A stretch of DNA of 64,000 bases from Xylophilus sp. GW821-FHT01B05 (GTDB taxonomy: Bacteria > Pseudomonadota > Gammaproteobacteria > Burkholderiales > Burkholderiaceae_C): positions 3,038,001 through 3,102,000 of the forward strand of contig CP152408.1 in the NCBI GenBank assembly GCA_038961845.1. The letters run 5' to 3'. Shown here one piece after another: positions 1-64,000 of this stretch. The notes below the pieces were generated by a model. The model searched no databases. It was not told the origin of the DNA and saw nothing but the letters and a program-made list of their open reading frames with translations. Numbering within the stretch: the stretch's first letter is position 1; each line of letters starts with the position of its first letter. Made by a program: the position numbers and the translations under genes.

Positions 1-2826
1 GCTGCCAGCCGCCCACTTCGGGCGCACGCCGATCAGCGCAAAGGCCTGCGCCAGATCATCACCGCCGGTGCGCATGGTGGCCGTGCCCCAGACCGACAGG
101 CCCAGTGCGCGCGGATAGTCGCCGTGCTCTTGCAAATGCCGCTCGACCAGCCGCTGGGCCGACTTGAGTCCCAGCAGCCAGGCCGTGCGCGTGGGAATGG
201 CGCGGGTATCGAGTGCGTAGAAGTTGCGCCCGGTGGGCAGTACATCTGGCCGCCCGCGCGAAGGCGAGCCGCTTGGGCCGGGTGGCACAAAACAACCCCG
301 CAGCCCGCGCAGCAGTTGCGTCGATTCCTGCGTGCCGCAGGCATCCAGCGCCGGGGCAATGGTGCTGGCGATACGCGCCAGCACGGCGGCCGTCTGTGGC
401 AAGCCCTGCGGGCCATGCCCCTCATCCAGCAGATGCAAGGCCAGCAGCTCAAGCCGCTCGCGCGTGTCGCCATGGTGGCGCCAGGCGTCCGTGCTGATCT
501 GCTGCAGCAGCGCTGGGCGCGCGCCCTGCCAGGGCGTGGCGGGATCGATGTCGAGTGGGTCGAAGGCGTCTGCCGGCAATAGATCGCGTGCCAGCGCGGT
601 CGGCAGGCCGGCATTGCCATTCAGGCCATCGCCCACCGGATAGCGCGCAATCGCCAGCAGCGTGTCGCGCCGCTGCCGGCCTTGTGGCGAGGCGCCGAAC
701 ACATGCAGGCCGTCGCGAATCTGGGTTTCCTTGAGCTCGCACAGGTAGGCATCGACACGAGCCAGCACGGCGTCCTCGGAGCCGTCGGTGGCGGGTAGCG
801 ATAGCTCTTCTGCCAGATGCTGTTCGCGCACGGCGGCCAGGATCTGGCTGCGCAGCAGCCGGGCGCGGCGTGCATCGACCAGCAGCGCCTCGTAGTACTC
901 GTCGACCAGGCGCTCCAGGTCCTGCAACGGGCCGTGGTTCTCGGCCCGGGTCAGGGGCGGCATCAGGTGGTCGATGATGACTGCCTGGCTGCGCCGCTTG
1001 GCCTGCGCGCCCTCGCCCGGGTCGTTGACGATAAAGGGATACAGGTGCGGCAAGGGGCCCAGGATGGCGTCGGGCCAGCAGTGCTGCGACAAGGCCAGGC
1101 TCTTGCCTGGCAGCCATTCCAGATTGCCGTGCTTGCCGACATGCACGATGGCATCTATGGCAAACGCGTCGCGCAGCCAGAAGTAGAAGGCCAGGTAGCT
1201 GTGCGGCGGCACCAGCTCGGCATCGTGGTAGCTGGCGTAGTCCTCAGCGCCCTGCCCGGCCAGCGCACGCGCGGGCTGGATGCCGACAAACACCCGGCCC
1301 AGGCGCAGCCCGGCGATCATGAAGCGGCCCTGGCGCAGCATGGGGTCTTGCTCGGGCGGGCCCCAGCGCGCGTCGATGGCGGCAGCCATGCCCTCGGGCA
1401 GTGCTTGCAGGCGCTGGCGGTAGTCGGCCAGCGCATAGCTCTGCCAGGCCGGGCGCAAGGGCCACTGCTCTGGGTCATTGGCGATGCCCTGTTGCAGCCG
1501 CTGCATCAAGGCATCGCCATCGGCTGGTAGCGCGGCCGGGTCGCCAAGCGTGTAGCCATCTGCCTGCAGCGCACAGAGGATGGACATCACCGAGGCGGGA
1601 GTATCCAGGCCCACGCCGCTGCCTATGCGCCCCTCGCTGCCAGGATAGTTGGCCAGCACCAGTGCCAGCCGCTTGTCGGCAGCAGGTAGGCTGCGCAAGC
1701 GGCACCAGCGCCGCGCCAGTTCGGCCACAAAGGCCACGCGGTCGGGCTCGGCCTGGTAGACCACCAGCTCGGTCTGGGTCAGCGGGCAGCGCTGCGCGCT
1801 GGCCTTGAAGCTCACGGCGCGGGTGATGATGCGGCCATCCATCTCGGGCAGCACGATCTGCATGGCGATATCGCGCGGCCGCAGGCCCTGGCTGTCGGTC
1901 AGCCAGTCCTCGCGGTTGCCGCCGCTGGCGATCACCTGCAGCACGGGCGCATCACCCGCGAGCGCCCCGCCCTCGCCCAATGCCGCGAAAGCCGTGGTGT
2001 TGAGCACCAGTTGCACCGCATTGGCGCTGCAGAGTTCGCGCAGCGTGGCCAGGCATAACTGGTCCTTCAATGAATCCAGCGCCACCGGCAAGGGGTTCAG
2101 GCCCTGCGCAGACAAGGCGGCCGCCATGGCATCGAAAGCCGCGGTATTGCCCGACTGCAGATGCGAGCGGTAGAAGACCAGGGCCACCACCGGTGCACCC
2201 GCATGCCACTGGGCGCGCAGATCGTCGATGCCATCCACCGCATGTGCGGCCACAGTGCCCGGTAGGCGCGGCGCATGCAGCGCTACCTGCGGCAGGCTGC
2301 GCGGCGGCTGGGGCGCCTCGCCATGGCCCAGGCAGTGGAAGGCCACGGCGCGCAGAAACTGCAACGCATTGGCCGCACCACCGGCGCGCAGGTACTGCCA
2401 GAGCTGGCGGCTGAGCGCGGGCGGCACGGTGCTGCGGCCCAGCAGCGCGGCATCCTCCTGCAAGTCGCCCGAGAACATGGCCAGTTGCTGGCTATGGCGA
2501 CGTGCCAGCCGCTCCAGTTGGTCGATGCCATAGGGCCAGGCCGATTCGGCGCCCAGGTGATCGACCATCACCACCCGCGCATGCTGCAGGACCTCATCCA
2601 CATACAGGTCGAGCGAAGCCGGCTGGCGCAGGTGCAGCAGATTGGCCAGCCGCAGCCCGGGGTAAGCAGGGTCCGAGGCCGCCAGCGCCGTGCGGGCCGC
2701 GGCCAGCAACGACAAGGTGGTGTCGGCCGAGCTGAGCACCACGATCTCCGCCGGGGTCTGGTCGAGCCGGGTGACGACGCTGTCGTCCTCCACAAAGCCA
2801 CCGGGCCGCGTGCTCAGCAAGTGCAT
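1..2826 (-). CDS. cobN: Cobaltochelatase subunit CobN (partial, C-terminus outside window)
   Basis: This is the large subunit of the ATP-dependent cobaltochelatase, which inserts cobalt into the corrin ring in aerobic cobalamin synthesis. The frame stays open from the ATG at 2826 to the window edge (942 codons). The family is usually about 1,250-1,400 residues, so the C-terminal part is missing here. The N-terminus starts MHLLSTRPGGF and continues with a DQTPAEIVVLSSADT block typical of CobN. Near the window edge the frame reads FALIGVRPKW, also a CobN-type block. The start lies 7 nt after the cobW stop, so the two are probably co-transcribed. Long opposite-strand frames here are shadows. Confidence 0.93.
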   Translation of the reverse strand, partial: MHLLSTRPGGFVEDDSVVTRLDQTPAEIVVLSSADTTLSLLAAARTALAASDPAYPGLRLANLLHLRQPASLDLYVDEVLQHARVVMVDHLGAESAWPYGIDQLERLARRHSQQLAMFSGDLQEDAALLGRSTVPPALSRQLWQYLRAGGAANALQFLRAVAFHCLGHGEAPQPPRSLPQVALHAPRLPGTVAAHAVDGIDDLRAQWHAGAPVVALVFYRSHLQSGNTAAFDAMAAALSAQGLNPLPVALDSLKDQLCLATLRELCSANAVQLVLNTTAFAALGEGGALAGDAPVLQVIASGGNREDWLTDSQGLRPRDIAMQIVLPEMDGRIITRAVSFKASAQRCPLTQTELVVYQAEPDRVAFVAELARRWCRLRSLPAADKRLALVLANYPGSEGRIGSGVGLDTPASVMSILCALQADGYTLGDPAALPADGDALMQRLQQGIANDPEQWPLRPAWQSYALADYRQRLQALPEGMAAAIDARWGPPEQDPMLRQGRFMIAGLRLGRVFVGIQPARALAGQGAEDYASYHDAELVPPHSYLAFYFWLRDAFAIDAIVHVGKHGNLEWLPGKSLALSQHCWPDAILGPLPHLYPFIVNDPGEGAQAKRRSQAVIIDHLMPPLTRAENHGPLQDLERLVDEYYEALLVDARRARLLRSQILAAVREQHLAEELSLPATDGSEDAVLARVDAYLCELKETQIRDGLHVFGASPQGRQRRDTLLAIARYPVGDGLNGNAGLPTALARDLLPADAFDPLDIDPATPWQGARPALLQQISTDAWRHHGDTRERLELLALHLLDEGHGPQGLPQTAAVLARIASTIAPALDACGTQESTQLLRGLRGCFVPPGPSGSPSRGRPDVLPTGRNFYALDTRAIPTRTAWLLGLKSAQRLVERHLQEHGDYPRALGLSVWGTATMRTGGDDLAQAFALIGVRPKWAAGS

Positions 2827-2833
2827 GGCAGGC

Positions 2834-3883
2834 TTATGCGGCGGTGCCGGCCAACGCCGCGCGCAGTGCGGCCTCGTCCAGGTCGGCTCCGATGAAGACC
2901 AGGCGCGTGCGCTGTGCCTCGCCCTCTTGCCAGCGGCGGTCGAAGTGCTGATCAAAGCGCTTGCCCACACCCTGCAGCAACAGCCGCATAGGCTTGCCCG
3001 GGATTGCTGCAAAGCCCTTGACGCGGTAGATGGTCTGCTGCTCCACCAATTCCTGGAGGGCCGCCAGCAGGCGGTCGCGGTCCACTGGGGGCAAATCGAC
3101 CACCAGCGAGTCGAACTCGTCGTGGTCGTGCTCTTCTTCATGGTCGTGGTGGCTGGTGCGCAGATGGATCTGCGTCTCGGCCGCGCGGCCCTGCCCCAGC
3201 AGCAGGGCCAGTGGCAGCCGGCCTTCGGTGGCGGTGACGATCTTGACCTCGGCCGGGATCTCTTGGCGCACCAGGGCTTCGACCTGCGCGCGCGCGGTCT
3301 CGTCGATCAGGTCGGCCTTGTTCAGCACCACCAGGTCGGCGGCCGAGAGCTGGTCTTCGAACAGCTCGTGCAGGGGAGATTCGTGGTCCAGGTTGGGGTC
3401 GGCGCGGCGCTGCTCGTCAACGGCCTGCGGGTTGGCCGCGAACTGCCCGGCTGCCGTGGCCGGGCCATCGACCACGGTGACCACCGCGTCCACGGTGAAG
3501 ACGTTGGCGATCTCCGGCCACTGGAAGGCCTGGACCAGCGGCTTGGGCAGGGCCAGGCCCGAGGTCTCGATCAGCACCGCGTCGATCTGGTCGCGGCGCT
3601 CGGCCAGCATCTGCATCACGGGGAAGAACTCTTCTTGGACGGTGCAACACATGCAGCCGTTGGCCAACTCATAGAGCGTGCCTTCGCGCTCGTTACCGTC
3701 CTCGTCGCAGCCTATGCCGCAGCCCTTGAGGATTTCGCCATCGATGCCCAGCTCGCCAAACTCGTTGACGATGACGGCGATGCGTCGGCCCTCGGCGTTG
3801 TTCAGGATGTGGCGCAGCAATGTGGTTTTGCCACTGCCGAGGAAGCCGGTGACGATGGTGGCGGGGATCTTCGCGGTGTGCAT
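2834..3883 (-). CDS. cobW: CobW-type GTPase / cobalt metallochaperone
   Basis: A G3E-family P-loop GTPase thought to deliver cobalt to the CobNST chelatase. The 349-residue protein has a Walker A GFLGSGKT at residues 13-20 and the metal-binding CMCC motif at 77-80, which follows a Cys-containing loop (GCGIGC). An NKAD guanine-specificity motif lies in the middle. A His/Asp/Glu-rich segment (HHDHEEEHDHDEFD) precedes the C-terminal CobW_C domain. The position directly upstream of cobN, within a riboswitch-led B12 operon, supports CobW rather than the zinc-related ZigA/YciC paralogues. It starts 49 nt after the end of the flavin oxidoreductase gene. Confidence 0.93.
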   Translation of the reverse strand: MHTAKIPATIVTGFLGSGKTTLLRHILNNAEGRRIAVIVNEFGELGIDGEILKGCGIGCDEDGNEREGTLYELANGCMCCTVQEEFFPVMQMLAERRDQIDAVLIETSGLALPKPLVQAFQWPEIANVFTVDAVVTVVDGPATAAGQFAANPQAVDEQRRADPNLDHESPLHELFEDQLSAADLVVLNKADLIDETARAQVEALVRQEIPAEVKIVTATEGRLPLALLLGQGRAAETQIHLRTSHHDHEEEHDHDEFDSLVVDLPPVDRDRLLAALQELVEQQTIYRVKGFAAIPGKPMRLLLQGVGKRFDQHFDRRWQEGEAQRTRLVFIGADLDEAALRAALAGTAA

Positions 3884-3932
3884 GGGGGTCTCTCGAACGC
3901 TAAGGGTTGGAATGATGGGGCCAGCGCGCCAC

Positions 3933-4940
3933 TCAAGCGGCGGTTCTCAGAAAAGGCAGAACTTCATGGGCAAACAGCCGCATGCCGGCCAAGGCCTGAG
4001 AGTCGCTCCACAGGCCATTGGCGTTGAATACGCAGCGCAGATGCGGAATGCCGGTGCGCTGGCATAGCTCGCGGATTTGCGCGTGGCAGGCGGCCGGGTC
4101 GCCGTGGATGAATTGCTCGCGCAGCACACGTGCCACATCAAGTGGTGGCACGTCTTCGGGCGGCACGCCGCGCAGGCCGGCGAAATGCTGGCGCCTGCGT
4201 AGCAGCAGCGGCCACAACGCTTCCAGCTGCGCTGCCACCTGTGCCGCGCTGGCGCCAATGCAGACGTAGCGCGCAAGGGATGAGCGACCGCGCAGCGGCT
4301 GCGCCGGCAGCGCGTTGCGCACCAATATGTCGTCCACCCGCGCCAACTGCGCGCCCTCCGGTGGCTCCAGGCTCAGCAACAGCGGGAAGCCCTGCGCCAC
4401 ACTGAAGGCCAGTGTCTCAGGCGTGGAACCTGTCAGGTAGAGCGGTGGGTGCGGCTGCTGGACTGGTGCCGGCCCGACCGTGATGGCGTCGAACACCCAG
4501 GGCCCATCGGCCGAATGCACCGGGGCGCTGCTCAGGGCCTGGCGCAGCAGCAGGCAGCCACGCTCAAAGCGCTCCCGCGTCTGGCTGGCATCGCATTGCA
4601 GCGCGCGCAGTGCACCGGGTTCGGTGCCGCGACCCAGGCCGATATCGATGCGGCCGCCGCTCTGCCAATCCAGTTGCGCGATCTCCTCGGCCAGCATCAG
4701 CGGATGGTGCAGTGGCAGTACCAGCACCGCCGTGCCTACGCGCAAGCGCTCGGTGCGCGCCAGCACTGCGGCGGCCAGCAGCAGCGGCGACGGATAGGGC
4801 CAGGCTGGGTTGGGCAGGCGGAATTCACTGAACCAGACGCCGTCGAAGCCCAGCCGGTCGGCCTCTTCGAACAGCGCCATGAAGGCACGCGGATCACCCT
4901 GCGTGGCCTCGCGCGTCCAGCCGGCCAGGTCAATGCGCAT
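3933..4940 (-). CDS. LLM-class flavin-dependent oxidoreductase inside the cobalamin operon
   Basis: A 335-residue luciferase-like (TIM-barrel) protein expected to use FMN or F420; in this lineage FMN is more likely. The N-terminus MRIDLAGWTREATQGD is followed by GVWFSEFRLPN and a GGRIDIGLGRGTEPGA block, which is the usual bacterial-luciferase-fold signature. The start codon overlaps the stop of the upstream ATPase gene (ATGA at 4938-4941), so translation is probably coupled to the B12 uptake genes. No LLM enzyme is an established step in cobalamin metabolism, so the substrate is unknown. A role in corrinoid or lower-ligand processing is only a guess from context. Confidence 0.85.
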   Translation of the reverse strand: MRIDLAGWTREATQGDPRAFMALFEEADRLGFDGVWFSEFRLPNPAWPYPSPLLLAAAVLARTERLRVGTAVLVLPLHHPLMLAEEIAQLDWQSGGRIDIGLGRGTEPGALRALQCDASQTRERFERGCLLLRQALSSAPVHSADGPWVFDAITVGPAPVQQPHPPLYLTGSTPETLAFSVAQGFPLLLSLEPPEGAQLARVDDILVRNALPAQPLRGRSSLARYVCIGASAAQVAAQLEALWPLLLRRRQHFAGLRGVPPEDVPPLDVARVLREQFIHGDPAACHAQIRELCQRTGIPHLRCVFNANGLWSDSQALAGMRLFAHEVLPFLRTAA

Positions 4941-5695
4941 CAGACTGCCTCCTGCTCTGCGCGCCGGGCGCGCAGCACCAGATCGGGCGAGGTACCGATA
5001 CGCTCGAAGCGCACGCCAAAGACCTGGTCCAGCAAAGGAGCGTTGGCCAGCTCGGCGTCGCCGGTGGCCGCAATACCTCCCTCGGCCACGACGATGACGT
5101 GTTCGAAATGCGCAAAGGCAAGGTCCAGGTCGTGCATGGCCACCACCACCAGCCGCGTGCGGCCGCGCTCGGCCAGCGCCTCGACCAGGGCCAGGCGGTG
5201 CCGCACATCCAGACTGGCGCCGGGCTCGTCTGCCAAAAGAATGGGCGGATCGGGTGCCAGCACCATGGCCAGCAGCACGCGCGCCTGCTCACCGCCCGAC
5301 AGCGTGGACCAGCGACGCGCACGCAGCGCACCCAAGCCTTCCCGCGCCAGCACCTCGTCCACCGCAAGCTGCGCCGGCCGCAGGCCCAGCAACTCTTGCG
5401 GCGTCAGGTCCCAATGCGGCTCAAAGCGCTGCGGCATGAAGCCGATGGCGCGTGCGCGCTCGGCCACGGGCAGCGTGCCGATGGGCCGGCCATCGAGCAG
5501 CACCTCGCCCCGCTCCGCCGGCACCAGGCCAGCCAGCAATGACAACAGCGTCGATTTGCCTGCGCCGTTGGGGCCGATGATGGCGACCGCGCCCGTGGCG
5601 GGCAGGCGCAGCGATACGTCGGCCAGCACAGTACGGCCGCGCCGCGACAGGCCAAGGCCGCGCGCCTCCAGGCGGGATGGGGCCAGCGGCAGCAT
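4940..5695 (-). CDS. btuD: ABC transporter ATP-binding protein, cobalamin/siderophore type (BtuD-like)
   Basis: Energy-coupling subunit for corrinoid import at the inner membrane. The 251-residue protein has Walker A GPNGAGKS at 41-48, an LSGGE signature and a Walker B block LLADEPGASLD. The frame remains open far upstream through the permease gene. The start was set at the ATG whose last bases overlap the permease stop (ATGA at 5695), which gives MLPLAPSRLEARGLGL, a normal length and a normal beginning for this family. It is followed by another ATGA overlap with the flavin oxidoreductase gene. Confidence 0.9.
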   Translation of the reverse strand: MLPLAPSRLEARGLGLSRRGRTVLADVSLRLPATGAVAIIGPNGAGKSTLLSLLAGLVPAERGEVLLDGRPIGTLPVAERARAIGFMPQRFEPHWDLTPQELLGLRPAQLAVDEVLAREGLGALRARRWSTLSGGEQARVLLAMVLAPDPPILLADEPGASLDVRHRLALVEALAERGRTRLVVVAMHDLDLAFAHFEHVIVVAEGGIAATGDAELANAPLLDQVFGVRFERIGTSPDLVLRARRAEQEAV

Positions 5696-6684
5696 CACGA
5701 GCGCAGCCTGCGTGCCAGCAACACGATGAAGAAAGGGCCACCCGCGACGGCGGTGACCAGGCCCAGCGGAATCTCGGCCGGCGGCAGCGCGCTGCGGGCA
5801 ATGGCGTCTGCCACCGTAACCACGATGGCACCCGCCAGCGCCGAGGCCGGCAGCAATGCCCGATGCATGGGCCCAACCATCCAGCGCGCGATATGCGGCG
5901 CCGCCAGCCCGACAAAGGCCACCAGCCCGCCATAAGCCACGGCAACCGCCACCACCAGCGAGCCCACCATCACCGCCAGCGGCGTGAAGCGCGCCACATC
6001 CAGCCCAAAACCCTGCGCGGCCACATTGCCCAGGCCCAGCAGGTCCAGCCCGCGCGCAATACGGTCGGTGGCCGCCAGGCAGGCCAGGCACAGCAACGCC
6101 AACAGGCCAAGACCCGGCCAGGTGGGCGTCTGAATGCCGCCGAGTACCCAGCTCATCACCACCTGCAGGCTCATGGTTTCGTCGGACAGCGCCAGCATCA
6201 AAAAGGAGCGCAGTGCGCCCAGCACGGCGGCAATCGCCACGCCTGCCAGCAACATGCCGGCCGCATCCAGCGCACCCGCTACGCGCGACACGCCCAGCAC
6301 CAGCACCGTGGCGCCCCAGGCGCCGGCAAAGGCGAGCGCCGGCAGCAACAGGGACTGCGGCAAGCCCAGCGGCACCAGCAGCGCCACCGTGGCGCCCAGC
6401 GCTGCACCGCCCGAGGCGCCCAGCAGGTAGGGCTCGGCCAAGGGGTTGCGGAACACGCCCTGGAATACCGCGCCAGACAAGCCCAGTAGCGCGCCCACCA
6501 GTGCCGCCGCCAGCACGCGCGGCAGGCGCCACTGCAGTAGCAAGCGGCTGCGCATGCTGTCATCACCCATCAGCGCGTGATAGAGATCGGCCGGCGTGGC
6601 CCACGCGTGGCCGGCGCAGGCGGCCAGCAACAGTGCGGCCACCAGCACCGCGCCGGCCAAGTACCAGGAAGCACGGCGCGTCAT
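5695..6684 (-). CDS. btuC: FecCD/BtuC-family ABC permease
   Basis: Inner-membrane permease of a vitamin B12/siderophore-type importer: 329 residues, strongly hydrophobic, with about ten predicted membrane segments as in BtuC. The segment DSMRSRLLLQWRLPRVLAA near residue 45 and the block SGAVFQGVFRNPLAEPYLLG are hallmarks of the FecCD family. The gene overlaps btuF upstream and btuD downstream by 4 nt and 1 nt. The riboswitch and the cob genes make cobalamin or cobinamide the likeliest substrate, but sequence alone does not exclude heme or siderophore. Confidence 0.92.
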   Translation of the reverse strand: MTRRASWYLAGAVLVAALLLAACAGHAWATPADLYHALMGDDSMRSRLLLQWRLPRVLAAALVGALLGLSGAVFQGVFRNPLAEPYLLGASGGAALGATVALLVPLGLPQSLLLPALAFAGAWGATVLVLGVSRVAGALDAAGMLLAGVAIAAVLGALRSFLMLALSDETMSLQVVMSWVLGGIQTPTWPGLGLLALLCLACLAATDRIARGLDLLGLGNVAAQGFGLDVARFTPLAVMVGSLVVAVAVAYGGLVAFVGLAAPHIARWMVGPMHRALLPASALAGAIVVTVADAIARSALPPAEIPLGLVTAVAGGPFFIVLLARRLRS

Positions 6685-7562
6685 GGCGAGGCCTCCGCGT
6701 CCGGATGAAGCACGCGCGCCAGCTTCTCTATGCCGTCTATGGTGCGTGGGCCGGGGATCAGGAACTCGCTGCGCGCCACGGTGATTGCGCGCTTGTCTCG
6801 CACGGCACGCAGGTCGCGCCAGCCAGGCTGGCGCACCAGTTCGTCCAGGGCGGCCTGCGTGCCGGCAAACAGCAGCACGTCAGGGTCCGCCGCCAGAATG
6901 CTCTCGGGAGAGACCTGCGGCACCACGCCGCGCCCGGTCAGCGCAAAGCGGCCGCCAGCCAGGCGCATGGCCTCGCCGGTGTAGGTGTCGGCGCGCGCCA
7001 CCAGCAGCATGCCATTGCCCATTCGGCCGGTGACCATGACCAGGCGCGGCTCCGGCTGCCCGGTGATCCGTGCGGCGACCTGCTCCAGCCGCTGCGTAAG
7101 CGCCCGCGCCAAGGCCTCACCGCGCTCAGGCACGCCGGTGGCCTGGCCGACCAGGCGGATGTTGTCCAGCACCTCTTCAACCGAACGGCTCAGCAGCACC
7201 ATGACCGGCACGCTGATACGCTCCATGGGATCGACCAGTTGCTGCGCGGCCTGGCGCGCTGGCGTGACGATGACCAGATCCGGCCGCTGCGCCACCACCG
7301 CGTCCACCGAGAAGCCCAGCCGGCCGCCGACCTTGGGCCGCTGCAGTACCTCCGGCGGGTAGCGCGTGAAATCCTCCACGCCGACGATGCGAGCGGCCAG
7401 ACCGAGCGAGGTCACCAGTTCGGTGTTGGACGAGAAGATCGTGACGATGCGCTGCGGCGCTGCAGGCAGCACCACGCTGCGGCCCAGCGCATCGCGGACC
7501 ACGATGGGCTCCGCATGCGCCAGCACCGCAACAGCGGCCAGCAAAAACGCCACGAGCTTCAC
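6681..7562 (-). CDS. btuF: Periplasmic corrinoid-binding protein (BtuF-like)
   Basis: Helical-backbone periplasmic binding protein (class III) of 293 residues. A signal peptide (MKLVAFLLAAVAVLAHA) precedes the mature start. The block RIVTIFSSNTELVTSLGL and a later DLVIVTPARQAAQQ stretch are typical of BtuF/FhuD-like proteins. Translation appears to start at GTG (7562), which overlaps the receptor stop codon (TAGTG). The stop overlaps the permease start (ATGA). The corrinoid assignment rests on the riboswitch and the neighbouring cob genes. Confidence 0.88.
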   Translation of the reverse strand: MKLVAFLLAAVAVLAHAEPIVVRDALGRSVVLPAAPQRIVTIFSSNTELVTSLGLAARIVGVEDFTRYPPEVLQRPKVGGRLGFSVDAVVAQRPDLVIVTPARQAAQQLVDPMERISVPVMVLLSRSVEEVLDNIRLVGQATGVPERGEALARALTQRLEQVAARITGQPEPRLVMVTGRMGNGMLLVARADTYTGEAMRLAGGRFALTGRGVVPQVSPESILAADPDVLLFAGTQAALDELVRQPGWRDLRAVRDKRAITVARSEFLIPGPRTIDGIEKLARVLHPDAEASP

Positions 7563-9784
7563 TAGAACCGCGCCTGTAAACCAATCTGCAGTTCACGCCC
7601 CGGCATCGAGGTGCCACAACCGCCATTCTGGAACGCCGGGTTGGCGATGCAGGGGCTGCGGTCCAGGGCGATGAAGACAGGGTGCTGGTTGATGTTGAAC
7701 AGGTTGTTGACCGCCGCAAACAGGCGCACGTTCTGGCTGATGCGGTAGTCGCTGCGCAGGTTCCAGACCGTGAATGCGCCCTTGCGGTGAATAAAGGTGC
7801 TGTTGGGCTCGCCCTGCGGGATCAGCAGGTTTTCTTCGGTGTCGTACCACATGGGGCCGCGCAGCAGGGCTGCCAGTTGCACGCCCCAATTGCCGGGCAG
7901 CTCGCCGCTGCCACGGCCATAGCGCACACCCATTGCAGCCTCGTACTGGTACATGCGCTGCACGCGGCTGGTCGTGGCGTCGGCCGCCGCGCCCTTGTCG
8001 CGCATCTCGAAGTTGTAATAGCCGTTGGCATAGGCGTTGAGCCGGTGGCCACCAGCGCCCAGCGCCAGCAGCTTGGCCAGGTCCACGTCCGCGCTCAGCT
8101 CCAGGCCGCGCGCCACGATGTCGGCGGCGTTGTTGCGGTAGTCCGAGGTATTGGTGGCCGCACCGCGCGAGACGGTGATGATGCGGTTCGAGATGGTGTT
8201 CTGAAACAGCGCAGCATCCAGCCGCCACAGCGGCAACTGGACCGCGGCACCAACCTCGATCTGACGACTGGTCTCCGGCTGCAGATCAGGGTTGCCGAAG
8301 GTGCGCCCACCGCCCACGGCGGTGAAATCCGAAGCCAGCTCGGTCGCGGTCGGCGCGCGAAAGCCGGTGGAGGCGCCGGTGCGCAAGTTGAGCCAGTCCA
8401 GCGCGCGCCAGGTGGCACCGGCCGACCAGGTTCGGGCGTCGTAAGACTGCGTGCCGCTGCGCTGCAGTGGCAGATTGGGCGTGGGATCGAAGCTGGTCCG
8501 GCCCCAGGTCTTGCGCAGGCCGCCGCGCAGCGTCAGGCGCTCATCCAGCAGGGTTTGCGCATCTTCAAAATACAGCGCATTCACGTGCTCGGTCTGGTTG
8601 TTGTCATAGGGCGCCACCTGCCCGGCCGGGCCGCCCGGCATGGCAACGCGGAAGCGGTCCGAGCGCAGCCGGCTGCGCTCCCAGTCGTAACCCAGCAGCA
8701 GATCATTGCCCTGACCGATCTTGAAGCGCGGCTGCAGCCGCGTGCCCACCACATCCAGCGTGCGCTTGTTGTAGTCACTGGAGGTGCCCGGCACCGCCTG
8801 CGTGCCAGACCTGATCACGGGCGAGGCCCAGTTGAACTCATCCACGTCCGTGAGCCCGTAGGCGTGGGCCAGCCAGCTGGTGCGGCCATCGCTGGTGCGG
8901 CCTTCATAGCTTGCATCCACCGAGCGGTTGCTGCGGTTGTCCGTGCTGTAGAGGTTGGCGCCCGACCCGCGAAAGCCGGCGTTGTAGACGCCATCGGTGC
9001 GCAGCTTCAGGTCGATGCGCTGCAGATCGTCGATCTGCAAGCCCACGGCGCCGCTGACACCACGGCGCTCCCAGGCGGTATTGCCCATGCGCGAGCCGCC
9101 CTCGCCCGACTCGTAATCGCCGCGCCGGCCGCCGGCCACGCCAATGAACCAGTCGATGCGCTCATCGCCGCCGCTGGTCTGGGCCTGGCCCTGCACCAGG
9201 CCCCAGGAGCCGGTCGCGAGCTCGGCCTGGGTGCGTGGCGCGTTCTGGCCGTTTTTCATGATGATGTTGATCACGCCGCCCATGTTCTGGCTGCCGTAGA
9301 TCACCGAAGAGGGGCCGCGCACGATCTCGATGCGCTCGATATTTGCCGTGCTGAACTTCGACAGATTGGCCGTACCGGCGCGACGGCCATTGACCAGCAC
9401 CAGCACCTGGCTACGAAAGTCGCGCCCCTGCCCATCGCTGGCCGCACCGCGGATATTGATCGAGGTCTGGGCGGCGGTCCATTCACTGAGGAAGCCCACC
9501 GCGTTCTCCGCCAGCAGATCCGTCACCGACTTGGCCGTCGAGCGCTCGATGGCCGCCCGGTCTATGGATTGGGTCGTGCCGGCGATGCGGCTGCGCTCTT
9601 CCTTGCGGGCCGTGGCGGTGACGAAGATTTCCTTCAACGCGTCGGCTTCCTGCGCCAGGCTGTCGCCCGCCGCAACCGATAGCAGGGCCAGCAGGCCCAT
9701 TTGCGCACCGCGTGCCAAGCCCATGCCGCCATGGGCCAATCTCTTGCTGTGGATGACCCGTTTGCGGGAGATCGTGTTTCGCAT
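7562..9784 (-). CDS. btuB: TonB-dependent outer-membrane receptor, cobalamin type (BtuB-like)
   Basis: A 740-residue outer-membrane barrel that would import corrinoids with energy from TonB. A basic N-terminus and hydrophobic segment end near LAQEADA (signal peptide). A TonB-box-like EIFVTATA follows, then a plug domain with INIRGAASDGQGRDF and IEIVRGPSSVIYG. The protein ends in aromatic Phe, as outer-membrane barrels do. A GTG five codons upstream (9799) is also in frame; the ATG at 9784 was chosen as the simpler start. It is the first gene after the cobalamin riboswitch, so expression should fall when adenosyl- or methylcobalamin is plentiful. Confidence 0.9.
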   Translation of the reverse strand: MRNTISRKRVIHSKRLAHGGMGLARGAQMGLLALLSVAAGDSLAQEADALKEIFVTATARKEERSRIAGTTQSIDRAAIERSTAKSVTDLLAENAVGFLSEWTAAQTSINIRGAASDGQGRDFRSQVLVLVNGRRAGTANLSKFSTANIERIEIVRGPSSVIYGSQNMGGVINIIMKNGQNAPRTQAELATGSWGLVQGQAQTSGGDERIDWFIGVAGGRRGDYESGEGGSRMGNTAWERRGVSGAVGLQIDDLQRIDLKLRTDGVYNAGFRGSGANLYSTDNRSNRSVDASYEGRTSDGRTSWLAHAYGLTDVDEFNWASPVIRSGTQAVPGTSSDYNKRTLDVVGTRLQPRFKIGQGNDLLLGYDWERSRLRSDRFRVAMPGGPAGQVAPYDNNQTEHVNALYFEDAQTLLDERLTLRGGLRKTWGRTSFDPTPNLPLQRSGTQSYDARTWSAGATWRALDWLNLRTGASTGFRAPTATELASDFTAVGGGRTFGNPDLQPETSRQIEVGAAVQLPLWRLDAALFQNTISNRIITVSRGAATNTSDYRNNAADIVARGLELSADVDLAKLLALGAGGHRLNAYANGYYNFEMRDKGAAADATTSRVQRMYQYEAAMGVRYGRGSGELPGNWGVQLAALLRGPMWYDTEENLLIPQGEPNSTFIHRKGAFTVWNLRSDYRISQNVRLFAAVNNLFNINQHPVFIALDRSPCIANPAFQNGGCGTSMPGRELQIGLQARF

Positions 9785-9928
9785 GTCTGTTCCAAGCACG
9801 GCCCCGCAACCCCGCGGGACACCGTATGAGCCATACGCTGGAAGACATGCGCCAAAGCCGGGCCGGATGCGCGCGCACCGGCCTGCCCGGACAAACGCAC
9901 TCCCGCAGCGCCCGAAGATCGTCGCGAA

Positions 9929-10135
9929 GGCCGGTATCCGGGCTTGCGGAGCGCTTCATGCCTGAGGGCATGAAACCGAAACCCTCTCGCCTTCCCACGC
10001 CGATGCGCAGTGGCTGCCAGCGCTGTTGCACGCTGGCCCGAGAGTTTCTTGATCCGCTTACCGTTGCGGGGGCAGCACAGGCCTGGCCACATCCATACGG
10101 ACACGACGCACCTGTTTCCCGTTGAACCCCTGGCG
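9929..10135 (-). promoter_or_regulatory. Cobalamin riboswitch upstream of the B12 uptake operon
   Basis: On the minus strand the conserved blocks of the cobalamin aptamer appear in order. First comes the 5' block GTTCAACGGGAAACAGGTGC (10134-10115), then GCTGCCCCCGCAACGGTAAG, then GGCAGCCACTG, then GTGGGAAGGCGAGAGGG, and finally the B12 box GCAAGCCCGGATACCGGCC (9947-9929). The intervening stems, such as CATGCCCTCAGGCATG, are present. The expression platform is the roughly 145 nt between the box and the btuB ATG. A GC-rich hairpin at 9861-9883 (GGCCGGTGCG paired with CGCA-T-CCGGCC) lies in it and could be the switched element. The 503 nt between btuB and livK hold this element, a promoter -10 and the livK terminator, and no gene. 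Confidence 0.92.
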
Positions 10136-10210
10136 CCAAAAAACGGCGTGCGGGGCACCTTCGAACTGTGGTGAAGCAGCGCACCAAAGCCGCCTCTTCA
10201 CCAGCGGCGG

Positions 10211-10216
10211 ATTATA
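10211..10216 (-). promoter_or_regulatory. Probable -10 box of the riboswitch-btuB promoter
   Basis: A perfect TATAAT reads on the minus strand about 75 nt upstream of the first conserved riboswitch block. No strong -35 hexamer is seen 16-18 nt further upstream. It lies just beyond the livK terminator, where a promoter for the B12 operon is needed. Confidence 0.45.
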
Positions 10217-10242
10217 GGGAGCGGCCCTTGCCGTGCTGCGCC

Positions 10243-10265
10243 CAAAAAAGCCACCTCGCGGTGGC
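10243..10265 (-). terminator. Rho-independent terminator after the LivK-type gene
   Basis: On the minus strand a stem GCCACC / GGTGGC with a GCGA (GNRA) loop is followed directly by a run of six T. It starts 23 nt after the stop codon of the binding-protein gene and separates it from the B12 operon promoter. Confidence 0.88.
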
Positions 10266-10287
10266 CTTGCTGTGGGGAGGGAAAACC

Positions 10288-11424
10288 TCAGTTCTCCAGC
10301 GGTACGCGCTTGCCGTCCTTGTAGGTGTAGAGCGTGATCGCCGGGTTCCTCATGTCGCCATTGGGCTCGAAGGCGATATTGGCCGTCACGCCCTTGTATT
10401 CGGACTTGAGCAGCACCGGGATATAGACCTTCGGGTCCCAGGAATTGGCGCGCTTCATGGCGTCTGCAAAGAGCATGGTCGCGTCATAGGTGTAGGGGCT
10501 GTAGATCTGGAACTGGCCTGGGTACTTGGCGTCATAGCGCGCCTTCCAGGCCACGCCGCCCGGCATCTTGGCCAGCGAGGTGCCGCCTTCGGCGCAGACC
10601 ACGTTGCCCAGGATCTTGGCGCCGCCGGAGAGACGGGCCAGCTCCGAGGTACAGATGCCGTCGCCGCCAAAGTACCTGACATTGCCCATGCCCAGTTGCT
10701 CCAGCTGGCGCAGCATGGGGCCACCTTGCGGGTCCATGCCGCCAAAGAAGACGCCGTCCGGCGCCTTGGCCTTGATCGCCGTCAGGATGGCCATGAAGTC
10801 GGTAGCCTTGTCGGTGGTGAACTGCTCGGAGACGATGGTCGCCCCCTTGGCCGCGGCAGACTTCTTGAACACCTCGGCCACGCCCTGGCCATAGGCAGTG
10901 CGGTCATCAATGACCGCGAGCTTCTTGAGCTTGAGCGTATCAACCGCATAGAGCGCCAGGCCGGCGCCCAGCGCGTTGTCATTGGCGATGATGCGGAAAG
11001 TGGTCTTGTAACCCGGCTTCATCAGTGCGGGGTTGGTGGACGAGCCGGTGATGTGCGGAATGCCGCAATCGTTGTAGACCTTGGAGGCCGGAATGGTGGT
11101 GCCGGAATTGAGGTGGCCCACCACCCCCGCGACCTTGGCGTCGCACAGCTTTTGCGCAGCGGCCGTGCCCTGCTTGGGGTCGGCGGCGTCGTCCTCGGCC
11201 TGCAGCTCCCATCTGATCTTCTTGCCGTTGATGACGATGTTCTGGGTGTTGAGATCGTCGATCGCCATGCGGGCGCCGTTCTCGTTGTCCTTGCCAAAGT
11301 GGGCTTGCGCTCCCGACACGGGACCGACATGGCCCAGCCGCACAACCTGCGCATCCTGGGCGGACACGGCGGTGGCCGATGCGGCAATCGCCGCGACCAT
11401 GGTCAATTTCAACTTCAGGCGCAT
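10288..11424 (-). CDS. Branched-chain amino-acid-type ABC substrate-binding protein (LivK family), orphan
   Basis: Periplasmic binding protein of the LivJ/LivK (Peripla_BP_6) family, 378 residues. The N-terminus MRLKLKLTMVAAIAASATAVSA is a clear signal peptide. The mature start, VVRLGHVGPVSGAQAHFGKD, and the later VVGHLNSGTTIPASKVY are standard for leucine/isoleucine/valine-type receptors. A GGAG ribosome site lies a few bases upstream of the ATG. It has its own terminator and no liv permease or ATPase genes beside it. It must therefore work with a transporter encoded elsewhere, and its ligand cannot be read from the sequence. Confidence 0.92.
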   Translation of the reverse strand: MRLKLKLTMVAAIAASATAVSAQDAQVVRLGHVGPVSGAQAHFGKDNENGARMAIDDLNTQNIVINGKKIRWELQAEDDAADPKQGTAAAQKLCDAKVAGVVGHLNSGTTIPASKVYNDCGIPHITGSSTNPALMKPGYKTTFRIIANDNALGAGLALYAVDTLKLKKLAVIDDRTAYGQGVAEVFKKSAAAKGATIVSEQFTTDKATDFMAILTAIKAKAPDGVFFGGMDPQGGPMLRQLEQLGMGNVRYFGGDGICTSELARLSGGAKILGNVVCAEGGTSLAKMPGGVAWKARYDAKYPGQFQIYSPYTYDATMLFADAMKRANSWDPKVYIPVLLKSEYKGVTANIAFEPNGDMRNPAITLYTYKDGKRVPLEN

Positions 11425-11535
11425 GGGAATCTCCGGTAGAAAGAATCGATCCGAGGACGGAGTGAGCCGTCAACCGTATCGCAATTTCCGCGCATCGACC
11501 AGAGGATTGATGCCCGTGCGCCGGGGCAAATTACA

Positions 11536-11880
11536 TCAACTGTCGCCGGCTGAGCGCGTGCCGCCCAACTCCTGGCGAACCGCATCCTCCACGCTGCGGC
11601 GCACGGCCTCGGCGATCTCCTCGCGCAGGCGGGGCAGCATGAAGCGGGTCTGCTCCAGCACAACCAAGGTGATTGCGTCCGACAGCCGGCCCGACAAGGT
11701 CTGATCGACCCGCTCAAGCACCTGCGCCGTGATGCCTTCTTCCAGCGCAAGAACCGCCGCCGTATCCACCGTTGGCTCCGGGGCCTCCGGCGGCGGCGCC
11801 GGCACTGCGTCTTCGGGCTGCCAATCCACCACCTCGGTCAGGGTCGGGACGAAACGCGGGGCAACAGGAGGTGCGCTCAT
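11536..11880 (-). CDS. Small Pro/Glu-rich protein downstream of holC (DUF2486-like?)
   Basis: A 114-residue protein of unknown function. The first third is a Pro/Ala/Glu-rich, probably disordered stretch (VPAPPPEAPEPTVDT). The rest is an amphipathic helical region (LEQTRFMLPRLREEIAEAV) without Cys or clear catalytic residues. Its ATG overlaps the holC stop (ATGA), so it is made together with the chi subunit. Small proteins in this position are known in Burkholderiales, and I think the family is DUF2486, but that name is from memory. A partner or accessory role to HolC is possible. Confidence 0.7.
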   Translation of the reverse strand: MSAPPVAPRFVPTLTEVVDWQPEDAVPAPPPEAPEPTVDTAAVLALEEGITAQVLERVDQTLSGRLSDAITLVVLEQTRFMLPRLREEIAEAVRRSVEDAVRQELGGTRSAGDS

Positions 11881-12311
11881 CAGGATTTCAAGGCCAGGTC
11901 GTGCCGGGTGATGGTGTAACCACGGTCGGCGTAGTGTTTCCAGCGCTGCCGGGCGCGCTGCCGATCGCCCTCGTCGTCGCGGCCGACCACCTCGATCAGC
12001 CGTTCGAAGCGGCCGAACTCGGCCGGAACCTCTTCGCCCAGGTTGAGCAGCACCTGGTGGTGTGGAACCGGCTGCCCCGCCTCGGCCAGCACGATGGGCG
12101 AGGCGGCCAGCACAGCCGCATCACCCGTCGCACGGCAATGCGGCAGGAAGTCGACCGGTGAAAACGTCCACAGCGCGCGGTCCAGCGCATCGAGCGTGGG
12201 CGCCGCTGCGGTGACCACCACCCGTGCGCCACCGCCCAGGGCCTTGCGCAGCAGCCGGCAGGCATAGGCCAGCTTGTCGGGCGCATTGAAATGGAAAGCC
12301 ACTTCAGTCAT
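11880..12311 (-). CDS. holC: DNA polymerase III subunit chi
   Basis: The chi subunit of the clamp-loader complex, which links the replicase to single-strand-binding protein. The 143-residue protein begins MTEVAFHFNAPDKLAYACRLLRKAL and has the family's FSPVDFLPHC and VLLNLGEEVP blocks. It lies 29 nt downstream of pepA on the same strand, an arrangement common in beta- and gammaproteobacteria. It overlaps the next small gene by one base. Confidence 0.92.
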   Translation of the reverse strand: MTEVAFHFNAPDKLAYACRLLRKALGGGARVVVTAAAPTLDALDRALWTFSPVDFLPHCRATGDAAVLAASPIVLAEAGQPVPHHQVLLNLGEEVPAEFGRFERLIEVVGRDDEGDRQRARQRWKHYADRGYTITRHDLALKS

Positions 12312-12340
12312 GGCGAACCTTGCTTGGCAGCGCCCGGCAT

Positions 12341-13843
12341 TCAGGCCGCACGCGGCTTCTTTGCTACGCCCTTAGCTACTTTTTTAATAGCCGAAAGCCT
12401 AGGTGTAGCCTGGGCTAGAACGTAATTTAGCAACAAACCTACGGGGCGACCGGTAGAGCCCTTGGCGGCACCGCTCTTCCAGGCGCTGCCGGCGATGTCC
12501 AGATGCGCCCAGGCAAACTTGCCGGTGAAGCGCTGCAGGAACTTGGCCGCAGTCACCGCACCGCCCGCGCGCCCGCCCACATTGGCGACATCGGCGAAAT
12601 TGGTCTTCAGGCCTTCGGCGTACTCGTCGTCCAGCGGCATGCGCCAGCACGGGTCCTGCGCCAGCCGGCCCGCCGCCAGAAGCGCGTCAGCCAGGGCGTC
12701 ATCGCTGGAGAACAAGCCGCTGTGCACACTGCCCAGCGCGATTACGCAGGCGCCAGTGAGCGTGGCGATGTCCACCACGGCGCGCGGCTTGAAGCGCTCG
12801 GCGTAGGTCAGTGCGTCGCACAGCACCAGGCGCCCTTCGGCGTCGGTATTGAGGATTTCGATGGTCTGGCCGCTCATGCTGGTGACCACGTCGCCGGGCT
12901 TCAGGGCACGGCCATCAGGCATGTTCTCGCAGGCTGGGATCAGGCCGACAACGTTGACGGCCGGTTGCAGCTCGGCCAACGCACGGAAGGTGCCCAGCAC
13001 GCTGGCGGCGCCGCACATGTCGAACTTCATCTCGTCCATCTCGGCCGCCGGCTTGATCGAGATACCGCCGGTGTCGAAGGTGATGCCCTTGCCCACCAGC
13101 ACCACTGGTGCCTCGGCCTTGGCCGCGCCGCTGTACTGCAGCACGATGAAGCGCAGCTCTTCTTCCGAACCCTGGGCCACGGCCATGAAAGAGCCCATGC
13201 CCAGCTTGGCCACCTCGCGCGGGCCCAGCACCTGGCACTGGATGCGCGAGGCCTTGGACGCGGCCAGCGACTTGGCCGCCTGCGCCAGCAAGGCCGGCGT
13301 GGCGTGGTTGGCCGGGCGGTTGCCCCATTCCTTGGCGAATTCAACGCCTGCGACCGTGGCCGTGGCGCGGGCGAAATCCTCGCGCGCAGCGGCGGCGTCG
13401 GGCACGCCCAGCGTCACGCGCTCGAGCTTGCGCGGCTCGGGCTTGGATTTGGTGGTGGTGTAGACATAGCTGGCCTCGGCGGCCGCCAGCACTGCGGCCT
13501 GTACGCAAGCCCCGTCGGCCGCCGGCAGCAACAGGGCTAGGCGGCGCACCGGCGTCGACTTGAGCGTGCCGACCGCAGCGGCCACCGCCTGGCGCACGGC
13601 GCGCGCACTGCCGTCGCCAATGCCCACCAGCACCACGCGCGATGCGGCGATGCCCGCATGCCGATACAACGCCAGCAGCTTGCCGGCCTTGCCGTCGAAG
13701 TCGCCGGCCTTGCGCGCCTCGGCAATGCTGCGCCCCAGCGCATCCGCGCCAGGCTTGGCGTTTTCAGCCACCAGCACTACAAGGGCATCGGTCTTTTCGG
13801 TACATGCGCCCGCGGCGTCGAGGGTCTTGAGTTGGAAGTCCAT
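12341..13843 (-). CDS. pepA: Leucyl aminopeptidase (PepA, M17) with a repeat-derived C-terminal tail
   Basis: A cytosolic zinc/manganese aminopeptidase of family M17, 500 residues. The catalytic C-terminal domain shows VGKGITFDTGG and the NTDAEGRLVLCDAL signature with the metal-binding Asp and Glu residues. Normal family sequence runs to about residue 468 (STGRPVGLLL). Residues 472-490 (LNYVLAQATPRLSAIKKVA) are encoded by a dispersed intergenic repeat, and ten basic residues (KGVAKKPRAA) follow. The start codon is only 23 nt from the lptF start on the opposite strand. Confidence 0.95.
   Translation of the reverse strand: MDFQLKTLDAAGACTEKTDALVVLVAENAKPGADALGRSIAEARKAGDFDGKAGKLLALYRHAGIAASRVVLVGIGDGSARAVRQAVAAAVGTLKSTPVRRLALLLPAADGACVQAAVLAAAEASYVYTTTKSKPEPRKLERVTLGVPDAAAAREDFARATATVAGVEFAKEWGNRPANHATPALLAQAAKSLAASKASRIQCQVLGPREVAKLGMGSFMAVAQGSEEELRFIVLQYSGAAKAEAPVVLVGKGITFDTGGISIKPAAEMDEMKFDMCGAASVLGTFRALAELQPAVNVVGLIPACENMPDGRALKPGDVVTSMSGQTIEILNTDAEGRLVLCDALTYAERFKPRAVVDIATLTGACVIALGSVHSGLFSSDDALADALLAAGRLAQDPCWRMPLDDEYAEGLKTNFADVANVGGRAGGAVTAAKFLQRFTGKFAWAHLDIAGSAWKSGAAKGSTGRPVGLLLNYVLAQATPRLSAIKKVAKGVAKKPRAA
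12374..12428 (+). repeat. Dispersed repeat family 1, copy inside the 3' end of pepA
   Basis: This A/T-richer block reads AGCTACTTTTTTAATAGCC, then AAGCCTAGG, then CCTGGGCTAGAACG. It matches the copies at 24533, 46217 and 63182 in length, order and the inverted AGCCYAGG / CCTGGGCT arms. It lies wholly within the pepA reading frame and encodes its tail. Confidence 0.8.
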
Positions 13844-13866
13844 AATTCGTGTTTTCCTTCGAACCG

Positions 13867-14970
13867 ATGTTATTCCATTCCTCCATCCGCAAGGAGCTGG
13901 GCCGCAGCTTTGGCGCGACCCTGGTGGTGCTGGCCACCGTGGTGATGACGATCATGCTGATCCGCGTGCTCGGCCAGGCCGCGCGCGGCAGCGTCAACCC
14001 CTCCGAAGTCCTGCTGGTCATGGGCTATACCGTGCTCAGCCAGTTGTCCACCATCCTGGCGCTCAGCCTGTTCGTGTCCATCGTCGGCACGCTGTCGCGC
14101 ATGTACCGCGACAGCGAAATGGTCATCTGGCTGTCGGCCGGGCGCGGGCTGGGCAGCCTGCTGGGCCCGCTGATGCGCTTCTCCTGGCCGGTGCTGGCGC
14201 TGATCGCCGTGCTGGCGCTGGGCGTCTGGCCCTGGGCCAATACCCAGATCCAGGACATGAAGGACCGCTATGAGCAGCGCGGCGACATCGACCGCGTGGC
14301 ACCGGGCCAGTTCCAGGAGTCGGCCGGCGGCAACCGCGTGTTCTTCATCGACAAGGCCGCCCCCGACAGCCAGACCGCGAGCAACGTCTTCATCACGTCC
14401 AGCGAGCACGGCCAGGACATGGTCACCTCCGCGCGCAGCGGGCGCCTGGAAACGATCAAGGGTGAGCGCTTCGTGGTGCTGACCGACGGGCAGCGCATGG
14501 AGAGCAAGCCCAGCGACCCGAGCCTGAAGATCAGTGAGTTCCGCGAGTACGGCAACGTGATCAGCGGCGCCGAGGCCGGCGCCCAGGAAGAAACCCCCGC
14601 CAAGCTGCGCTCCACCCTGGAGCTGCTGCGCAGTCCCGGGCTGGAATACCAGGCCGAGCTGGCCTGGCGCATAGGCATGGTGTTTGCCGGCATCAACTTC
14701 GTCGTGCTGGCGCTGGCAATCTCCAGCGTCAACCCGCGCGCGGGCCACAGCGGCAATCTGGTGTTCGCCCTGTTCGCCTTCGTCATCTACTACAACCTGC
14801 TCAACCTGGGCCAGAGCTGGATGCTGGGCGGCCGGGTTTCGTTCGGGCAGGTGCTGGTGCTGATGCACGGTGGCGTGCTGGTCTGCGGCCTGCTGCTGCT
14901 GGTGAAGCGGCATATGCAATGGTCCTGGCGCAGCCTGCTGCGCCCTGGCGCAAGAAAGTCCGCTGCGTGA
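13867..14970 (+). CDS. lptF: LPS export system permease LptF
   Basis: An inner-membrane subunit of the LptBFG ABC transporter that extracts lipopolysaccharide and sends it to the periplasmic bridge. The 367-residue protein has an N-terminal pair of membrane segments (TLVVLATVVMTIMLIRVLG), a large periplasmic beta-jellyroll domain (about residues 130-260) and three or more C-terminal membrane segments. The frame opens 18 nt earlier at a GTG, but the ATG at 13867 gives the usual LptF N-terminus (MLFHSSIRKELGRSFG). The stop overlaps lptG. Confidence 0.95.
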   Translation: MLFHSSIRKELGRSFGATLVVLATVVMTIMLIRVLGQAARGSVNPSEVLLVMGYTVLSQLSTILALSLFVSIVGTLSRMYRDSEMVIWLSAGRGLGSLLGPLMRFSWPVLALIAVLALGVWPWANTQIQDMKDRYEQRGDIDRVAPGQFQESAGGNRVFFIDKAAPDSQTASNVFITSSEHGQDMVTSARSGRLETIKGERFVVLTDGQRMESKPSDPSLKISEFREYGNVISGAEAGAQEETPAKLRSTLELLRSPGLEYQAELAWRIGMVFAGINFVVLALAISSVNPRAGHSGNLVFALFAFVIYYNLLNLGQSWMLGGRVSFGQVLVLMHGGVLVCGLLLLVKRHMQWSWRSLLRPGARKSAA

Positions 14971-16067
14971 AAACCATCCGACGCTTTCTCTATGCCGAGG
15001 TGCTCAAGGCCGTGGCCTTTGTCACGCTGGGCTTTCTGGCACTGTTCTTCTTCTTCGACTTTGTCGACGAACTGCGCTTCATCGGCCGCTCCAACAGCGA
15101 GTACCAGTTGCCCCAGGCGCTGCTCTTTGTGGCGCTGTCGCTGCCAGACCACTTGTACGAGCTGCTGCCGATCACGGTGCTGATAGGCACCATCTTCGTC
15201 ATGGCGCGGCTGGCGCAAAGCTCTGAATTCACCATCCTGCGCACCAGCGGCCTGGGGCCCTGGCGGGCCTTGGGCACCCTGCTCTCGCTTGGCCTGGTGT
15301 TCGTGCTGCTGACCTTTGCGGTGGGCGACTATGCGGCGCCCGCGTCCGACCGTGCGGCGCAACTGGTCAAGGCGCGCTACCAGGGGCAGATCACCATCGG
15401 GCAAACCGGCGCCTGGCTGCGCGAGCGCCAGGGCGATGTCTCGTATGCCGCCAACGTGCGCGCGCTGCGTCCGGATGGCACGCTGCAAGGCATACGCATC
15501 TTTGAATTCGACCAGCGCGGCTTTCTGTCAGCCCAGATCCTGGCCGAAAGCGCGCACTTCGGCCCGAACGAGGCCTGGACGCTGGAGAACGTGCAGCGCA
15601 GCCAGTTCCGCACCCAGGACCCGCAGCCCCGCATCGAGCGCAGCAGCGAGCCCACCCTGCTGTGGCCCACCAATATCACCGCCGAAATGGTGGGCGCGGC
15701 GCTGCTCAAGCCCGACAGCATGAGCACGCTGGACCTGTTCCAGTACATCCGCCACCTCGACGCCAACGGCCAGGCGGCCCAGCGCTACGAGATCCAGTTC
15801 TGGCGCAAGGTGTTCTACCCAATCTCCTGCCTGGTGATGGTGGTGCTGGCCCTGCCCTTTGCCTACCTGCACTTTCGCTCGGGCGGCATCGCCACCTATG
15901 TCTTTGGCGGCGTGATGGCGGGCGTGAGCTTCTTCCTGCTGAACAACGTGTTCGGCTACGTGGGCAATATTCAGAACTGGCTGCCCTGGCTTACGGCGGC
16001 TGCGCCGGGCATGATCTACAGCGTGTTGTCGCTGGCGGCCTTCAGTTGGCTAGTGCTGCGAAGATGA
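14967..16067 (+). CDS. lptG: LPS export system permease LptG
   Basis: Partner permease of LptF. The protein has 366 residues with six membrane segments and a periplasmic jellyroll domain between segments 3 and 4. The start is the GTG at 14967, which overlaps the lptF stop (GTGA) and gives MKTIRRFLYAEVLKAV; the frame continues upstream into lptF but has no better start. A DFVDELRF block after the first helix and a C-terminal MIYSVLSLAAFSWLVLRR helix are typical. It overlaps cbiX by 4 nt. Confidence 0.95.
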   Translation: MKTIRRFLYAEVLKAVAFVTLGFLALFFFFDFVDELRFIGRSNSEYQLPQALLFVALSLPDHLYELLPITVLIGTIFVMARLAQSSEFTILRTSGLGPWRALGTLLSLGLVFVLLTFAVGDYAAPASDRAAQLVKARYQGQITIGQTGAWLRERQGDVSYAANVRALRPDGTLQGIRIFEFDQRGFLSAQILAESAHFGPNEAWTLENVQRSQFRTQDPQPRIERSSEPTLLWPTNITAEMVGAALLKPDSMSTLDLFQYIRHLDANGQAAQRYEIQFWRKVFYPISCLVMVVLALPFAYLHFRSGGIATYVFGGVMAGVSFFLLNNVFGYVGNIQNWLPWLTAAAPGMIYSVLSLAAFSWLVLRR

Positions 16068-16426
16068 CGCGCCGGGCCGTCGTGCTGTTTGGCCACGGCT
16101 CGCGCGACCCGCTGTGGCGCCTGCCGATCGAGGCGGTGGCGGCCCGCGCACAGGCATTGGCGCCCGAGGTGGCCGTGGCCTGCGCCTATCTTGAGCTGAC
16201 CGAGCCCGACCTTCCCAGCGTGACAACCGCCCTGGTCGACGGTGGCGCCACCGACATCCGCGTCGTGCCGATGTTTCTGGGCGTGGGCCGGCATGCGCGG
16301 GAAGACCTGCCAGCCCTGGTGGAGGCACTGCGACAGCAATATCCGGGCGTGCAATTCGAGCTGCAGGCCGCCATTGGCGAGCATCCGCAACTGCTGGAGC
16401 TGATGGCCGCTATCGCCGTCGGCTGA
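16064..16426 (+). CDS. cbiX: Short CbiX/SirB-type sirohydrochlorin chelatase
   Basis: A 120-residue single-domain class II chelatase of the CbiX-short type, which inserts cobalt or iron into sirohydrochlorin. The N-terminal LFGHGSRDPLW holds the metal-binding His, and the second His appears in FLGVGRHAREDLP; both are conserved. Its ATG overlaps the lptG stop (ATGA), an unusual coupling of tetrapyrrole metal insertion with LPS export. A CysB-type regulator follows, which is compatible with siroheme for sulfite reduction. The cob genes nearby make cobalt equally possible. Confidence 0.88.
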   Translation: MTRRAVVLFGHGSRDPLWRLPIEAVAARAQALAPEVAVACAYLELTEPDLPSVTTALVDGGATDIRVVPMFLGVGRHAREDLPALVEALRQQYPGVQFELQAAIGEHPQLLELMAAIAVG

Positions 16427-16450
16427 AATCACCCCGGCGCCCGCCATAAT
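16423..16450 (+). promoter_or_regulatory. Possible promoter of the CysB-type regulator
   Basis: A CTGAAA hexamer and a CATAAT hexamer are separated by 16 nt. They lie just after the cbiX stop and 28 nt before the regulator's ATG. The -10 is inside a small inverted repeat (GCCCGC / GCGGGC, 16439-16457) that could also act as a weak stop or autoregulatory site. Confidence 0.35.
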
Positions 16451-16477
16451 GCGGGCCTTCCACAATCATCGACCGGC

Positions 16478-17419
16478 ATGAACCTGCACCAGTTCCGCTT
16501 CGTCCAGGAGGCAGCGCGCCGCAACCTGAACCTCACCGAGGCGGCCAAGGCGCTCCACACCTCGCAGCCGGGCGTCTCCAAGGCCATCATCGAGCTGGAG
16601 GAAGAGCTGGGCATCGAGATCTTCGCCCGCCACGGCAAGCGCCTGAAGCGCATCACCGAGCCCGGCCAGCATGTGCTCAAGAGCATCGAGCTGATCATGC
16701 GCGAGGTGAACAACCTGCGCCGCATTGGCGAGCAGTTCAGTGCCCAGGACAGCGGCACGCTGTCCATCGCCACCACCCACACCCAGGCCCGCTATGTGTT
16801 GCCGGTGCCGGTAGCCAAGCTGCGCGAGGCCTATCCCAAGGTCAATGTCAGCCTGCACCAGGGTGCGCCCGACCAGGTGGCGCGCATGGTGCTGGACGAG
16901 GTGGCCGAGATCGGCATTGCCACCGAATCACTGGCTGACTATGCCGACCTGGTCACCCTGCCCTGCTACGAATGGCAGCATGTGCTGGTGATGCCGGTGG
17001 ACCATCCGCTGGCCCAGATCGAGCGCCTGAGCCTGGAAGACCTGGCGCGCGAGCCGATCATCACCTACCACCCGTCCTTCACCGGCCGCACGCGCATCGA
17101 CCAGGCCTTTGCCGCGCGCAAGCTCACGCCCCGCATCGCGCTGGAGGCGATTGATTCAGACGTCATCAAGACCTATGTCCGCCTGGGCCTGGGTGTGGGC
17201 ATCGTGGCTGAGATGGCGGTGCGTGATGACTCCAACACCGATCTGGTGGTGCGCCCGCTGGGCCACCTGTTCGGCAGCAATGTCGCGCGCCTGGCCTTCA
17301 AGCGCAGCGCCTATCTGCGCAACTTTGTGTACGACTTCGCCACCCTGCTGAGCGACCGCCTGAGCCGCGACCTGATCCTCAAGGCGCTTTCCGGCCGCTT
17401 CGACGACTACGACCTCTGA
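16478..17419 (+). CDS. cysB: CysB-family LysR-type transcriptional regulator
   Basis: A 313-residue LysR-type activator of the CysB/Cbl branch, which controls sulfate assimilation genes in response to O-acetylserine. The N-terminal winged helix (MNLHQFRFVQEAARRNLNLT, then LHTSQPGVSKAIIELEEELG) and the effector-domain start TLSIATTHTQARYVLPVPV are diagnostic of CysB-like proteins. The sulfur genes it would control are not in this window. It is followed 10 nt later by an aminotransferase gene. Confidence 0.88.
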   Translation: MNLHQFRFVQEAARRNLNLTEAAKALHTSQPGVSKAIIELEEELGIEIFARHGKRLKRITEPGQHVLKSIELIMREVNNLRRIGEQFSAQDSGTLSIATTHTQARYVLPVPVAKLREAYPKVNVSLHQGAPDQVARMVLDEVAEIGIATESLADYADLVTLPCYEWQHVLVMPVDHPLAQIERLSLEDLAREPIITYHPSFTGRTRIDQAFAARKLTPRIALEAIDSDVIKTYVRLGLGVGIVAEMAVRDDSNTDLVVRPLGHLFGSNVARLAFKRSAYLRNFVYDFATLLSDRLSRDLILKALSGRFDDYDL

Positions 17420-17429
17420 ACCAATAACG

Positions 17430-18614
17430 ATGTCTGCCCAGCCCTCTGCTACGACTTTCGACGCGGCCGTGACCCCGCCGCTCACTACCAAGCTGCCCGG
17501 CGTGGGCACGACCATCTTCACCGTGATGTCTGCCCTGGCGGCCGAGACCGGCGCGGTGAACCTGGGCCAGGGCTTTCCCGACTTCGACTGCGATCCGCGC
17601 CTGGTACAGGCGGTGACCGACGCCATGCGCAACGGCGCCAACCAGTATCCGCCCATGGCCGGCGTACCGGCGCTGCGCGAGGCCGTGACGGCCAAGATCG
17701 ATGTACTGCACGGCCGCCGCTACAGCGCGGCGACCGAGATCACCATCACCGCCGGCGCTACGCAAGCCATCCTCACCGCCATCCTGGCCGTGGTGCGGCC
17801 GGGCGACGAGGTGATCGTGCTCGAACCCTGCTACGACAGTTACGTGCCCAACATCGAGCTGGCCGGCGGCACCGTGGTGCGCGTGCCGCTCACGCCCGGC
17901 AGCTTCCGCCCGGACTTCGCGCGGATCGCCGCAGCCATCACGCCGCGCACCCGGGCGCTGATTGCCAACTCGCCGCACAACCCCAGCGCCACCGTCTGGA
18001 CCCAGGACGAGATGCTGCAGTTGCAGACGCTGCTGGCCCCGACCGACGTGCTGCTGATCAGCGACGAGGTCTACGAGCACATGGTGTTCGACGGCGAGCA
18101 CCAGAGCGCCTCGCGCTTCCCTGGCCTGGCAGCGCGCGCCTTTGTGGTGTCGAGCTTTGGCAAGACCTTTCACGTCACGGGCTGGAAGATCGGCTATGTG
18201 GCGGCGCCGGCGCGGCTGATGGAAGAATTCCGCAAGGTGCACCAGTTCAACGTGTTCTCGGTCAACACGCCGATGCAGGTGGGCCTGGCCGAGTACCTGC
18301 GCGATCCGGCGCCCTACCTGGACCTGCCGGCGTTCTACCGCGCCAAGCGTGATCTGTTCCGCGCCGGCCTGGCGGCCACGCGCTTTCGGCTGCTGCCCAG
18401 CGAGGGCAGCTACTTCCAGTGCGTGGACATTGCCGCGATCAGCGATCTGTCAGAGGCCGATTTCTGCCAATGGCTCACCCGCACCCATGGCGTGGCGGCG
18501 ATCCCGCTGTCGGCCTTTTATGGTGATGGCACGGAACAGCGCGTGGTGCGCTTCTGCTTCGCCAAGAAGGAAGAAACGCTGCACGCCGCGCTGGAGCGGC
18601 TGGCCAAGCTCTAG
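17430..18614 (+). CDS. Class I/II aminotransferase, methionine aminotransferase (YbdL) type
   Basis: A PLP-dependent fold-type I aminotransferase of 394 residues. The PLP lysine lies in SSFGKTFHVTGWKIGY, which closely resembles the KTYHVTGWKVGY motif of YbdL-type methionine:2-oxoacid aminotransferases. VNLGQGFPDFD and NSPHNPSATVW are also typical. Its position after a CysB-type regulator fits a role in methionine or sulfur amino-acid metabolism, but kynurenine and aromatic activities are also known for close relatives. Confidence 0.87.
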   Translation: MSAQPSATTFDAAVTPPLTTKLPGVGTTIFTVMSALAAETGAVNLGQGFPDFDCDPRLVQAVTDAMRNGANQYPPMAGVPALREAVTAKIDVLHGRRYSAATEITITAGATQAILTAILAVVRPGDEVIVLEPCYDSYVPNIELAGGTVVRVPLTPGSFRPDFARIAAAITPRTRALIANSPHNPSATVWTQDEMLQLQTLLAPTDVLLISDEVYEHMVFDGEHQSASRFPGLAARAFVVSSFGKTFHVTGWKIGYVAAPARLMEEFRKVHQFNVFSVNTPMQVGLAEYLRDPAPYLDLPAFYRAKRDLFRAGLAATRFRLLPSEGSYFQCVDIAAISDLSEADFCQWLTRTHGVAAIPLSAFYGDGTEQRVVRFCFAKKEETLHAALERLAKL

Positions 18615-18616
18615 GC

Positions 18617-18781
18617 CTAGTGTCGCGTCAAGCATGATCTGCCGGTGTGCGCTTGCCCTCGCCGCGCATCGCTGCGTTGCAGCCCTTGCCCAGGCGTGAA
18701 GCCTGGGCTGCGGCCTGCGCCTTGCGCTGCACGCCGATGCCTTCGCACCCATCCGTCACCTCACGCTTGACGCGACACTAG
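18617..18781. repeat. 165-bp element with 17-bp perfect terminal inverted repeats
   Basis: The ends CTAGTGTCGCGTCAAGC (18617-18633) and GCTTGACGCGACACTAG (18765-18781) are perfect inverted repeats. The interior contains a smaller hairpin (CCCAGGC / GCCTGGG). It exactly fills the gap between two convergent genes and supplies the stop codon of the HD-GYP gene. No coding capacity is seen. It may be a non-autonomous mobile element that now serves as a two-way terminator. Confidence 0.75.
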
Positions 18782-19974
18782 CGCGGCAACCAGAGCGCAT
18801 CCAGGTCGCCAAAGCCCCAGCTCTGCGGGTCTTCAACGCCCACGATCTTGTCCTGCGCCCGCAGCACCGACAAATCGACGATCGCGTGCTGCAAGGGTTC
18901 GCGCCGCGCCGCCGAATAGAACACCTTGACCCGGGGATACAGCAGGGCTCCTGCGTTGGGCTCCACCACCACCGCCAGGCGCTGCGAGGCCAGCCGCACC
19001 AGCGAGCCCACCGGGTAGATCCCCACGCTCTTGATGAAGGCCTGGGTCAGCACCGGGTCGAAATGGCCCTTCCAGCTGGCCATCCGGCGCATGGCCAGGG
19101 CCGGGTCCCAGGCCGCCTTGTAGCTGCGCAGGGAGGTCACGGCGTCATAGACGTCGCACAGGGCGCCCATGCGGGCGTACACGCCTATGCCTTCGCCGGC
19201 CAACTGGTGCGGGTAGCCCGCGCCGTCGTACTTCTCGTGGTGGTGCAGGGCCACGTCGCACACCGTCTCGCTGGCCGTGCCGGCTTCACGCAGCAGGCGC
19301 CAGCCTTCCTCGGGGTGGCCCTTCATGATGCCGAACTCGTGCTCGGTCAGGCTGCCGGGCTTGTTGAGCACCTCCAGCGGCATCAGCGCCTTGCCCAGGT
19401 CGTGCATGAGGCCGCCCATGCCGGCCTCGCGCACCTGGGCTTCGGGCCAGCCCAGTTGCTGCCCCAGCGCCACCATCAGCGCGCAGACGGCCACCGAATG
19501 CATGTAGGTGTAGTCGTCCAGCGCCTTCAGCCGCACCATGCTGACAAAGGCTGCCGGATTGCGCGCGACCGAGGCGGCAATGTCTTCCACCAGCGGCTGG
19601 GCGGCGCCAATGCCCACCACGCGCCCCATGCGCGCGTCGGTGAACATCGAGGCCATGGCGCCGCCGGCCAATGCGCAAATGCCGCGTGCGCGCTCCAGCT
19701 CTTCTTCGAACCCGGCCGGGCTGTGCCGTGGCAAGACAGCCGCCGCGACGACAGCCACAGGCGCTGCCAGCACGGGCGGCGCCGACTCCACATCCAGGCC
19801 CTTGGCGGTATCGATCCACAGGTCTTCGATGCCGCATTCGCGCACCGCGCGCAGGTCGTCCAGGCTCTCCAGCACGAAGGCACTGCGCCAGAACGGGTGC
19901 TGCAGCCAGGAGCCCCCCAGCTTGTGCAGGTACATGCCGGTGCGCAGTTGGTCTACGGCGATCTTTTTCAGCAT
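18778..19974 (-). CDS. HD-GYP domain protein (probable c-di-GMP phosphodiesterase)
   Basis: A 398-residue protein with an N-terminal DUF3391-type region (LRTGMYLHKLGGSWLQHPFW) and a C-terminal HD-GYP domain. The domain has HDLGK, the KPGSLTEHEFGIMKGHP block and HHHEKYDGAGYP, so the metal ligands and the GYP part are intact and hydrolysis of cyclic di-GMP is likely. The frame opens at 20028, but the ATG at 19974 gives the usual start MLKKIAVDQLRTGMY. No diguanylate cyclase lies nearby. Confidence 0.88.
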   Translation of the reverse strand: MLKKIAVDQLRTGMYLHKLGGSWLQHPFWRSAFVLESLDDLRAVRECGIEDLWIDTAKGLDVESAPPVLAAPVAVVAAAVLPRHSPAGFEEELERARGICALAGGAMASMFTDARMGRVVGIGAAQPLVEDIAASVARNPAAFVSMVRLKALDDYTYMHSVAVCALMVALGQQLGWPEAQVREAGMGGLMHDLGKALMPLEVLNKPGSLTEHEFGIMKGHPEEGWRLLREAGTASETVCDVALHHHEKYDGAGYPHQLAGEGIGVYARMGALCDVYDAVTSLRSYKAAWDPALAMRRMASWKGHFDPVLTQAFIKSVGIYPVGSLVRLASQRLAVVVEPNAGALLYPRVKVFYSAARREPLQHAIVDLSVLRAQDKIVGVEDPQSWGFGDLDALWLPR

Positions 19975-20106
19975 CGGGTAAGGCGTCCTGATGGGATTTT
20001 TTGCAGGCCGGCGACAGTTTCGACCCATTGGCCATCCTTGTACCTCATCGCCCTGCCGCCATGACCGCCGGCCATGGCGCCCGTGCTGCCGCGTATCGGA
20101 ATCCCC

Positions 20107-20568
20107 CTACACATGCCGGCGCACACCTGGCGCCAGCGGCTCGCCGGCAGGCTGGGCGTCGGCGCGGGCGTGCAGGGCTTCGATGATGCTGCAACGATGC
20201 TCCTGGCCGTCACAGCGGTCGCGCAGCGCGGACAAATCGGCCTCCAGCGCCTGCAGCTCCAGCAGGCGCTCGCGCACATGGCCCAGGTGCTCGGTCAGCG
20301 CGCCGCGCGCGCGGGCGCAGTCGCCTTGGTCGCCCAGGTCCAGCGCCAGCAAGGTGCGCACCTCGTCCAGCGACATGTCCATGGCGCGGCACAGGCGGAT
20401 GAAGCGCAGGCGGTGCACTTCTTCGTCGCTGTACATGCGGTAGCGGTTCACTGCCCGCACCTGGGGCGCGAGCAGGCCTTCCTTCTCGTAGTAGCGGATA
20501 TTGGCGGCCGATACGCCCGACAGGCGGGCGGCATCTCCGATACGGTGGCAGGGGCTTTGACTGGACAT
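20107..20568 (-). CDS. cadR: Cd(II)/Pb(II)-responsive MerR-family regulator (CadR type)
   Basis: A 153-residue MerR-type activator. The winged helix (MSSQSPCHRIGDAARLSGVS) is followed by a dimerisation helix and the metal site. Cys84, Cys119 and Cys126 (in GDCAR and RCDGQEHRC) match the three cadmium ligands of CadR/PbrR proteins. The frame continues upstream to 20637, but that would run through the operator, so the ATG at 20568 was chosen. It is divergent from cadA with the shared operator between them. Confidence 0.92.
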   Translation of the reverse strand: MSSQSPCHRIGDAARLSGVSAANIRYYEKEGLLAPQVRAVNRYRMYSDEEVHRLRFIRLCRAMDMSLDEVRTLLALDLGDQGDCARARGALTEHLGHVRERLLELQALEADLSALRDRCDGQEHRCSIIEALHARADAQPAGEPLAPGVRRHV

Positions 20569-20571
20569 GGC

Positions 20572-20603
20572 TTGACCTTCAAGCGGCTTCAAGGTTTTCA
20601 ATG
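20572..20603 (+). promoter_or_regulatory. CadR operator and cadA promoter
   Basis: A -35 TTGACC (20572) and a weak -10 near TCAATG (20598) are separated by about 20 nt. This is the over-long spacer typical of MerR-activated promoters. The spacer holds a perfect interrupted dyad ACCTT-n-AAGC-n-GCTT-n-AAGGT (20575-20595). The expected transcript start near 20608 makes an ATG at 20609 unlikely as the cadA start. Confidence 0.8.
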
Positions 20604-20635
20604 ATGACATGACAGCCTCCGCAACTGGAAAACCC

Positions 20636-22687
20636 ATGACAGAACACGCCCACCGCCACCCGCACCCTCATACGCCCGACCACGCCCATGGGCCCGCACG
20701 GGCCGAGGCCACGGGGCCGCGCATCGAGGTGTCTTGCTGTGGTGGCGGCTGCGCAACATCCAGCCCGGCCGCAGCGCCCAAAGACGCGCACGAAGGCCAT
20801 GACCACGGCGCGCTGCCCGGCTGGGGCCGGATTGGCGCGGCGCTGGTGGCCGCCACCGGCGCCGAGCTGCTGCACCTGCTGGGGCCGGATACGACGATCT
20901 GGCACGGCGCCGGCATGCTGCTGGCGGCCGTAGCCATCTTGCTGGCCGGCCTGGGCATCTACCGCAGCGGGCTGCGCTCGCTGCTGCGCGGGCAACTGGG
21001 CATCAGCGCGCTGATGGCGGTGGCCGTGACCGGCGCCTTCCTGATCGGCCAGTGGCCCGAGGCGGCCATGGTGATGGCGCTGTACGCGCTGGCCGAGCGC
21101 ATCGAGGACCGCGCCGTGGGCCGGGCGCGCGACGCAATTGGCTCGCTGCTTGCGCTGAGCCCGCAGCAGGCCGAGGTGCAGCAGGCTGACGGCAGTTGGC
21201 AGACCTTGCCCGCAGCGCAGGTGCCGCTGGGCGCGGTGGTGCGTATTCGCCCGGGCGGGCGCGTGCCGCTGGACGGCACGGTCACCACTGGCCGCGGCGC
21301 GGTGGATGAATCCAGCGTTACCGGTGAAAGCCTGGCAGTGGACAAGGTGCCCGGCGACAGCCTGTACGCCGGCACGCTCAATGCGCAGTCGGAGCTGGAA
21401 TTCCGCGTGACCGCTGCCGCCGGCAACACCACGCTGGACCGCATCATCCGCGCCGTCGAGCAGGCCCAGGCCACCCGCGCGCCGACGCAACGCTTTGTCG
21501 ACCGCTTTGCCGCCATCTACACACCGGCCGTCTTCGTGCTGGCCGTGGCGGTGGCCGTGGGCGCGCCGCTGGTCCTGGGCTGGGCCTGGCTGGACGCGGT
21601 CTACCGCGCGCTGGTGCTGCTGGTGATCGCCTGCCCTTGCGCGCTGGTGCTGTCTACGCCGGTCACGGTGGTGAGCGGGCTGGCGGCGGCGGCGCGGCGC
21701 GGCATTCTGGTGAAGGGCGGCAGTTGGCTGGAGCAGGCGCGCGGCATCCGTGCCGTGGCCTTCGACAAGACCGGCACCGTGACCGCTGGCCGGCCGGTGC
21801 TGGTGGCGCAGCAAAGCTTTGGCGACGACGCCGCGCCCGATGTGGCCCTGGCGCTGGCCAGCCGCTCGGACCACCCGGTGTCCAAGGCCATTGCGGCCGG
21901 GCTGGACGCGCCGGCATCGCTGCCCGTGGTGGAAGACTTCAACGCCCTGCCCGGCCGGGGCGTAGCCGCCCGTGTGGGCGGCACGCTGTGGCAGTTGGGC
22001 AACCGCCGGCTGATGCAGGAGCGCGGCCTGTGGAACGAGACGGTGGAGCAGGCCGTGGCCGCGCAAGAGGCGCAAGGCCGCAGCGTCACCCTGCTGGCCG
22101 ACGGCAGCGCCGTGCGCGCCCTGTTTGCCGTGGCCGACACGCTGCGACCGCAGGCGGTGCAGGCCGTGGCCGACCTGCGCGCGCTGGGCATCGTGCCGGT
22201 GATGCTCACCGGCGACCATGCCGCCGCCGCACACGCTGCCGCACGCGAGGCCGGCATCGACCAGGTGCAGGCCGGGCTGCTGCCCGAGCAAAAGCTGGCC
22301 GCCATCGCCACGCTGCAGCAAAAGCACGGCATGACCGCCATGGCCGGCGACGGCATCAACGACGCCCCGGCGCTGGCCCGTGCCGACGTGGGCTTTGCCA
22401 TGGGCGCGGCCGGCACCGACGTGGCCATGGAGACGGCCGACGTGGTCATCATGAACGACGACCTGCGCCGCGTGGCCGAAACCGTGCGCCTGTCGCGCCG
22501 CACCCATGCCGTGCTGTGGCAGAACATTGCGCTGGCACTGAGCATCAAGCTGGTGTTCTTTGGCCTGGCGCTGGCCGGCCAGGCCACCATGTGGATGGCG
22601 GTGTTTGCCGACATGGGCGCCAGCCTGCTGGTGGTGGCCAACGGGCTGCGCATGCTGCGGCCTGAGCGCGTCACGGCCGGCCGCTAG
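20636..22687 (+). CDS. cadA: Heavy-metal P1B-type ATPase (cadmium/zinc/lead efflux)
   Basis: An inner-membrane ATPase that exports divalent soft metals, 683 residues. The membrane CPC motif is at residues 333-335, the phosphorylated Asp377 lies in DKTGT, and there is an SRSDHPVSKA (HP) locus and a GDGINDAPAL hinge. There is no HMA domain at the N-terminus. Instead there is a His-rich leader (HAHRHPHPHTPDHAHG) and a Cys patch (SCCGGGC). The ATG at 20636 was preferred to the in-frame ATG at 20609, because the latter coincides with the predicted transcript start and the former has GGAA upstream. Confidence 0.93.
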   Translation: MTEHAHRHPHPHTPDHAHGPARAEATGPRIEVSCCGGGCATSSPAAAPKDAHEGHDHGALPGWGRIGAALVAATGAELLHLLGPDTTIWHGAGMLLAAVAILLAGLGIYRSGLRSLLRGQLGISALMAVAVTGAFLIGQWPEAAMVMALYALAERIEDRAVGRARDAIGSLLALSPQQAEVQQADGSWQTLPAAQVPLGAVVRIRPGGRVPLDGTVTTGRGAVDESSVTGESLAVDKVPGDSLYAGTLNAQSELEFRVTAAAGNTTLDRIIRAVEQAQATRAPTQRFVDRFAAIYTPAVFVLAVAVAVGAPLVLGWAWLDAVYRALVLLVIACPCALVLSTPVTVVSGLAAAARRGILVKGGSWLEQARGIRAVAFDKTGTVTAGRPVLVAQQSFGDDAAPDVALALASRSDHPVSKAIAAGLDAPASLPVVEDFNALPGRGVAARVGGTLWQLGNRRLMQERGLWNETVEQAVAAQEAQGRSVTLLADGSAVRALFAVADTLRPQAVQAVADLRALGIVPVMLTGDHAAAAHAAAREAGIDQVQAGLLPEQKLAAIATLQQKHGMTAMAGDGINDAPALARADVGFAMGAAGTDVAMETADVVIMNDDLRRVAETVRLSRRTHAVLWQNIALALSIKLVFFGLALAGQATMWMAVFADMGASLLVVANGLRMLRPERVTAGR

Positions 22688-22698
22688 AATCCGCCCCG

Positions 22699-23028
22699 AT
22701 GAAACGGTTCTGGACACTGCTGCTGATCGGGGTGATGGCCCTGCAAACGAGCTGGGCCGCCGTTCATCTGTGCCATGACGCAACGCCGGGCGCCGTAGCG
22801 GTCGCCGCGGCATTCGCCGAAGCTGGCGAGCAGCACCAGACATCCTCCGCCGCCGACCAGTGCTGCCCCGTCGGGCACAGCTGCCACAGCCTCTGCACCT
22901 TCCTGCCGCAAGGCCACGCGGAACGCGGCGGGCAAGCCGTGCTCAGCGCGCCCGGCCTGCGCGCCGTGCCCGCGCTGCCGGACTGGGACGGCCCGCGCCA
23001 CGAGCGCCCCCAGTGGTCCGCCGCCTGA
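22699..23028 (+). CDS. czcI: CzcI-like small exported protein
   Basis: A 109-residue protein with a signal peptide (MKRFWTLLLIGVMALQTSWA). The mature part is rich in Cys and His (HLCHDATPG, QCCPVGHSCHSLC). This matches the layout of CzcI, a small periplasmic protein at the head of czcCBA operons that is thought to modulate their expression or bind metal. It starts 11 nt after the cadA stop, so cadA and the czc genes may share a transcript. The CzcI label rests on layout rather than a strong motif. Confidence 0.7.
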   Translation: MKRFWTLLLIGVMALQTSWAAVHLCHDATPGAVAVAAAFAEAGEQHQTSSAADQCCPVGHSCHSLCTFLPQGHAERGGQAVLSAPGLRAVPALPDWDGPRHERPQWSAA

Positions 23029-23125
23029 CGGCGGACCGCACAGCAGCTTTTCTCTTTCCCCCTTTTCCCTGCCCGCTTGCGCGGTTCGCCGAAGTCGTCG
23101 TCCTGTCTGACTTTCGGAGAACTGA

Positions 23126-24352
23126 ATGCCCCATTTCCCTGGGCGGCTGTGTGCCGCCCGCACGGCCGGCTTGCTGCTGGCCGCGCTGTGCGCCACTGCC
23201 ACAGCACAACCCCTTCCCACCCTGCGCGAGGCGCTGGAGCAGGCCTGGGCGCTGGGCGCCCCGGCACGCAGCCAGCCCGGCCGCAGCGCCGAGCTGGACG
23301 CCCGCGCCCGTGGCGCCACATCGCCCATTGCCGGCCCTCCGGTGCTGGGCCTGTCGCAGCGCAATGACCAGTTGCAGCGCCGCGGCGGCCTGAGCGAGAC
23401 CGAAACCGAGATCGCCGTCCCGCTCTGGACACCCGGCCTGCGTGACGCCACGCAGCGCCAGGTCGGCGCCGACCGCACGGCCTTTGAGCAAGAACTGGCG
23501 CGCGCACGCCTGCAACTGGCCGGCACGCTGCGCGAGGCCGCAGCCCAGGCCGCCGTGGCACGCATAGAACGCGAGGCCGCGCTGCGGCGCCAGCTTGAGG
23601 CCGCCACGCTGGCCGACGACGTGGCGCGCCGCGTGCGCGCCGGTGAATCGGCCCGTGTCGAAGCGCTGCAGGCCCAGGCCCTGCGCCAGCAGGCCGGCGC
23701 CGCGCTTACCCAGGCCGAGCAGGCGCTGGCCGACGCCACCGCGCACTGGCGTGCCTTGACCGGCCTGGCCACGGTGGCCTCGCCAGAGGAAAGCGCCCAC
23801 CCCGCCACCAGCGACGACCTGGCCGCGCACCCCGCGCTGCAGGCCGCCGAGGCACGCCAGGCCGCCGCCCAGGCGCGCCTGCGGCTGGTGGATGCCGACC
23901 GGCGCGACCCGGTCGAGGTGGGCGTGGGCCTGACCCATGACCGTGGCGCCTACGGCGAACGCGGCCAGTACAGCGCGCGGCTGCTGCTGCGCATTCCACT
24001 GGCGACCGAGCAGCGCAACCGCCCCCGGCAGGCCGCCGCGCTGGCGGAAGCCGCAGCGGCGGATGCCGAGCGCGATGCCGTGGCAAGGGAAATAACCGCC
24101 ACCGTCACCGCCGCGCGCAGCGGCCTCGCCGCCAGCCAGCGCGGCATTGAGGCCGCCGCCGAGCGCGCCCGCCTCAGCGACGAGGCCCAGGCCTTGATCC
24201 GACGTGGCTACCAATTGGGCGAAAGCAGCCTGCTGGAGCGCCTGCGCGCCGACAACGAAAAGTACGAAGCCGACCTGGCCTTGGCGCGTGCGCGCCTGGA
24301 CGGGCAGCGCGCCCAGTCCCGCTTATTGCAAGCCTTGGGCCAACTCCCGTGA
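23126..24352 (+). CDS. czcC: CzcC-like outer-membrane efflux protein (TolC family)
   Basis: The outer-membrane channel of the RND metal efflux complex: 408 residues with a signal peptide ending near ATAQP. It has the two long alpha-helical repeats of the OEP family (such as EALEQAWALGAPARSQPG and ARAGESARVEALQAQALRQQ). A CGGAGAA ribosome site lies upstream of the ATG. A repeat element begins 3 nt after the stop codon and separates it from the rest of the operon. Confidence 0.88.
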   Translation: MPHFPGRLCAARTAGLLLAALCATATAQPLPTLREALEQAWALGAPARSQPGRSAELDARARGATSPIAGPPVLGLSQRNDQLQRRGGLSETETEIAVPLWTPGLRDATQRQVGADRTAFEQELARARLQLAGTLREAAAQAAVARIEREAALRRQLEAATLADDVARRVRAGESARVEALQAQALRQQAGAALTQAEQALADATAHWRALTGLATVASPEESAHPATSDDLAAHPALQAAEARQAAAQARLRLVDADRRDPVEVGVGLTHDRGAYGERGQYSARLLLRIPLATEQRNRPRQAAALAEAAAADAERDAVAREITATVTAARSGLAASQRGIEAAAERARLSDEAQALIRRGYQLGESSLLERLRADNEKYEADLALARARLDGQRAQSRLLQALGQLP

Positions 24353-24355
24353 CTT

Positions 24356-24475
24356 ATGAAGCACCCCCAGGCTTCGCGCTTCGCGTCTTCGCCACCCCCC
24401 TTGCAGGGGGCACATCCTGCGGCCTGGCAAAGCCAGTTCCGCGGATGTCTTCGCATGGCCTGCTCCGCGGCCTTC
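24356..24475 (+). repeat. Dispersed repeat family 2, copy after czcC
   Basis: This block begins ATGAAGCACCCCCAGGCT and continues CGCGCTTCGCGTCTTCGCC, then CAGGGGGCACATCCTGCGGC, then GGCAAAGCCAGTTCCGCGG. It is nearly identical to blocks at 48962 and 53511. It begins 3 nt after a stop codon. It carries an open frame (MKHPQASRFASSPPPLQG) that I do not regard as a gene. Confidence 0.82.
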
Positions 24476-24529
24476 TGTCTTCACTCGTGGCGAGCGGTAT
24501 ACGGCTCCATGAGAAATCGGTCTGAATTT

Positions 24530-25087
24530 ATGAAAAAAGTGCCTGTAGCCCAGTACCTGCCTGGGCTAGTAGCTATATCTTTAGTAGCATCCATCGCCTT
24601 CATCAGCTTGCCCGCCGGCGCACACGAAGGCCATGCCGAAGCGCCCGCCAGCCCCGCCAGCCCACCCGGCCGGCTCAGCGCCCAATCCGCACAGTTCGAG
24701 ATCGCCGGCGCGCTGGCGCACGACACGCTCACGCTCTACCTGGACCGCTACGCCAGCAACGAGCCGGTGACCGGCGCCCGCATCGAGGTCGAGGCCGGCG
24801 CCGCCAGCGGCCTGGCTGAGCCGCAGGCCGATGGCAGCTACCGCTTCCAGCATGACGCGCTGGAGACGGCCGGCACCGTGCCCGTGCACTTCGCCATCGA
24901 GGCGGCGGGCGTTGCCGAGCTGCTCAGCACCGAACTCGCCATTGCCGCCGACGGCGCGGAGCCCGACCACGGCCACGCCGAGATCCCTTGGCGCACCGTG
25001 CTGGCTGCCGCCGCATTGCTGGCCGTGCTGGCCTTCTTCCTCCTGCGTGCCCGGCGTCGCCGCGCCGCCAACCCTTCTTCTGTCTGA
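24530..25087 (+). CDS. His-rich membrane-anchored periplasmic protein of the czc cluster, repeat-derived signal peptide
   Basis: A 185-residue protein of unknown exact function between czcC and czcB. It has a signal peptide (MKKVPVAQYLPGLVAISLVA followed by SIAFISLPAGA), a His motif HEGHAEA, a beta-rich domain (SAQFEIAGALAHDTLTLYLD), a second His motif PDHGHAE, one membrane helix and a basic tail (LRARRRRAA). Residues 2-20 are encoded by a copy of dispersed repeat family 1 read in reverse. The frame also opens at 24356, but that part is repeat family 2, so the ATG at 24530 was chosen. A periplasmic metal-handling role is inferred. Confidence 0.75.
   Translation: MKKVPVAQYLPGLVAISLVASIAFISLPAGAHEGHAEAPASPASPPGRLSAQSAQFEIAGALAHDTLTLYLDRYASNEPVTGARIEVEAGAASGLAEPQADGSYRFQHDALETAGTVPVHFAIEAAGVAELLSTELAIAADGAEPDHGHAEIPWRTVLAAAALLAVLAFFLLRARRRRAANPSSV
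24533..24588 (-). repeat. Dispersed repeat family 1, copy forming a signal peptide
   Basis: On the minus strand this reads GCTACTAAAGATATAGCTAC, then TAGCCCAGGCAGG, then TACTGGGCTACAGGCACTTT. It follows the same order as the copy at 63182 (ACTACAAAAAAGATAGCTAT, AGCCCAGG, CCTGGGCTAGAGGCACTTTT). On the plus strand it is translated as the start of the czc-cluster membrane protein. Confidence 0.8.
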
Positions 25088-25097
25088 GCGGATTCCC

Positions 25098-26207
25098 ATG
25101 CGCACCTTTGTTGCCCTCTTATCCCTCGCTGCGTTGCTGGCCAGCGCCCCGGCCCGCGCCGGTGCCGGCCATGACCACGACGCCCCGGCCGCCAGTGCCG
25201 AGTCTTCCGACAGCCCGCGCCGCCTGCCCGATGGCAGCGTGTTTTTGCCCAAACCCAGCCAGCGCCAATGGCAGCTGCGCACGCTGCTGGCCGAGAAAGC
25301 CCATCAGCCCATGACGCTGGAGCTGACCGGCCGCGTGCTGGCCGACCCGAACAGTGGCGGCCGCGTGCAGCCCACCGCGCCCGGCCGCATCGAAGCCGGC
25401 CCGCAAGGCCTGCCGCGCCTGGGCCAGGCGGTGCGCCGTGGTGAGGTGCTGGCGGTGGCGCGCAGCGCCGCCGCGCCCATAGACCGCGCCAACCAGGTGG
25501 CACTGGCCGCCGAGCTGCGCGCCAACCTGCAGACCGCGCGCCGCCGCGCCGAGCGCCTGGCCCAGCTCGAAGGCACGGTGCCGCAAAAAGACATAGACGC
25601 CGCGCAGGCCGATGCCAACGGCCTGGCCCAGCGCCTGGCCGCCGTCGGCGCCAGCGTGGAAGCCACCGAGGCGCTGCGCGCGCCGGTCTCAGGCGTGATT
25701 GCCGCCAGCAATGTGGTGGCCGGCCAGGTGGTCGATGCGCGCGACACGCTGTTTGAGATCGTCGATGCCTCGCGCCTGCTGGTCGAGGCCCAGGCCTTCG
25801 ACGCCACGCTGGCCGCGCGCGTGGCCAGTGCCAGCGCCATCGCGGCGCCCGGGCAGGCGCCCGTGGCGCTGGCCTTCAGCGGCGCCGGCCATGCGCTGCG
25901 CGAAGGCGCCATCCCGCTGCAGTTCCGCACCCTGCCCGGCGGGCCGGCGCTGGCGCTGCAGCAACCGGTGCGCGTGCTGGTGCAAACGCGCGACACGGTC
26001 GAAGGCTTTGCGCTGCCGGCCAGCGCCGTGGTGCGCAACCCGGCCAACCAGGACGTGGTGTGGCTGCACACCGGGGCTGAGCAGTTCGAGCCGCGCGTAG
26101 TGCGCAGCGTGGCGCTGGACGGCGCGCGGGTCTCCGTGCTGGACGGCTTGCAGCCCGGCGACCGGGTCGTGACCCAGGGCGCGCCCCTGCTCAATCAAGT
26201 GAGGTAA
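25098..26207 (+). CDS. czcB: CzcB-like membrane fusion protein of an RND metal efflux pump
   Basis: Periplasmic adaptor linking the inner-membrane pump to the outer-membrane channel, 369 residues. It has a signal peptide ([21 protein letters not shown]), a short metal-binding-like GHDHDAP segment, a barrel-sandwich hybrid with [20 protein letters not shown], a short hairpin and a C-terminal beta domain ending [18 protein letters not shown]. The frame opens upstream inside the preceding gene. The ATG at 25098, 10 nt after that gene's stop, gives the correct signal peptide. Confidence 0.9.
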
Positions 26208-26211
26208 GGCG

Positions 26212-29200
26212 ATGTTTGAAAAGATCGTTAGGGCCTCGCTGGCCCATCGCCTGTTCGTCGTGTTGGCGGCCCTGGTGCTGCTGGCGGCGGGGGCTTTTAC
26301 GCTCACGCGCATGCCGGTGGACGTGTTCCCCGACCTGAACAAGCCCACCGTCACGCTGCAGGCAGAGGCCGGCGGCATGGCGCCGGAAGAGATCGAGCAG
26401 CTCATCACCTTCCCACTGGAAACCGCCATGGGCGGGCTGCCGGGGGTGGAGTCGATCCGCTCGGTATCCAGCGTGGGGCTGTCCTTTGTCTACGTGACCT
26501 TTAACTGGGACACCGACATCTACCGCGCGCGGCAACTGGTGTCCGAGCGCCTGGCCGTGGTGCGCGAGCAATTGCCGCCCGGCGTGCAGCACGTGGGCAT
26601 GGGCCCGGTGAGTTCGGTCATGGGAGAAATCATGCTGCTGGCCTTGCCGATAGACCCGCAAAAGATCAGCCCCATGGCCGTGCGCGAGGTGGCGGACTTT
26701 GTCATCCGCCCGCGCCTGCTGACCATCCCCGGCGTGGCGCAGGTGGTGCCCATCGGCGGCGAGGTACGCCAGTACCAGGTGCAGCCCGACACCGCGCGCA
26801 TGGCCGCGCTGGGCGTCACGCTAGAGAACCTTGCGCAGGCGCTGCAGGGCTTCTCGGCCAACACCAGCGGCGGCTTTCTGGAGCTGAACGCGCGCGAGTA
26901 CCTGATCCGCAACATCGGCCGCACCACGCGGCTGGAAGACCTGCAGCGCCTGCCCGTGGCCTGGAAAGGTGCGGACGGCCAGCAACGCGCCATCCAGCTG
27001 CAGCAGGTGGCCAACGTGGTCTTTGCGCCCGCCATACGGCGCGGCGACGCCGGCTTTAACGGCGCGCCGGCAGTAGTGCTGGGCGTGCAGAAGCAGCCCG
27101 CCGCCGACACCGTGGCGCTGACCCGGCAGATCGAGGCCGCCCTGGCCGAGCTGCAGCCCGGCCTGCCCGCCGGCATGGGCGCGCCGGTGGTGACCATGCG
27201 CCAGGCCAGCTTCATCGAGGCATCGGTCGGCACGCTGCAGGGCAAGCTCATGACCGCCGCCGTGGTGGTGGCCGTGGTGCTGTACTTCTTCATGCAGAAC
27301 CTGCGCACCACGCTGATATCGCTGGCGGCAATCCCGCTGTCGATATTGGCGACGGTGCTGGTGTTTCGCTACCTGGGCCTGTCGATCAACACCATGACGC
27401 TGGGCGGCCTGACCATCGCCCTGGGCGAGCTGGTGGACGACGCCGTGGTGGGCGTGGAGAACATCGTGCGCCGCATGAAAGAGCAGCGCCAGGCCGAGGG
27501 CCGCCGCGCCACCGCTGGCGAAACCCTGGCGCTGGTGGCGCGCGCCACGCTGGAGGTGCGATCAGGCATCGTCTACGCCACCGCCATCACCGTGCTGGTG
27601 CTGCTGCCGCTGTTCTTCCTGCCGGGCATCGAAGGGCGGCTGATGCAGCCGCTGGCGGTGGCCTACATCGTGTCGCTGCTGGCGTCGATGATCGTCTCGG
27701 TCACCGTCACGCCGGTGCTGGCCTGCTGGCTGCTGCCGGGCCTGAAGAACCTGGACCACGGCGACACCCGCGTGCAGGCCTGGACCAAGGCGCGCTACGC
27801 CGCGCTGCTGGCCGGCGTGCTGCGCCGGCCCGCGCCCTGGGTGGCGGCTGCGGGCGTGGCGGTGCTGGTGGCGGCGGCCTCGGTGCCCTTCTTCCCGACC
27901 ACCTTTCTGCCGCCCTTTAATGAGGGCACGGCCCTGGTCGGGCTGCGGCTGGCGCCGGGCACCACGCTGGCCGAGTCGACCCGCATCGGCGCCCTGGCCG
28001 AGCAGGCCGTGCGCGGCGTGCCAGAGGTAGAGCACGTAGGCCGCCGCTCGGGCCGCGCCGAGCTGGACGAGCATGCCGAGGGCGTGCACGTGTCCGAGCT
28101 GGACGTAAAGCTGCGCCGCAGCGATCGCCCGCTGGAAGCCGTCTACGCCGACCTGCGCAGCCGCATCGCCGGCCTGCCCGGCGCCAAGGGAATAGGCCAG
28201 CCGATCAGCCACCGCATCGACCACATGCTGTCGGGCGTGCGCTCGCAGATCGCGGTAAAGCTGTTTGGCGACGACCTCGACACCCTGCGCGGCCAGGCCG
28301 AGGCGCTGCGCCAGCGCCTGGCCGCCATCCCCGGCATTGCAGATCTTGAGGTCGAGAAGCAGGTGCTGACGCCGCAGATCCAGGTGCGCGTGGACTACGA
28401 CCGCGCGCTGGGCTACGGCATCGCCCCCGCGCAGCTGCTGCGCGAGCTGCAAATGCTGGTCGATGGCGAACGCGTCACCCAGGTGGTGGAAGGCGCGCGC
28501 CGCTTCTGGCTGGTGCTGCGCCTGCCCGAGGGCGCGCGCGGCATGGAGGGCCTGCGCGGCCTGGTGATAGCCACGCCCGGCGGCCGCGTGCCGCTGGCGC
28601 AGCTGGCCAGCATCGAAGAGGCCGACGGCCCGAACCAGATCAGCCGCGACGACGGCCGCCGGCGCATCGTCGTCTCGGCCAACGTGCAGGGCCGCGCGCT
28701 GAGCGACGTGGTGGCCGATATCCGCGCCGTGGTGGCAGATGCCCAACTGCCGCAGGGCTACTTCATCACCCTGGGCGGGCAGTTCCAGGCGCAGGAGCAG
28801 GCCTCGCGGCTGATCGGGCTGCTGTCGCTGGGCTCGGTCGCGCTGATCTTTTTGATCCTGTACTCGCGCTACCGATCCGGCGTGCTGGCGGCGGTGATCA
28901 TGGCCAACATCCCGCTGGCGCTGGTGGGCGCGGTCGCGGGGCTGTGGCTGTCAGGGCAGCCGCTGTCGGTGGCGGCGCTGGTGGGCTTTATCACGCTGGC
29001 CGGCATCGCGGTGCGCAACGGCATCCTGAAGGTATCGCACTACGCCAACCTGTGCGCGCTGGAGGGCCAAGCCTTCGGCACGCCCATGCTGCTGCGCGGC
29101 TCGCAAGAGCGCCTGACGCCGGTGCTGATGACCGCGCTGGTGGCGGCATTGGCCCTGGCCCCGCTGCTGTTCGAGGCCGAGCGGCCCGGCACCGAAATCC

Positions 29201-29343
29201 TCTACCCGGTGGCGGTGGTGATCTTCTCGGGCCTGATCACCTCGACCCTGCTCGACGCCTTCCTCACCCCCGCCCTGGTAGCGCTGTGGGGCCGCCGGCC
29301 TATCGAGGCACTGGCGGCCGGGCGGCAGCAAGAGGCGTTTTGA
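26212..29343 (+). CDS. czcA: Heavy-metal RND efflux pump, CzcA/CusA family
   Basis: The inner-membrane proton-driven pump of the tripartite system. It has 1,043 residues, two halves each with a large periplasmic loop, and twelve membrane helices. The N-terminus ([20 protein letters not shown]) and the [18 protein letters not shown] block are family hallmarks. The helix-4 charge-relay motif is [15 protein letters not shown] (residues 403-417, Asp409/Asp410). This differs from the DFG..VD motif of zinc/cobalt pumps and from the CusA motif, so the exported ion cannot be fixed from it. It begins 4 nt after czcB. Confidence 0.9.
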
Positions 29344-29356
29344 TGCCGGATATGGC

Positions 29357-29460
29357 GCTATCCAATAGATAGCTTATTGCCGGCGTGCCTCCTGCACTTC
29401 AGGCCCATAAGCACCTGAAGTGCAATCAGCACGCCGGCATGCAGCTATATTTTATGTAGC
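29357..29460. repeat. Composite 104-bp inverted repeat after czcA, probable two-way terminator
   Basis: Nested perfect arms are seen: GCCGGCGTGC (29379) with GCACGCCGGC (29429), and inside them TGCACTTCAGG (29393) with CCTGAAGTGCA (29414). The outer ends (GCTATCCAATAGATAGCT, and reversed GCTACATAAAATATAGCT) match the end of repeat family 1 in opposite orientations, like two copies head to head. It lies between the convergent stops of czcA and the cupin gene. Confidence 0.75.
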
Positions 29461-29478
29461 ACGCAATTGCAGCCCCAT

Positions 29479-29949
29479 TTAGCGGGCCGGTTCGAACTCG
29501 TCGTTCTCAGACACCATGGGAATGTAGACACGCACCCATTCCTTGTCGGCGGAGAGCATCTTCCAGCTGTGGCCTGCGCCTTCGGTGTCCTCTGCCAGCA
29601 GCACGGTGCCCGGCGCGAGGCGGAAGGTGGAGCCGTCGCTGACCTGGAACTCCAGCTCGCCCTTGAGCGGGATCACATATTGCCGCCGGGGCGCCGGGTG
29701 CACGCTCTGCTCCCAGGCCTCCACCGAATTGCTCAGCCAGAACTGCTGGCTCTGGATCTTGTGCAGCGCCGGCACGGTGCCGCGCACAAAGACCGCCCGC
29801 TTGTCCGGGGTGTTGTACAGCTTGATCGCGGGAATCCGCGCTGCTTCCTCTGCGGCCGCGCCACTGGCGGCGGCACAGCCCAGCAAGGCCACGGCCAGTG
29901 CCCGGCCGATCAGGGGAGCGAACGATTTGCTCAGTGATTTCATATCCAT
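29479..29949 (-). CDS. Exported cupin-domain protein
   Basis: A 156-residue periplasmic protein. The signal peptide ends near AAASGAAAEE. The rest is a single cupin barrel (QYVIPLKGELEFQVSDGSTFRLAPGTVLLAEDTEGAGHSW reads as the two cupin motifs) that keeps few of the usual metal-binding His residues. The substrate is unknown. It is transcribed away from the copper module and toward czcA. A second ATG two codons downstream (29943) is an equally plausible start. Confidence 0.78.
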   Translation of the reverse strand: MDMKSLSKSFAPLIGRALAVALLGCAAASGAAAEEAARIPAIKLYNTPDKRAVFVRGTVPALHKIQSQQFWLSNSVEAWEQSVHPAPRRQYVIPLKGELEFQVSDGSTFRLAPGTVLLAEDTEGAGHSWKMLSADKEWVRVYIPMVSENDEFEPAR

Positions 29950-30117
29950 TTTTCTTTCATTTCTGCTGTGAAACCGCTGGGGAAGTGATGGGCGTGGATG
30001 CCCCCTCCATCGGGTCGGGCATTCTAGGCAGAAATCCTAGGGTTTACCCTTGGGTTGCACAGTCTTTCAAAAGCCAGGCTAGCGAGCCCCCCAAGCCGCA
30101 GGACTATCATTGCCGCC

Positions 30118-30453
30118 ATGCGCCGCGGCATATTTCTCATCCTCATCATGCTGATGGCCCTGCGCGGCCTCACGAGCGGCGCCATGGCGGCCAGCATGCC
30201 GCCCATGGACCATATGGACCACGGCGACCACGGCGCCGCCCATGCCATGCAGGCGGCCCACACGGCCAGCGAAGACGGCCATGCGCACACCGATTGCGGC
30301 GACTGCCAGGTCTGCCACTCCGCCTGGCTCACGGCCGACCTGGCCGTGCCCAGCGCCCCGCCGCTGCCGCATGCAGCCCCCGTGACCGGCCGCGCGGCCT
30401 TTGCCAGCGCGGATCTGGCACGGCAGATCAAACCCCCGATTCTCCGGACCTGA
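30118..30453 (+). CDS. Small exported His/Met/Cys-rich protein at the head of the copper module
   Basis: A 111-residue protein with a signal peptide (MRRGIFLILIMLMALRGLTS). The mature part has MPPMDHMDHGDHGAAHAMQ and HTDCGDCQVCHSAW, which look like soft-metal ligands. It resembles the small CopL/DUF2946-type proteins found beside copper oxidases, but I cannot assign a family firmly. The frame opens earlier at 30055; the ATG at 30118 gives the signal peptide. A copper-binding or sensing role is inferred from composition and neighbours. Confidence 0.68.
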   Translation: MRRGIFLILIMLMALRGLTSGAMAASMPPMDHMDHGDHGAAHAMQAAHTASEDGHAHTDCGDCQVCHSAWLTADLAVPSAPPLPHAAPVTGRAAFASADLARQIKPPILRT

Positions 30454-30534
30454 CGCCCGTGGTGCGTCCGCCAGCAGCCTGTTAACTCGGGCTGCCGGCG
30501 GTCGCGTTCTTGGTCTCGTTCGGAGTCTCCCCTC

Positions 30535-30798
30535 ATGTTTTCGCATTGTTTCCGCGCGTGCCTGCTGGGCACGTTGGCGGCAGCCGCTGGTATGGCCTGG
30601 GCGCAAGCACCCCAGGTCGCCCGGCCTGATACGCCCGTGCCGCCGCCCCGCTATGCCTCCGCCTTCGCCGGCCAACCCAAGGGCGTAGCAAGCACCAGCA
30701 CCGACTGGCGCGCCGCCAATGCGGCCGCCGCCGCAGAAGCCGGCAAAGGCACGCACAGCGCCCCGCAACAGCAGCACAAGCACAAGGAGGCGCCATGA
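30535..30798 (+). CDS. Small exported protein of the copper module, unknown function
   Basis: An 87-residue protein with a signal peptide (to about AGMAWAQAP). The short mature part contains RYASAFAGQPKGVASTSTDW and ends in a His/Lys/Gln-rich tail (APQQQHKHKEAP). No domain is recognised. Its stop overlaps the ATG of the TolC-type lipoprotein gene (ATGA), so it belongs to that operon. The tail could bind metal, but that is inference. Confidence 0.72.
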   Translation: MFSHCFRACLLGTLAAAAGMAWAQAPQVARPDTPVPPPRYASAFAGQPKGVASTSTDWRAANAAAAAEAGKGTHSAPQQQHKHKEAP

Positions 30799-32201
30799 GC
30801 GCCCGCCTTGCCGCCCTGGCGGCACTGTTGCTGCTGGCCGGCTGCACCAGCGTGGCGCCCGACGGCCTGCGCGGCGAGGTCAGCGCCCTGGCCCAAGGCC
30901 GCACCGGCGTCGATCTGGCCTTGCCAGCGCCCGGCGCCGCGTCCGCTGACGCCGTCGCAGCCCTGCTGCAAGCCCCGCTCACCCAGGATGCCGCCGTGCG
31001 CATCGCCCTGCTGCAAAGCCCGGCGCTGCAAGGCTCGCTGGCCACGCTGGGCATTGCCGACGCAGAGCGGGTCCAGGCGGCCACCCTGCCCAATCCGGGC
31101 TTTGCGATCGGCCGCCTCACCGAAGGCAGCGAGCGCGAGATCGAACGCAGCCTGAGCTTCAGCCTGCTGGGCCTGCTCACCCTGCCCTGGCGCGCCGACG
31201 TGGCAAGCCGGCAACTGCAGGTGGCCAAGCTCCAGGCCGCGCAAGACGTGGTGCGGTTGGCAGCAAACGTGCGCCGCGCCTGGGTGCGCGCGGTGGCCGC
31301 CGGACAATCGGCCACAGCCGCAGAGCGCATGCAGCAGGCCAGCGCGGCCGGCGCAGAACTGGCGCAGCGCATGGCCCGCGTCGGCAACTGGAGCACGCTG
31401 CAGCAGTCGCGCGAGCAACTGGCACTGGCCGAAAGCACGGCCCAGTTGGCCCGTGCGCGGCAGGCCGCCACGCGCGAGCGCGAGGCACTTGCCCAACTGC
31501 TGGGCCTGTGGGGCACCCAGGCCGGCTACCGGCTGCCCGAGCGCCTGCCCGAACTGCCCGCACCCGACGCCCTGCCCGATGGCGCGGCAGTGGAAGCCAC
31601 CGCGCTGCGCGAGCGCCTGGACGTGCGCCTGGCGCTGGAGCGCAGCCAGCAGACCGCCCGCGCGCTGGGCCTGACACGCGCCACGGCCTATGTGAGCGAC
31701 CTGGACATCGGCTATGTGCGCAACTCCCGCTTCGACGATGCCGACGGCGCCCGCAGCACCAAACGCGGCTGGGAGCTGGCCCTGCCGATCCCGCTGTTCG
31801 ATTGGGGCCAGGCACGCACCGCACGCGCCCGCAGCCTTTACCTGCAAAGCACGGCCCAGGTCGAAGAGGCGGCGGTGCGCGCCCGCAGCGAGGCCCGCAG
31901 CCATTGGCTGGCCTGGCGTACGGCCTATGACCTGGCACGCCACTACCGCGACGAGGTCGTGCCCCTGCGCAGCCACATCACGGATGAAACCGTGCTGCGC
32001 TACAACGGCATGCTGGCCAGCGTCTGGGAGCTGCTGGCCGAGGCCCGCGCCAGCCTGGCCGCAGTCGACGCCACTACCGCCGCCGAGCGCGACTTCTGGC
32101 TCGCCGACACCGATCTGCGCCAGGCCCTCACCGGCGGCTCGCCCGGCGCCGCCACCACGCTGGCCGCCGCCGCGCCCTCTGCCCCCACACAAGGCCACTG
32201 A
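30795..32201 (+). CDS. TolC-family outer-membrane lipoprotein of the copper module
   Basis: A 468-residue outer-membrane efflux protein with a lipoprotein signal (LLLLAGCTS, Cys at about residue 16). Two OEP helical repeats follow. No RND pump or adaptor gene lies beside it. It may serve the Czc-type pump upstream or act with the multicopper oxidase in copper removal; this pairing of a TolC protein with a copper oxidase recurs in Burkholderiales. It ends 1 nt before the oxidase ATG. Confidence 0.85.
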   Translation: MSARLAALAALLLLAGCTSVAPDGLRGEVSALAQGRTGVDLALPAPGAASADAVAALLQAPLTQDAAVRIALLQSPALQGSLATLGIADAERVQAATLPNPGFAIGRLTEGSEREIERSLSFSLLGLLTLPWRADVASRQLQVAKLQAAQDVVRLAANVRRAWVRAVAAGQSATAAERMQQASAAGAELAQRMARVGNWSTLQQSREQLALAESTAQLARARQAATREREALAQLLGLWGTQAGYRLPERLPELPAPDALPDGAAVEATALRERLDVRLALERSQQTARALGLTRATAYVSDLDIGYVRNSRFDDADGARSTKRGWELALPIPLFDWGQARTARARSLYLQSTAQVEEAAVRARSEARSHWLAWRTAYDLARHYRDEVVPLRSHITDETVLRYNGMLASVWELLAEARASLAAVDATTAAERDFWLADTDLRQALTGGSPGAATTLAAAAPSAPTQGH

Positions 32202-32202
32202 C

Positions 32203-33576
32203 ATGAATCGCCGCAATTTCTTTGCCGGTGCGGCCACCGCCGTGGCGGCTTCCACCGTCGCCCGCTCGGCCCTGGGCGCGCTGCCCGAGCCGGCCAGCCA
32301 GGCATCCGCCGCCACCGCCGCCCCGCTGGCCGCCGCCCACGGCCAGCGCTACACGCCGGTTGTCACCTTGAACGGCTGGACCCTGCCCTGGCGCATGAAC
32401 GCCGGTGTTAAAGAGTTTCACCTGGTGGCTGAGCCGGTCGTGCGCGAGCTGGCCCCCGGCATGCAGGTCAACATGTGGGGCTACAACGGCCAGAGCCCGG
32501 GCCCGACCATCGAGGTGGTAGAGGGCGATCGGGTGCGCATCTTCGTCACCAACCGCCTGCCCGAGCACACCACCGTGCACTGGCACGGCCAGCGCCTGCC
32601 CAACGGCATGGACGGCGTCGGCGGCCTCACGCAGCCGCACATCCCCGTGGGCAAGACCTTTGTCTACGAGTTCACCGCGCGTCGGCCCGGCACCTTCATG
32701 TACCACCCGCATGCCGATGAAATGGTGCAAATGGCCATGGGCATGATGGGCTTCTGGGTCACCCACCCCAAGGGCGCGCACCCGCAGATCGCGCCGGTGC
32801 AGCGCGACTTCTGCTTTCTGCTCGGCGCCTTCGACGTAGACCCGGGCAGCCGCACGCCCAAGGTCAACACCATGACCGACTTCAACCTGTGGACCTGGAA
32901 CAGCCGCGTCTTCCCCGGCATAGACACGCTCAACGTGCGCCAGGGCGACCGCGTGCGCATACGCGTGGGCAACCTGACCATGACCAACCACCCGATCCAC
33001 CTGCACGGCCATGAGTTCACGGTCACCGGCACCGACGGCGGCCCGGTGCCGCAAGGCGCGCGCTGGCCCGAGGTCACCACCGACGTCGCCGTGGGCCAGA
33101 TGCGCCAGATCGAGTTCATCGCCGACGAGGAAGGCGACTGGGCCATCCATTGCCACAAGAGCCACCACGCCATGAACGCCATGGGCCACGACGTGCCCAC
33201 CATGATCGGCGTGCCGCACAAGGACCTGACCGACAAGATCCGCCAGATCGTGCCCGACTACATGGCCATGGGCGCCACCGGCATGGCCGAGATGGGCAGC
33301 ATGGAAATGCCGCTGCCCGACAACACCCTGCCCATGATGTCCGGCCAGGGCCCGTTTGGCCCGCTGGAGATGGGCGGCATGTTCAGCGTGCTCAAGGTGC
33401 GCCGCGACCAACCGCCCGGCGACTACCGCGACCCAGGCCCGTTCCGCCACCCGCCCGGCAGCGTGGCCTACGCCTATGAAGGCGCCCCGCCGCCCGCGCC
33501 ACGCAAGGCGCCCGCTGCTACCGATGGCGCCGCGCCCTCCGTGCGCAAGCCCGCCGACCCACACGCCCACCATTGA
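32203..33576 (+). CDS. Tat-exported multicopper oxidase
   Basis: A periplasmic cuprous or metallo-oxidase of 457 residues. The signal MNRRNFFAGAATAVAAS carries a twin-arginine motif, which fits export after cofactor folding. Copper ligands appear as HWH (126-128), HPH (168-170), HPIHLHGH (263-270) and HCHKSHHAM (316-324), so the type 1, 2 and 3 sites look complete. The C-terminus is Met-rich (GAMGMAEMG-like repeats around residues 355-375), as in copper-tolerance oxidases. The last residues are His-rich (DPHAHH). The frame is open upstream but the ATG at 32203 gives the Tat signal. Confidence 0.92.
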   Translation: MNRRNFFAGAATAVAASTVARSALGALPEPASQASAATAAPLAAAHGQRYTPVVTLNGWTLPWRMNAGVKEFHLVAEPVVRELAPGMQVNMWGYNGQSPGPTIEVVEGDRVRIFVTNRLPEHTTVHWHGQRLPNGMDGVGGLTQPHIPVGKTFVYEFTARRPGTFMYHPHADEMVQMAMGMMGFWVTHPKGAHPQIAPVQRDFCFLLGAFDVDPGSRTPKVNTMTDFNLWTWNSRVFPGIDTLNVRQGDRVRIRVGNLTMTNHPIHLHGHEFTVTGTDGGPVPQGARWPEVTTDVAVGQMRQIEFIADEEGDWAIHCHKSHHAMNAMGHDVPTMIGVPHKDLTDKIRQIVPDYMAMGATGMAEMGSMEMPLPDNTLPMMSGQGPFGPLEMGGMFSVLKVRRDQPPGDYRDPGPFRHPPGSVAYAYEGAPPPAPRKAPAATDGAAPSVRKPADPHAHH

Positions 33577-33596
33577 TCGAAGAAGGAGTTCCCGCC

Positions 33597-33887
33597 ATGA
33601 AGAAACTGCTCACCCCCTTGCTCGCAGCCCTGCTCGCCGCCAGCGCCTTCGCCCAGGCCCCGCTGCCGCAGGTAGAGGCCGAAGTGCGCAAGGTAGATTC
33701 CAGTGCACAAAAGATCACGCTGCGCCACGGCCAGATCGACAACCTCGACATGGCGGCCATGACCATGGTCTTCCGCGTGCAGGATCCGGCGCTGCTAGAT
33801 CAGTTCAAGACCGGCGACAAGGTGCGCTTCACCGCCGACCGCATCAACGGCGCGCTCACCGTGCTGTCGATAGCGCCAGCAAACTAA
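33597..33887 (+). CDS. CusF-like periplasmic copper-binding protein
   Basis: A 96-residue protein with a signal peptide (MKKLLTPLLAALLAASAFAQ) and a CusF-type OB fold. The metal site reads TLRHGQIDNLDMAAMTMVF, with His44, Met55 and Met57 conserved. The CusF tryptophan is replaced by Met52, as in many CusF relatives outside E. coli. An AGGAG site precedes the ATG at 33597. It would bring Cu(I) to an efflux complex or to the oxidase. Its stop codon overlaps the convergent dadA-like stop. Confidence 0.88.
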   Translation: MKKLLTPLLAALLAASAFAQAPLPQVEAEVRKVDSSAQKITLRHGQIDNLDMAAMTMVFRVQDPALLDQFKTGDKVRFTADRINGALTVLSIAPAN

Positions 33888-35164
33888 AAGCGTGCCGGGT
33901 CAAACGGCGCCAGCGCCGTCTCAGGCGTGCCGCCCGCCAGCAACTGCGCCACCAGCCGCCCGGTGCGCGCCGACCCGCCCAGGCCCACGTGGCCGTGGCC
34001 AAAGGCCAGCACCACGTCAGTGCTGGCGCCTGCCGGGCCTATGCAGGGCAGGCCATCCGGCATGCTGGGCCGGTGCCCCAGCCATTGCTGCGCCTCAGCC
34101 TCGGGCGCCAGCGTGGGGAACATGGACTGCAGGTGGCGCAGCAATATCTGCGCACGCCGCCAGTCGGGCGCGGCCTGCAGCCCGCCAATCTCGACCTGGC
34201 CCGCCGCGCGCAGGCCGCCATCCATCCAGTGCACGATGAGCTTGCCGTCCGTTGCCATCATGGGCGTGCGCGGGCCCACCTCGGCGCCTGGCACCACCAC
34301 GTGGTAGCCGCGCTCCGTCTCTAGCGGCACCGGCGATCCCGCCGCGGCGGCCAGCGGCCCCGAGCGCGCGCCAGCGCAGATGGCAGCGCCATCGCAGGCA
34401 ATCTCGCCGGCATCGGTCAGCACCGCACGCAAGCGGCCGCCCTCAATGCGAAAGCCCGTGGCCCGCGCCGCAACGCGCTGCGCACCGGCATCCAGCGCAT
34501 GCTGCGCCAGCGCGGCCACATAGGCGCCCGGGTTGCGGCAATGGCCCGCCTCGGCCACGAAGATGCCCAGCGTGTAGCGCGGGTCCAGGTCTGGCTCGCG
34601 GCGGCGCAGCTCGGCCGCGTCCCACTCCTCCCAGCGCACACCGACGCGCGCCCGCACACGCCAGCCCAGCGCGTCGCCTTCCAGCTCTTCGCGCGAGCGG
34701 TACACATGCAGCAGGCCGCGCTGCTCGATCAGCTGCGGCACACCGGCCTCGGCCGCCAGCCGCTGGTGCAGCGCCGGGGCGTCGCCCAGCAGCGTGCGCA
34801 GCACCTCGGCCGTGCGCTGCACGCGCGCTTCGGTCCAGCCCGATGCCAGATAGCGCAGCAGCCATGGCAAGGCGCGCGGCAGGTAGCGCCAGCGCACCGC
34901 CAGCGGCCCCAGCGGGTCGGCCAGCCAGCCCGGCACCTTGCGCCAGGCACCTGGCAGCGCGGGCGGTATCACCGAATGCGAAGACAGCCAGCCCGCATTG
35001 CCATAACTGGTCGCCTGCGTGCCGCCGGGCTCGCCCGGCTCAACCACGGTCACCCGCAGGCCGGCGCGCAGGCACTCAATGGCCGTGGCGCTGCCGACCG
35101 CACCCGCGCCAATGACCACGACGTGGCGCGCAGCGTCGCCAGGGAAACTTCTTGCTACTGTCAT
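33884..35164 (-). CDS. FAD-dependent D-amino-acid dehydrogenase-like oxidoreductase (DadA family)
   Basis: A DAO-fold FAD enzyme of 426 residues that would deaminate D-amino acids or related amines at the membrane. The dinucleotide-binding motif is VVVIGAGAVGSATAIECL, with the acidic ribose ligand in VVEPGEPGG. A C-terminal GHGHVGLGGSARTG block is typical of DadA. The frame extends to 35218, but the ATG at 35164 gives a normal N-terminus. It is divergent from the P1 peptidase gene with 41 nt between starts. Confidence 0.85.
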   Translation of the reverse strand: MTVARSFPGDAARHVVVIGAGAVGSATAIECLRAGLRVTVVEPGEPGGTQATSYGNAGWLSSHSVIPPALPGAWRKVPGWLADPLGPLAVRWRYLPRALPWLLRYLASGWTEARVQRTAEVLRTLLGDAPALHQRLAAEAGVPQLIEQRGLLHVYRSREELEGDALGWRVRARVGVRWEEWDAAELRRREPDLDPRYTLGIFVAEAGHCRNPGAYVAALAQHALDAGAQRVAARATGFRIEGGRLRAVLTDAGEIACDGAAICAGARSGPLAAAAGSPVPLETERGYHVVVPGAEVGPRTPMMATDGKLIVHWMDGGLRAAGQVEIGGLQAAPDWRRAQILLRHLQSMFPTLAPEAEAQQWLGHRPSMPDGLPCIGPAGASTDVVLAFGHGHVGLGGSARTGRLVAQLLAGGTPETALAPFDPARF

Positions 35165-35205
35165 GCGGCCGTATGGTACCGAGGGCGCGCCCATAATCAG
35201 CCGCC

Positions 35206-36213
35206 ATGTCATTTGCATCTGCCTCCGGCGCCATTACCGACGTTGCCGGCATCGAAGTCGGCCACTGGACTTCTCCCCTGCGCCCCACCGGCTGCACCGT
35301 GGTGCTGGCCCCCGAAGGCGCCGTGGCCGGCGCGGACGTGCGCGGTGCCGCGCCCGGCACGCGCGAGACCGACCTGCTCGCGCCCCAGAACCTGGTCGAT
35401 CGCGTGCATGCCGTGATGCTGGCCGGCGGCAGCGCCTACGGCCTGGACGCGGCCAGCGGCGCCATGCGCTGGCTCGAAGAGCGCGGCATTGGCATATCGG
35501 TAGGTGTGGGCCACGTGCCCATCGTGCCCTCGGCCGTGCTGTTTGACCTGCTGGTGGGCGACATGCGCGTGCGCCCGGATGCCGACGCCGGCTACGCCGC
35601 CTGCGCCGCCGCGTCGCGGCAACCCCCCGCAGAAGGCAATGTCGGCGCCGGCGCGGGCGCCGCGGTGGGCAAGCTGTTTGGCATCCAGCACGCGATGAAG
35701 GGCGGAGTCGGCACGGCTTCGGTGACGGTCGGCGGTGTCACTGTCGGCGCGCTGATCGCAGTCAACGCGCTGGGCGATGTGCTTGACCCCGACACCGCCC
35801 AGGTCGTGGCCGGCGCCCGCAATGACGACGGCCGCAGCCTGCGCGACACCCGCCGCGCCCTGCTGCGCGGCGATACGCCCAAGCCGCTGCTGGCCGGCAC
35901 CAACACCACCATCGGCGTGATCGCCACCGACGCAGTACTCACCAAAGCCCAGGCACAGCGCCTGGCGCAGGTGGCGCACGACGGCCTGGCGCGCAGCATC
36001 AACCCGGTGCACACCATGTCGGATGGCGACGCTCTGTTCGCGCTGGCCACCGGCCGCGCCAGCAGCTCGCCCGGCATGGTGGTGCTGGCCGTCATGGCCG
36101 CAGAAGCCACCGCGCGCGCCGTGCTGCGGGCCGTACAGGCCGCCCGCAGCATCACCACGGCAGAGGGCCTGCACCTGCCCAGCGCCGCAGATTTGGCGGC
36201 GGATCTGCCATGA
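35206..36213 (+). CDS. P1-family peptidase (DmpA/BapA type)
   Basis: A 335-residue N-terminal-nucleophile hydrolase of peptidase family S58, which includes D-aminopeptidase DmpA and beta-peptidyl aminopeptidases. GSAYGLDAASGAMRWLEERG and the N-terminal block TDVAGIEVGHWT are typical. The nucleophile region reads TNTTIGVIATDA, where self-cleavage is expected before the Thr. It sits divergent to a D-amino-acid oxidase gene, which suggests D- or beta-amino-acid peptide turnover. The stop overlaps the next gene (ATGA). Confidence 0.88.
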   Translation: MSFASASGAITDVAGIEVGHWTSPLRPTGCTVVLAPEGAVAGADVRGAAPGTRETDLLAPQNLVDRVHAVMLAGGSAYGLDAASGAMRWLEERGIGISVGVGHVPIVPSAVLFDLLVGDMRVRPDADAGYAACAAASRQPPAEGNVGAGAGAAVGKLFGIQHAMKGGVGTASVTVGGVTVGALIAVNALGDVLDPDTAQVVAGARNDDGRSLRDTRRALLRGDTPKPLLAGTNTTIGVIATDAVLTKAQAQRLAQVAHDGLARSINPVHTMSDGDALFALATGRASSSPGMVVLAVMAAEATARAVLRAVQAARSITTAEGLHLPSAADLAADLP

Positions 36214-37544
36214 GCCGCATGTCCCACACGCTGCGCAACCTTTTGCTGTCGCTGCGCGACCTGCTGATTTCCATCGGGCCGCTGGCGCTGGTGGCCACCG
36301 TGCTGCTGGTGGGCGCCTACCGCTGGCTGGACCCGAACCCGCCGCGCCGCGTGACGCTGGCCACCGGCCCGGCCGAGAGCGCCTATGCCGAGTTTGGCCG
36401 GCGCTACGCGCATGCGCTGGCCGCCAACGGCATCGAAGTGGTGCTGCTGCCCACCGGTGGTTCATCCGACAACCTGCAGCTGCTGCGCGAAGGCCGCGCC
36501 GATCTGGGCTTTGTGCGCGGCGGCAGCGCAGACCCGGTGGCTGATGAAGAAGCCGGCCTGTCCTCGCTTGGCAGCCTGTTCGTGGAGCCACTCTGGTTTT
36601 TCTACCGCGAAGATGCGGCGCGCCGGCTGCGCCATGACAGCGGCGCGCTCACCACCCTGCCCAACCTGAGCGGGCTGCGCCTGAACGTGGACACCGAAGG
36701 CAGCGGTGTGCCCGCCATGGTGGACCGGCTGCTGACGGCCAACCACATAGACCCCAAGCGCCTGCGCCTGTCGCACCTGGAGCAGGCGCCGGCCACGGCC
36801 GCATTGCTGGAGGGCAAGCTCGATGCACTGGTGCTGGCATCGGCGCCAGAGTCGCCGCTGGTGCAGCGCCTGCTGCAGGCGCGCGGCATCCGGCTGATGG
36901 ACTTTGGGCAGAGCGAGGCCTACTCCCGCCGCTTTGCCTTCCTGACCCCCGTGACGCTGCCGCGCGGCGTGGTGGACCTGGCGCGCGACGTGCCGACACA
37001 AGACATCGGCCTGATCGCCACCACCACCTCGCTGCTCTCGCGCGAAGAAACCCACCCGGCCCTGCGCCAGCTGTTTGCCCAGGCCGGGCAAACGCTGCAC
37101 AGCGGTGCTGGCTGGTTCAACCGGGCGCGGGAGTTTCCCAACACCCGTACCAGCGAGCTGCCGGTAAGCCCGGAAGGCGACCGTGCCATCAACGGCACGC
37201 CTTCATTGCTGCAGCGCTACCTGCCGTTCTGGGTTGGCAACCTGGTGGAACGCATGTGGCTGGTGCTGGGCATTCTGGTGGCGGTGCTGCTGCCCATGAG
37301 CCGCATCGTGCCGCCGCTCTATGCCTTCCGCGTGCGCTCACGCGTGTTCCGCTGGTATGGCCGGCTGCGCGAGATCGAGGCCCGGGCCGAGTCTGGCGAG
37401 GACACGCCGCAGGCGCTGCGCGCCGAACTCGACCAACTGGAGCGGCAGGTCGAGAAGATCAGCGTGCCGCTGTCCTATGCCGACGAGCTGTATGCGCTGC
37501 GCGATCACATCGATCTGGCGCGCAACAAGCTCGCCTCAGGCTGA
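36210..37544 (+). CDS. Membrane-anchored TAXI-family solute-binding protein
   Basis: A 444-residue protein with an N-terminal membrane helix (PLALVATVLLVGAYRWL), a TAXI-type TRAP receptor domain (RVTLATGPAESAYAEFGRRY through about residue 310) and a second helix (MWLVLGILVAVLLPMSR). A cytoplasmic helical tail (EIEARAESGEDTPQAL onward) follows. The binding domain should face the periplasm and stay tethered at both ends. No TRAP permease gene is near. The last 9 nt overlap the convergent DUF1631 gene. Confidence 0.85.
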   Translation: MSRMSHTLRNLLLSLRDLLISIGPLALVATVLLVGAYRWLDPNPPRRVTLATGPAESAYAEFGRRYAHALAANGIEVVLLPTGGSSDNLQLLREGRADLGFVRGGSADPVADEEAGLSSLGSLFVEPLWFFYREDAARRLRHDSGALTTLPNLSGLRLNVDTEGSGVPAMVDRLLTANHIDPKRLRLSHLEQAPATAALLEGKLDALVLASAPESPLVQRLLQARGIRLMDFGQSEAYSRRFAFLTPVTLPRGVVDLARDVPTQDIGLIATTTSLLSREETHPALRQLFAQAGQTLHSGAGWFNRAREFPNTRTSELPVSPEGDRAINGTPSLLQRYLPFWVGNLVERMWLVLGILVAVLLPMSRIVPPLYAFRVRSRVFRWYGRLREIEARAESGEDTPQALRAELDQLERQVEKISVPLSYADELYALRDHIDLARNKLASG

Positions 37545-38900
37545 AGGCCCTTCGACGATGCGCAGCTGCTGCGCGGCCATGCGCTCCAGGCAGAGCCGGC
37601 GCGTCATGGATTCGGTGCGGCCGTCCGCGTGGGTGAACAGCAGCAGGCTGCCGCGCGGGCTGGCCCAGGTCAGGTGCAGGCGCTGCCACTGGCCGTCCTG
37701 CAGCAGGCTCACCCAGACGCCGGGCGCCAGCGCTTCGCCCTGGCCCGTTGCTGGCGTGGGCGGCGCCGGTACAGCGGCGGTCTCACCGGGGGTCGACAGG
37801 ACTGCCGGCAGGCCGCGCACATCCTGGCGCGGGGCAAAGGAGCTGCCGGGGCTGCGCAGCCCGATCCGGTGCAGCTCCACCAGCGCCTCGAAGAAAGGCT
37901 GCGCCTGCAGCTCGGGATAGCCAATGCTGGCCAGGCCCGCGCGCAATAGCGGAAACAGGGTGGCGCTGAGCGACTTCAGGCGGCCGGGATCGGTGCGGCC
38001 CAGGTCTGGCTGGACGCTCCAGAGCAGCGGCGGGACCAGCGCGGCATAGCCATCCGGATCGACCGGGCCGCCGCGCGCAGCCAGTTGCGCCGCGGCGATG
38101 ACCTCGGACCAGGGGCCGCATACAAAGCTGCGCACCGCCTCTGGCACGCGGCGCATTTCGGGCCTGCGGTCTATCTCGGCCGCAATGCGCGCCGCCAGCA
38201 GGCGCCGCTCCTCGGTGTACAGCACGTCGCGGTTCCCCGGGGGCGGCGCAGGTGCCTGAGGCACGGCCACGTAACCCACCGGCTGCACGCCCGCCTGCTG
38301 TAGAAAGGCCGACAGCCGGCGGTATTCCTGCGCCAGGTTCTCGCCAAGCGCCGCACTGAGGTGCAGCATCCAGGTAGAGCGGGCATCGGCCGCCGCTGCG
38401 GTGCGCCGGACCAGGGTCTGCAAGGCCCGGGTGTAGACGGCGGGCCGCAGCATGTTGCGCTGCGGCTGCACACGGCCCAGGCCCTGGGCTGCGCAGATGA
38501 GGCTGTCGAACTCAGCCAACGCCCCTTCCACTGCCTGCAACGCCGCCTGCTGGGAGCGCGCAAGCTCCACCGCGTCTTCCAGCTCGGCGTCATCGACCAG
38601 GGACAGCTCCTGCGGTGGCGCGGGCGCCTTGGCTTCGCCCAGCATGTCTTCCCGCACGGCCTCTTCCAGCACGGCCGGAAAGCGCTCGACCAGAAAGGCC
38701 GCCTGCTCGGTAAGCAGGTGCAGCATCTCGCCAACCACGCCGCGGCGCTGGAGCTGCAGGCCCTGGCGGCTGCGCTGGAGCAGCAGCGCGTCGCGCGCGC
38801 TGGCCACCAGGCCCTGCATCAGGGCGCCGCTGTGGGCGACGGCATCGGCCAGGCAAGCATGAAAGACCGCACTCGGCGCCGCAGCGTTCGAATCGGACAT
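37536..38900 (-). CDS. DUF1631-family protein (short variant)
   Basis: A 454-residue cytosolic protein of unknown function. The helical N-terminal part (RDALLLQRSRQGLQLQRRGV) and the C-terminal block GVWVSLLQDGQWQRLHLTW, then LLLFTHADGRTESMTRR, match my recollection of DUF1631. Members are often 700 residues or longer, so this is a compact form. The C-terminal fold recalls PilZ-like modules; nothing more specific can be said. It begins 23 nt after ettA on the same strand and could share its transcript. Confidence 0.75.
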   Translation of the reverse strand: MSDSNAAAPSAVFHACLADAVAHSGALMQGLVASARDALLLQRSRQGLQLQRRGVVGEMLHLLTEQAAFLVERFPAVLEEAVREDMLGEAKAPAPPQELSLVDDAELEDAVELARSQQAALQAVEGALAEFDSLICAAQGLGRVQPQRNMLRPAVYTRALQTLVRRTAAAADARSTWMLHLSAALGENLAQEYRRLSAFLQQAGVQPVGYVAVPQAPAPPPGNRDVLYTEERRLLAARIAAEIDRRPEMRRVPEAVRSFVCGPWSEVIAAAQLAARGGPVDPDGYAALVPPLLWSVQPDLGRTDPGRLKSLSATLFPLLRAGLASIGYPELQAQPFFEALVELHRIGLRSPGSSFAPRQDVRGLPAVLSTPGETAAVPAPPTPATGQGEALAPGVWVSLLQDGQWQRLHLTWASPRGSLLLFTHADGRTESMTRRLCLERMAAQQLRIVEGPSA

Positions 38901-38923
38901 CACCGCTCGACCGCCCGTGCGAC

Positions 38924-40585
38924 TCAGCTCAATGCCTTGAAGCGCATGCGCTTGGGCTTGGCGCCTTCTTCGCCCAAACGCTTCTTCTTGTCGGCTTCGT
39001 ACTCTTGGTAGTTGCCATCGAAGAAGGTCCACTGGCTGTCGCCTTCGGCGGCCAGGATGTGGGTGGCGATACGGTCAAGGAACCAGCGGTCATGGCTGAT
39101 CACCAGCACGGAGCCGGCGAATTCCAGCAACGCGTCTTCCAGCGCACGCAGGGTTTCCACGTCCAGGTCGTTCGACGGTTCATCGAGCAGCAGCACGTTG
39201 CCGCCGGCGATCAGGGTCTTGGCCAGATGCAGGCGGCCACGCTCACCACCCGACAGGCTGCCCACGCGCTTTTGCTGGTCGGCGCCATTGAAGTTGAAGC
39301 GGCCGCAATAGGCACGGCTGGCCATCTGGAACTTGCCCACGTTGAGCATGTCGAGCCCCCCAGAGACATCTTCCCAGACGGTCTTTTCGTTCTCGAGCAC
39401 GTCGCGGTGCTGGTCGACGAAGGCCATCTTGACGGTGGAGCCAATGACGACTTCGCCGCTATCGGCCTTTTCCTTGCCGGCCAGCAGCTTGAACAGCGTC
39501 GATTTACCGGCGCCGTTCGGGCCGATGATGCCGACGATGGCGCCGGCCGGGATGTTGAAGCTCAGGTTGTCGATCAGCATGCGGTCGCCAAAGGACTTGC
39601 TGACGTTCTTGAACTCGAACACCTGGTTGCCCAGGCGGTCGGCCACAGGAATGAAGATTTCCTGGGTTTCGTTGCGCTTCTGGTATTCGAAATCGCTCAG
39701 CTCTTCAAAGCGGGCCAGGCGCGACTTGCTCTTGGCCTGGCGCGCCTTGGGGTTCTGGCGCGACCATTCCAGTTCCTTCTTCAGGGCCTTGGCGTGGGCT
39801 TCTTCGCTCTTTTGCTCTTGCGCCAGGCGGTCGCCCTTTTGCTCCAGCCAGGTGCTGTAGTTGCCCTTCCATGGGATGCCACGGCCGCGGTCCAGCTCCA
39901 GGATCCATTCGGCAGCGTTGTCGAGGAAGTAGCGATCATGGGTAATGGCCACCACGGTGCCCGAGAAGCGCTTCAGGAACACTTCCAGCCACTCGACCGA
40001 CTCGGCGTCCAAGTGGTTGGTCGGCTCATCGAGCAGCAGCATGTCGGGCTTGGACAGCAGCAGGCGGCACAGCGCCACGCGGCGCTTTTCACCACCCGAC
40101 AGCAGGCCGATCTTGGCATCCCAGGGCGGCAGGCGCAGCGCGTCGGCGGCGATCTCCAGCTGGTGCTCGGAGTCGGTGCCGGCGGTGGCGATGATGGCTT
40201 CGAGTTCCGCCTGCTCGGCCGCCAGGGCGTCGAAGTCGGCATCCTCGGCACCGTAGGCCACATAGACCTCTTCAAGGCGCGCCTTGGCCGCGAACACCGC
40301 GCCCATGGACTCCTCGACGCTTTCGCGCACCGTGTGCTCGGGGTTGAGTTGCGGCTCTTGCGGCAGGTAGCCCACCGACAGGCCGGGCATCGGCATGGCC
40401 TCGCCTTCGATTTCCTTGTCGACGCCCGCCATGATCTTCAGCAGCGTGGACTTGCCCGAGCCGTTCAGGCCCAGCACGCCGATCTTGGCGCCCGGGAAGA
40501 AGGAGAGCGAAATGTCCTTCAAGATCTGCCGCTTGGGCGGCACGGTCTTGCTGACCTTGTTCATGGTGTAGACGTATTGAGCCAT
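38924..40585 (-). CDS. ettA: Energy-dependent translational throttle protein EttA (ABC-F)
   Basis: A ribosome-associated ABC-F ATPase of 553 residues that gates the first elongation steps according to ADP/ATP. It has two ATPase domains with Walker A LNGSGKST and PNGAGKST, signatures LSGGEKRR and LSGGERGR, and Walker B blocks LLDEPTNHLD and LLDEPSNDLD. The interdomain linker has the EttA-type block RQNPKARQAKSKSRLARFEEL. The start MAQYVYTMNKVSK is the usual one for the family. Confidence 0.96.
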   Translation of the reverse strand: MAQYVYTMNKVSKTVPPKRQILKDISLSFFPGAKIGVLGLNGSGKSTLLKIMAGVDKEIEGEAMPMPGLSVGYLPQEPQLNPEHTVRESVEESMGAVFAAKARLEEVYVAYGAEDADFDALAAEQAELEAIIATAGTDSEHQLEIAADALRLPPWDAKIGLLSGGEKRRVALCRLLLSKPDMLLLDEPTNHLDAESVEWLEVFLKRFSGTVVAITHDRYFLDNAAEWILELDRGRGIPWKGNYSTWLEQKGDRLAQEQKSEEAHAKALKKELEWSRQNPKARQAKSKSRLARFEELSDFEYQKRNETQEIFIPVADRLGNQVFEFKNVSKSFGDRMLIDNLSFNIPAGAIVGIIGPNGAGKSTLFKLLAGKEKADSGEVVIGSTVKMAFVDQHRDVLENEKTVWEDVSGGLDMLNVGKFQMASRAYCGRFNFNGADQQKRVGSLSGGERGRLHLAKTLIAGGNVLLLDEPSNDLDVETLRALEDALLEFAGSVLVISHDRWFLDRIATHILAAEGDSQWTFFDGNYQEYEADKKKRLGEEGAKPKRMRFKALS

Positions 40586-40818
40586 CTGGGAATTGAGTCC
40601 GGTATCGAGAGAAAAAATGCGCCATTGAACAGCGCGTAACCCATGATTATCGACCCATGCGACAATAGCGCCAGTCGCGGGCTTCCAGTTGCCTCGACGT
40701 CAGCACTCTGCTGGGGACATTCGCTCCCGCCTCAGAACCTGGCCTGCCTCCTCTGGACCGTGTCCTCCGACACATTGCGGCAGACCGATTCCCCTGTGCC
40801 CTGGATGGGCACTTCACC

Positions 40819-42594
<1,776 letters not shown>

Positions 42595-42600
42595 GCAAGC

Positions 42601-42658
42601 GCCGGGCATGACTGCCCGGCCTTCAGGATCAAAGGGCGCTGCGGCGCCCTTTTTCTTT
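42601..42658 (+). terminator. Tandem hairpins, rho-independent terminator after rhlE
   Basis: The first hairpin is GCCGGGCA / TGCCCGGC with a TGAC loop (42601-42620). The second is GGGCGC / GCGCCC with a TGCG loop (42634-42649), followed by TTTTTCTTTT. The second is a classic intrinsic terminator; the first may stabilise the transcript end. Confidence 0.9.
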
Positions 42659-42719
42659 TCTGCGAACCAAAATACACCCCGGCTCCGTACGTGATTCGCG
42701 GGCGACCAGAAGGCAGCGC

Positions 42720-42734
42720 TGATAATCGTTCGCA
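42720..42734 (+). promoter_or_regulatory. Possible Fur box upstream of the iron transport operon
   Basis: The sequence TGATAATCGTTCGCA matches the left half of the 7-1-7 Fur consensus perfectly and the right half at 4 of 7 positions. It lies 79 nt upstream of the ferric-binding protein gene, and a TATATA stretch (42756) between them could be a -10. Fur control of an FbpABC operon is expected from known biology. Confidence 0.45.
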
Positions 42735-42812
42735 TCCCCCGGCATTCCTACAACATATATACAGAACGGGCGGAACCCTCCCCTGTCTCTGTACGCCATC
42801 CCAAGGAATGCC

Positions 42813-43856
42813 ATGACCCGAATCCATCGGCCGCAGCGCACGCTTGCGCTCGCCTTTGCTGCCTCCCTGCTCGCCGCCACCCTGCCCGCCCACGCGGCGG
42901 AGGAAGTCACGCTCTACACCACGCGCGAGGCCGGCCTGGTGCAGCCTCTGCTCTCGGCCTTCTCGGCGCAGAGCGGCATCAAGGTAAACACCGTTTTCGT
43001 GAAGGACGGCCTGCTGGAGCGGGTGCGTGCCGAAGGCGAACGCTCGCCCGCCGATGTGCTGATGACGGTGGACGTGGGCAACCTGCTGGATCTGGTGGAA
43101 GGCGGCGTCACGCAGGGCGTGCAATCTGCCGCGCTGCAATCCGCCATTCCCGCCAACCTGCGCGGCGCGCAGGGCGAGTGGTTTGCGCTGTCGCTGCGCG
43201 CGCGGGTGCTGTATGCGGACAAGGGCTTGAAGCTCAACTCCTTCCGCTACGAGGACCTGGCATCCCCGCAGTGGAAGGGCAAGGTCTGCATCCGCGCTGG
43301 CCAGCATCCCTACAACACCGCTCTGATCTCGGCCATGATCGCGCACGACGGCGCGGCCAAGACCGAGCAGTGGCTGCACGGCGTCAAGGCCAACCTGGCG
43401 CGCAAGGCGACCGGCGGCGACCGCGACGTGGCGCGCGATATTTTGGGCGGCATCTGCGATGTGGGCCTGGCCAACTCCTACTACGTGGGCCACATGAAGG
43501 CCGCCAAGGAAGGCACGGACGCGCGCAAGTGGGGCGACGCCATCCAGGTGATCAAGCCGACTTTTGCCGGCAAGCCCAGTGGCACGCACGTCAACATCAG
43601 CGGCGCCTCGGTCGCCAAACATGCGCCGCACAAGGCCAATGCGGTGAAGCTGCTGGAATTTCTGGTGTCCGAACCGGCCCAGGCGCTTTATGCCCAAGCC
43701 AACTACGAATACCCGGTGCGCAAGGGCGTGGCCCTGGACCCGGTCATTGCCCAGAGCATAGGTACGCTGCAGATCGATCCGCTGCCGCTCACCGAGATCG
43801 CCCGCTACCGCAAAGAAGCCAGTGCCTTGGTGGACAAGGTCGGAATGGACAAGTGA
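42813..43856 (+). CDS. fbpA: Ferric iron ABC transporter substrate-binding protein (FbpA/FutA type)
   Basis: Periplasmic transferrin-like Fe(III)-binding protein of 347 residues with a signal peptide ending ATLPAHAA. The mature start VTLYTTREAGLVQPLLSAF and the tyrosine iron ligands in VGLANSYYVGHM are typical. AGGA lies five bases before the ATG. It is the first gene of a three-gene import operon (binding protein, permease, ATPase) with a possible Fur site upstream. Confidence 0.93.
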   Translation: MTRIHRPQRTLALAFAASLLAATLPAHAAEEVTLYTTREAGLVQPLLSAFSAQSGIKVNTVFVKDGLLERVRAEGERSPADVLMTVDVGNLLDLVEGGVTQGVQSAALQSAIPANLRGAQGEWFALSLRARVLYADKGLKLNSFRYEDLASPQWKGKVCIRAGQHPYNTALISAMIAHDGAAKTEQWLHGVKANLARKATGGDRDVARDILGGICDVGLANSYYVGHMKAAKEGTDARKWGDAIQVIKPTFAGKPSGTHVNISGASVAKHAPHKANAVKLLEFLVSEPAQALYAQANYEYPVRKGVALDPVIAQSIGTLQIDPLPLTEIARYRKEASALVDKVGMDK

Positions 43857-43860
43857 CTCT

Positions 43861-43878
43861 CCCCCAGGCTGAGCGCGC
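43861..43878 (+). repeat. Possible remnant of dispersed repeat family 2 between fbpA and fbpB
   Basis: CCCCCAGGCTGAGCGCG begins 4 nt after the fbpA stop and matches the start of family 2 (CCCCCAGGCTGCGCGC at 48963). Only this short piece is recognisable, and it could be chance. Confidence 0.35.
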
Positions 43879-45528
43879 GTGATTGCTCGTCCTGTTGGGC
43901 CGCTATGGCGCGGCGCTTCTGCGCTGATTGCGTTGGGGGTGCTGGCGCCTGTGCTGTCGCTGGCCTGGCTGGCGCTGGGCGCGGATTTCTCGCATTGGGC
44001 GCATCTGGCCAGCCACGTGCTGCCCGATGCGGCGCGCAATACCGCTGTGCTGTTGGCCGGCGTGGGCGTGCTGGTACTGGTGATTGGCACCGGCTGCGCC
44101 TGGCTGGTCACCGCCTGCGACTTTCCGGGGCGGCGCGTGTTGCACTGGGCGCTGCTGCTGCCGCTGGCCATGCCGACCTACATCGTCGCCTTTGCCTATC
44201 TGGACCTGCTGCACCCGATCGGCCCGGTGCAGGGCGCGCTGCGCTGGCTGCTGGGCTATGACAGCCCACGGCAGTTTCGCCTGCCGGATCTGCGCTCCAT
44301 GGGCGGGGCGATCCTGGTGCTGGGCTTTGTGCTCTACCCCTATGTCTACCTGACGGCGCGCGCCATGTTCATGACGCAGCCGGCGCATCTGCTGGAGGCC
44401 GCGCGCACGCTGGGCGAAACCCGCCTGGGCAGCTTCTTTCGCGTGGTGCTGCCGCTGGCCCGCCCGGCGCTGGCCGTGGGCCTGAGCCTGGCGCTGCTGG
44501 AGACGCTCAACGACATTGGCGCCTCTGAATTCCTGGGCGTGCACACGCTCACGGTGGCGGTCTACACCACCTGGATCACGCGCTCGGACCTGGCCGGCGC
44601 TGCGCAGATCGCCTGCGCCATGCTGGGCGCCGTGCTGTTGTTGGTGCTGCTCGAGCGGCATGGCCGCCGGCACCAGCGTTTTGGCTCGACCCAGCGCATG
44701 CGGCCGGTGCAGCCGCGCCGGCTGCGCGGCGCGCAGGCCTGGCTGGCTACGGCGGCGGCCACGCTGCCGGTGCTGCTGGGCTTTGGCGCGCCGGCGCTCT
44801 ACCTGCTGACGGAGACCTGCAAGCGGCTGCTGCAGGGCGGCGGCATATCGGCTGGCCTGGTGAGCAGCCTGGTCAACACCTTGCTGCTGGCCGGCGGCGC
44901 CACCGTGCTGGCGCTGGGCGCGGGCCTGGTCGTTGCCTGGGCCACGCGCCGCACCGGCAGCGGGCCGCCGCAGGCGCGCTGGCAGGCACGCGCCGCGACG
45001 CTGGGCTATGCCCTGCCCGGCACGGTTCTGGCCATTGGCCTGCTGACACCGGCGCTGGCCGTGGACGCGGCCCTGGGCCAGTTGCTGGGCCGCCCGGACC
45101 TGCCGCTGATGGGCATGGGCGCCATCCTGGTCGTGGCCTGCGCCATGCGCTTTCTGGCGATGCCGGTGGGCGGCATCGAGGCTGGCCTGACGCGCATACC
45201 ACCGGCGCTGGAGCAGGCCGCGCGCCTGTTGGGCGAGACCGCCACCGGCACGCTGCGCCGCGTGCACCTGCCGCTGCTCACGCCTGCACTCACTGCCAGC
45301 GCGCTGCTGGTGTTTGTCGATGCCATGAAGGAGCTGCCCGCCACCTTGCTGCTGCGGCCGGCCAATTTCGACACCCTGGCCACCTGGCTCTATGCCGAGG
45401 CGGCGCGCGGCACCTATGAAGAAGGCGCGGTTGCCGCGCTGGCCATCGTGCTGGCCGGGCTGCTGCCGGTGGTGCTGCTGGCGCGCACCCAATTGCGCGG
45501 GCCGACTGAAGATTCTTTGATCCCATGA
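43879..45528 (+). CDS. fbpB: Ferric iron ABC transporter permease (FbpB type)
   Basis: A 549-residue inner-membrane permease formed by two tandem permease domains, each with about six helices. The EAA-type loops read EAARTLGETRLGSFFRVVLP and EQAARLLGETATGTLRRVHLP. The start is a GTG at 43879, 22 nt after fbpA; no ATG is suitably placed. The stop overlaps the ATPase start (ATGA). Confidence 0.93.
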   Translation: MIARPVGPLWRGASALIALGVLAPVLSLAWLALGADFSHWAHLASHVLPDAARNTAVLLAGVGVLVLVIGTGCAWLVTACDFPGRRVLHWALLLPLAMPTYIVAFAYLDLLHPIGPVQGALRWLLGYDSPRQFRLPDLRSMGGAILVLGFVLYPYVYLTARAMFMTQPAHLLEAARTLGETRLGSFFRVVLPLARPALAVGLSLALLETLNDIGASEFLGVHTLTVAVYTTWITRSDLAGAAQIACAMLGAVLLLVLLERHGRRHQRFGSTQRMRPVQPRRLRGAQAWLATAAATLPVLLGFGAPALYLLTETCKRLLQGGGISAGLVSSLVNTLLLAGGATVLALGAGLVVAWATRRTGSGPPQARWQARAATLGYALPGTVLAIGLLTPALAVDAALGQLLGRPDLPLMGMGAILVVACAMRFLAMPVGGIEAGLTRIPPALEQAARLLGETATGTLRRVHLPLLTPALTASALLVFVDAMKELPATLLLRPANFDTLATWLYAEAARGTYEEGAVAALAIVLAGLLPVVLLARTQLRGPTEDSLIP

Positions 45529-46232
45529 GCACCAACCTGCGACTAGACGCCATCCAGTTGGCCTACCCCGGCCGGCGCGGCCTGCACACTGTTGTGCAGA
45601 AGCTCTCGCTGCAATTGGAGGCCGGCCACATCGGCTGCCTGCTCGGCCCCTCGGGCTGCGGCAAGACCACGGTGCTGCGCGCCATTGCCGGCTTCGAGCC
45701 GGTGCGCGCGGGCCGCATCCTGCTGGGCGAGACGGTGGTGTCCTCGGCTGCGCAGCAGTTGCCGCCCGAGCGGCGCCGGGTGGGGATGATGTTTCAGGAA
45801 TACGCGCTGTTCCCGCACCTGAGCGCCGCGCAGAACGTGGGCTTTGGCCTGCGCCGCCAGCCACGCGCCACGCAGCAGGCGCGTGTGGCCGAGATGCTGG
45901 CCCTGGTCGGACTGTCCGACGCTGCGGCGCGCCACCCGCATGAGCTGTCTGGCGGCCAGCAGCAGCGCATTGCGCTGGCCCGTGCGTTGGCGCCGGCACC
46001 TGATCTGCTGCTGTTGGACGAGCCCTTCTCCAACCTGGACGGCCCGACCCGCGAGCGCCTGACCCGCGAGGTGCGCGACATCCTGCGCGCCGCCGGCCAG
46101 ACCGCGCTGCTGGTCACCCACAACGAAGCCGAGGCCGCCACCATGGCCGACGCCATCGGCCGCATGCGCGAGGGTGCGCTGCAGAGCTGGGACGTACGCG
46201 CTGACGCCACGGGCGAACTATCAAATAGATAG
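45525..46232 (+). CDS. fbpC: Ferric iron ABC transporter ATP-binding protein (FbpC type), shortened C-terminus
   Basis: A 235-residue ABC ATPase with Walker A GPSGCGKTT, signature LSGGQQQRIALARAL and Walker B LLLLDEPFSNLD. FbpC/PotA-type proteins are usually about 340-360 residues with a C-terminal regulatory (TOBE) domain, which is absent here. The final residues (GELSNR) and the stop codon are supplied by a copy of dispersed repeat family 1, suggesting that an insertion truncated or ended the gene. Confidence 0.9.
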   Translation: MSTNLRLDAIQLAYPGRRGLHTVVQKLSLQLEAGHIGCLLGPSGCGKTTVLRAIAGFEPVRAGRILLGETVVSSAAQQLPPERRRVGMMFQEYALFPHLSAAQNVGFGLRRQPRATQQARVAEMLALVGLSDAAARHPHELSGGQQQRIALARALAPAPDLLLLDEPFSNLDGPTRERLTREVRDILRAAGQTALLVTHNEAEAATMADAIGRMREGALQSWDVRADATGELSNR

Positions 46233-46270
46233 CTAATAGCCCAGGTGGATAAAGGGCTAGAGGCATATTT
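46217..46270 (+). repeat. Dispersed repeat family 1, copy ending fbpC
   Basis: The copy reads ACTATCAAATAGATAGCTAA, TAGCCCAGG, then AAGGGCTAGAGGCATATTT. It aligns with the copies at 12374, 24533 and 63182. The fbpC stop codon (TAG, 46230) lies inside it. Confidence 0.82.
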
Positions 46271-46470
46271 CGCTAAGACTTTTCGAATTCCGCCCGAAAA
46301 GGCCTCAAAGCCCGCAGCGCAGCACCGCGCCATTCCAGGGAACACCCGGCACCGCGCCCGGGCATCGCCACCCGTCCCCGCCCATTCCGGCACCAGAGCA
46401 GTGCCGCACCCTCGTGCAAACCCCCATTGAAGCGGCACCAAGCGCTGGCACCATTCATGCTTAATTGAAT

Positions 46471-46489
46471 ACTGTCGACAGATGACAGT
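46471..46489 (+). promoter_or_regulatory. Candidate operator (CTGTCGACAG dyad) before the catabolic cluster
   Basis: A perfect 10-bp palindrome CTGTCGACAG (46472-46481) sits in a wider dyad ACTGTC...GACAGT (46471-46489). It lies about 70 nt before the first gene of the cluster. GntR/FCD regulators often bind short dyads with a TGT..ACA core, and the cluster encodes one (58354). The 323 nt between fbpC and the aldolase otherwise hold only repeat family 1 and no gene. Confidence 0.4.
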
Positions 46490-46555
46490 CTGCAGGCATT
46501 GATTCAGACAGCCGTGCCCAAGCTGCCTCTTGGGCGAACCTTCAACGGAATCTCC

Positions 46556-47347
46556 ATGGCTCCCGTAGTCGTACCGCACGCATCCCCTTCCCACGCCGCC
46601 GCAGAGCGCCAGGTTCGCGAAGACCTGGCAGCGGCCTACCGGCTGGTCGCCCTCTACGGCATGGACGACAGCATCTACACGCACATCTCGGCGCGGGTGC
46701 CGGGCACCGAAGACCAGTTTTTGATCAACCCGTTTGGCATGCTGTTCCGGGACATCACGGCCTCATCCCTGGTCAAGATCGATCTTGAGGGCCGCATCGT
46801 CGAGCCCAGCGACTACGACGTGAACCCGGCCGGTTTCACCATCCACAGCGCGGTGCACGCCGCCCGGCATGACGCCACCTGCGTGCTGCACACCCACACG
46901 GTGGCGGGCGTAGGTGTCTCGTCGCTCGCCTGCGGGCTGCAGCCCTGCAACCAGTGGGCGCTGCAGTTCTACAACCGGGTGACTTATCACGACTTCGAGG
47001 GCATTGCGCTCGACCATGAAGAGCGGGTGCGTCTGGTGGCCGACCTGGGCCCGAGCGCGCGCGCCATGATCCTGCGCAACCACGGCCTGATCACGCTGGG
47101 CCGCACGGTGTCCGAGGCTTTCATCCTCATGCTCAACCTGGAGCGCGCCTGCCGCGTGCAGCTCGCCATCCAGTCCAGCGGCGAGCCCATCCACCCGGTG
47201 CCCGCCGATGTGTGCGAGCGCACCGCGCAGCAATACGAAAGCGGCGACACCAACCGCCAGCCGGGCGACCCCGACCCGAATGCCCGCGAGTGGCGCGCCA
47301 TGCTGCAGCGCCTGGAGCCGGCTTCCTCGGCCTCGTTCCGTACCTGA
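46556..47347 (+). CDS. Class II aldolase/adducin-family protein
   Basis: A 263-residue zinc-dependent aldolase-fold protein. The metal-binding residues appear in CVLHTHTVAG and ILRNHGLITLGRT. The region SIYTHISARVPGTEDQFLINPFG is typical of the proteobacterial subgroup often labelled class II aldolase with unknown substrate. An in-frame TTG at 46499 would extend the protein, but the ATG at 46556 is a better start. It opens a cluster of 15 plus-strand genes that runs to 63166. Confidence 0.88.
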   Translation: MAPVVVPHASPSHAAAERQVREDLAAAYRLVALYGMDDSIYTHISARVPGTEDQFLINPFGMLFRDITASSLVKIDLEGRIVEPSDYDVNPAGFTIHSAVHAARHDATCVLHTHTVAGVGVSSLACGLQPCNQWALQFYNRVTYHDFEGIALDHEERVRLVADLGPSARAMILRNHGLITLGRTVSEAFILMLNLERACRVQLAIQSSGEPIHPVPADVCERTAQQYESGDTNRQPGDPDPNAREWRAMLQRLEPASSASFRT

Positions 47348-47395
47348 ATCCCCCACGTATTTCCTTCCACCTTCTCAACATAGAGGTCCCTCGTC

Positions 47396-48961
47396 ATGAA
47401 ACGTCGCCATCTGATTCAAATGGGTGCCACCGGTCTGGGCGTGTCCATCGCCGGAGTCCCGCTGCATGTGCTGGCACAGGGCAAGAAGGGGGGGACCATC
47501 AATGTCCTGGTGCAGCCAGAGCCGCCCGGGCTGATGATGGGCATCGTGCAGAACGCGCCGACGCAGCTGATCTCCGGCAACATCTACGAAGGCCTGCTGC
47601 GCTACGACGAACAGATCAACCCCAAGCCGCTGCTGGCGAGCTCGTGGACGGTCAATGCCGAAGGCACCGTCTACACCTTCAAGCTCAAGCCCGGCGTCAA
47701 GTGGCATGACGGCAAGCCCTTTACGGCCGACGACGTGGTGTTCTCGGTGGACGTGTTCCTGCGCAAGACCCATGCACGCCTGCGCGGCAACCTGGCCGCG
47801 CTGGAGACGGTCAAGGCGCTGGACCCGCTGACGGTGGAGTTCAAGCTCAAGTACCCGTTCGGCCCCTTCATCGGCCTGTTCGAGACCGGCACCATGCCGA
47901 TGGTGCCCAAGCACATCTATGAAGGCACGGACTTCCTGAACAACCCGGCCAATGCCACGCCCATCGGCACCGGCCCGTTCAAGTTCAAGGAATGGATCAA
48001 GGGCTCTTACATCCAGCTGGTGGCCAACGAGCAGTACCACACGGCGGGCATGCCGATCGTCGAGAAGCTGTACTTCCACGTGATCCCTGACGCCGCCGCG
48101 CGCGCCGCCGCCTTCGAATCGGGCAAGGTAGACATCGTGCCCGGCGGCGCGGTCGAGCTGTTCGACGTGACGCGCCTGTCCAAGCTGCCCGGCGTGGGCA
48201 TCACCAGCAAGGGCTGGGAATTCTTTGCGCCGCATGCCTGGCTGAACGTCAACAACCGCAAGGCGCCGATGGACAACATCAAGTTCCGTCAGGCGCTGAT
48301 GTACGCCATCGACCGCGAAGCCATCTGCAAGATCGCCTGGCAGGGCTTTGCCAAACCCGCCACCGGCCCGTTCAACAGCCACATCAAGTACTACAGCGAA
48401 GACGTGCCCAAGTACCCGCGCAATGTGGAGACGGCCAAGAAGCTGCTGGCCGAAGCCGGCTACAAGGGCGAGGTGCTGCGCCTGCTGCCCCTGCCCTACG
48501 GCGAGACCTGGGCCCGCTCGGCCGAGATCCTGCGCCAGAACCTGGCCCAGGCCGGCATCAAGACCGAGATGGTCGCGACAGACGTTGCCGGCTGGAACCA
48601 GAAGCTCAGCGAATGGGACTACGACCTGGCCTTCAACTACGTCTACCAGTACGGCGACCCGGCGCTGGGCGTGGCGCGCAACTACACCACGGCCAACATC
48701 GCCAAGGGCTCGCCCTTCAACAACGCCGAGGGCTACTCCAACCCCAAGGTCGACGAGCTGTTTGATGCCGGCGCCAAAGAGAACAACCCCGAGAAGCGCA
48801 AAGCCATCTACCTGCAAGTGCAAAAGCTGCTGGTGGAAGAAGCCCCGCTGGCCTGGCTCTACGAGATCAACTTCCCGACGCTCTACCGCACCAAGCTGAA
48901 CAACATCATCAGCTCGGGCATCGGCCTGAACGACAGCCTCAGCGGCGCCTGGCTGAGCTAA
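47396..48961 (+). CDS. Dipeptide-type ABC transporter substrate-binding protein (SBP family 5)
   Basis: Extracellular solute-binding protein of family 5, 521 residues. The leader MKRRHLIQMGATGLGVSIAG has an RR motif that could be Tat-like. The domain blocks LLASSWTVNAEGTVYTFKLK and GVKWHDGKPFTADDVVFSV are standard for DppA/OppA relatives. The ligand may be a peptide, an opine or another amino conjugate. It is followed at once by a family 2 repeat and then by the permease genes. Confidence 0.92.
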   Translation: MKRRHLIQMGATGLGVSIAGVPLHVLAQGKKGGTINVLVQPEPPGLMMGIVQNAPTQLISGNIYEGLLRYDEQINPKPLLASSWTVNAEGTVYTFKLKPGVKWHDGKPFTADDVVFSVDVFLRKTHARLRGNLAALETVKALDPLTVEFKLKYPFGPFIGLFETGTMPMVPKHIYEGTDFLNNPANATPIGTGPFKFKEWIKGSYIQLVANEQYHTAGMPIVEKLYFHVIPDAAARAAAFESGKVDIVPGGAVELFDVTRLSKLPGVGITSKGWEFFAPHAWLNVNNRKAPMDNIKFRQALMYAIDREAICKIAWQGFAKPATGPFNSHIKYYSEDVPKYPRNVETAKKLLAEAGYKGEVLRLLPLPYGETWARSAEILRQNLAQAGIKTEMVATDVAGWNQKLSEWDYDLAFNYVYQYGDPALGVARNYTTANIAKGSPFNNAEGYSNPKVDELFDAGAKENNPEKRKAIYLQVQKLLVEEAPLAWLYEINFPTLYRTKLNNIISSGIGLNDSLSGAWLS

Positions 48962-49049
48962 CCCCCAGGCTGCGCGCTTCGCGTCTTCGCCAACCCCCTT
49001 GCAGGGGACGACACCAGCAGACCGGCAAAGCCGGCTCCGCGGTGTCCTT
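48962..49049 (+). repeat. Dispersed repeat family 2, copy after the binding-protein gene
   Basis: The block starts CCCCCAGGCTGCGCGCTTCG directly after the TAA stop. It continues GTCTTCGCC, CCCCTTGCAGGGG and CCGGCAAAGCCGGCTCCGCGG. It contains two perfect short hairpins (CCCCTTGCAGGGG and CCGGCAAAGCCGG). The position between a binding-protein gene and its permease gene fits a transcript-stabilising or attenuating role. Confidence 0.82.
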
Positions 49050-49080
49050 GGTATGAGATGGGCCTGTTCAGCTTTGATGG

Positions 49081-50067
49081 ATGAGTAATGGAATGAAACG
49101 TACGCAATTCATGCTGACCCGGCTGCTGCAGGGTCTGGTGGCGATCTTGCTGATCGCTACCGTCAACTTCATGCTGGTGCGCGCGGCGCCTGGGGACCCG
49201 GTGTCGGTGATGGCCGGCGAGGCCGGCGCGTCTGACCCGCAGTTTGTCGCCCAGCTGCGCGCGCAGTTTGGCTTGGACCAACCCATCACGACACAGCTTG
49301 CCACCTACCTTGGCAAGGTGGTGCGGCTGGATCTGGGCTACTCGTACCGCCAGCAGCAGCCGGTGCTCAAGCTGATCGCCGAGCGCCTGCCCGCCACCTT
49401 GCTGCTGACCGGCAGCGCCTTTGTGCTGTCACTGCTGTTTGGCGTGACGCTGGGGGCGCTGTCGGCGCGCAAGGCCGGCACCTGGGTGGACAGTGCCATC
49501 ACCACGGTGGCGCTGGTGTTCTATGCCACGCCGCTCTACTGGCTGGCGCTGATGGCGGTGTTGGTGTTCAGCGTGCAGCTGGACTGGCTGCCGGGCTTTG
49601 GCTTCAGCACCGTGGGCTCGGACGCCACCGGCCTGGCGCTGGCCTGGGACATTGCCCAGCATCTGGTGCTGCCGGTGCTGACGCTGGCGCTGTTCTACAT
49701 GGCCGTGTATGCGCGCATGACGCGGGCCACCATGCTGGAAGTGGCGCAAATGGATTTTGTGAAGACAGCGCGCGCCAAGGGCGTGAAGCCCGGCCGCATC
49801 CTGCGTGCGCACGTGCTGCGCAATGCGCTGCTGCCGGTGGTCACGCTGGCCGGCATCCAGGCCGGCGGCCTGATCGGCGGCGCCGTGCTGACCGAAACCG
49901 TGTTTGCCTGGCCCGGCCTGGGCCGGCTCATGTTCGATGCCCTGCTGCAGCGCGACTACAGCCTGCTGCTTGGCTCCTTCCTGGTGACTGCGGCCATGGC
50001 CGTGCTGTTCAACCTCATCACCGATCTTGTCTACACGCTGGTCGATCCACGGATTGAATTGACATGA
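49081..50067 (+). CDS. ABC transporter permease, DppB type
   Basis: Inner-membrane permease of the dipeptide/nickel class, 328 residues and about six helices. TVNFMLVRAAPGDPVSVMAG and the EAA loop QMDFVKTARAKGVKPGRI are typical. Two starts are possible: ATG 49081 and ATG 49093 (MKRTQF), the latter preceded by GGATGAG. The stop overlaps the second permease gene (ATGA). Confidence 0.93.
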   Translation: MSNGMKRTQFMLTRLLQGLVAILLIATVNFMLVRAAPGDPVSVMAGEAGASDPQFVAQLRAQFGLDQPITTQLATYLGKVVRLDLGYSYRQQQPVLKLIAERLPATLLLTGSAFVLSLLFGVTLGALSARKAGTWVDSAITTVALVFYATPLYWLALMAVLVFSVQLDWLPGFGFSTVGSDATGLALAWDIAQHLVLPVLTLALFYMAVYARMTRATMLEVAQMDFVKTARAKGVKPGRILRAHVLRNALLPVVTLAGIQAGGLIGGAVLTETVFAWPGLGRLMFDALLQRDYSLLLGSFLVTAAMAVLFNLITDLVYTLVDPRIELT

Positions 50068-50912
50068 CTATCAAGAGCCCATTCTGGCGGCGCTTCTGCC
50101 GCAACAAGGGTGCCGTGGCCGGCATGGTGGTGCTGGCCATCGTCGCCATCGTCGCGGTGTTTGGCCCGTGGATCGCCAGCAACGATCCCTGGGGCATGGT
50201 GCAGCAGCCCTTCCTGCGGCCCTGGGCCGAGCCGGGCTTTGCCATGGGCACCGACACGCTGGGCCGGGACATCATGTCGGGCGTGATCTACGGCGCGCGC
50301 ATCTCGCTGCTGATTGGCGTGGTGTCTACCGTCGTCGCGCTGCTGATCGGCGTCACGCTGGGCGCCATTGCGGGCTACTTCGGTGGCTGGGTTGACGCCG
50401 CGTTGATGCGTTTCACCGAGCTGTTCCAGGCCGTGCCCAGCTTTGCGCTGGCCATCGTGCTGGTGGCGATCTTCCAGCCCTCGGTGGGCTCCATCGTGAC
50501 GGCGATTGCCATCGTTTCCTGGCCGCCGGTGGCGCGCCTGGTGCGCAGCGAATTCCTCACGCTGCGCCAGCGCGACTTCGTGCAGGCCGCGCTGCTGGCC
50601 GGCCAATCCACGCCGCGCATCATCCTCACGCAGATCCTGCCCAACGCCATGTCGCCCATCATCGTGATGGCCTCGCTGATGGTGGCCACGGCCATCCTGC
50701 TGGAGTCCAGCCTGAGCTTTCTGGGCCTGGGCGACCCGAACCAGATGAGCTGGGGCTACATGGTGGGTGCCGCGCGCACGGTGCTGCGCCAAGCCTGGTG
50801 GATGGCGCTGTTCCCCGGTCTGGCCATCGTGCTGACCGTGCTGGCGCTCAACCTGGTGGGCGAAGGCCTCAACGATGGGCTCAACACCCGCCTGGACGGG
50901 AGAACCAAATGA
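50064..50912 (+). CDS. ABC transporter permease, DppC type
   Basis: Second permease of the importer, 282 residues. The N-terminal block FWRRFCRNKGAVAGMVVLAI, FAMGTDTLGRDIMSGVIYGA and the EAA loop QRDFVQAALLAGQSTPRII are typical of DppC/OppC. It overlaps both neighbours by 4 nt. Confidence 0.94.
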   Translation: MTIKSPFWRRFCRNKGAVAGMVVLAIVAIVAVFGPWIASNDPWGMVQQPFLRPWAEPGFAMGTDTLGRDIMSGVIYGARISLLIGVVSTVVALLIGVTLGAIAGYFGGWVDAALMRFTELFQAVPSFALAIVLVAIFQPSVGSIVTAIAIVSWPPVARLVRSEFLTLRQRDFVQAALLAGQSTPRIILTQILPNAMSPIIVMASLMVATAILLESSLSFLGLGDPNQMSWGYMVGAARTVLRQAWWMALFPGLAIVLTVLALNLVGEGLNDGLNTRLDGRTK

Positions 50913-52570
50913 GTGCCGCCGTGACACCCCTGAAGACTTCGCAGCCGGTGCTCGACATCGTCGGCCTGAGCATCTCGCTACCCCAGGGCGCTGACCGCGC
51001 GCTGGCGGTGGAAGGCGCCAAGCTTTCCCTGCTGCCCGGCCAGACGCTGTGCGTGGTGGGCGAATCCGGCTCCGGCAAATCGATGATCGCCAATGCCGTG
51101 ATGGGCCTGCTGCCGCGCCCGCATGTGGCGCCGGTGGCCGGCAAGATTCTGTTCGAAGGCACCGACCTGCTGACCTTGAGCGAAGCGCAGATGCGTGAGC
51201 TGCGCGGTCGGCGCATCGGCATGGTGTTCCAGGAGCCGATGACGGCACTGAACCCGGTGATGCGCATTGGCGAGCAGATCGGCGAAGTGTTCGACGCCCA
51301 CGGCCATGTGCCCGCGGCCGAGAAGCGCCAGCGCATCCTGGCCGCGCTGGCCGACGTCGGCCTGCCCGAGCCCGAGCTGCTGATCGACAGCTACCCGTTC
51401 CGCCTATCCGGCGGCCAACGCCAGCGCGTGATGATCGCCTGCGCCCTGGTGCTGGAGCCCCTGCTGCTGATCTGCGACGAGCCCACCACCGCGCTCGACG
51501 TAACCACCCAGGCGCAGATCCTGAAGCTGGTGCGCGAGCTGCAGCAGCGCCGTGGCACCGCCGTGCTGTTCATCACGCATGACTTCGGCGTGGTGTCGGA
51601 GATCGCCGACCAGGTGGTGGTGATGCAGACCGGCAAGGTGGTCGAATCCGGCCCGGCGCGCCAGGTGCTGGATGCGCCGCAGCACCCCTACACGCGCAAG
51701 CTGATCGCCGCCATCCCTACTGGCCAGGCAGAGCCTCTGGCGCGCTCGGACGAGATCACCCGCGTGCTGCAGGTGCAGGACCTGTGCAAGACCTACCAGT
51801 CGGGCGGCAGCCTGTTCAAGCGCGGCCGCTCGGTGCAGGCCGCCAAGGACATCAGCTTCGACCTGCTGCGGGGCGAGACGCTGGGGCTGGTGGGTGAATC
51901 CGGCTCGGGCAAATCCAGCGTGGGCCGCTGCCTGGTGGGCCTGGCGCCCTTCGACAGCGGGCGCATCCTGTTCAAGGGCCGCAACCTGCCGCAGGGCGAC
52001 GCCTTCCGGCGCGAGGCCGCGGGCAAGATCCAGATGGTGTTCCAGGACCCATACGCGTCGCTGAATCCGCGCCACCGCATTGGTGCCGCCATCGCCGGCG
52101 GCCCGATTGCACAAGGCGTGAGCAAATCCGAAGCCATGGCCCGCACCATGGAGCTGCTGCAACTGGTCGGCCTGGGCGCCGATGCCGCGCAGCGCTATCC
52201 GCACGAATTCTCGGGCGGGCAGCGCCAGCGCATCGGCATTGCCCGCGCGCTGGCCATGCAGCCCGAGCTGCTGGTGGCCGACGAGCCGGTGTCGGCACTC
52301 GACGTGTCGGTGCAGGCGCAGGTGCTTAAATTGTTTGCCGAGGTGCGCGAGCGCTTCAAGCTTGCCATGGTGTTCATCACGCACGACCTGCGCGTGGCCG
52401 GCGAGATGTGCGACCACATCGCGGTGATGCAGCGCGGCGCCATCGTCGAATACGGCGAGACGCACAAGGTGCTTCGCGATCCGCAGCATGCTTACACCCG
52501 CACCTTGATCGACGCCGTGCCGCGCCTGAACTCGGCCGCAGACCGCAGCCTGGAGGTACGCCAGGCATGA
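50909..52570 (+). CDS. Fused dual ABC ATPase, DppD-DppF type
   Basis: A single 553-residue protein carries both ATPase domains of a dipeptide-type importer. Walker A GESGSGKS appears near residues 51 and 329, and signatures LSGGQRQR and FSGGQRQR near 166 and 434. A Pro-containing C-terminal region follows each domain, as in OppD and OppF. The start was set at the ATGA overlap with the permease stop. The fusion is common in Burkholderiales and completes the transporter. Confidence 0.94.
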
Positions 52571-53511
52571 GCAAAGCCCCCACCATCGCCTTCCTCAGCA
52601 GCCAGATCGAGATGGGCTACCTGCTGCCGTCCTTTCAAGCCCAGTTCCCCGGTGCCGACTTGCGGCTGACGAAGGAGCTGGGCGCGTTGGACGAAATAGA
52701 CGCCGCCGTCTGCTGGTACCCGCCCGAAGGCCTGCTGGCGCGCATGCCCAAGCTGCAGCTGGTGCAATCCGTTGGCGCCGGCATAGACCACATCACGCTC
52801 GACCCCGCGCTGCCCGCCGTGCCGGTCTGCCGCATCGTCGACACCGACATGGCCAGCGGCATGAGCGCCTATGTGACCTGGGCCGTGATCCAGCACCAGC
52901 GCAGCATGGGCAGCTACATCGCCAACGCGGCGGCGCGCCGCTGGCAAGAGCAACCCGTGGTGCCGCCGCGCCTGCACCGCGTCGGCATTGCCGGCCTGGG
53001 CACGCTGGGCCTGGCCTGCGCTCGCGCGCTGCAAACCCTTGGCTACAGCGTGCGCGGCTGGAGCCGCAGCCCCAAAACCGAGCTGCCCGCAGGCGTCGAA
53101 TCCTTCCACGGCGACGCTGGCCGGGCCGCGTTCCTGGCGGGCTGCGACACCCTGGTCTGCCTGCTGCCGCTGACCGAAGAAACCCGCGGCTTCCTGTGCA
53201 CCGAGCTGTTTGCGCAGTTGCCACGCGGCGCGCACCTTATCAACGTGGGCCGTGGCGCGCATCTGGTCGAGGCCGATCTGCTGCAGGCCCTGGCCGATGG
53301 CACGCTGGGCGCCGCCACGCTCGATGCGCTGACGCAAGAGCCGCTGCCGGCCGATCACCCCTTCTGGCAAGACCCGCGCATCCTCGTCACGCCGCATATC
53401 GCCACGCGCACGCACCCCTCGGTCATTGCGCGCCAGACCCACGACAACCTGCTGCAGATCCGCAGCGGCCGGGCTGCGGCCGTGGCCGTGGACCTGACAC
53501 GGGGCTACTGA
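52567..53511 (+). CDS. D-isomer-specific 2-hydroxyacid dehydrogenase (GhrA-like)
   Basis: NAD(P)-dependent reductase of 314 residues. The nucleotide-binding motif is GIAGLGTLGLACARAL. The catalytic Arg lies in INVGRGAHLVEADLL, the Glu in LTQEPLPADHPFW and the His in VTPHIATRTHP. GhrA-type enzymes reduce glyoxylate and hydroxypyruvate, so it may handle a 2-oxoacid released by the aminotransferases or aldolase. It starts by an ATGA overlap with the ATPase gene. Its stop overlaps the ATG that opens a family 2 repeat. Confidence 0.9.
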   Translation: MSKAPTIAFLSSQIEMGYLLPSFQAQFPGADLRLTKELGALDEIDAAVCWYPPEGLLARMPKLQLVQSVGAGIDHITLDPALPAVPVCRIVDTDMASGMSAYVTWAVIQHQRSMGSYIANAAARRWQEQPVVPPRLHRVGIAGLGTLGLACARALQTLGYSVRGWSRSPKTELPAGVESFHGDAGRAAFLAGCDTLVCLLPLTEETRGFLCTELFAQLPRGAHLINVGRGAHLVEADLLQALADGTLGAATLDALTQEPLPADHPFWQDPRILVTPHIATRTHPSVIARQTHDNLLQIRSGRAAAVAVDLTRGY

Positions 53512-53640
53512 TGAAACACCCCCAGGCTACGCACTTCGTGTCTTCGCCTCCCCCCCTGCGAGGGGACACATCCTGCGGCCCGGCAAAGCCGGTTCCGCGG
53601 ATGTCCGCGCATGGCCTGCTCCGCGGCCCTCTGGGCCTTT
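53511..53640 (+). repeat. Dispersed repeat family 2, copy after the hydroxyacid dehydrogenase gene
   Basis: It starts ATGAAACACCCCCAGGCT, overlapping the preceding TGA stop. It continues CACTTCGTGTCTTCGCC, GGGGACACATCCTGCGGCC and GGCAAAGCCGGTTCCGCGG, with an extension GGCCTGCTCCGCGGCC shared with the czcC copy. No real gene is seen in the 193 nt up to the aminotransferase start. Confidence 0.82.
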
Positions 53641-53704
53641 CGGTTTCATGCGCTGCGGGTGACACACAGCGCCATGAAAAACTGAGAGACACCTTCCCTC
53701 ATCC

Positions 53705-55096
53705 ATGACAACAGACTCTGCAACAAGAACCACCATGAGCGCACCCACCCCTCTCGCGGCCAAGGACATTGCCGCCCACCTGCACCCCTTCACCAACCTG
53801 GCCGCCCACGGGCAGGTCGGGCCGCTGGTCATCACGCGCGGCGACGGCATCCATGTAGAGGACGAGCAGGGCCGCCGCTATATAGAAGGCATGTCGGGCC
53901 TGTGGTGCAGCGCGCTGGGCTTCAGCCACCCGCGCCTGGTCGCGGCCGGCACCAAGGCGCTGCAGACGCTGCCCTACTACCACACCTTCAACCACCGCAC
54001 CAACCCGGCCGTGGCGGAGCTGTCGGAAAAGCTGCTGTCCATCGCACCGGTACCGATGGCGCGCGTGTTCTTTGCCAACTCGGGCTCCGAGGCCAACGAC
54101 ACGGCGGTGAAGATGGTCTGGTACTACCACAACGCCATCGGCAAGCCGGGCAAGAAGAAGATCATCGCGCGGCAAAAGGCCTACCACGGCGTGACCGTGG
54201 CCGCCGCCAGCCTGAGCGGCCTGGCGGCCAACCACACCGACTTCGACCTGCCGATAGACCGCATCCTGCATGTCGACTGCCCGCACCACTACCGCTACGG
54301 CCAGCCCGGCGAGAGCGAGGCCGACTTTGCCACCCGCCTGGCCAACGCACTGGAGCAGCGCATCCTGGCCGAAGGCCCCGACACCGTGGCGGCCTTCTTT
54401 GCCGAGCCGGTCATGGGTGCGGGCGGCGTGCTGGTGCCGCCAGAGACCTACTTCGAGAAGGTGCAGGCCGTGCTGCGCAAGTACGAGGTGCTGCTGGTGG
54501 CCGACGAGGTGATCTGCGGCTTTGGCCGCACCGGCAACATGTTTGGCTCGACCACCTACGGCATGCAGCCCGACATCCTGACCTGCGCCAAGGCGCTGTC
54601 GTCGGGCTACGTGCCGATCTCTGCCGTCATGGTGTCGGCGCAGGTGCATGCGGCGCTGGCCGCCAACAGCGGCAAGATCGGCACCTTCGGCCACGGCTAT
54701 ACCTACTCTGGCCACCCGGTGGCCTCGGCCATCGCGCTGGAGAACCTCAAGGTCTACGAGGACGAGGGCATCATTGCCCACACCCAGGCGCTGACGCCGC
54801 AGTTCCAGGCGGCACTGCGCCACTACGCACAGCACCCGCTGGTGGGCGAGGCGCGCGGCGTGGGCCTGATCGGGGCGCTGGAGCTTGTCGCCGACAAGGC
54901 CAGCAAGCAGCCCTTCGCCACCACCGTCAAGGCCGGCCCGCGCGTGGCCGAGCTGGCGCTGCAACAAGGCCTGATCGTGCGCGCCATGGGTGACACCATC
55001 GCGCTGTGCCCGCCGCTGATCATCACCAGCACCGAACTTGACGAGATGTTCCAGCGCCTGACCCGCGCGCTGGAGCTGTTCACCGCCGAGGTCTGA
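53705..55096 (+). CDS. Class III aminotransferase (omega-amino acid/polyamine:pyruvate type)
   Basis: PLP-dependent aminotransferase of 463 residues. GLWCSALGFSHPRLVAAG and YYHTFNHRTNPAVAELSEKL resemble polyamine- or beta-alanine:pyruvate transaminases. The substrate-anchoring block NSGSEANDTAVKMVWYY is conserved, and the PLP lysine is Lys296 in CAKALSSGY. It would move a terminal amino group to pyruvate. An alternative ATG lies ten codons downstream (53735). It ends 2 nt before the first deacetylase gene. Confidence 0.92.
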   Translation: MTTDSATRTTMSAPTPLAAKDIAAHLHPFTNLAAHGQVGPLVITRGDGIHVEDEQGRRYIEGMSGLWCSALGFSHPRLVAAGTKALQTLPYYHTFNHRTNPAVAELSEKLLSIAPVPMARVFFANSGSEANDTAVKMVWYYHNAIGKPGKKKIIARQKAYHGVTVAAASLSGLAANHTDFDLPIDRILHVDCPHHYRYGQPGESEADFATRLANALEQRILAEGPDTVAAFFAEPVMGAGGVLVPPETYFEKVQAVLRKYEVLLVADEVICGFGRTGNMFGSTTYGMQPDILTCAKALSSGYVPISAVMVSAQVHAALAANSGKIGTFGHGYTYSGHPVASAIALENLKVYEDEGIIAHTQALTPQFQAALRHYAQHPLVGEARGVGLIGALELVADKASKQPFATTVKAGPRVAELALQQGLIVRAMGDTIALCPPLIITSTELDEMFQRLTRALELFTAEV

Positions 55097-55098
55097 GC

Positions 55099-56151
55099 AT
55101 GCAGGCCTTCTTCTCCCCCGAGCAGTTGCTGCACACACCGCAGCAGTTCATGCGCCTGGGGCGCATCCGCAAGCCCACCGACCTGCCCGCGCGTGCCGAG
55201 GCGCTGCAAAGCGCACTAGAGGCCCTGGGCATTCCGGTATCGGCACCACCCGAGTACGGCCGCGCGCCGCTGGAGCAGGTGCACAGCAGCGACTACCTCG
55301 ACTACCTGGAGCACGCCTACGCCCGCTGGCAGACGCTGGGCCAGCAGGGGCTGGAGCCGGGCATCGAGGTGCTGCCCAATCTGTCGCCCTATTACAGCGG
55401 CCAGCAGGGAGTGCAGCGCGCGCCCTGCCCTTCGCCCTCAGTCGTGGCGCAAACGGGCTATTACCTCAGCGATCTGTCTTGCCCCATCGGGCCGCAAACC
55501 TGGCGCGCCGTGCTGCGCTCGGCCCACAGCGCGGTAGCTGCGGCCGATGCCGTGTGCGCTGGCGCAGCGGCCGCCTATGCGCTGTGCCGCCCCTCGGGCC
55601 ACCATGCGCACCGTGACCGCGCGGGCGGCTTTTGCTACGTCAACAACAGCGCCACGGCTGCAGCGCGCCTGCTGCAGACCTTTGGCCGGGTTGCCGTGCT
55701 GGACGTGGACGCCCACCATGGCGACGGCACGCAGCAAATCTTCTACGACAGCGCCGACGTGATGACGGTATCTACCCACGCCGAAACGGCCAACTACTAC
55801 CCCTTCTATACCGGCTACCCGCACGAGCGCGGCCACGGTGCGGGCCTGGGCTGCAACCTGAACCTGCCGCTGGCGCATGGCAGCGGCAATGCCGAGTTCA
55901 TGGCCGCCGTTGACCAGGCCTGCGCTGCGCTGCGCGACTTCGCGCCCAAGGCGCTGGTGCTGCCGCTGGGCTTCGACACCTACAAGGACGACCCGATCAG
56001 CGTGCTCAAGCTCGACTTCGACGCCTACCGCGCCGTGGGCGAGCGCGTGCGCCAACTCGGCCTGCCCACCGTGGTGGTGCAAGAAGGCGGCTACATGGTC
56101 GAGGCCATCGGCCCCGGCCTCACGGCCTTCCTGCAGGGCCTGCACGGCTAA
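55099..56151 (+). CDS. Histone-deacetylase-fold amidohydrolase 1 (acetylpolyamine amidohydrolase-like)
   Basis: A zinc amidohydrolase of the arginase/deacetylase fold, 350 residues. The catalytic His pair is in RPSGHH (164-169), the zinc residues in DVDAHHGDG (202-210) and LGFDTYKDDP, and the transition-state Tyr in QEGGYM. Bacterial members of this size include acetylpolyamine amidohydrolases, which remove acetyl groups from acetylputrescine, acetylcadaverine and similar amines. A second member is encoded at 59819 in the same cluster. Confidence 0.92.
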   Translation: MQAFFSPEQLLHTPQQFMRLGRIRKPTDLPARAEALQSALEALGIPVSAPPEYGRAPLEQVHSSDYLDYLEHAYARWQTLGQQGLEPGIEVLPNLSPYYSGQQGVQRAPCPSPSVVAQTGYYLSDLSCPIGPQTWRAVLRSAHSAVAAADAVCAGAAAAYALCRPSGHHAHRDRAGGFCYVNNSATAAARLLQTFGRVAVLDVDAHHGDGTQQIFYDSADVMTVSTHAETANYYPFYTGYPHERGHGAGLGCNLNLPLAHGSGNAEFMAAVDQACAALRDFAPKALVLPLGFDTYKDDPISVLKLDFDAYRAVGERVRQLGLPTVVVQEGGYMVEAIGPGLTAFLQGLHG

Positions 56152-56167
56152 GGTTTGGACTCAAGCA

Positions 56168-57427
56168 ATGAAGCAAACCTTGAACATCAACGGCGGCCGT
56201 CTGTGGGACTCGCTGATGGCACTGGCCCAGGTCGGCGCCACGCCCAAGGGCGGCAACTGCCGGCTCGCGCTGTCGGCACTCGACGGCCAGGGCCGCGACC
56301 TGGTGGTGGGCTGGATGCGCGCCGCCGGCCTGCAGATCACGGTCGATGCGGTCGGCAACATCTTCGGCGTGCGCCCCGGGCGCAACCCGGCCCTGGCCCC
56401 GGTGGCCACCGGCAGCCATATCGACACGCAGCCCACCGGCGGTAAGTTCGACGGCTGCTTTGGCGTGCTGGCCGGGCTGGAAGTCATGCGCACGCTGCAA
56501 GAGCACGGCATAGAAACCGAGGCGCCGCTGGCGCTGGTGATCTGGACCAATGAAGAAGGCACGCGCTTCGTGCCGGTGATGATGGGCTCGGGCGTGCACT
56601 GCGGCGTCTTCCCGCTGGAAACGGCGCTGTCAGCGGTCGATGCGCAAGGCATGTCGGTGCGCAACGAGCTGGCCGCCATCGGCTATGCGGGCACGGCGCC
56701 CATAGGCACGGTGCGGCCGGGCCGCTACTTCGAGGCGCATATCGAGCAAGGCCCGATCCTGGAGGCCGAAGACACCGTCATTGGCGTGGTCACCGGCTCG
56801 CTCGGCCTGCGCTGGTACGACGTGACCGTGACCGGCATGGAGGCCCACGCCGGCCCCACGCCCATGGCCCTGCGCCGCGACGCGCTCTATGCCGCCACGC
56901 ACCTGATGCAGGCCGTGGTGGACATTGCCAATGACCCAGACTTTGCACCGCACGGGCGCGGCACGGTTGGCACGGTCGGCGTGCACCCCAACTCGCGCAA
57001 CGTGATCCCCGGGCAGGTCACCTTCACCGTAGACCTGCGCCACCAGGATGCGGCCCGCCTCGACCTGATGGAGCAGCGTTTTCGCCAGGCTGCCGCCGCA
57101 CTTGCCGACGGCAGCACCACCGGCCACGCAATGGACGTGAAGGTGGTGGATGTGCAAGAGTTCCCGCCCACGCCCTTTGCCGCCGACATGGTGGATGCCG
57201 TGCGCCAGCAGGCCGTGGCGCGCGGCTACAGCCAGCGCGACATCATCACCGGCGCCGGCCATGACGCGGTCTACATGGCGCGCCAGGTGCCCACGGCGAT
57301 GATCTTCGTGCCGTGCAAAGACGGCATCAGCCACAACGAGATCGAAGACGCCGACCCGCGCCACCTCGAAGCCGGTGCCAACGTGCTTTTGGGCGCCCTG
57401 CTGACCCACGCCGGAGCTATTGCTTGA
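56168..57427 (+). CDS. Zn-dependent M20 hydrolase (N-carbamoyl-L-amino acid hydrolase / allantoate amidohydrolase type)
   Basis: A dimeric metallo-amidohydrolase of 419 residues. ATGSHIDTQPTGGKFDGCFG contains the metal-binding His and Asp, WTNEEGTRF the Glu pair, and ITGAGHDAVYMA the third His. The family (hydantoinase/carbamoylase) cleaves carbamoyl, ureido and some acylamino groups. The frame is open upstream inside the previous gene; the ATG at 56168 gives the normal start. The TGA overlaps a TTG start for the next gene. Confidence 0.92.
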   Translation: MKQTLNINGGRLWDSLMALAQVGATPKGGNCRLALSALDGQGRDLVVGWMRAAGLQITVDAVGNIFGVRPGRNPALAPVATGSHIDTQPTGGKFDGCFGVLAGLEVMRTLQEHGIETEAPLALVIWTNEEGTRFVPVMMGSGVHCGVFPLETALSAVDAQGMSVRNELAAIGYAGTAPIGTVRPGRYFEAHIEQGPILEAEDTVIGVVTGSLGLRWYDVTVTGMEAHAGPTPMALRRDALYAATHLMQAVVDIANDPDFAPHGRGTVGTVGVHPNSRNVIPGQVTFTVDLRHQDAARLDLMEQRFRQAAAALADGSTTGHAMDVKVVDVQEFPPTPFAADMVDAVRQQAVARGYSQRDIITGAGHDAVYMARQVPTAMIFVPCKDGISHNEIEDADPRHLEAGANVLLGALLTHAGAIA

Positions 57428-58329
57428 GCAGCGCGACTGCAGTCGGCGCTCTTCCAGCCGCACGTGCCAGCCAGCGGCACGGCATCGCCCTGTTCCTGGG
57501 CGCGCTGGTGGCCTTTGCCTGCTACGACGCCTTTGCCAAGCAGATGGTGGCAAGCTACCCGCCCACGGTCGTCAACCTGGGCCGCTACGTGGCAATCAGC
57601 GCCATGGCGCTGGTACTGCTGCTGCGCCATGGCCGCACACACGACATGCGCCTCTGGCGCCAGCCGCACCAAAAGCTGCTGACCCTGCGCAGCCTGATGC
57701 TGGCCATCGTCGCCACCTGTTTCATGACCGCGCTGGTGAGCATGCCGCTGGCCGAGGCCACCGCCATCTACTTCACCGCGCCGCTGGTCATGGTGGCCGT
57801 CTCGCCCTGGCTGCTGGGCGAGCGGGTGGGCCGCATCCAGTGGACGGCGGTGATGCTGGGCTTTGCGGGCATGCTGCTCATCGTGCGTCCGGGCGGCAGC
57901 CTGCCGCTGGTGGGCACGCTGCTGATGGCGGTGTCGGCCGTCTGCTATGCGATGTTCCAGGTGCTCACGCGCCGGCTGTCGGGCCTGGTGCCTGCGCCGG
58001 TGCAGTTCGCCCACATGGCGCTGGTCTGCCTGGTGGTAACCAACCTGCCCGCCGTCTTCATGCCCCATGTGGCGCTGCCACCCTGGCCGCAAATGCTGAT
58101 GCTGATCGCCGGTGGTGCTTGCAGTGGCGTTGCGCAACTGATGCTGCTTGCGGCGTTTCGCCGCGTGGGCGCTGCTACGCTCGCGCCGCTCAACTATGTA
58201 CAACTGATGCTGGCCGTGCTGATCAGCACCCTGTGGTTCCAGCGGCCGCCAGACGGCCTGGCCCTGGCCGGCATGGCACTGATCGCGGTGGCAGGCGTCT
58301 ACCTGGCACGCGCACGCCGCCCGGCCTGA
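57424..58329 (+). CDS. DMT-superfamily (EamA) transporter
   Basis: A 301-residue membrane protein with ten predicted helices in two EamA repeats. The first repeat begins ALFLGALVAFACYDAFAKQM, and a GERVGRIQWTAVMLGFAGML block is typical. No ATG or GTG fits near the start; the TTG at 57424 overlaps the upstream stop (TTGA) and was chosen. Such proteins usually export amino acids, amines or metabolites, so it may remove an excess intermediate. Confidence 0.87.
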   Translation: MSSATAVGALPAARASQRHGIALFLGALVAFACYDAFAKQMVASYPPTVVNLGRYVAISAMALVLLLRHGRTHDMRLWRQPHQKLLTLRSLMLAIVATCFMTALVSMPLAEATAIYFTAPLVMVAVSPWLLGERVGRIQWTAVMLGFAGMLLIVRPGGSLPLVGTLLMAVSAVCYAMFQVLTRRLSGLVPAPVQFAHMALVCLVVTNLPAVFMPHVALPPWPQMLMLIAGGACSGVAQLMLLAAFRRVGAATLAPLNYVQLMLAVLISTLWFQRPPDGLALAGMALIAVAGVYLARARRPA

Positions 58330-58353
58330 ACCGCCCAGAGACAAGGACCCAAC

Positions 58354-59067
58354 ATGCCCCGACCAAAAACCATATCAACACCGGTGTTCGGCCCGATCGA
58401 CGAAGCCCATTCGCCCGCCTTCGCGTCCATCCAGGTCCCCGACCTGGTCGGTGTGATCGAGGCCCAGCTGCAACAGGCCATTCTGGCCGGCCGCCTCGCC
58501 CCCGGCGAGCGCATTGTCGAGGCCGAGCTGGCGCGCCAGATGGGCGTGAGCCGCGCCCCCGTGCGCGAGGCCGCGCGCCGGCTAGAGAGCCTGGGCCTGC
58601 TGGTATCCCGCCCGCGCCACGGCTTTGCGGTGCGCACGGTGTCCGTCAAGCAGGTGGATGACCTGTACGAGGTACGCATCAACCTAGAGCTGATGAGCGC
58701 GGCGCTGGCCTGCCAGCACGCCACCGACGCCCAGCTGGCCCACCTCGATGTGTTGGTGGACGAGATGGTGGCGCAGGCCGAGGCGCTGGCGCCCGCCGAG
58801 CGCGTGGCCATGGACCTGGCCTTTCACTCGACCATCAGTGAGCTTTCGGGCAACGAGTACCTGCAGCGCCTGTTCGACAACATGCAGACCGAGGTGCGGA
58901 TGTTCCTCGCGCTCAGTGAAGACAGCTACGGCGACCTGAAGGCGCTGGCCGAAACCCACCGCCCCATTGCCCAGGCGCTGGCACAGCGCGACGTGGCCGC
59001 CGCCCAGCATGCGCTGCGCTTTCACCTGGAAGACGCCAAGGCCCACGCACGCGGCCTGTTTTTGTAG
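58354..59067 (+). CDS. GntR-family transcriptional regulator with FCD domain
   Basis: A 237-residue repressor-type protein. The winged helix includes GRLAPGERIVEAELARQMGV and SRAPVREAARRLESLGL, and the C-terminal helical FCD domain has the metal/effector His residues (DLAFHSTISEL, ETHRPIAQAL). It lies inside the catabolic cluster and is the obvious candidate for its control. The dyad at 46471 is a possible target. FCD regulators usually sense a carboxylate or amino-acid intermediate. Confidence 0.92.
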   Translation: MPRPKTISTPVFGPIDEAHSPAFASIQVPDLVGVIEAQLQQAILAGRLAPGERIVEAELARQMGVSRAPVREAARRLESLGLLVSRPRHGFAVRTVSVKQVDDLYEVRINLELMSAALACQHATDAQLAHLDVLVDEMVAQAEALAPAERVAMDLAFHSTISELSGNEYLQRLFDNMQTEVRMFLALSEDSYGDLKALAETHRPIAQALAQRDVAAAQHALRFHLEDAKAHARGLFL

Positions 59068-59069
59068 CC

Positions 59070-59789
59070 ATGGATACCAGTGCGCTGCCCACACCAGCCA
59101 AGGTCGCCATGGTCAGCGGCGGCAACCGCGGCATTGGCCTGGCCATTGCCCGCGAGCTGCTGGACCATGGCTGGCGCGTGAGCATTGGCGCGCGCAGCAG
59201 CACCGATGCTTTTGCCGGCTACGCGCCCAGCCAGCTGCGGCGCTACCACTTCAACGCACAAGACCCGCAGAGCGAGACTGACTGGGTGGCCGCCACCGCG
59301 GCGGACTTTGGCCGCATCGACGCACTGGTGCACAACGCCGGCATCCTCAGTACCCGCTCGGTCATTGACGCGGACGACGCAGAGGTCGACCGGCTGCTGG
59401 AAGTCAACGTCAAGTCACCGCTGCGCCTTACCCGCAAGGCCTGGCCGCACCTGGTGGCGGCCGGCGAGAGCAAGGTGCTGGTCATGGCATCGCTCGCCGC
59501 CAAGCGGGTGCGCGCCGCCGATGCATCGCTGTATGCGCTCAGCAAATCCGCCGTGCTGGCGCTGGCCCACGGCATCCGCCATTGCGGTGCCGACAGCCGG
59601 GTGCGCTGCACCGCGCTGTGTCCGGGCTTTGTCGCCACAGACATGGCGGCGGCGCTGGCGCCCGGGCAGCGCCAGCAAGTCACCCAGCCGCAAGACGTGG
59701 CACGCATCGCCCGCATGGCGCTGGAGCTGCCCGCCTCCGCCAGCGTGGCCGAGATCCCGATCAGCTGGACGGTCGAGCCGCAGTACTGA
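59070..59789 (+). CDS. Short-chain dehydrogenase/reductase
   Basis: NAD(P)-dependent SDR of 239 residues. The cofactor motif is SGGNRGIGLAIARELL, and the NAG motif appears as VHNAGILS. The catalytic residues are the Ser in MASLAAKR and the Tyr and Lys in YALSKSAV. It starts 2 nt after the regulator gene. The substrate is unknown; oxidation of a hydroxyl group or reduction of a semialdehyde in the pathway is plausible. Confidence 0.92.
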   Translation: MDTSALPTPAKVAMVSGGNRGIGLAIARELLDHGWRVSIGARSSTDAFAGYAPSQLRRYHFNAQDPQSETDWVAATAADFGRIDALVHNAGILSTRSVIDADDAEVDRLLEVNVKSPLRLTRKAWPHLVAAGESKVLVMASLAAKRVRAADASLYALSKSAVLALAHGIRHCGADSRVRCTALCPGFVATDMAAALAPGQRQQVTQPQDVARIARMALELPASASVAEIPISWTVEPQY

Positions 59790-59818
59790 ACCCCATCCTC
59801 ACAACACACACGCAGCCC

Positions 59819-60847
59819 ATGAAAGTCGTCTACAGCGATCAGCACCAGGACCACGACCCGCAGCAGTTCATCGTGCGCGGGCGCATGAAGCGCAGCAACG
59901 AGCAGCCCGAGCGCGCCTGGCGCCTGCTGGCCGCCGCACGCGCGCAGGGCCACGACATCGTGGCGCCGGACGACCACGGCCCCGGCCCGCGCGCGGCCAT
60001 CCACACGCCGCAGTACCTGCACTTTCTGGAAACCGCCTGGGAGCGCTGGCAGCAGTTGGACGACCCGTCAGAAGAGGTGATGCCCAACATCCACCCCTTC
60101 CCCGGCCAGCCCTTCACCTACCCCGACAGCCTGGTGGGCCAGGCCGGCTACCACATGGGCGACACCGCCTGCAGCATCGGCCGCAACACCTGGCATGCCG
60201 CCACGCAATCGGCGCACGTGGCCACGCATGCGGCGCAACTGGTGCTGGAGGGCGAGCGCGTCAGCTACGCCCTGTGCCGCCCGCCGGGCCACCACACCTA
60301 TGCAGATCGCGCCAATGGCTTTTGCTACCTGAACAACGCCGCCATTGCCGCGCAGCACCTGCGCCAGCGCCATGCGCGCGTGGCCATACTGGATGTGGAT
60401 GTGCACCACGGCAACGGCACGCAGGGCGTGTTCTGGCGCCGCAATGATGTGCTCACCATCTCGCTGCACGGCGACCCGCATTTCTGCACGCCCTTCTTCA
60501 CCGGCCACGCGCACGAGCGCGGCGAAGGCGATGGCCTGGGCTACAACATCAACCGCCCGCTGGCACGCGGCACCGACACCGATGCCTACCTGGCCGAGCT
60601 GAAGCGCGCCTGCACCGACATCCGCGCCTATGCCCCCGGCGCGCTGGTGGTGGCACTGGGCCTGGACGCGCATGAGCACGACCCCTACCGCGCGCTGGCC
60701 GTCACCACCGAAGGCTTTGCCCGCATCACCGCCGAGATCGCCCGGCTCGGCCTGCCCACCGTGCTGGTGCAGGAAGGCGGCTACCTGTCGGATGACCTGG
60801 GCCCCAACCTGGCCAGCGCCTTGAGTGGCTTTGCGGCGGCCGCATGA
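59819..60847 (+). CDS. Histone-deacetylase-fold amidohydrolase 2 (acetylpolyamine amidohydrolase-like)
   Basis: A 342-residue zinc amidohydrolase with RPPGHH (154-159), DVDVHHGNG (192-200), LGLDAHEHDP and QEGGYL. It is related to the deacetylase at 55099 but clearly diverged. Its N-terminus (MKVVYSDQHQDHDPQQFIVRG) matches the acetylpolyamine amidohydrolase type better. The frame is open upstream in the SDR gene; the ATG at 59819 was chosen. The stop overlaps the kinase start (ATGA), so the two products are probably made in step. Confidence 0.92.
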   Translation: MKVVYSDQHQDHDPQQFIVRGRMKRSNEQPERAWRLLAAARAQGHDIVAPDDHGPGPRAAIHTPQYLHFLETAWERWQQLDDPSEEVMPNIHPFPGQPFTYPDSLVGQAGYHMGDTACSIGRNTWHAATQSAHVATHAAQLVLEGERVSYALCRPPGHHTYADRANGFCYLNNAAIAAQHLRQRHARVAILDVDVHHGNGTQGVFWRRNDVLTISLHGDPHFCTPFFTGHAHERGEGDGLGYNINRPLARGTDTDAYLAELKRACTDIRAYAPGALVVALGLDAHEHDPYRALAVTTEGFARITAEIARLGLPTVLVQEGGYLSDDLGPNLASALSGFAAAA

Positions 60848-61890
60848 ATGATCTGCCCGAAGCGGCCGTGCTGAGCGCGCCCGCCGCCCCCGTGCCCGCC
60901 GCCTGGGCTGCCGCGCTGCTGCAAGAACACTACGGCCTGGCCGGCGACCTGAGTGCGCTCACGGGTGAGCGCGATGCCAACTTCCTGCTCAGCGAGCCCA
61001 CCGGGCGCCGCATGCTGAAGGTGTCGCACCCCATTGAGTCGCCGCTGGTGGCCGACTTCCAGACCCAGGCGCTGCTGCACATCGCCGCCACCGACCCCGG
61101 CCTGCCGGTGCAGCGGCTGCTGCCTACGCTCGGCGGCGCGCACTCCTTCATCGCCCAGGCGCCCGACGGTGCCGCGCGCGTGGTGCGGCTGTTCAGCTAC
61201 CTGGAAGGCCTGCCCATGCCGCAGGCGCCGCGCTCGGCCGCGCAGCGCGCCAGTGTGGGCAGCATGCTGGCCCGGCTGGACCGCGCACTGGCGGGCCTCA
61301 AGCACCCGGCCGGCGCGCTGGAGCTGCCCTGGGACATCCAGCGCGCCCACCGCGTGCGCGGCCTGCTGGCCCATGTGCCAGACGCCCATCGCCGCGCGCT
61401 GGCCGGCCGCGCCCTGGACCGCTTCGAGCAGCACGCCCTGCCCCGGCTGGCCACGTTGCGCCGCCAGCCCATCCACAACGACTTCAACATCTACAACCTG
61501 CTGGTCGACCCGGCCGCGCCGCAGCAGGTGGCCGGCATCCTCGACTTTGGCGACATGGTCGAGGCACCCATGGTCAACGACCTGGCCGTGGCCGCCTCTT
61601 ATCAGCTCGACGAGCAAGGCGACGCGCTGGCCACCATCGCCGCCTTTGCCGGCGCCTACCACGCGGTGCTGCCGCTGCAGCCGGCCGAGCTCGATGTGCT
61701 GCTGGACCTGGTGCGTGCGCGCCTGGCCATGGTGGTCGCCATCAGCGGCTGGCGCGCCGCCCGCCAGCCCGACAACGCCGCCTACCTGCTGCGCAACAAC
61801 GCCGTGTCCTGGGCGCGGCTGCAGGCCTGCGATGCCATCACTGACACACAAGCCCGCGACGCATTGTTTGCGGCCTGCCCCCAAGCCTGA
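60844..61890 (+). CDS. APH-fold small-molecule kinase (hydroxylysine kinase-like)
   Basis: A 348-residue aminoglycoside-phosphotransferase-fold kinase. The catalytic loop is HNDFNIYN (His211-Asp213) and the metal site DFGD is at 234-237, in the context GILDFGDMVEAPMVNDLAVA. That context is close to hydroxylysine kinase and related hydroxy-amino-acid kinases rather than to antibiotic-resistance enzymes. It overlaps the upstream deacetylase gene and is 1 nt from the following PLP enzyme. The likely role is phosphorylating the hydroxyl group of an amino alcohol or hydroxy amino acid. Confidence 0.87.
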   Translation: MNDLPEAAVLSAPAAPVPAAWAAALLQEHYGLAGDLSALTGERDANFLLSEPTGRRMLKVSHPIESPLVADFQTQALLHIAATDPGLPVQRLLPTLGGAHSFIAQAPDGAARVVRLFSYLEGLPMPQAPRSAAQRASVGSMLARLDRALAGLKHPAGALELPWDIQRAHRVRGLLAHVPDAHRRALAGRALDRFEQHALPRLATLRRQPIHNDFNIYNLLVDPAAPQQVAGILDFGDMVEAPMVNDLAVAASYQLDEQGDALATIAAFAGAYHAVLPLQPAELDVLLDLVRARLAMVVAISGWRAARQPDNAAYLLRNNAVSWARLQACDAITDTQARDALFAACPQA

Positions 61891-61891
61891 T

Positions 61892-63166
61892 ATGACCACC
61901 ACCCCTGAGCTTCTTGCCCGCCGCGCCCGCCTGCTGGGCCCGGCCTACCGGCTGTTCTATGAAGAGCCGCTGCACCTGGTGCGCGGCGAAGGCGTCTGGC
62001 TGTACGACGCCGACGGCCAGCGCTACCTGGACGCCTACAACAACGTTGCCTGCGTTGGCCACTCGCACCCGCAGGTGGTGCAGGCCATGGCGCAGCAGGC
62101 GGCCACGCTCAACACCCATACCCGCTACCTGCACGAAAGCGTGCTGGACTACGCCGAGCGCCTGCTGGCCACGCTGCCACCCGCGCTGGGCCACACCATC
62201 TTCACCTGCACCGGCAGCGAGGCCAATGACTTGGCCATGCGCATCGCGCGTGCCCACACCAAAGGGCGCGGCCTGATCGTGACCCGGTTCGCCTACCACG
62301 GCGTGACTTCGTCGATTGCCGAGGCATCGCCCTCGCTCGGCCGCTTCGTGCAGTTGGGCGAACACGTGCGCACCGTGCCCGCACCCGACAGCTACCGCTG
62401 CGCGCCCGATCAACTGGGCAGCGTCTTTGCCGCCGGCGTGCGCGCCGCCATCGCCGACCTGCAGGCCCAGGGCATTGCGCCCGCCGCGCTGCTGGTGGAT
62501 ACGGTGTTCTCCAGCGACGGCGTCTGCACCGCGCCCGCCGGCTTCCTGCAAGAGGCCGCCAACGCCATCCGCGAGGCCGGTGGCCTGTTCATCGCGGACG
62601 AGGTCCAGCCCGGCTTTGGCCGCACGGGCGAGGCCTTCTGGGGTTTCATGAACCACGGCGTGGTGCCCGACATCGTCACCATGGGCAAGCCCATGGGCAA
62701 CGGCCACCCGGTAGCGGGCCTGGCGGTGCGGCCTGAAGTGCTGGCCACATTCGGCCAGGAGTGCCGCTACTTCAATACCTTTGGCGGCAACCCGGTATCC
62801 ATGGCCGCGGCCACGGCCGTGCTCGACGTGATCCAGGGCCAAGGCCTGCAGCGCAATGCGCTGGAGGTGGGCCAGTACCTGCGCACGCAACTGCAAGCCC
62901 TGGCCCAGCGCCACGAGGCCATTGGCGACGTGCGCGGTGCCGGCCTGTTCGTGGGGCTGGAACTGGTCACCGACCGCGCCGCCAAAACCCCGGCCACCGC
63001 CCTGGCCGCGCAGGTCGTCAACGGCATGCGCCGGCAGCAGGTGCTGCTGGGCGCCACCGGCGAACACGCCAACACACTGAAGATCCGGCCGCCGCTGGTG
63101 TTTGCCCGCGCCCATGCGGATGAGCTGGTGGGCAAGCTGGACCAGGTGCTGACGGCGCTGCGTTGA
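61892..63166 (+). CDS. Class III PLP enzyme, phospho-lyase (ETNPPL/PHYKPL) type
   Basis: A fold-type I PLP protein of 424 residues. Although the family is named for aminotransferases, DAYNNVACVGHSHPQVVQA and TMGKPMGNGHPVAGLAV (PLP Lys266) match ethanolamine-phosphate and 5-phosphohydroxylysine phospho-lyases. These remove phosphate and ammonia to leave an aldehyde. Pairing with the kinase gene 1 nt upstream supports this reading. The alternative is an ordinary omega-transaminase. Confidence 0.88.
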   Translation: MTTTPELLARRARLLGPAYRLFYEEPLHLVRGEGVWLYDADGQRYLDAYNNVACVGHSHPQVVQAMAQQAATLNTHTRYLHESVLDYAERLLATLPPALGHTIFTCTGSEANDLAMRIARAHTKGRGLIVTRFAYHGVTSSIAEASPSLGRFVQLGEHVRTVPAPDSYRCAPDQLGSVFAAGVRAAIADLQAQGIAPAALLVDTVFSSDGVCTAPAGFLQEAANAIREAGGLFIADEVQPGFGRTGEAFWGFMNHGVVPDIVTMGKPMGNGHPVAGLAVRPEVLATFGQECRYFNTFGGNPVSMAAATAVLDVIQGQGLQRNALEVGQYLRTQLQALAQRHEAIGDVRGAGLFVGLELVTDRAAKTPATALAAQVVNGMRRQQVLLGATGEHANTLKIRPPLVFARAHADELVGKLDQVLTALR

Positions 63167-63181
63167 TGGTGGCTGGGCTCA

Positions 63182-63237
63182 AACTACAAAAAAGATAGCT
63201 ATAAGCCCAGGCGGCACCTGGGCTAGAGGCACTTTTC
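63182..63237 (+). repeat. Dispersed repeat family 1, copy after the catabolic cluster
   Basis: It reads AACTACAAAAAAGATAGCTA, then AAGCCCAGG, then CACCTGGGCTAGAGGCACTT. The arms AGCCCAGG and CCTGGGCT pair perfectly, so it forms a hairpin. It begins 16 nt after the last gene of the cluster. Confidence 0.85.
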
Positions 63238-63271
63238 TTCTAAAAATCGTAACTACTCACCCCCGTTCGCC

Positions 63272-63323
63272 CTGAGCCTGTCGAAGGGCTTGGTGATGCG
63301 TGGCAGGGCTTCGACAAGCTCAG
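63272..63323. repeat. REP-like palindrome before the insertion sequence
   Basis: CTGAGCCTGTCGAAGGGC and GGGCTTCGACAAGCTCAG are near-perfect inverted repeats 16 nt apart. This motif type (CTGAGCYTGTCGAAG) is widespread as a dispersed palindrome in beta- and gammaproteobacteria. It lies 40 nt upstream of the transposase start. Confidence 0.75.
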
Positions 63324-63363
63324 AAGGTGTGAACGAATATCCGCCCCCGTGCGTTGATAGCGA

Positions 63364-64000
63364 ATGGCCAACGCAAGCAACGCCCCCAAGACATCCGAAC
63401 AAGCGGCCCTGTTCCACGAAGCGCCCGCAGATGGCGCCGTAGTTGCAACGCCACGGCCAGCAAAGCCGGCGCACACAGCAGGCACACCACGCCTGCTGCA
63501 CGCCGATCGCCAGCAGATCGAGCTACGCCCCTGCGACCTCGATGCCCTTGTCGCGGCAGACCATCCCGCGCGCAGCGTCTGGGCTTTTGTGCAGGCGCTG
63601 GACCTCGCGCCGCTCTACGCCCAGGTCAAGTCGGTGCAAGGCTCGGCCGGCGCACCCGCCATCGATCCGGCCATCCTCATGGCGCTGTGGCTGTGGGCCA
63701 CCGTCGAGGGCGTGGGCTCGGCCCGCGAGATCGACCGGCTGTGCGAGCGCGACGACATCTACCGCTGGCTCTGCGGTGGCGTCGGGGTCAACTACCACAC
63801 GCTGGCGAGCTTTCGCACAGCCAACACCGAGTGGCTCGATGCGCAACTCACCCGCAGCATCGCCGCGCTCATGGAGCGCAAGCTGGTCACGCTCGACGTA
63901 GTCGCCCAGGACGGCCTGCGCGTTCGCGCCCACGCCAAGGCCTCGAGCTTCCGGCGCAAGGAGCGCCTGGGCGAGCTGCATGCCTTGGCGCTCGCCCAGG
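63364..64000 (+). mobile_element. IS1182-type transposase, partial (runs off the window)
   Basis: The frame opens at ATG 63364 and stays open to the window edge (212 codons). After a variable leader it reads ELRPCDLDALVAADHPARSV, ALWLWATVEGVGSAREIDRL and a GVGVNYHTLASFRTANTEWL block. These match the N-terminal DUF772-type domain of IS1182/IS5-like transposases. The catalytic core lies outside the window. The left terminal repeat of the element was not identified between 63324 and 63363. Confidence 0.78.

Follow-up and report, generated by a model that had tools for sequence, protein, structure and literature searches.

Fifteen genes on one strand of the window (the whole 64-kb stretch of DNA that was analyzed) form a putatively GntR-controlled cluster that probably serves the catabolism of N-acylated amines, with a core predicted to carry out uptake and deacylation and an added kinase and phospho-lyase that would act on a vicinal amino alcohol. 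This arrangement is genuine, yet it is built of modules: the 15 genes do not make up one fixed pathway, and the kinase and phospho-lyase are a block added to the core.

Fifteen intact genes of recognizable families

All 15 genes are open and intact on the + strand between positions 46556 and 63166 (Table 1). Five neighboring pairs overlap by 4 bp, and the intergenic gaps are at most 48 bp except for the two largest, of 131 and 193 bp. An earlier note had described 15 genes on one strand with frequent overlaps and named the family of each; this description held throughout, the families agreeing with Pfam, NCBIfam and PDB searches. Pfam covered 10 of the 15 genes (Aldolase_II, 2-Hacid_dh_C, Aminotran_3, two Hist_deacetyl, Peptidase_M20, EamA, GntR with FCD, adh_short and APH), and the importer genes and the phospho-lyase were assigned through NCBIfam and PDB searches. 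A 56-nt repeat lies outside each end of the cluster, and the copy on the 5´ side may stop transcription. A terminator scan, which gave 11 hits compared with 8.5 ± 3.2 in shuffles, did not list this copy; a promoter scan gave 0 sites, and the GC content of the window does not shift at either boundary of the cluster in any way that we could take to indicate recent acquisition.

Table 1. Positions of the cluster genes, the shared palindrome and the flanking repeats in the window
Feature	Positions	Strand	Evidence
56-nt repeat with hairpin-like core, outside 5´ end of cluster	46216..46271	.	Repeat search; 77% identical to 63182-63237
Putative GntR operator TGTCGACA (inside CTGTCGACAG)	46473..46480	.	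No second exact match anywhere in the 64 kb
ald, class II aldolase/adducin-like metal protein	46556..47347	+	PF00596 3.4e-50; HTHT, RNHG motifs; best PDB 3ocr, adducin next
sbp, dipeptide/nickel-type binding protein	47396..48961	+	NCBIfam/PDB searches
permB, DppB/OppB-type permease	49093..50067	+	NCBIfam/PDB searches
permC, DppC/OppC-type permease	50064..50912	+	NCBIfam/PDB searches
atp, fused DppD/DppF-type ATPase	50909..52570	+	NCBIfam/PDB searches
hadh, GhrA-like 2-hydroxyacid dehydrogenase	52567..53511	+	PF02826; GhrA model match below cut-off; VGRG, EPLPxxHP, VTPH motifs
wta, class III omega-aminotransferase, PRK06105 subfamily	53705..55096	+	738 bits vs cut-off 517
hdac1, acetylpolyamine-amidohydrolase-like deacylase	55099..56151	+	PF00850; best PDB 3men; catalytic motifs
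m20, N-carbamoyl-amino-acid hydrolase type, accessory	56168..57427	+	PRK09290.1-3, TIGR01879 over cut-off
dmt, EamA exporter-like protein	57424..58329	+	PF00892; start uncertain, TTG at 57424 in frame
gntr, GntR/FCD regulator	58354..59067	+	PF00392, PF07729
sdr, short-chain dehydrogenase, accessory	59070..59789	+	PF00106
hdac2, acetylpolyamine-amidohydrolase-like deacylase of conserved core	59819..60847	+	PF00850; alignments, catalytic motifs
kin, APH-fold small-molecule kinase	60844..61890	+	PF01636; N-terminal part of PRK06148 matched; HNDFNIYN, ILDFGD
ply, ETNPPL/PHYKPL-type PLP phospho-lyase	61892..63166	+	5g4i 1.1e-120, 6tor 4.5e-112; shared MGKPMGNGHP
56-nt repeat, outside 3´ end of cluster	63182..63237	.	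Repeat search

A conserved core with an added kinase and phospho-lyase

The kinase and hdac2 (at least 55% identity) occur together in 55 of the 148 sequences examined, the window included, and all of these loci except L039 keep most of the window's gene order across the sequence examined. Since the order is so widely kept, the arrangement is not due to chance. These gene and locus counts rest on tblastn; simple GC-rule gene calls gave many wrong-strand frames. Among 200 genomes of the family, eight (the window genome included) have hdac2 at a level of at least 80%, and the same eight have ply at a level of at least 68%, starting 1.05-1.35 kb beyond hdac2 in every case with the kinase between them.

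Twelve core loci, counted where the promoter region lies in the sequence examined and spanning Comamonadaceae to more distant Pseudomonadota, have in common the GntR/FCD regulator, the dipeptide-type importer and hdac2, accompanied by the aldolase-like protein in 11 and the hydroxyacid dehydrogenase in 10. The core stands without kinase and phospho-lyase in six distant genomes (L152, L153, L155, L156, L161 and L172); within the sequence examined, hadh is absent from L152 and L153, and ald from L152. Both enzymes accompany the core at L039, the locus of genome G200. The core proteins of G200 and G217, two species of one distant genus, are 92-97% identical, and kin and ply are present in G200 only. 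One further locus, L177 (19.5 kb), has an importer, hdac2 (48%) and m20, with no regulator, aldolase or palindrome, and was left out of the core count for want of the regulator. Independent recruitment of the kinase and lyase at the G200 locus was tested and found no support: a quick tree set L039 apart, but a tree with one clade including G200 was not rejected (p-AU 0.815) and scored better by 18 log units.

The gene-neighborhood comparison proposed in the earlier note showed most of the window's gene order in all loci with kinase and hdac2 except L039, and the core without kinase or lyase in the six distant genomes. Conservation of sub-blocks, which that note had set against its own reading, was found in part, because the core lacks both enzymes in these genomes and an M20-importer-hdac1-DMT block stands alone in L130, from another genome of the same order; a shared putative operator counters it.

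A palindrome shared by the core, the window and a sub-block

The palindrome TGTCGACA occurs once per locus, upstream of the first importer-operon gene (ald or sbp), in all 12 core loci and is missing from all four aldolase-paralogue loci. It also lies ~155 bp upstream of the first gene (m20 operon) of the L130 block. The core, the window and the L130 sub-block have one putative operator in common, and we infer an operator function for the palindrome.

These data bear on the idea that two or more unrelated pathways happen to adjoin here, one unit comprising M20, importer, hdac1 and DMT and the other hdac2, kinase and lyase. L130 has m20, the importer, hdac1 (75%) and DMT without any other cluster gene, L131 has hdac1 and m20 (44/50%), and L177 joins an importer and hdac2 with m20. 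However, a single importer and a single exact palindrome serve both units in the window, the palindrome precedes the L130 m20 operon as well, and hdac1 is found alongside hdac2, kin and ply in 32 of 48 comparable loci; we judge separate units unlikely.

Predicted activities of the kinase, phospho-lyase and deacylases

The kinase has the APH catalytic loop HxDxxxxN (HNDFNIYN) and a DFG-like motif (ILDFGD), with H211, D213, N218, D234 and G236 invariant across 25 sequences; a PDB sequence search gave no match for it. For ply, the best PDB matches were 5g4i (407 bits) and 6tor (378 bits), ethanolamine-phosphate phospho-lyase, followed by the next family at 182 bits, and the PLP-lysine block MGKPMGNGHP is common to ply and the solved phospho-lyases. 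By sequence, ply is nearer to known phospho-lyases than to transaminases, and elimination of phosphate and ammonia is predicted. Its closest solved relative, the phospholyase 5g4i, is presumably of Arthrobacter origin with phospholyase activity. The two proteins match the N-terminal (kin) and C-terminal (ply) parts of the long PRK06148/PRK06149 fusions but are separate here, with the middle stretch missing. The human pair has a similar arrangement, a kinase then a class III PLP lyase, and long stretches of conserved sequence are common to ply and 6tor; unlike the human enzymes, kin and ply come together with an importer, deacylases of the APAH type, a transaminase and a GntR regulator. Work by Veiga-da-Cunha in 2012 reportedly described hydroxylysine kinase together with phosphohydroxylysine and ethanolamine-phosphate phospho-lyases.

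The about equal closeness of ply to 5g4i and 6tor is consistent with a simple amino alcohol amide (N-acyl-ethanolamine or N-acyl-1-amino-2-propanol) feeding an ordinary ethanolamine-phosphate lyase. We consider this unlikely, as it leaves the omega-transaminase (present in 46 of 48 comparable loci), two deacylases, the M20 enzymes and the hydroxyacid dehydrogenase unexplained. In our literature search, no paper combined three of five terms on an aminopropanol version, two of three on the Arthrobacter phospholyase, or three of five on the cluster itself.

Both hdac1 and hdac2 carry RPxGHH, DVDxHHGxG, LGxD and EGGY, the catalytic motifs of the APAH/class II HDAC fold, and align with solved acetylpolyamine amidohydrolases of this fold family (3q9b, 6phr, 3men, 9gkz), which share these motifs. 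The polyamine contacts of 3q9b were compared with hdac2 alone: opposite E106 and E117, which we take to be the acidic polyamine contacts of the Mycoplana enzyme, hdac2 has V106 and A117, with an Asp two positions off, at 115. These replacements argue against an ordinary acetylpolyamine substrate. The importer is of the Dpp/Opp type, unlike that of the acetylpolyamine utilization cluster, which is of the PotABCD type, and we found no paper joining acetylpolyamine with a phospho-lyase.

The metal-binding histidines of the aldolase-like protein (HTHT and RNHG) are present in the window and in seven of eight relatives checked; in the eighth, L066, the sequence begins inside the gene and RNHG alone is visible. 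Class II (fuculose-phosphate type) aldolases have a catalytic acid, Glu73 of FucA, ahead of the first histidine; in the window's ald the stretch there (NPAGFTIHSA) resembles NQAGFTLHSA of adducin 1.

Amide hydrolases recur beside the phospho-lyase

The M20 protein scored 413 bits with TIGR01879 (cut-off 204) and has the metal motifs GSHIDT, NEEGTRF and HIEQG. Most loci lack the accessory M20 and SDR genes: M20 takes the operon position in just 3 of 48 comparable loci, and SDR in 12. Amide hydrolases of three further kinds, however, adjoin ply in 24 of 47 loci (ArgE/DapE type 12, M20D type 8, amidase 6; two loci with both ArgE and amidase), whereas a background roughly estimated at 0.02 per 3.5 kb would predict ~1. 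The ArgE type was also seen near kin in L037, L038, L040 and L042 (one genus); in L152, L153, L156 and L173 it lies close to hdac2 or the importer, and in L111 and L112 it is further away. The earlier note had proposed deacylation of an acylated or carbamoylated compound, and the further kinds of amide hydrolase fit this part.

The M20 and amidase neighbors point to an N-acyl amino acid more than to a simple diamine and count against our leading diamine reading. The human kinase/lyase pair converts hydroxylysine to 2-aminoadipate semialdehyde. In degradation of N-acylated or peptide-bound 5-hydroxylysine, the M20 or amidase enzymes and the deacylases would release the alpha and the epsilon amine, respectively, and kin and ply would give the same semialdehyde. 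The recurrent N-acyl amino acid-type hydrolases fit this scheme, as would a block downstream of eight Variovorax loci that resembles hydroxyproline catabolism. These loci share a Leu/Ile/Val-type binding protein, with a DapA-like protein called in six of the eight (family match below cut-off) and an FAD-oxidoreductase-like protein in five to six, by GC-rule gene calls prone to wrong-strand frames; in L072, a proline-racemase-like protein was read by eye. However, the block is seen in Variovorax only, other genes lie between it and the cluster (judged HipA-like by eye, or TctC), and no allysine dehydrogenase is among the 15 genes even though kinase and lyase are present. We regard 5-hydroxylysine degradation as doubtful.

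Proposed pathway and substrate

In the N-acylated amine pathway that we favor, the dipeptide-type ABC transporter would import the substrate and hdac2 would remove the acyl group in the cytosol, with the aldolase-like metal protein and 2-hydroxyacid dehydrogenase usually processing one of the products. Where the block was added to the core, in Comamonadaceae and Cupriavidus, the kinase would phosphorylate a hydroxyl adjacent to a primary amine, ply would then eliminate phosphate and ammonia to leave an aldehyde or ketone, and the omega-transaminase would take a further amine or the product. That the reactions run in this order, and that the kinase acts on a vicinal amino alcohol, is our inference. 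The logic of uptake, deacylation, phosphorylation and elimination put forward earlier fits the family evidence and the conserved neighborhood, but not as one pathway fixed across all 15 genes.

Other candidates were rejected. Pantoate or pantothenate breakdown (hadh and ald on the pantoyl half and wta on beta-alanine) leaves kin and ply unaccounted for. Homoserine (AHL) breakdown, suggested by a weak match of kin to homoserine kinase (44 bits, cut-off 271), was dropped since ply belongs to the terminal-amine lyase group, and hydroxyectoine was dropped since the 15 genes include none that is DoeA-like.

Our guess for the substrate is an acylated hydroxyl-bearing diamine, N-acyl-2-hydroxyputrescine first and N-acyl-5-hydroxylysine second. 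2-Hydroxyputrescine is a polyamine reported from betaproteobacteria, and it is not known to have a catabolic route of its own. Among the matches listed, titles and abstract openings showed neither such a route nor anything on this gene set, and the passages of PMC12930750 on hydroxy-lysine gave no pathway. An article on Lampropedia cohaerens (PMC5015223) was among the points counted for the leading explanation; no aldehyde dehydrogenase is found among the 15 genes, a point against it. The 2-hydroxyputrescine link is weakened because G200 lies outside the window's class. A dedicated pathway, in which the older core would import and deacylate acylated 2-hydroxyputrescine and kin and ply would convert it to 4-aminobutanal, the pair having joined an existing acyl-amine regulon, is in our estimate improbable.

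With this palindrome in common, the regulon can readily be traced and tested. The proposed pathway, if true, would assign roles to enzyme groups that so far have none, among them APAH-like deacylases, adducin-like aldolases and kinase/phospho-lyase pairs that stand free, and would be an example of a new catabolic step bolted onto an existing regulon.

Organization and conservation of the cluster

The cluster had been described in the earlier note as 15 genes on one strand with frequent overlaps; we found all 15 on the + strand, with open frames and the expected families, and 4-bp overlaps in five gene pairs. Only two intergenic gaps exceed 48 bp: 131 bp before the DppB/OppB-type permease gene permB and 193 bp before the class III omega-aminotransferase gene wta. 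The host genome is a single 5.83-Mb contig. A related repeat pair flanks both cluster ends, which fits one expression unit. The two long gaps hold related repeats, perhaps a mobile intergenic element. For the upstream permease and ATPase, the nearest models are of the 2-aminoethylphosphonate type, with scores far under the model cut-offs.

Elements flanking or within the cluster
Feature	Positions	Location	Source
Related 56-nt repeat pair	46216-46271 and 63182-63237	Just beyond each cluster end	Repeat search
Related 49-nt repeats	48994-49042 and 53552-53600	Two long intergenic gaps	
ABC permease and ATPase	43879-46232	Upstream, same strand	
IS1182-family transposase gene	63364-63999 (start 63364; runs off window)	Just downstream	

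Catalytic motifs were complete in the acetylpolyamine-amidohydrolase-like deacylases (hdac1 and hdac2), the APH-fold kinase (kin), the 2-hydroxyacid dehydrogenase (hadh) and the N-carbamoyl-amino-acid hydrolase type (m20), and the PLP phospho-lyase (ply) has the block MGKPMGNGHP in common with two solved phospho-lyases. The residues preceding the first histidine of the aldolase-like protein (ald) look like adducin, making the aldolase label doubtful.

The kin query matched in 27 of 299 genomes of the phylum. A genome-contig scan with kin covered 126 stretches, 86 of them encoding a relative; the best 80 were kept, giving 79 loci. kin occurred with hdac2 (at least 55% identity) in 55 of the 148 sequences examined, window included. 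Identity to the window was, for instance, 46-74% in kin, 64-79% in ply, 60-94% in hdac2 and 42-76% in hadh, and all four minima come from L039, a locus of genome G200. Gene content was compared in the 48 of these 55 loci with at least 9.4 kb upstream of kin (L098, which duplicates L031, was left out; L039 and the window were included irrespective of length). The ATPase and regulator were present in all 48, hadh in 47, and wta and the DMT exporter in 46 each; hdac1 was found in 32, the SDR in 12 and M20 in four, three in operon position and one (L079) downstream of ply, outside the operon. That kin and hdac2 occur in 48/48 is by construction, as loci were found with kin and filtered on hdac2.

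Independently of selection on kin, hdac2 (E <= 1e-110) and ply (E <= 1e-150) were searched against 200 family genomes and matched in 9 and 11, respectively. The eight genomes with hdac2 of at least 80% identity were exactly the eight with ply of at least 68%; in all eight, ply starts 1.05-1.35 kb past the end of hdac2, with kin between them. The ninth hdac2 (L185, 53% identical) had no ply within the 19.5 kb read. Two further genomes from the same genus as the window had neither gene at these cut-offs, so the cluster is patchy.

A putative shared operator

The sequence TGTCGACA was present upstream of ald in all core loci tested, mostly as TTGTCGACAGTTT or CTGTCGACAG, and in three further family loci. 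It occurred once per locus in 12/12 core loci (regulator, importer and hdac2 present, promoter region within the sequence), including the window and L152, where the importer genes come first; L182, L184, L186 and most Burkholderiales contig-scan loci were left out since their sequence starts too late. The background across all loci examined, some overlapping and the core sites included, was 42 sites over 2.85 Mb (0.006 per 430 bases); no p-value is given because the core loci are related. With one mismatch allowed, the window held 29 sites against 16 expected, so only exact TGTCGACA is informative. The site was absent from L177, a looser relative with importer, hdac2 (48%) and m20 in which no regulator, aldolase or dehydrogenase was seen, and from all four loci whose ald paralogue lies outside the cluster (L142-L145). 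In L130, it lies ~155 bp ahead of an m20-importer-hdac1-DMT operon, with no other cluster parts seen in the available surrounding sequence. The cluster is apparently co-regulated, and the GntR protein may bind this putative operator.

Amide hydrolases and candidate substrates

An amide hydrolase gene starts at most 3.5 kb downstream of ply in 24 of the 47 loci with 2.5 kb of sequence downstream of ply: ArgE/DapE in 12 (7 on the same strand), M20D in eight (8/8) and amidase in six (4/6), ArgE and amidase together in two. Weaker amidase cases are L068 (35% match) and L082 (3.3 kb away). In a rough control, sequence lying more than 6 kb away from every match to kin, ply or hdac contained 4 such hydrolases over 650 kb (0.02 per 3.5 kb). 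At that rate ~1 would be expected in 47 loci, versus 24 observed; the comparison serves as a guide only, the query proteins being from the same loci and the species related. ArgE types also lie near kin in four loci of one genus (L037, L038, L040, L042), and in L152, L153, L156 and L173 they are close to the importer or to hdac2. L172 has an amidase after its core, and an M20D gene precedes kin-ply in two related contigs (L061, L071), with no hdac2 in their available sequence. These recurring hydrolases point to acylated amines, amino acids in particular, as substrates.

Conserved gene content and motifs suggest that a substrate would be imported through the dipeptide-type system and deacylated by hdac2, other acyl forms being handled by hdac1 or M20, ArgE or amidase enzymes. 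Going by the reaction established for the ply family (PMC8154272 describes ethanolamine-phosphate phospho-lyase as an enzyme of 1,2-elimination), kin and ply would then act on a primary amine adjacent to a hydroxyl group; wta, ald and hadh may act on the products. 2-Hydroxyputrescine would fit, being a diamine that contains a vicinal amino alcohol, and it would also match the mainly betaproteobacterial distribution of the cluster; passages in the literature give it as usual in nodule-forming Burkholderia and Cupriavidus (PMC10385936) and present in Lampropedia cohaerens (PMC5015223) and a Massilia (PMC9028926). Counting against it are G200, which lies outside the window's class, the missing polyamine-contact acidic residues in hdac2 and the amino-acid-type hydrolases near the cluster. 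Those hydrolases would fit 5-hydroxylysine, as would, weakly, a block resembling hydroxyproline catabolism that lies downstream in eight Variovorax loci. We regard each of the two compounds as a low-probability candidate.

A stable core with a variable kinase-lyase pair

kin-ply pairs were also seen in other settings. In G197, of another family, two pairs (L187, L188) lie near wta homologues (52-54%), the former also within ~10 kb of an hdac2 homologue (46%). Five Rhizobium pairs (L117, L118, L120, L121, L125), perhaps for a sugar-linked amine, have neighbours in common, typed in L117 as a SIS-domain gene, a ROK regulator and an SBP_bac_1 binding protein; three Pseudomonas pairs (L100, L102, L104) occur with an SBP_bac_8 binding protein and SDR-like and GntR-like proteins.

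Among 398 phylum genomes, hdac2 matched in 89 (E <= 1e-45) and ply in 44 (E <= 1e-100), and 23 hdac2 and 5 ply regions were scanned. In six hdac2 regions (L152, L153, L155, L156, L161, L172), the regulator and hdac2 are oriented divergently to the importer operon, ald and hadh are mostly present, and neither kin nor ply was found; L156 has a different class III aminotransferase (30% to ply). In several other neighbourhoods (e.g. L158, L163, L173), hdac2 is accompanied by a different class III aminotransferase and by a putative BKACE/DUF849 protein, assigned by eye. L039 of G200 has the same divergent core with kin and ply appended, whereas G217, under the same genus label, has core proteins 92-97% identical and no kin or ply in the 7 kb past hadh; the core has thus stayed stable through gain or loss of the pair. 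The 15 genes of the earlier note stand as a cluster but not as a fixed pathway, given cores without kin and ply and the sparse M20 and SDR genes: it is a real, conserved, modular catabolic cluster.
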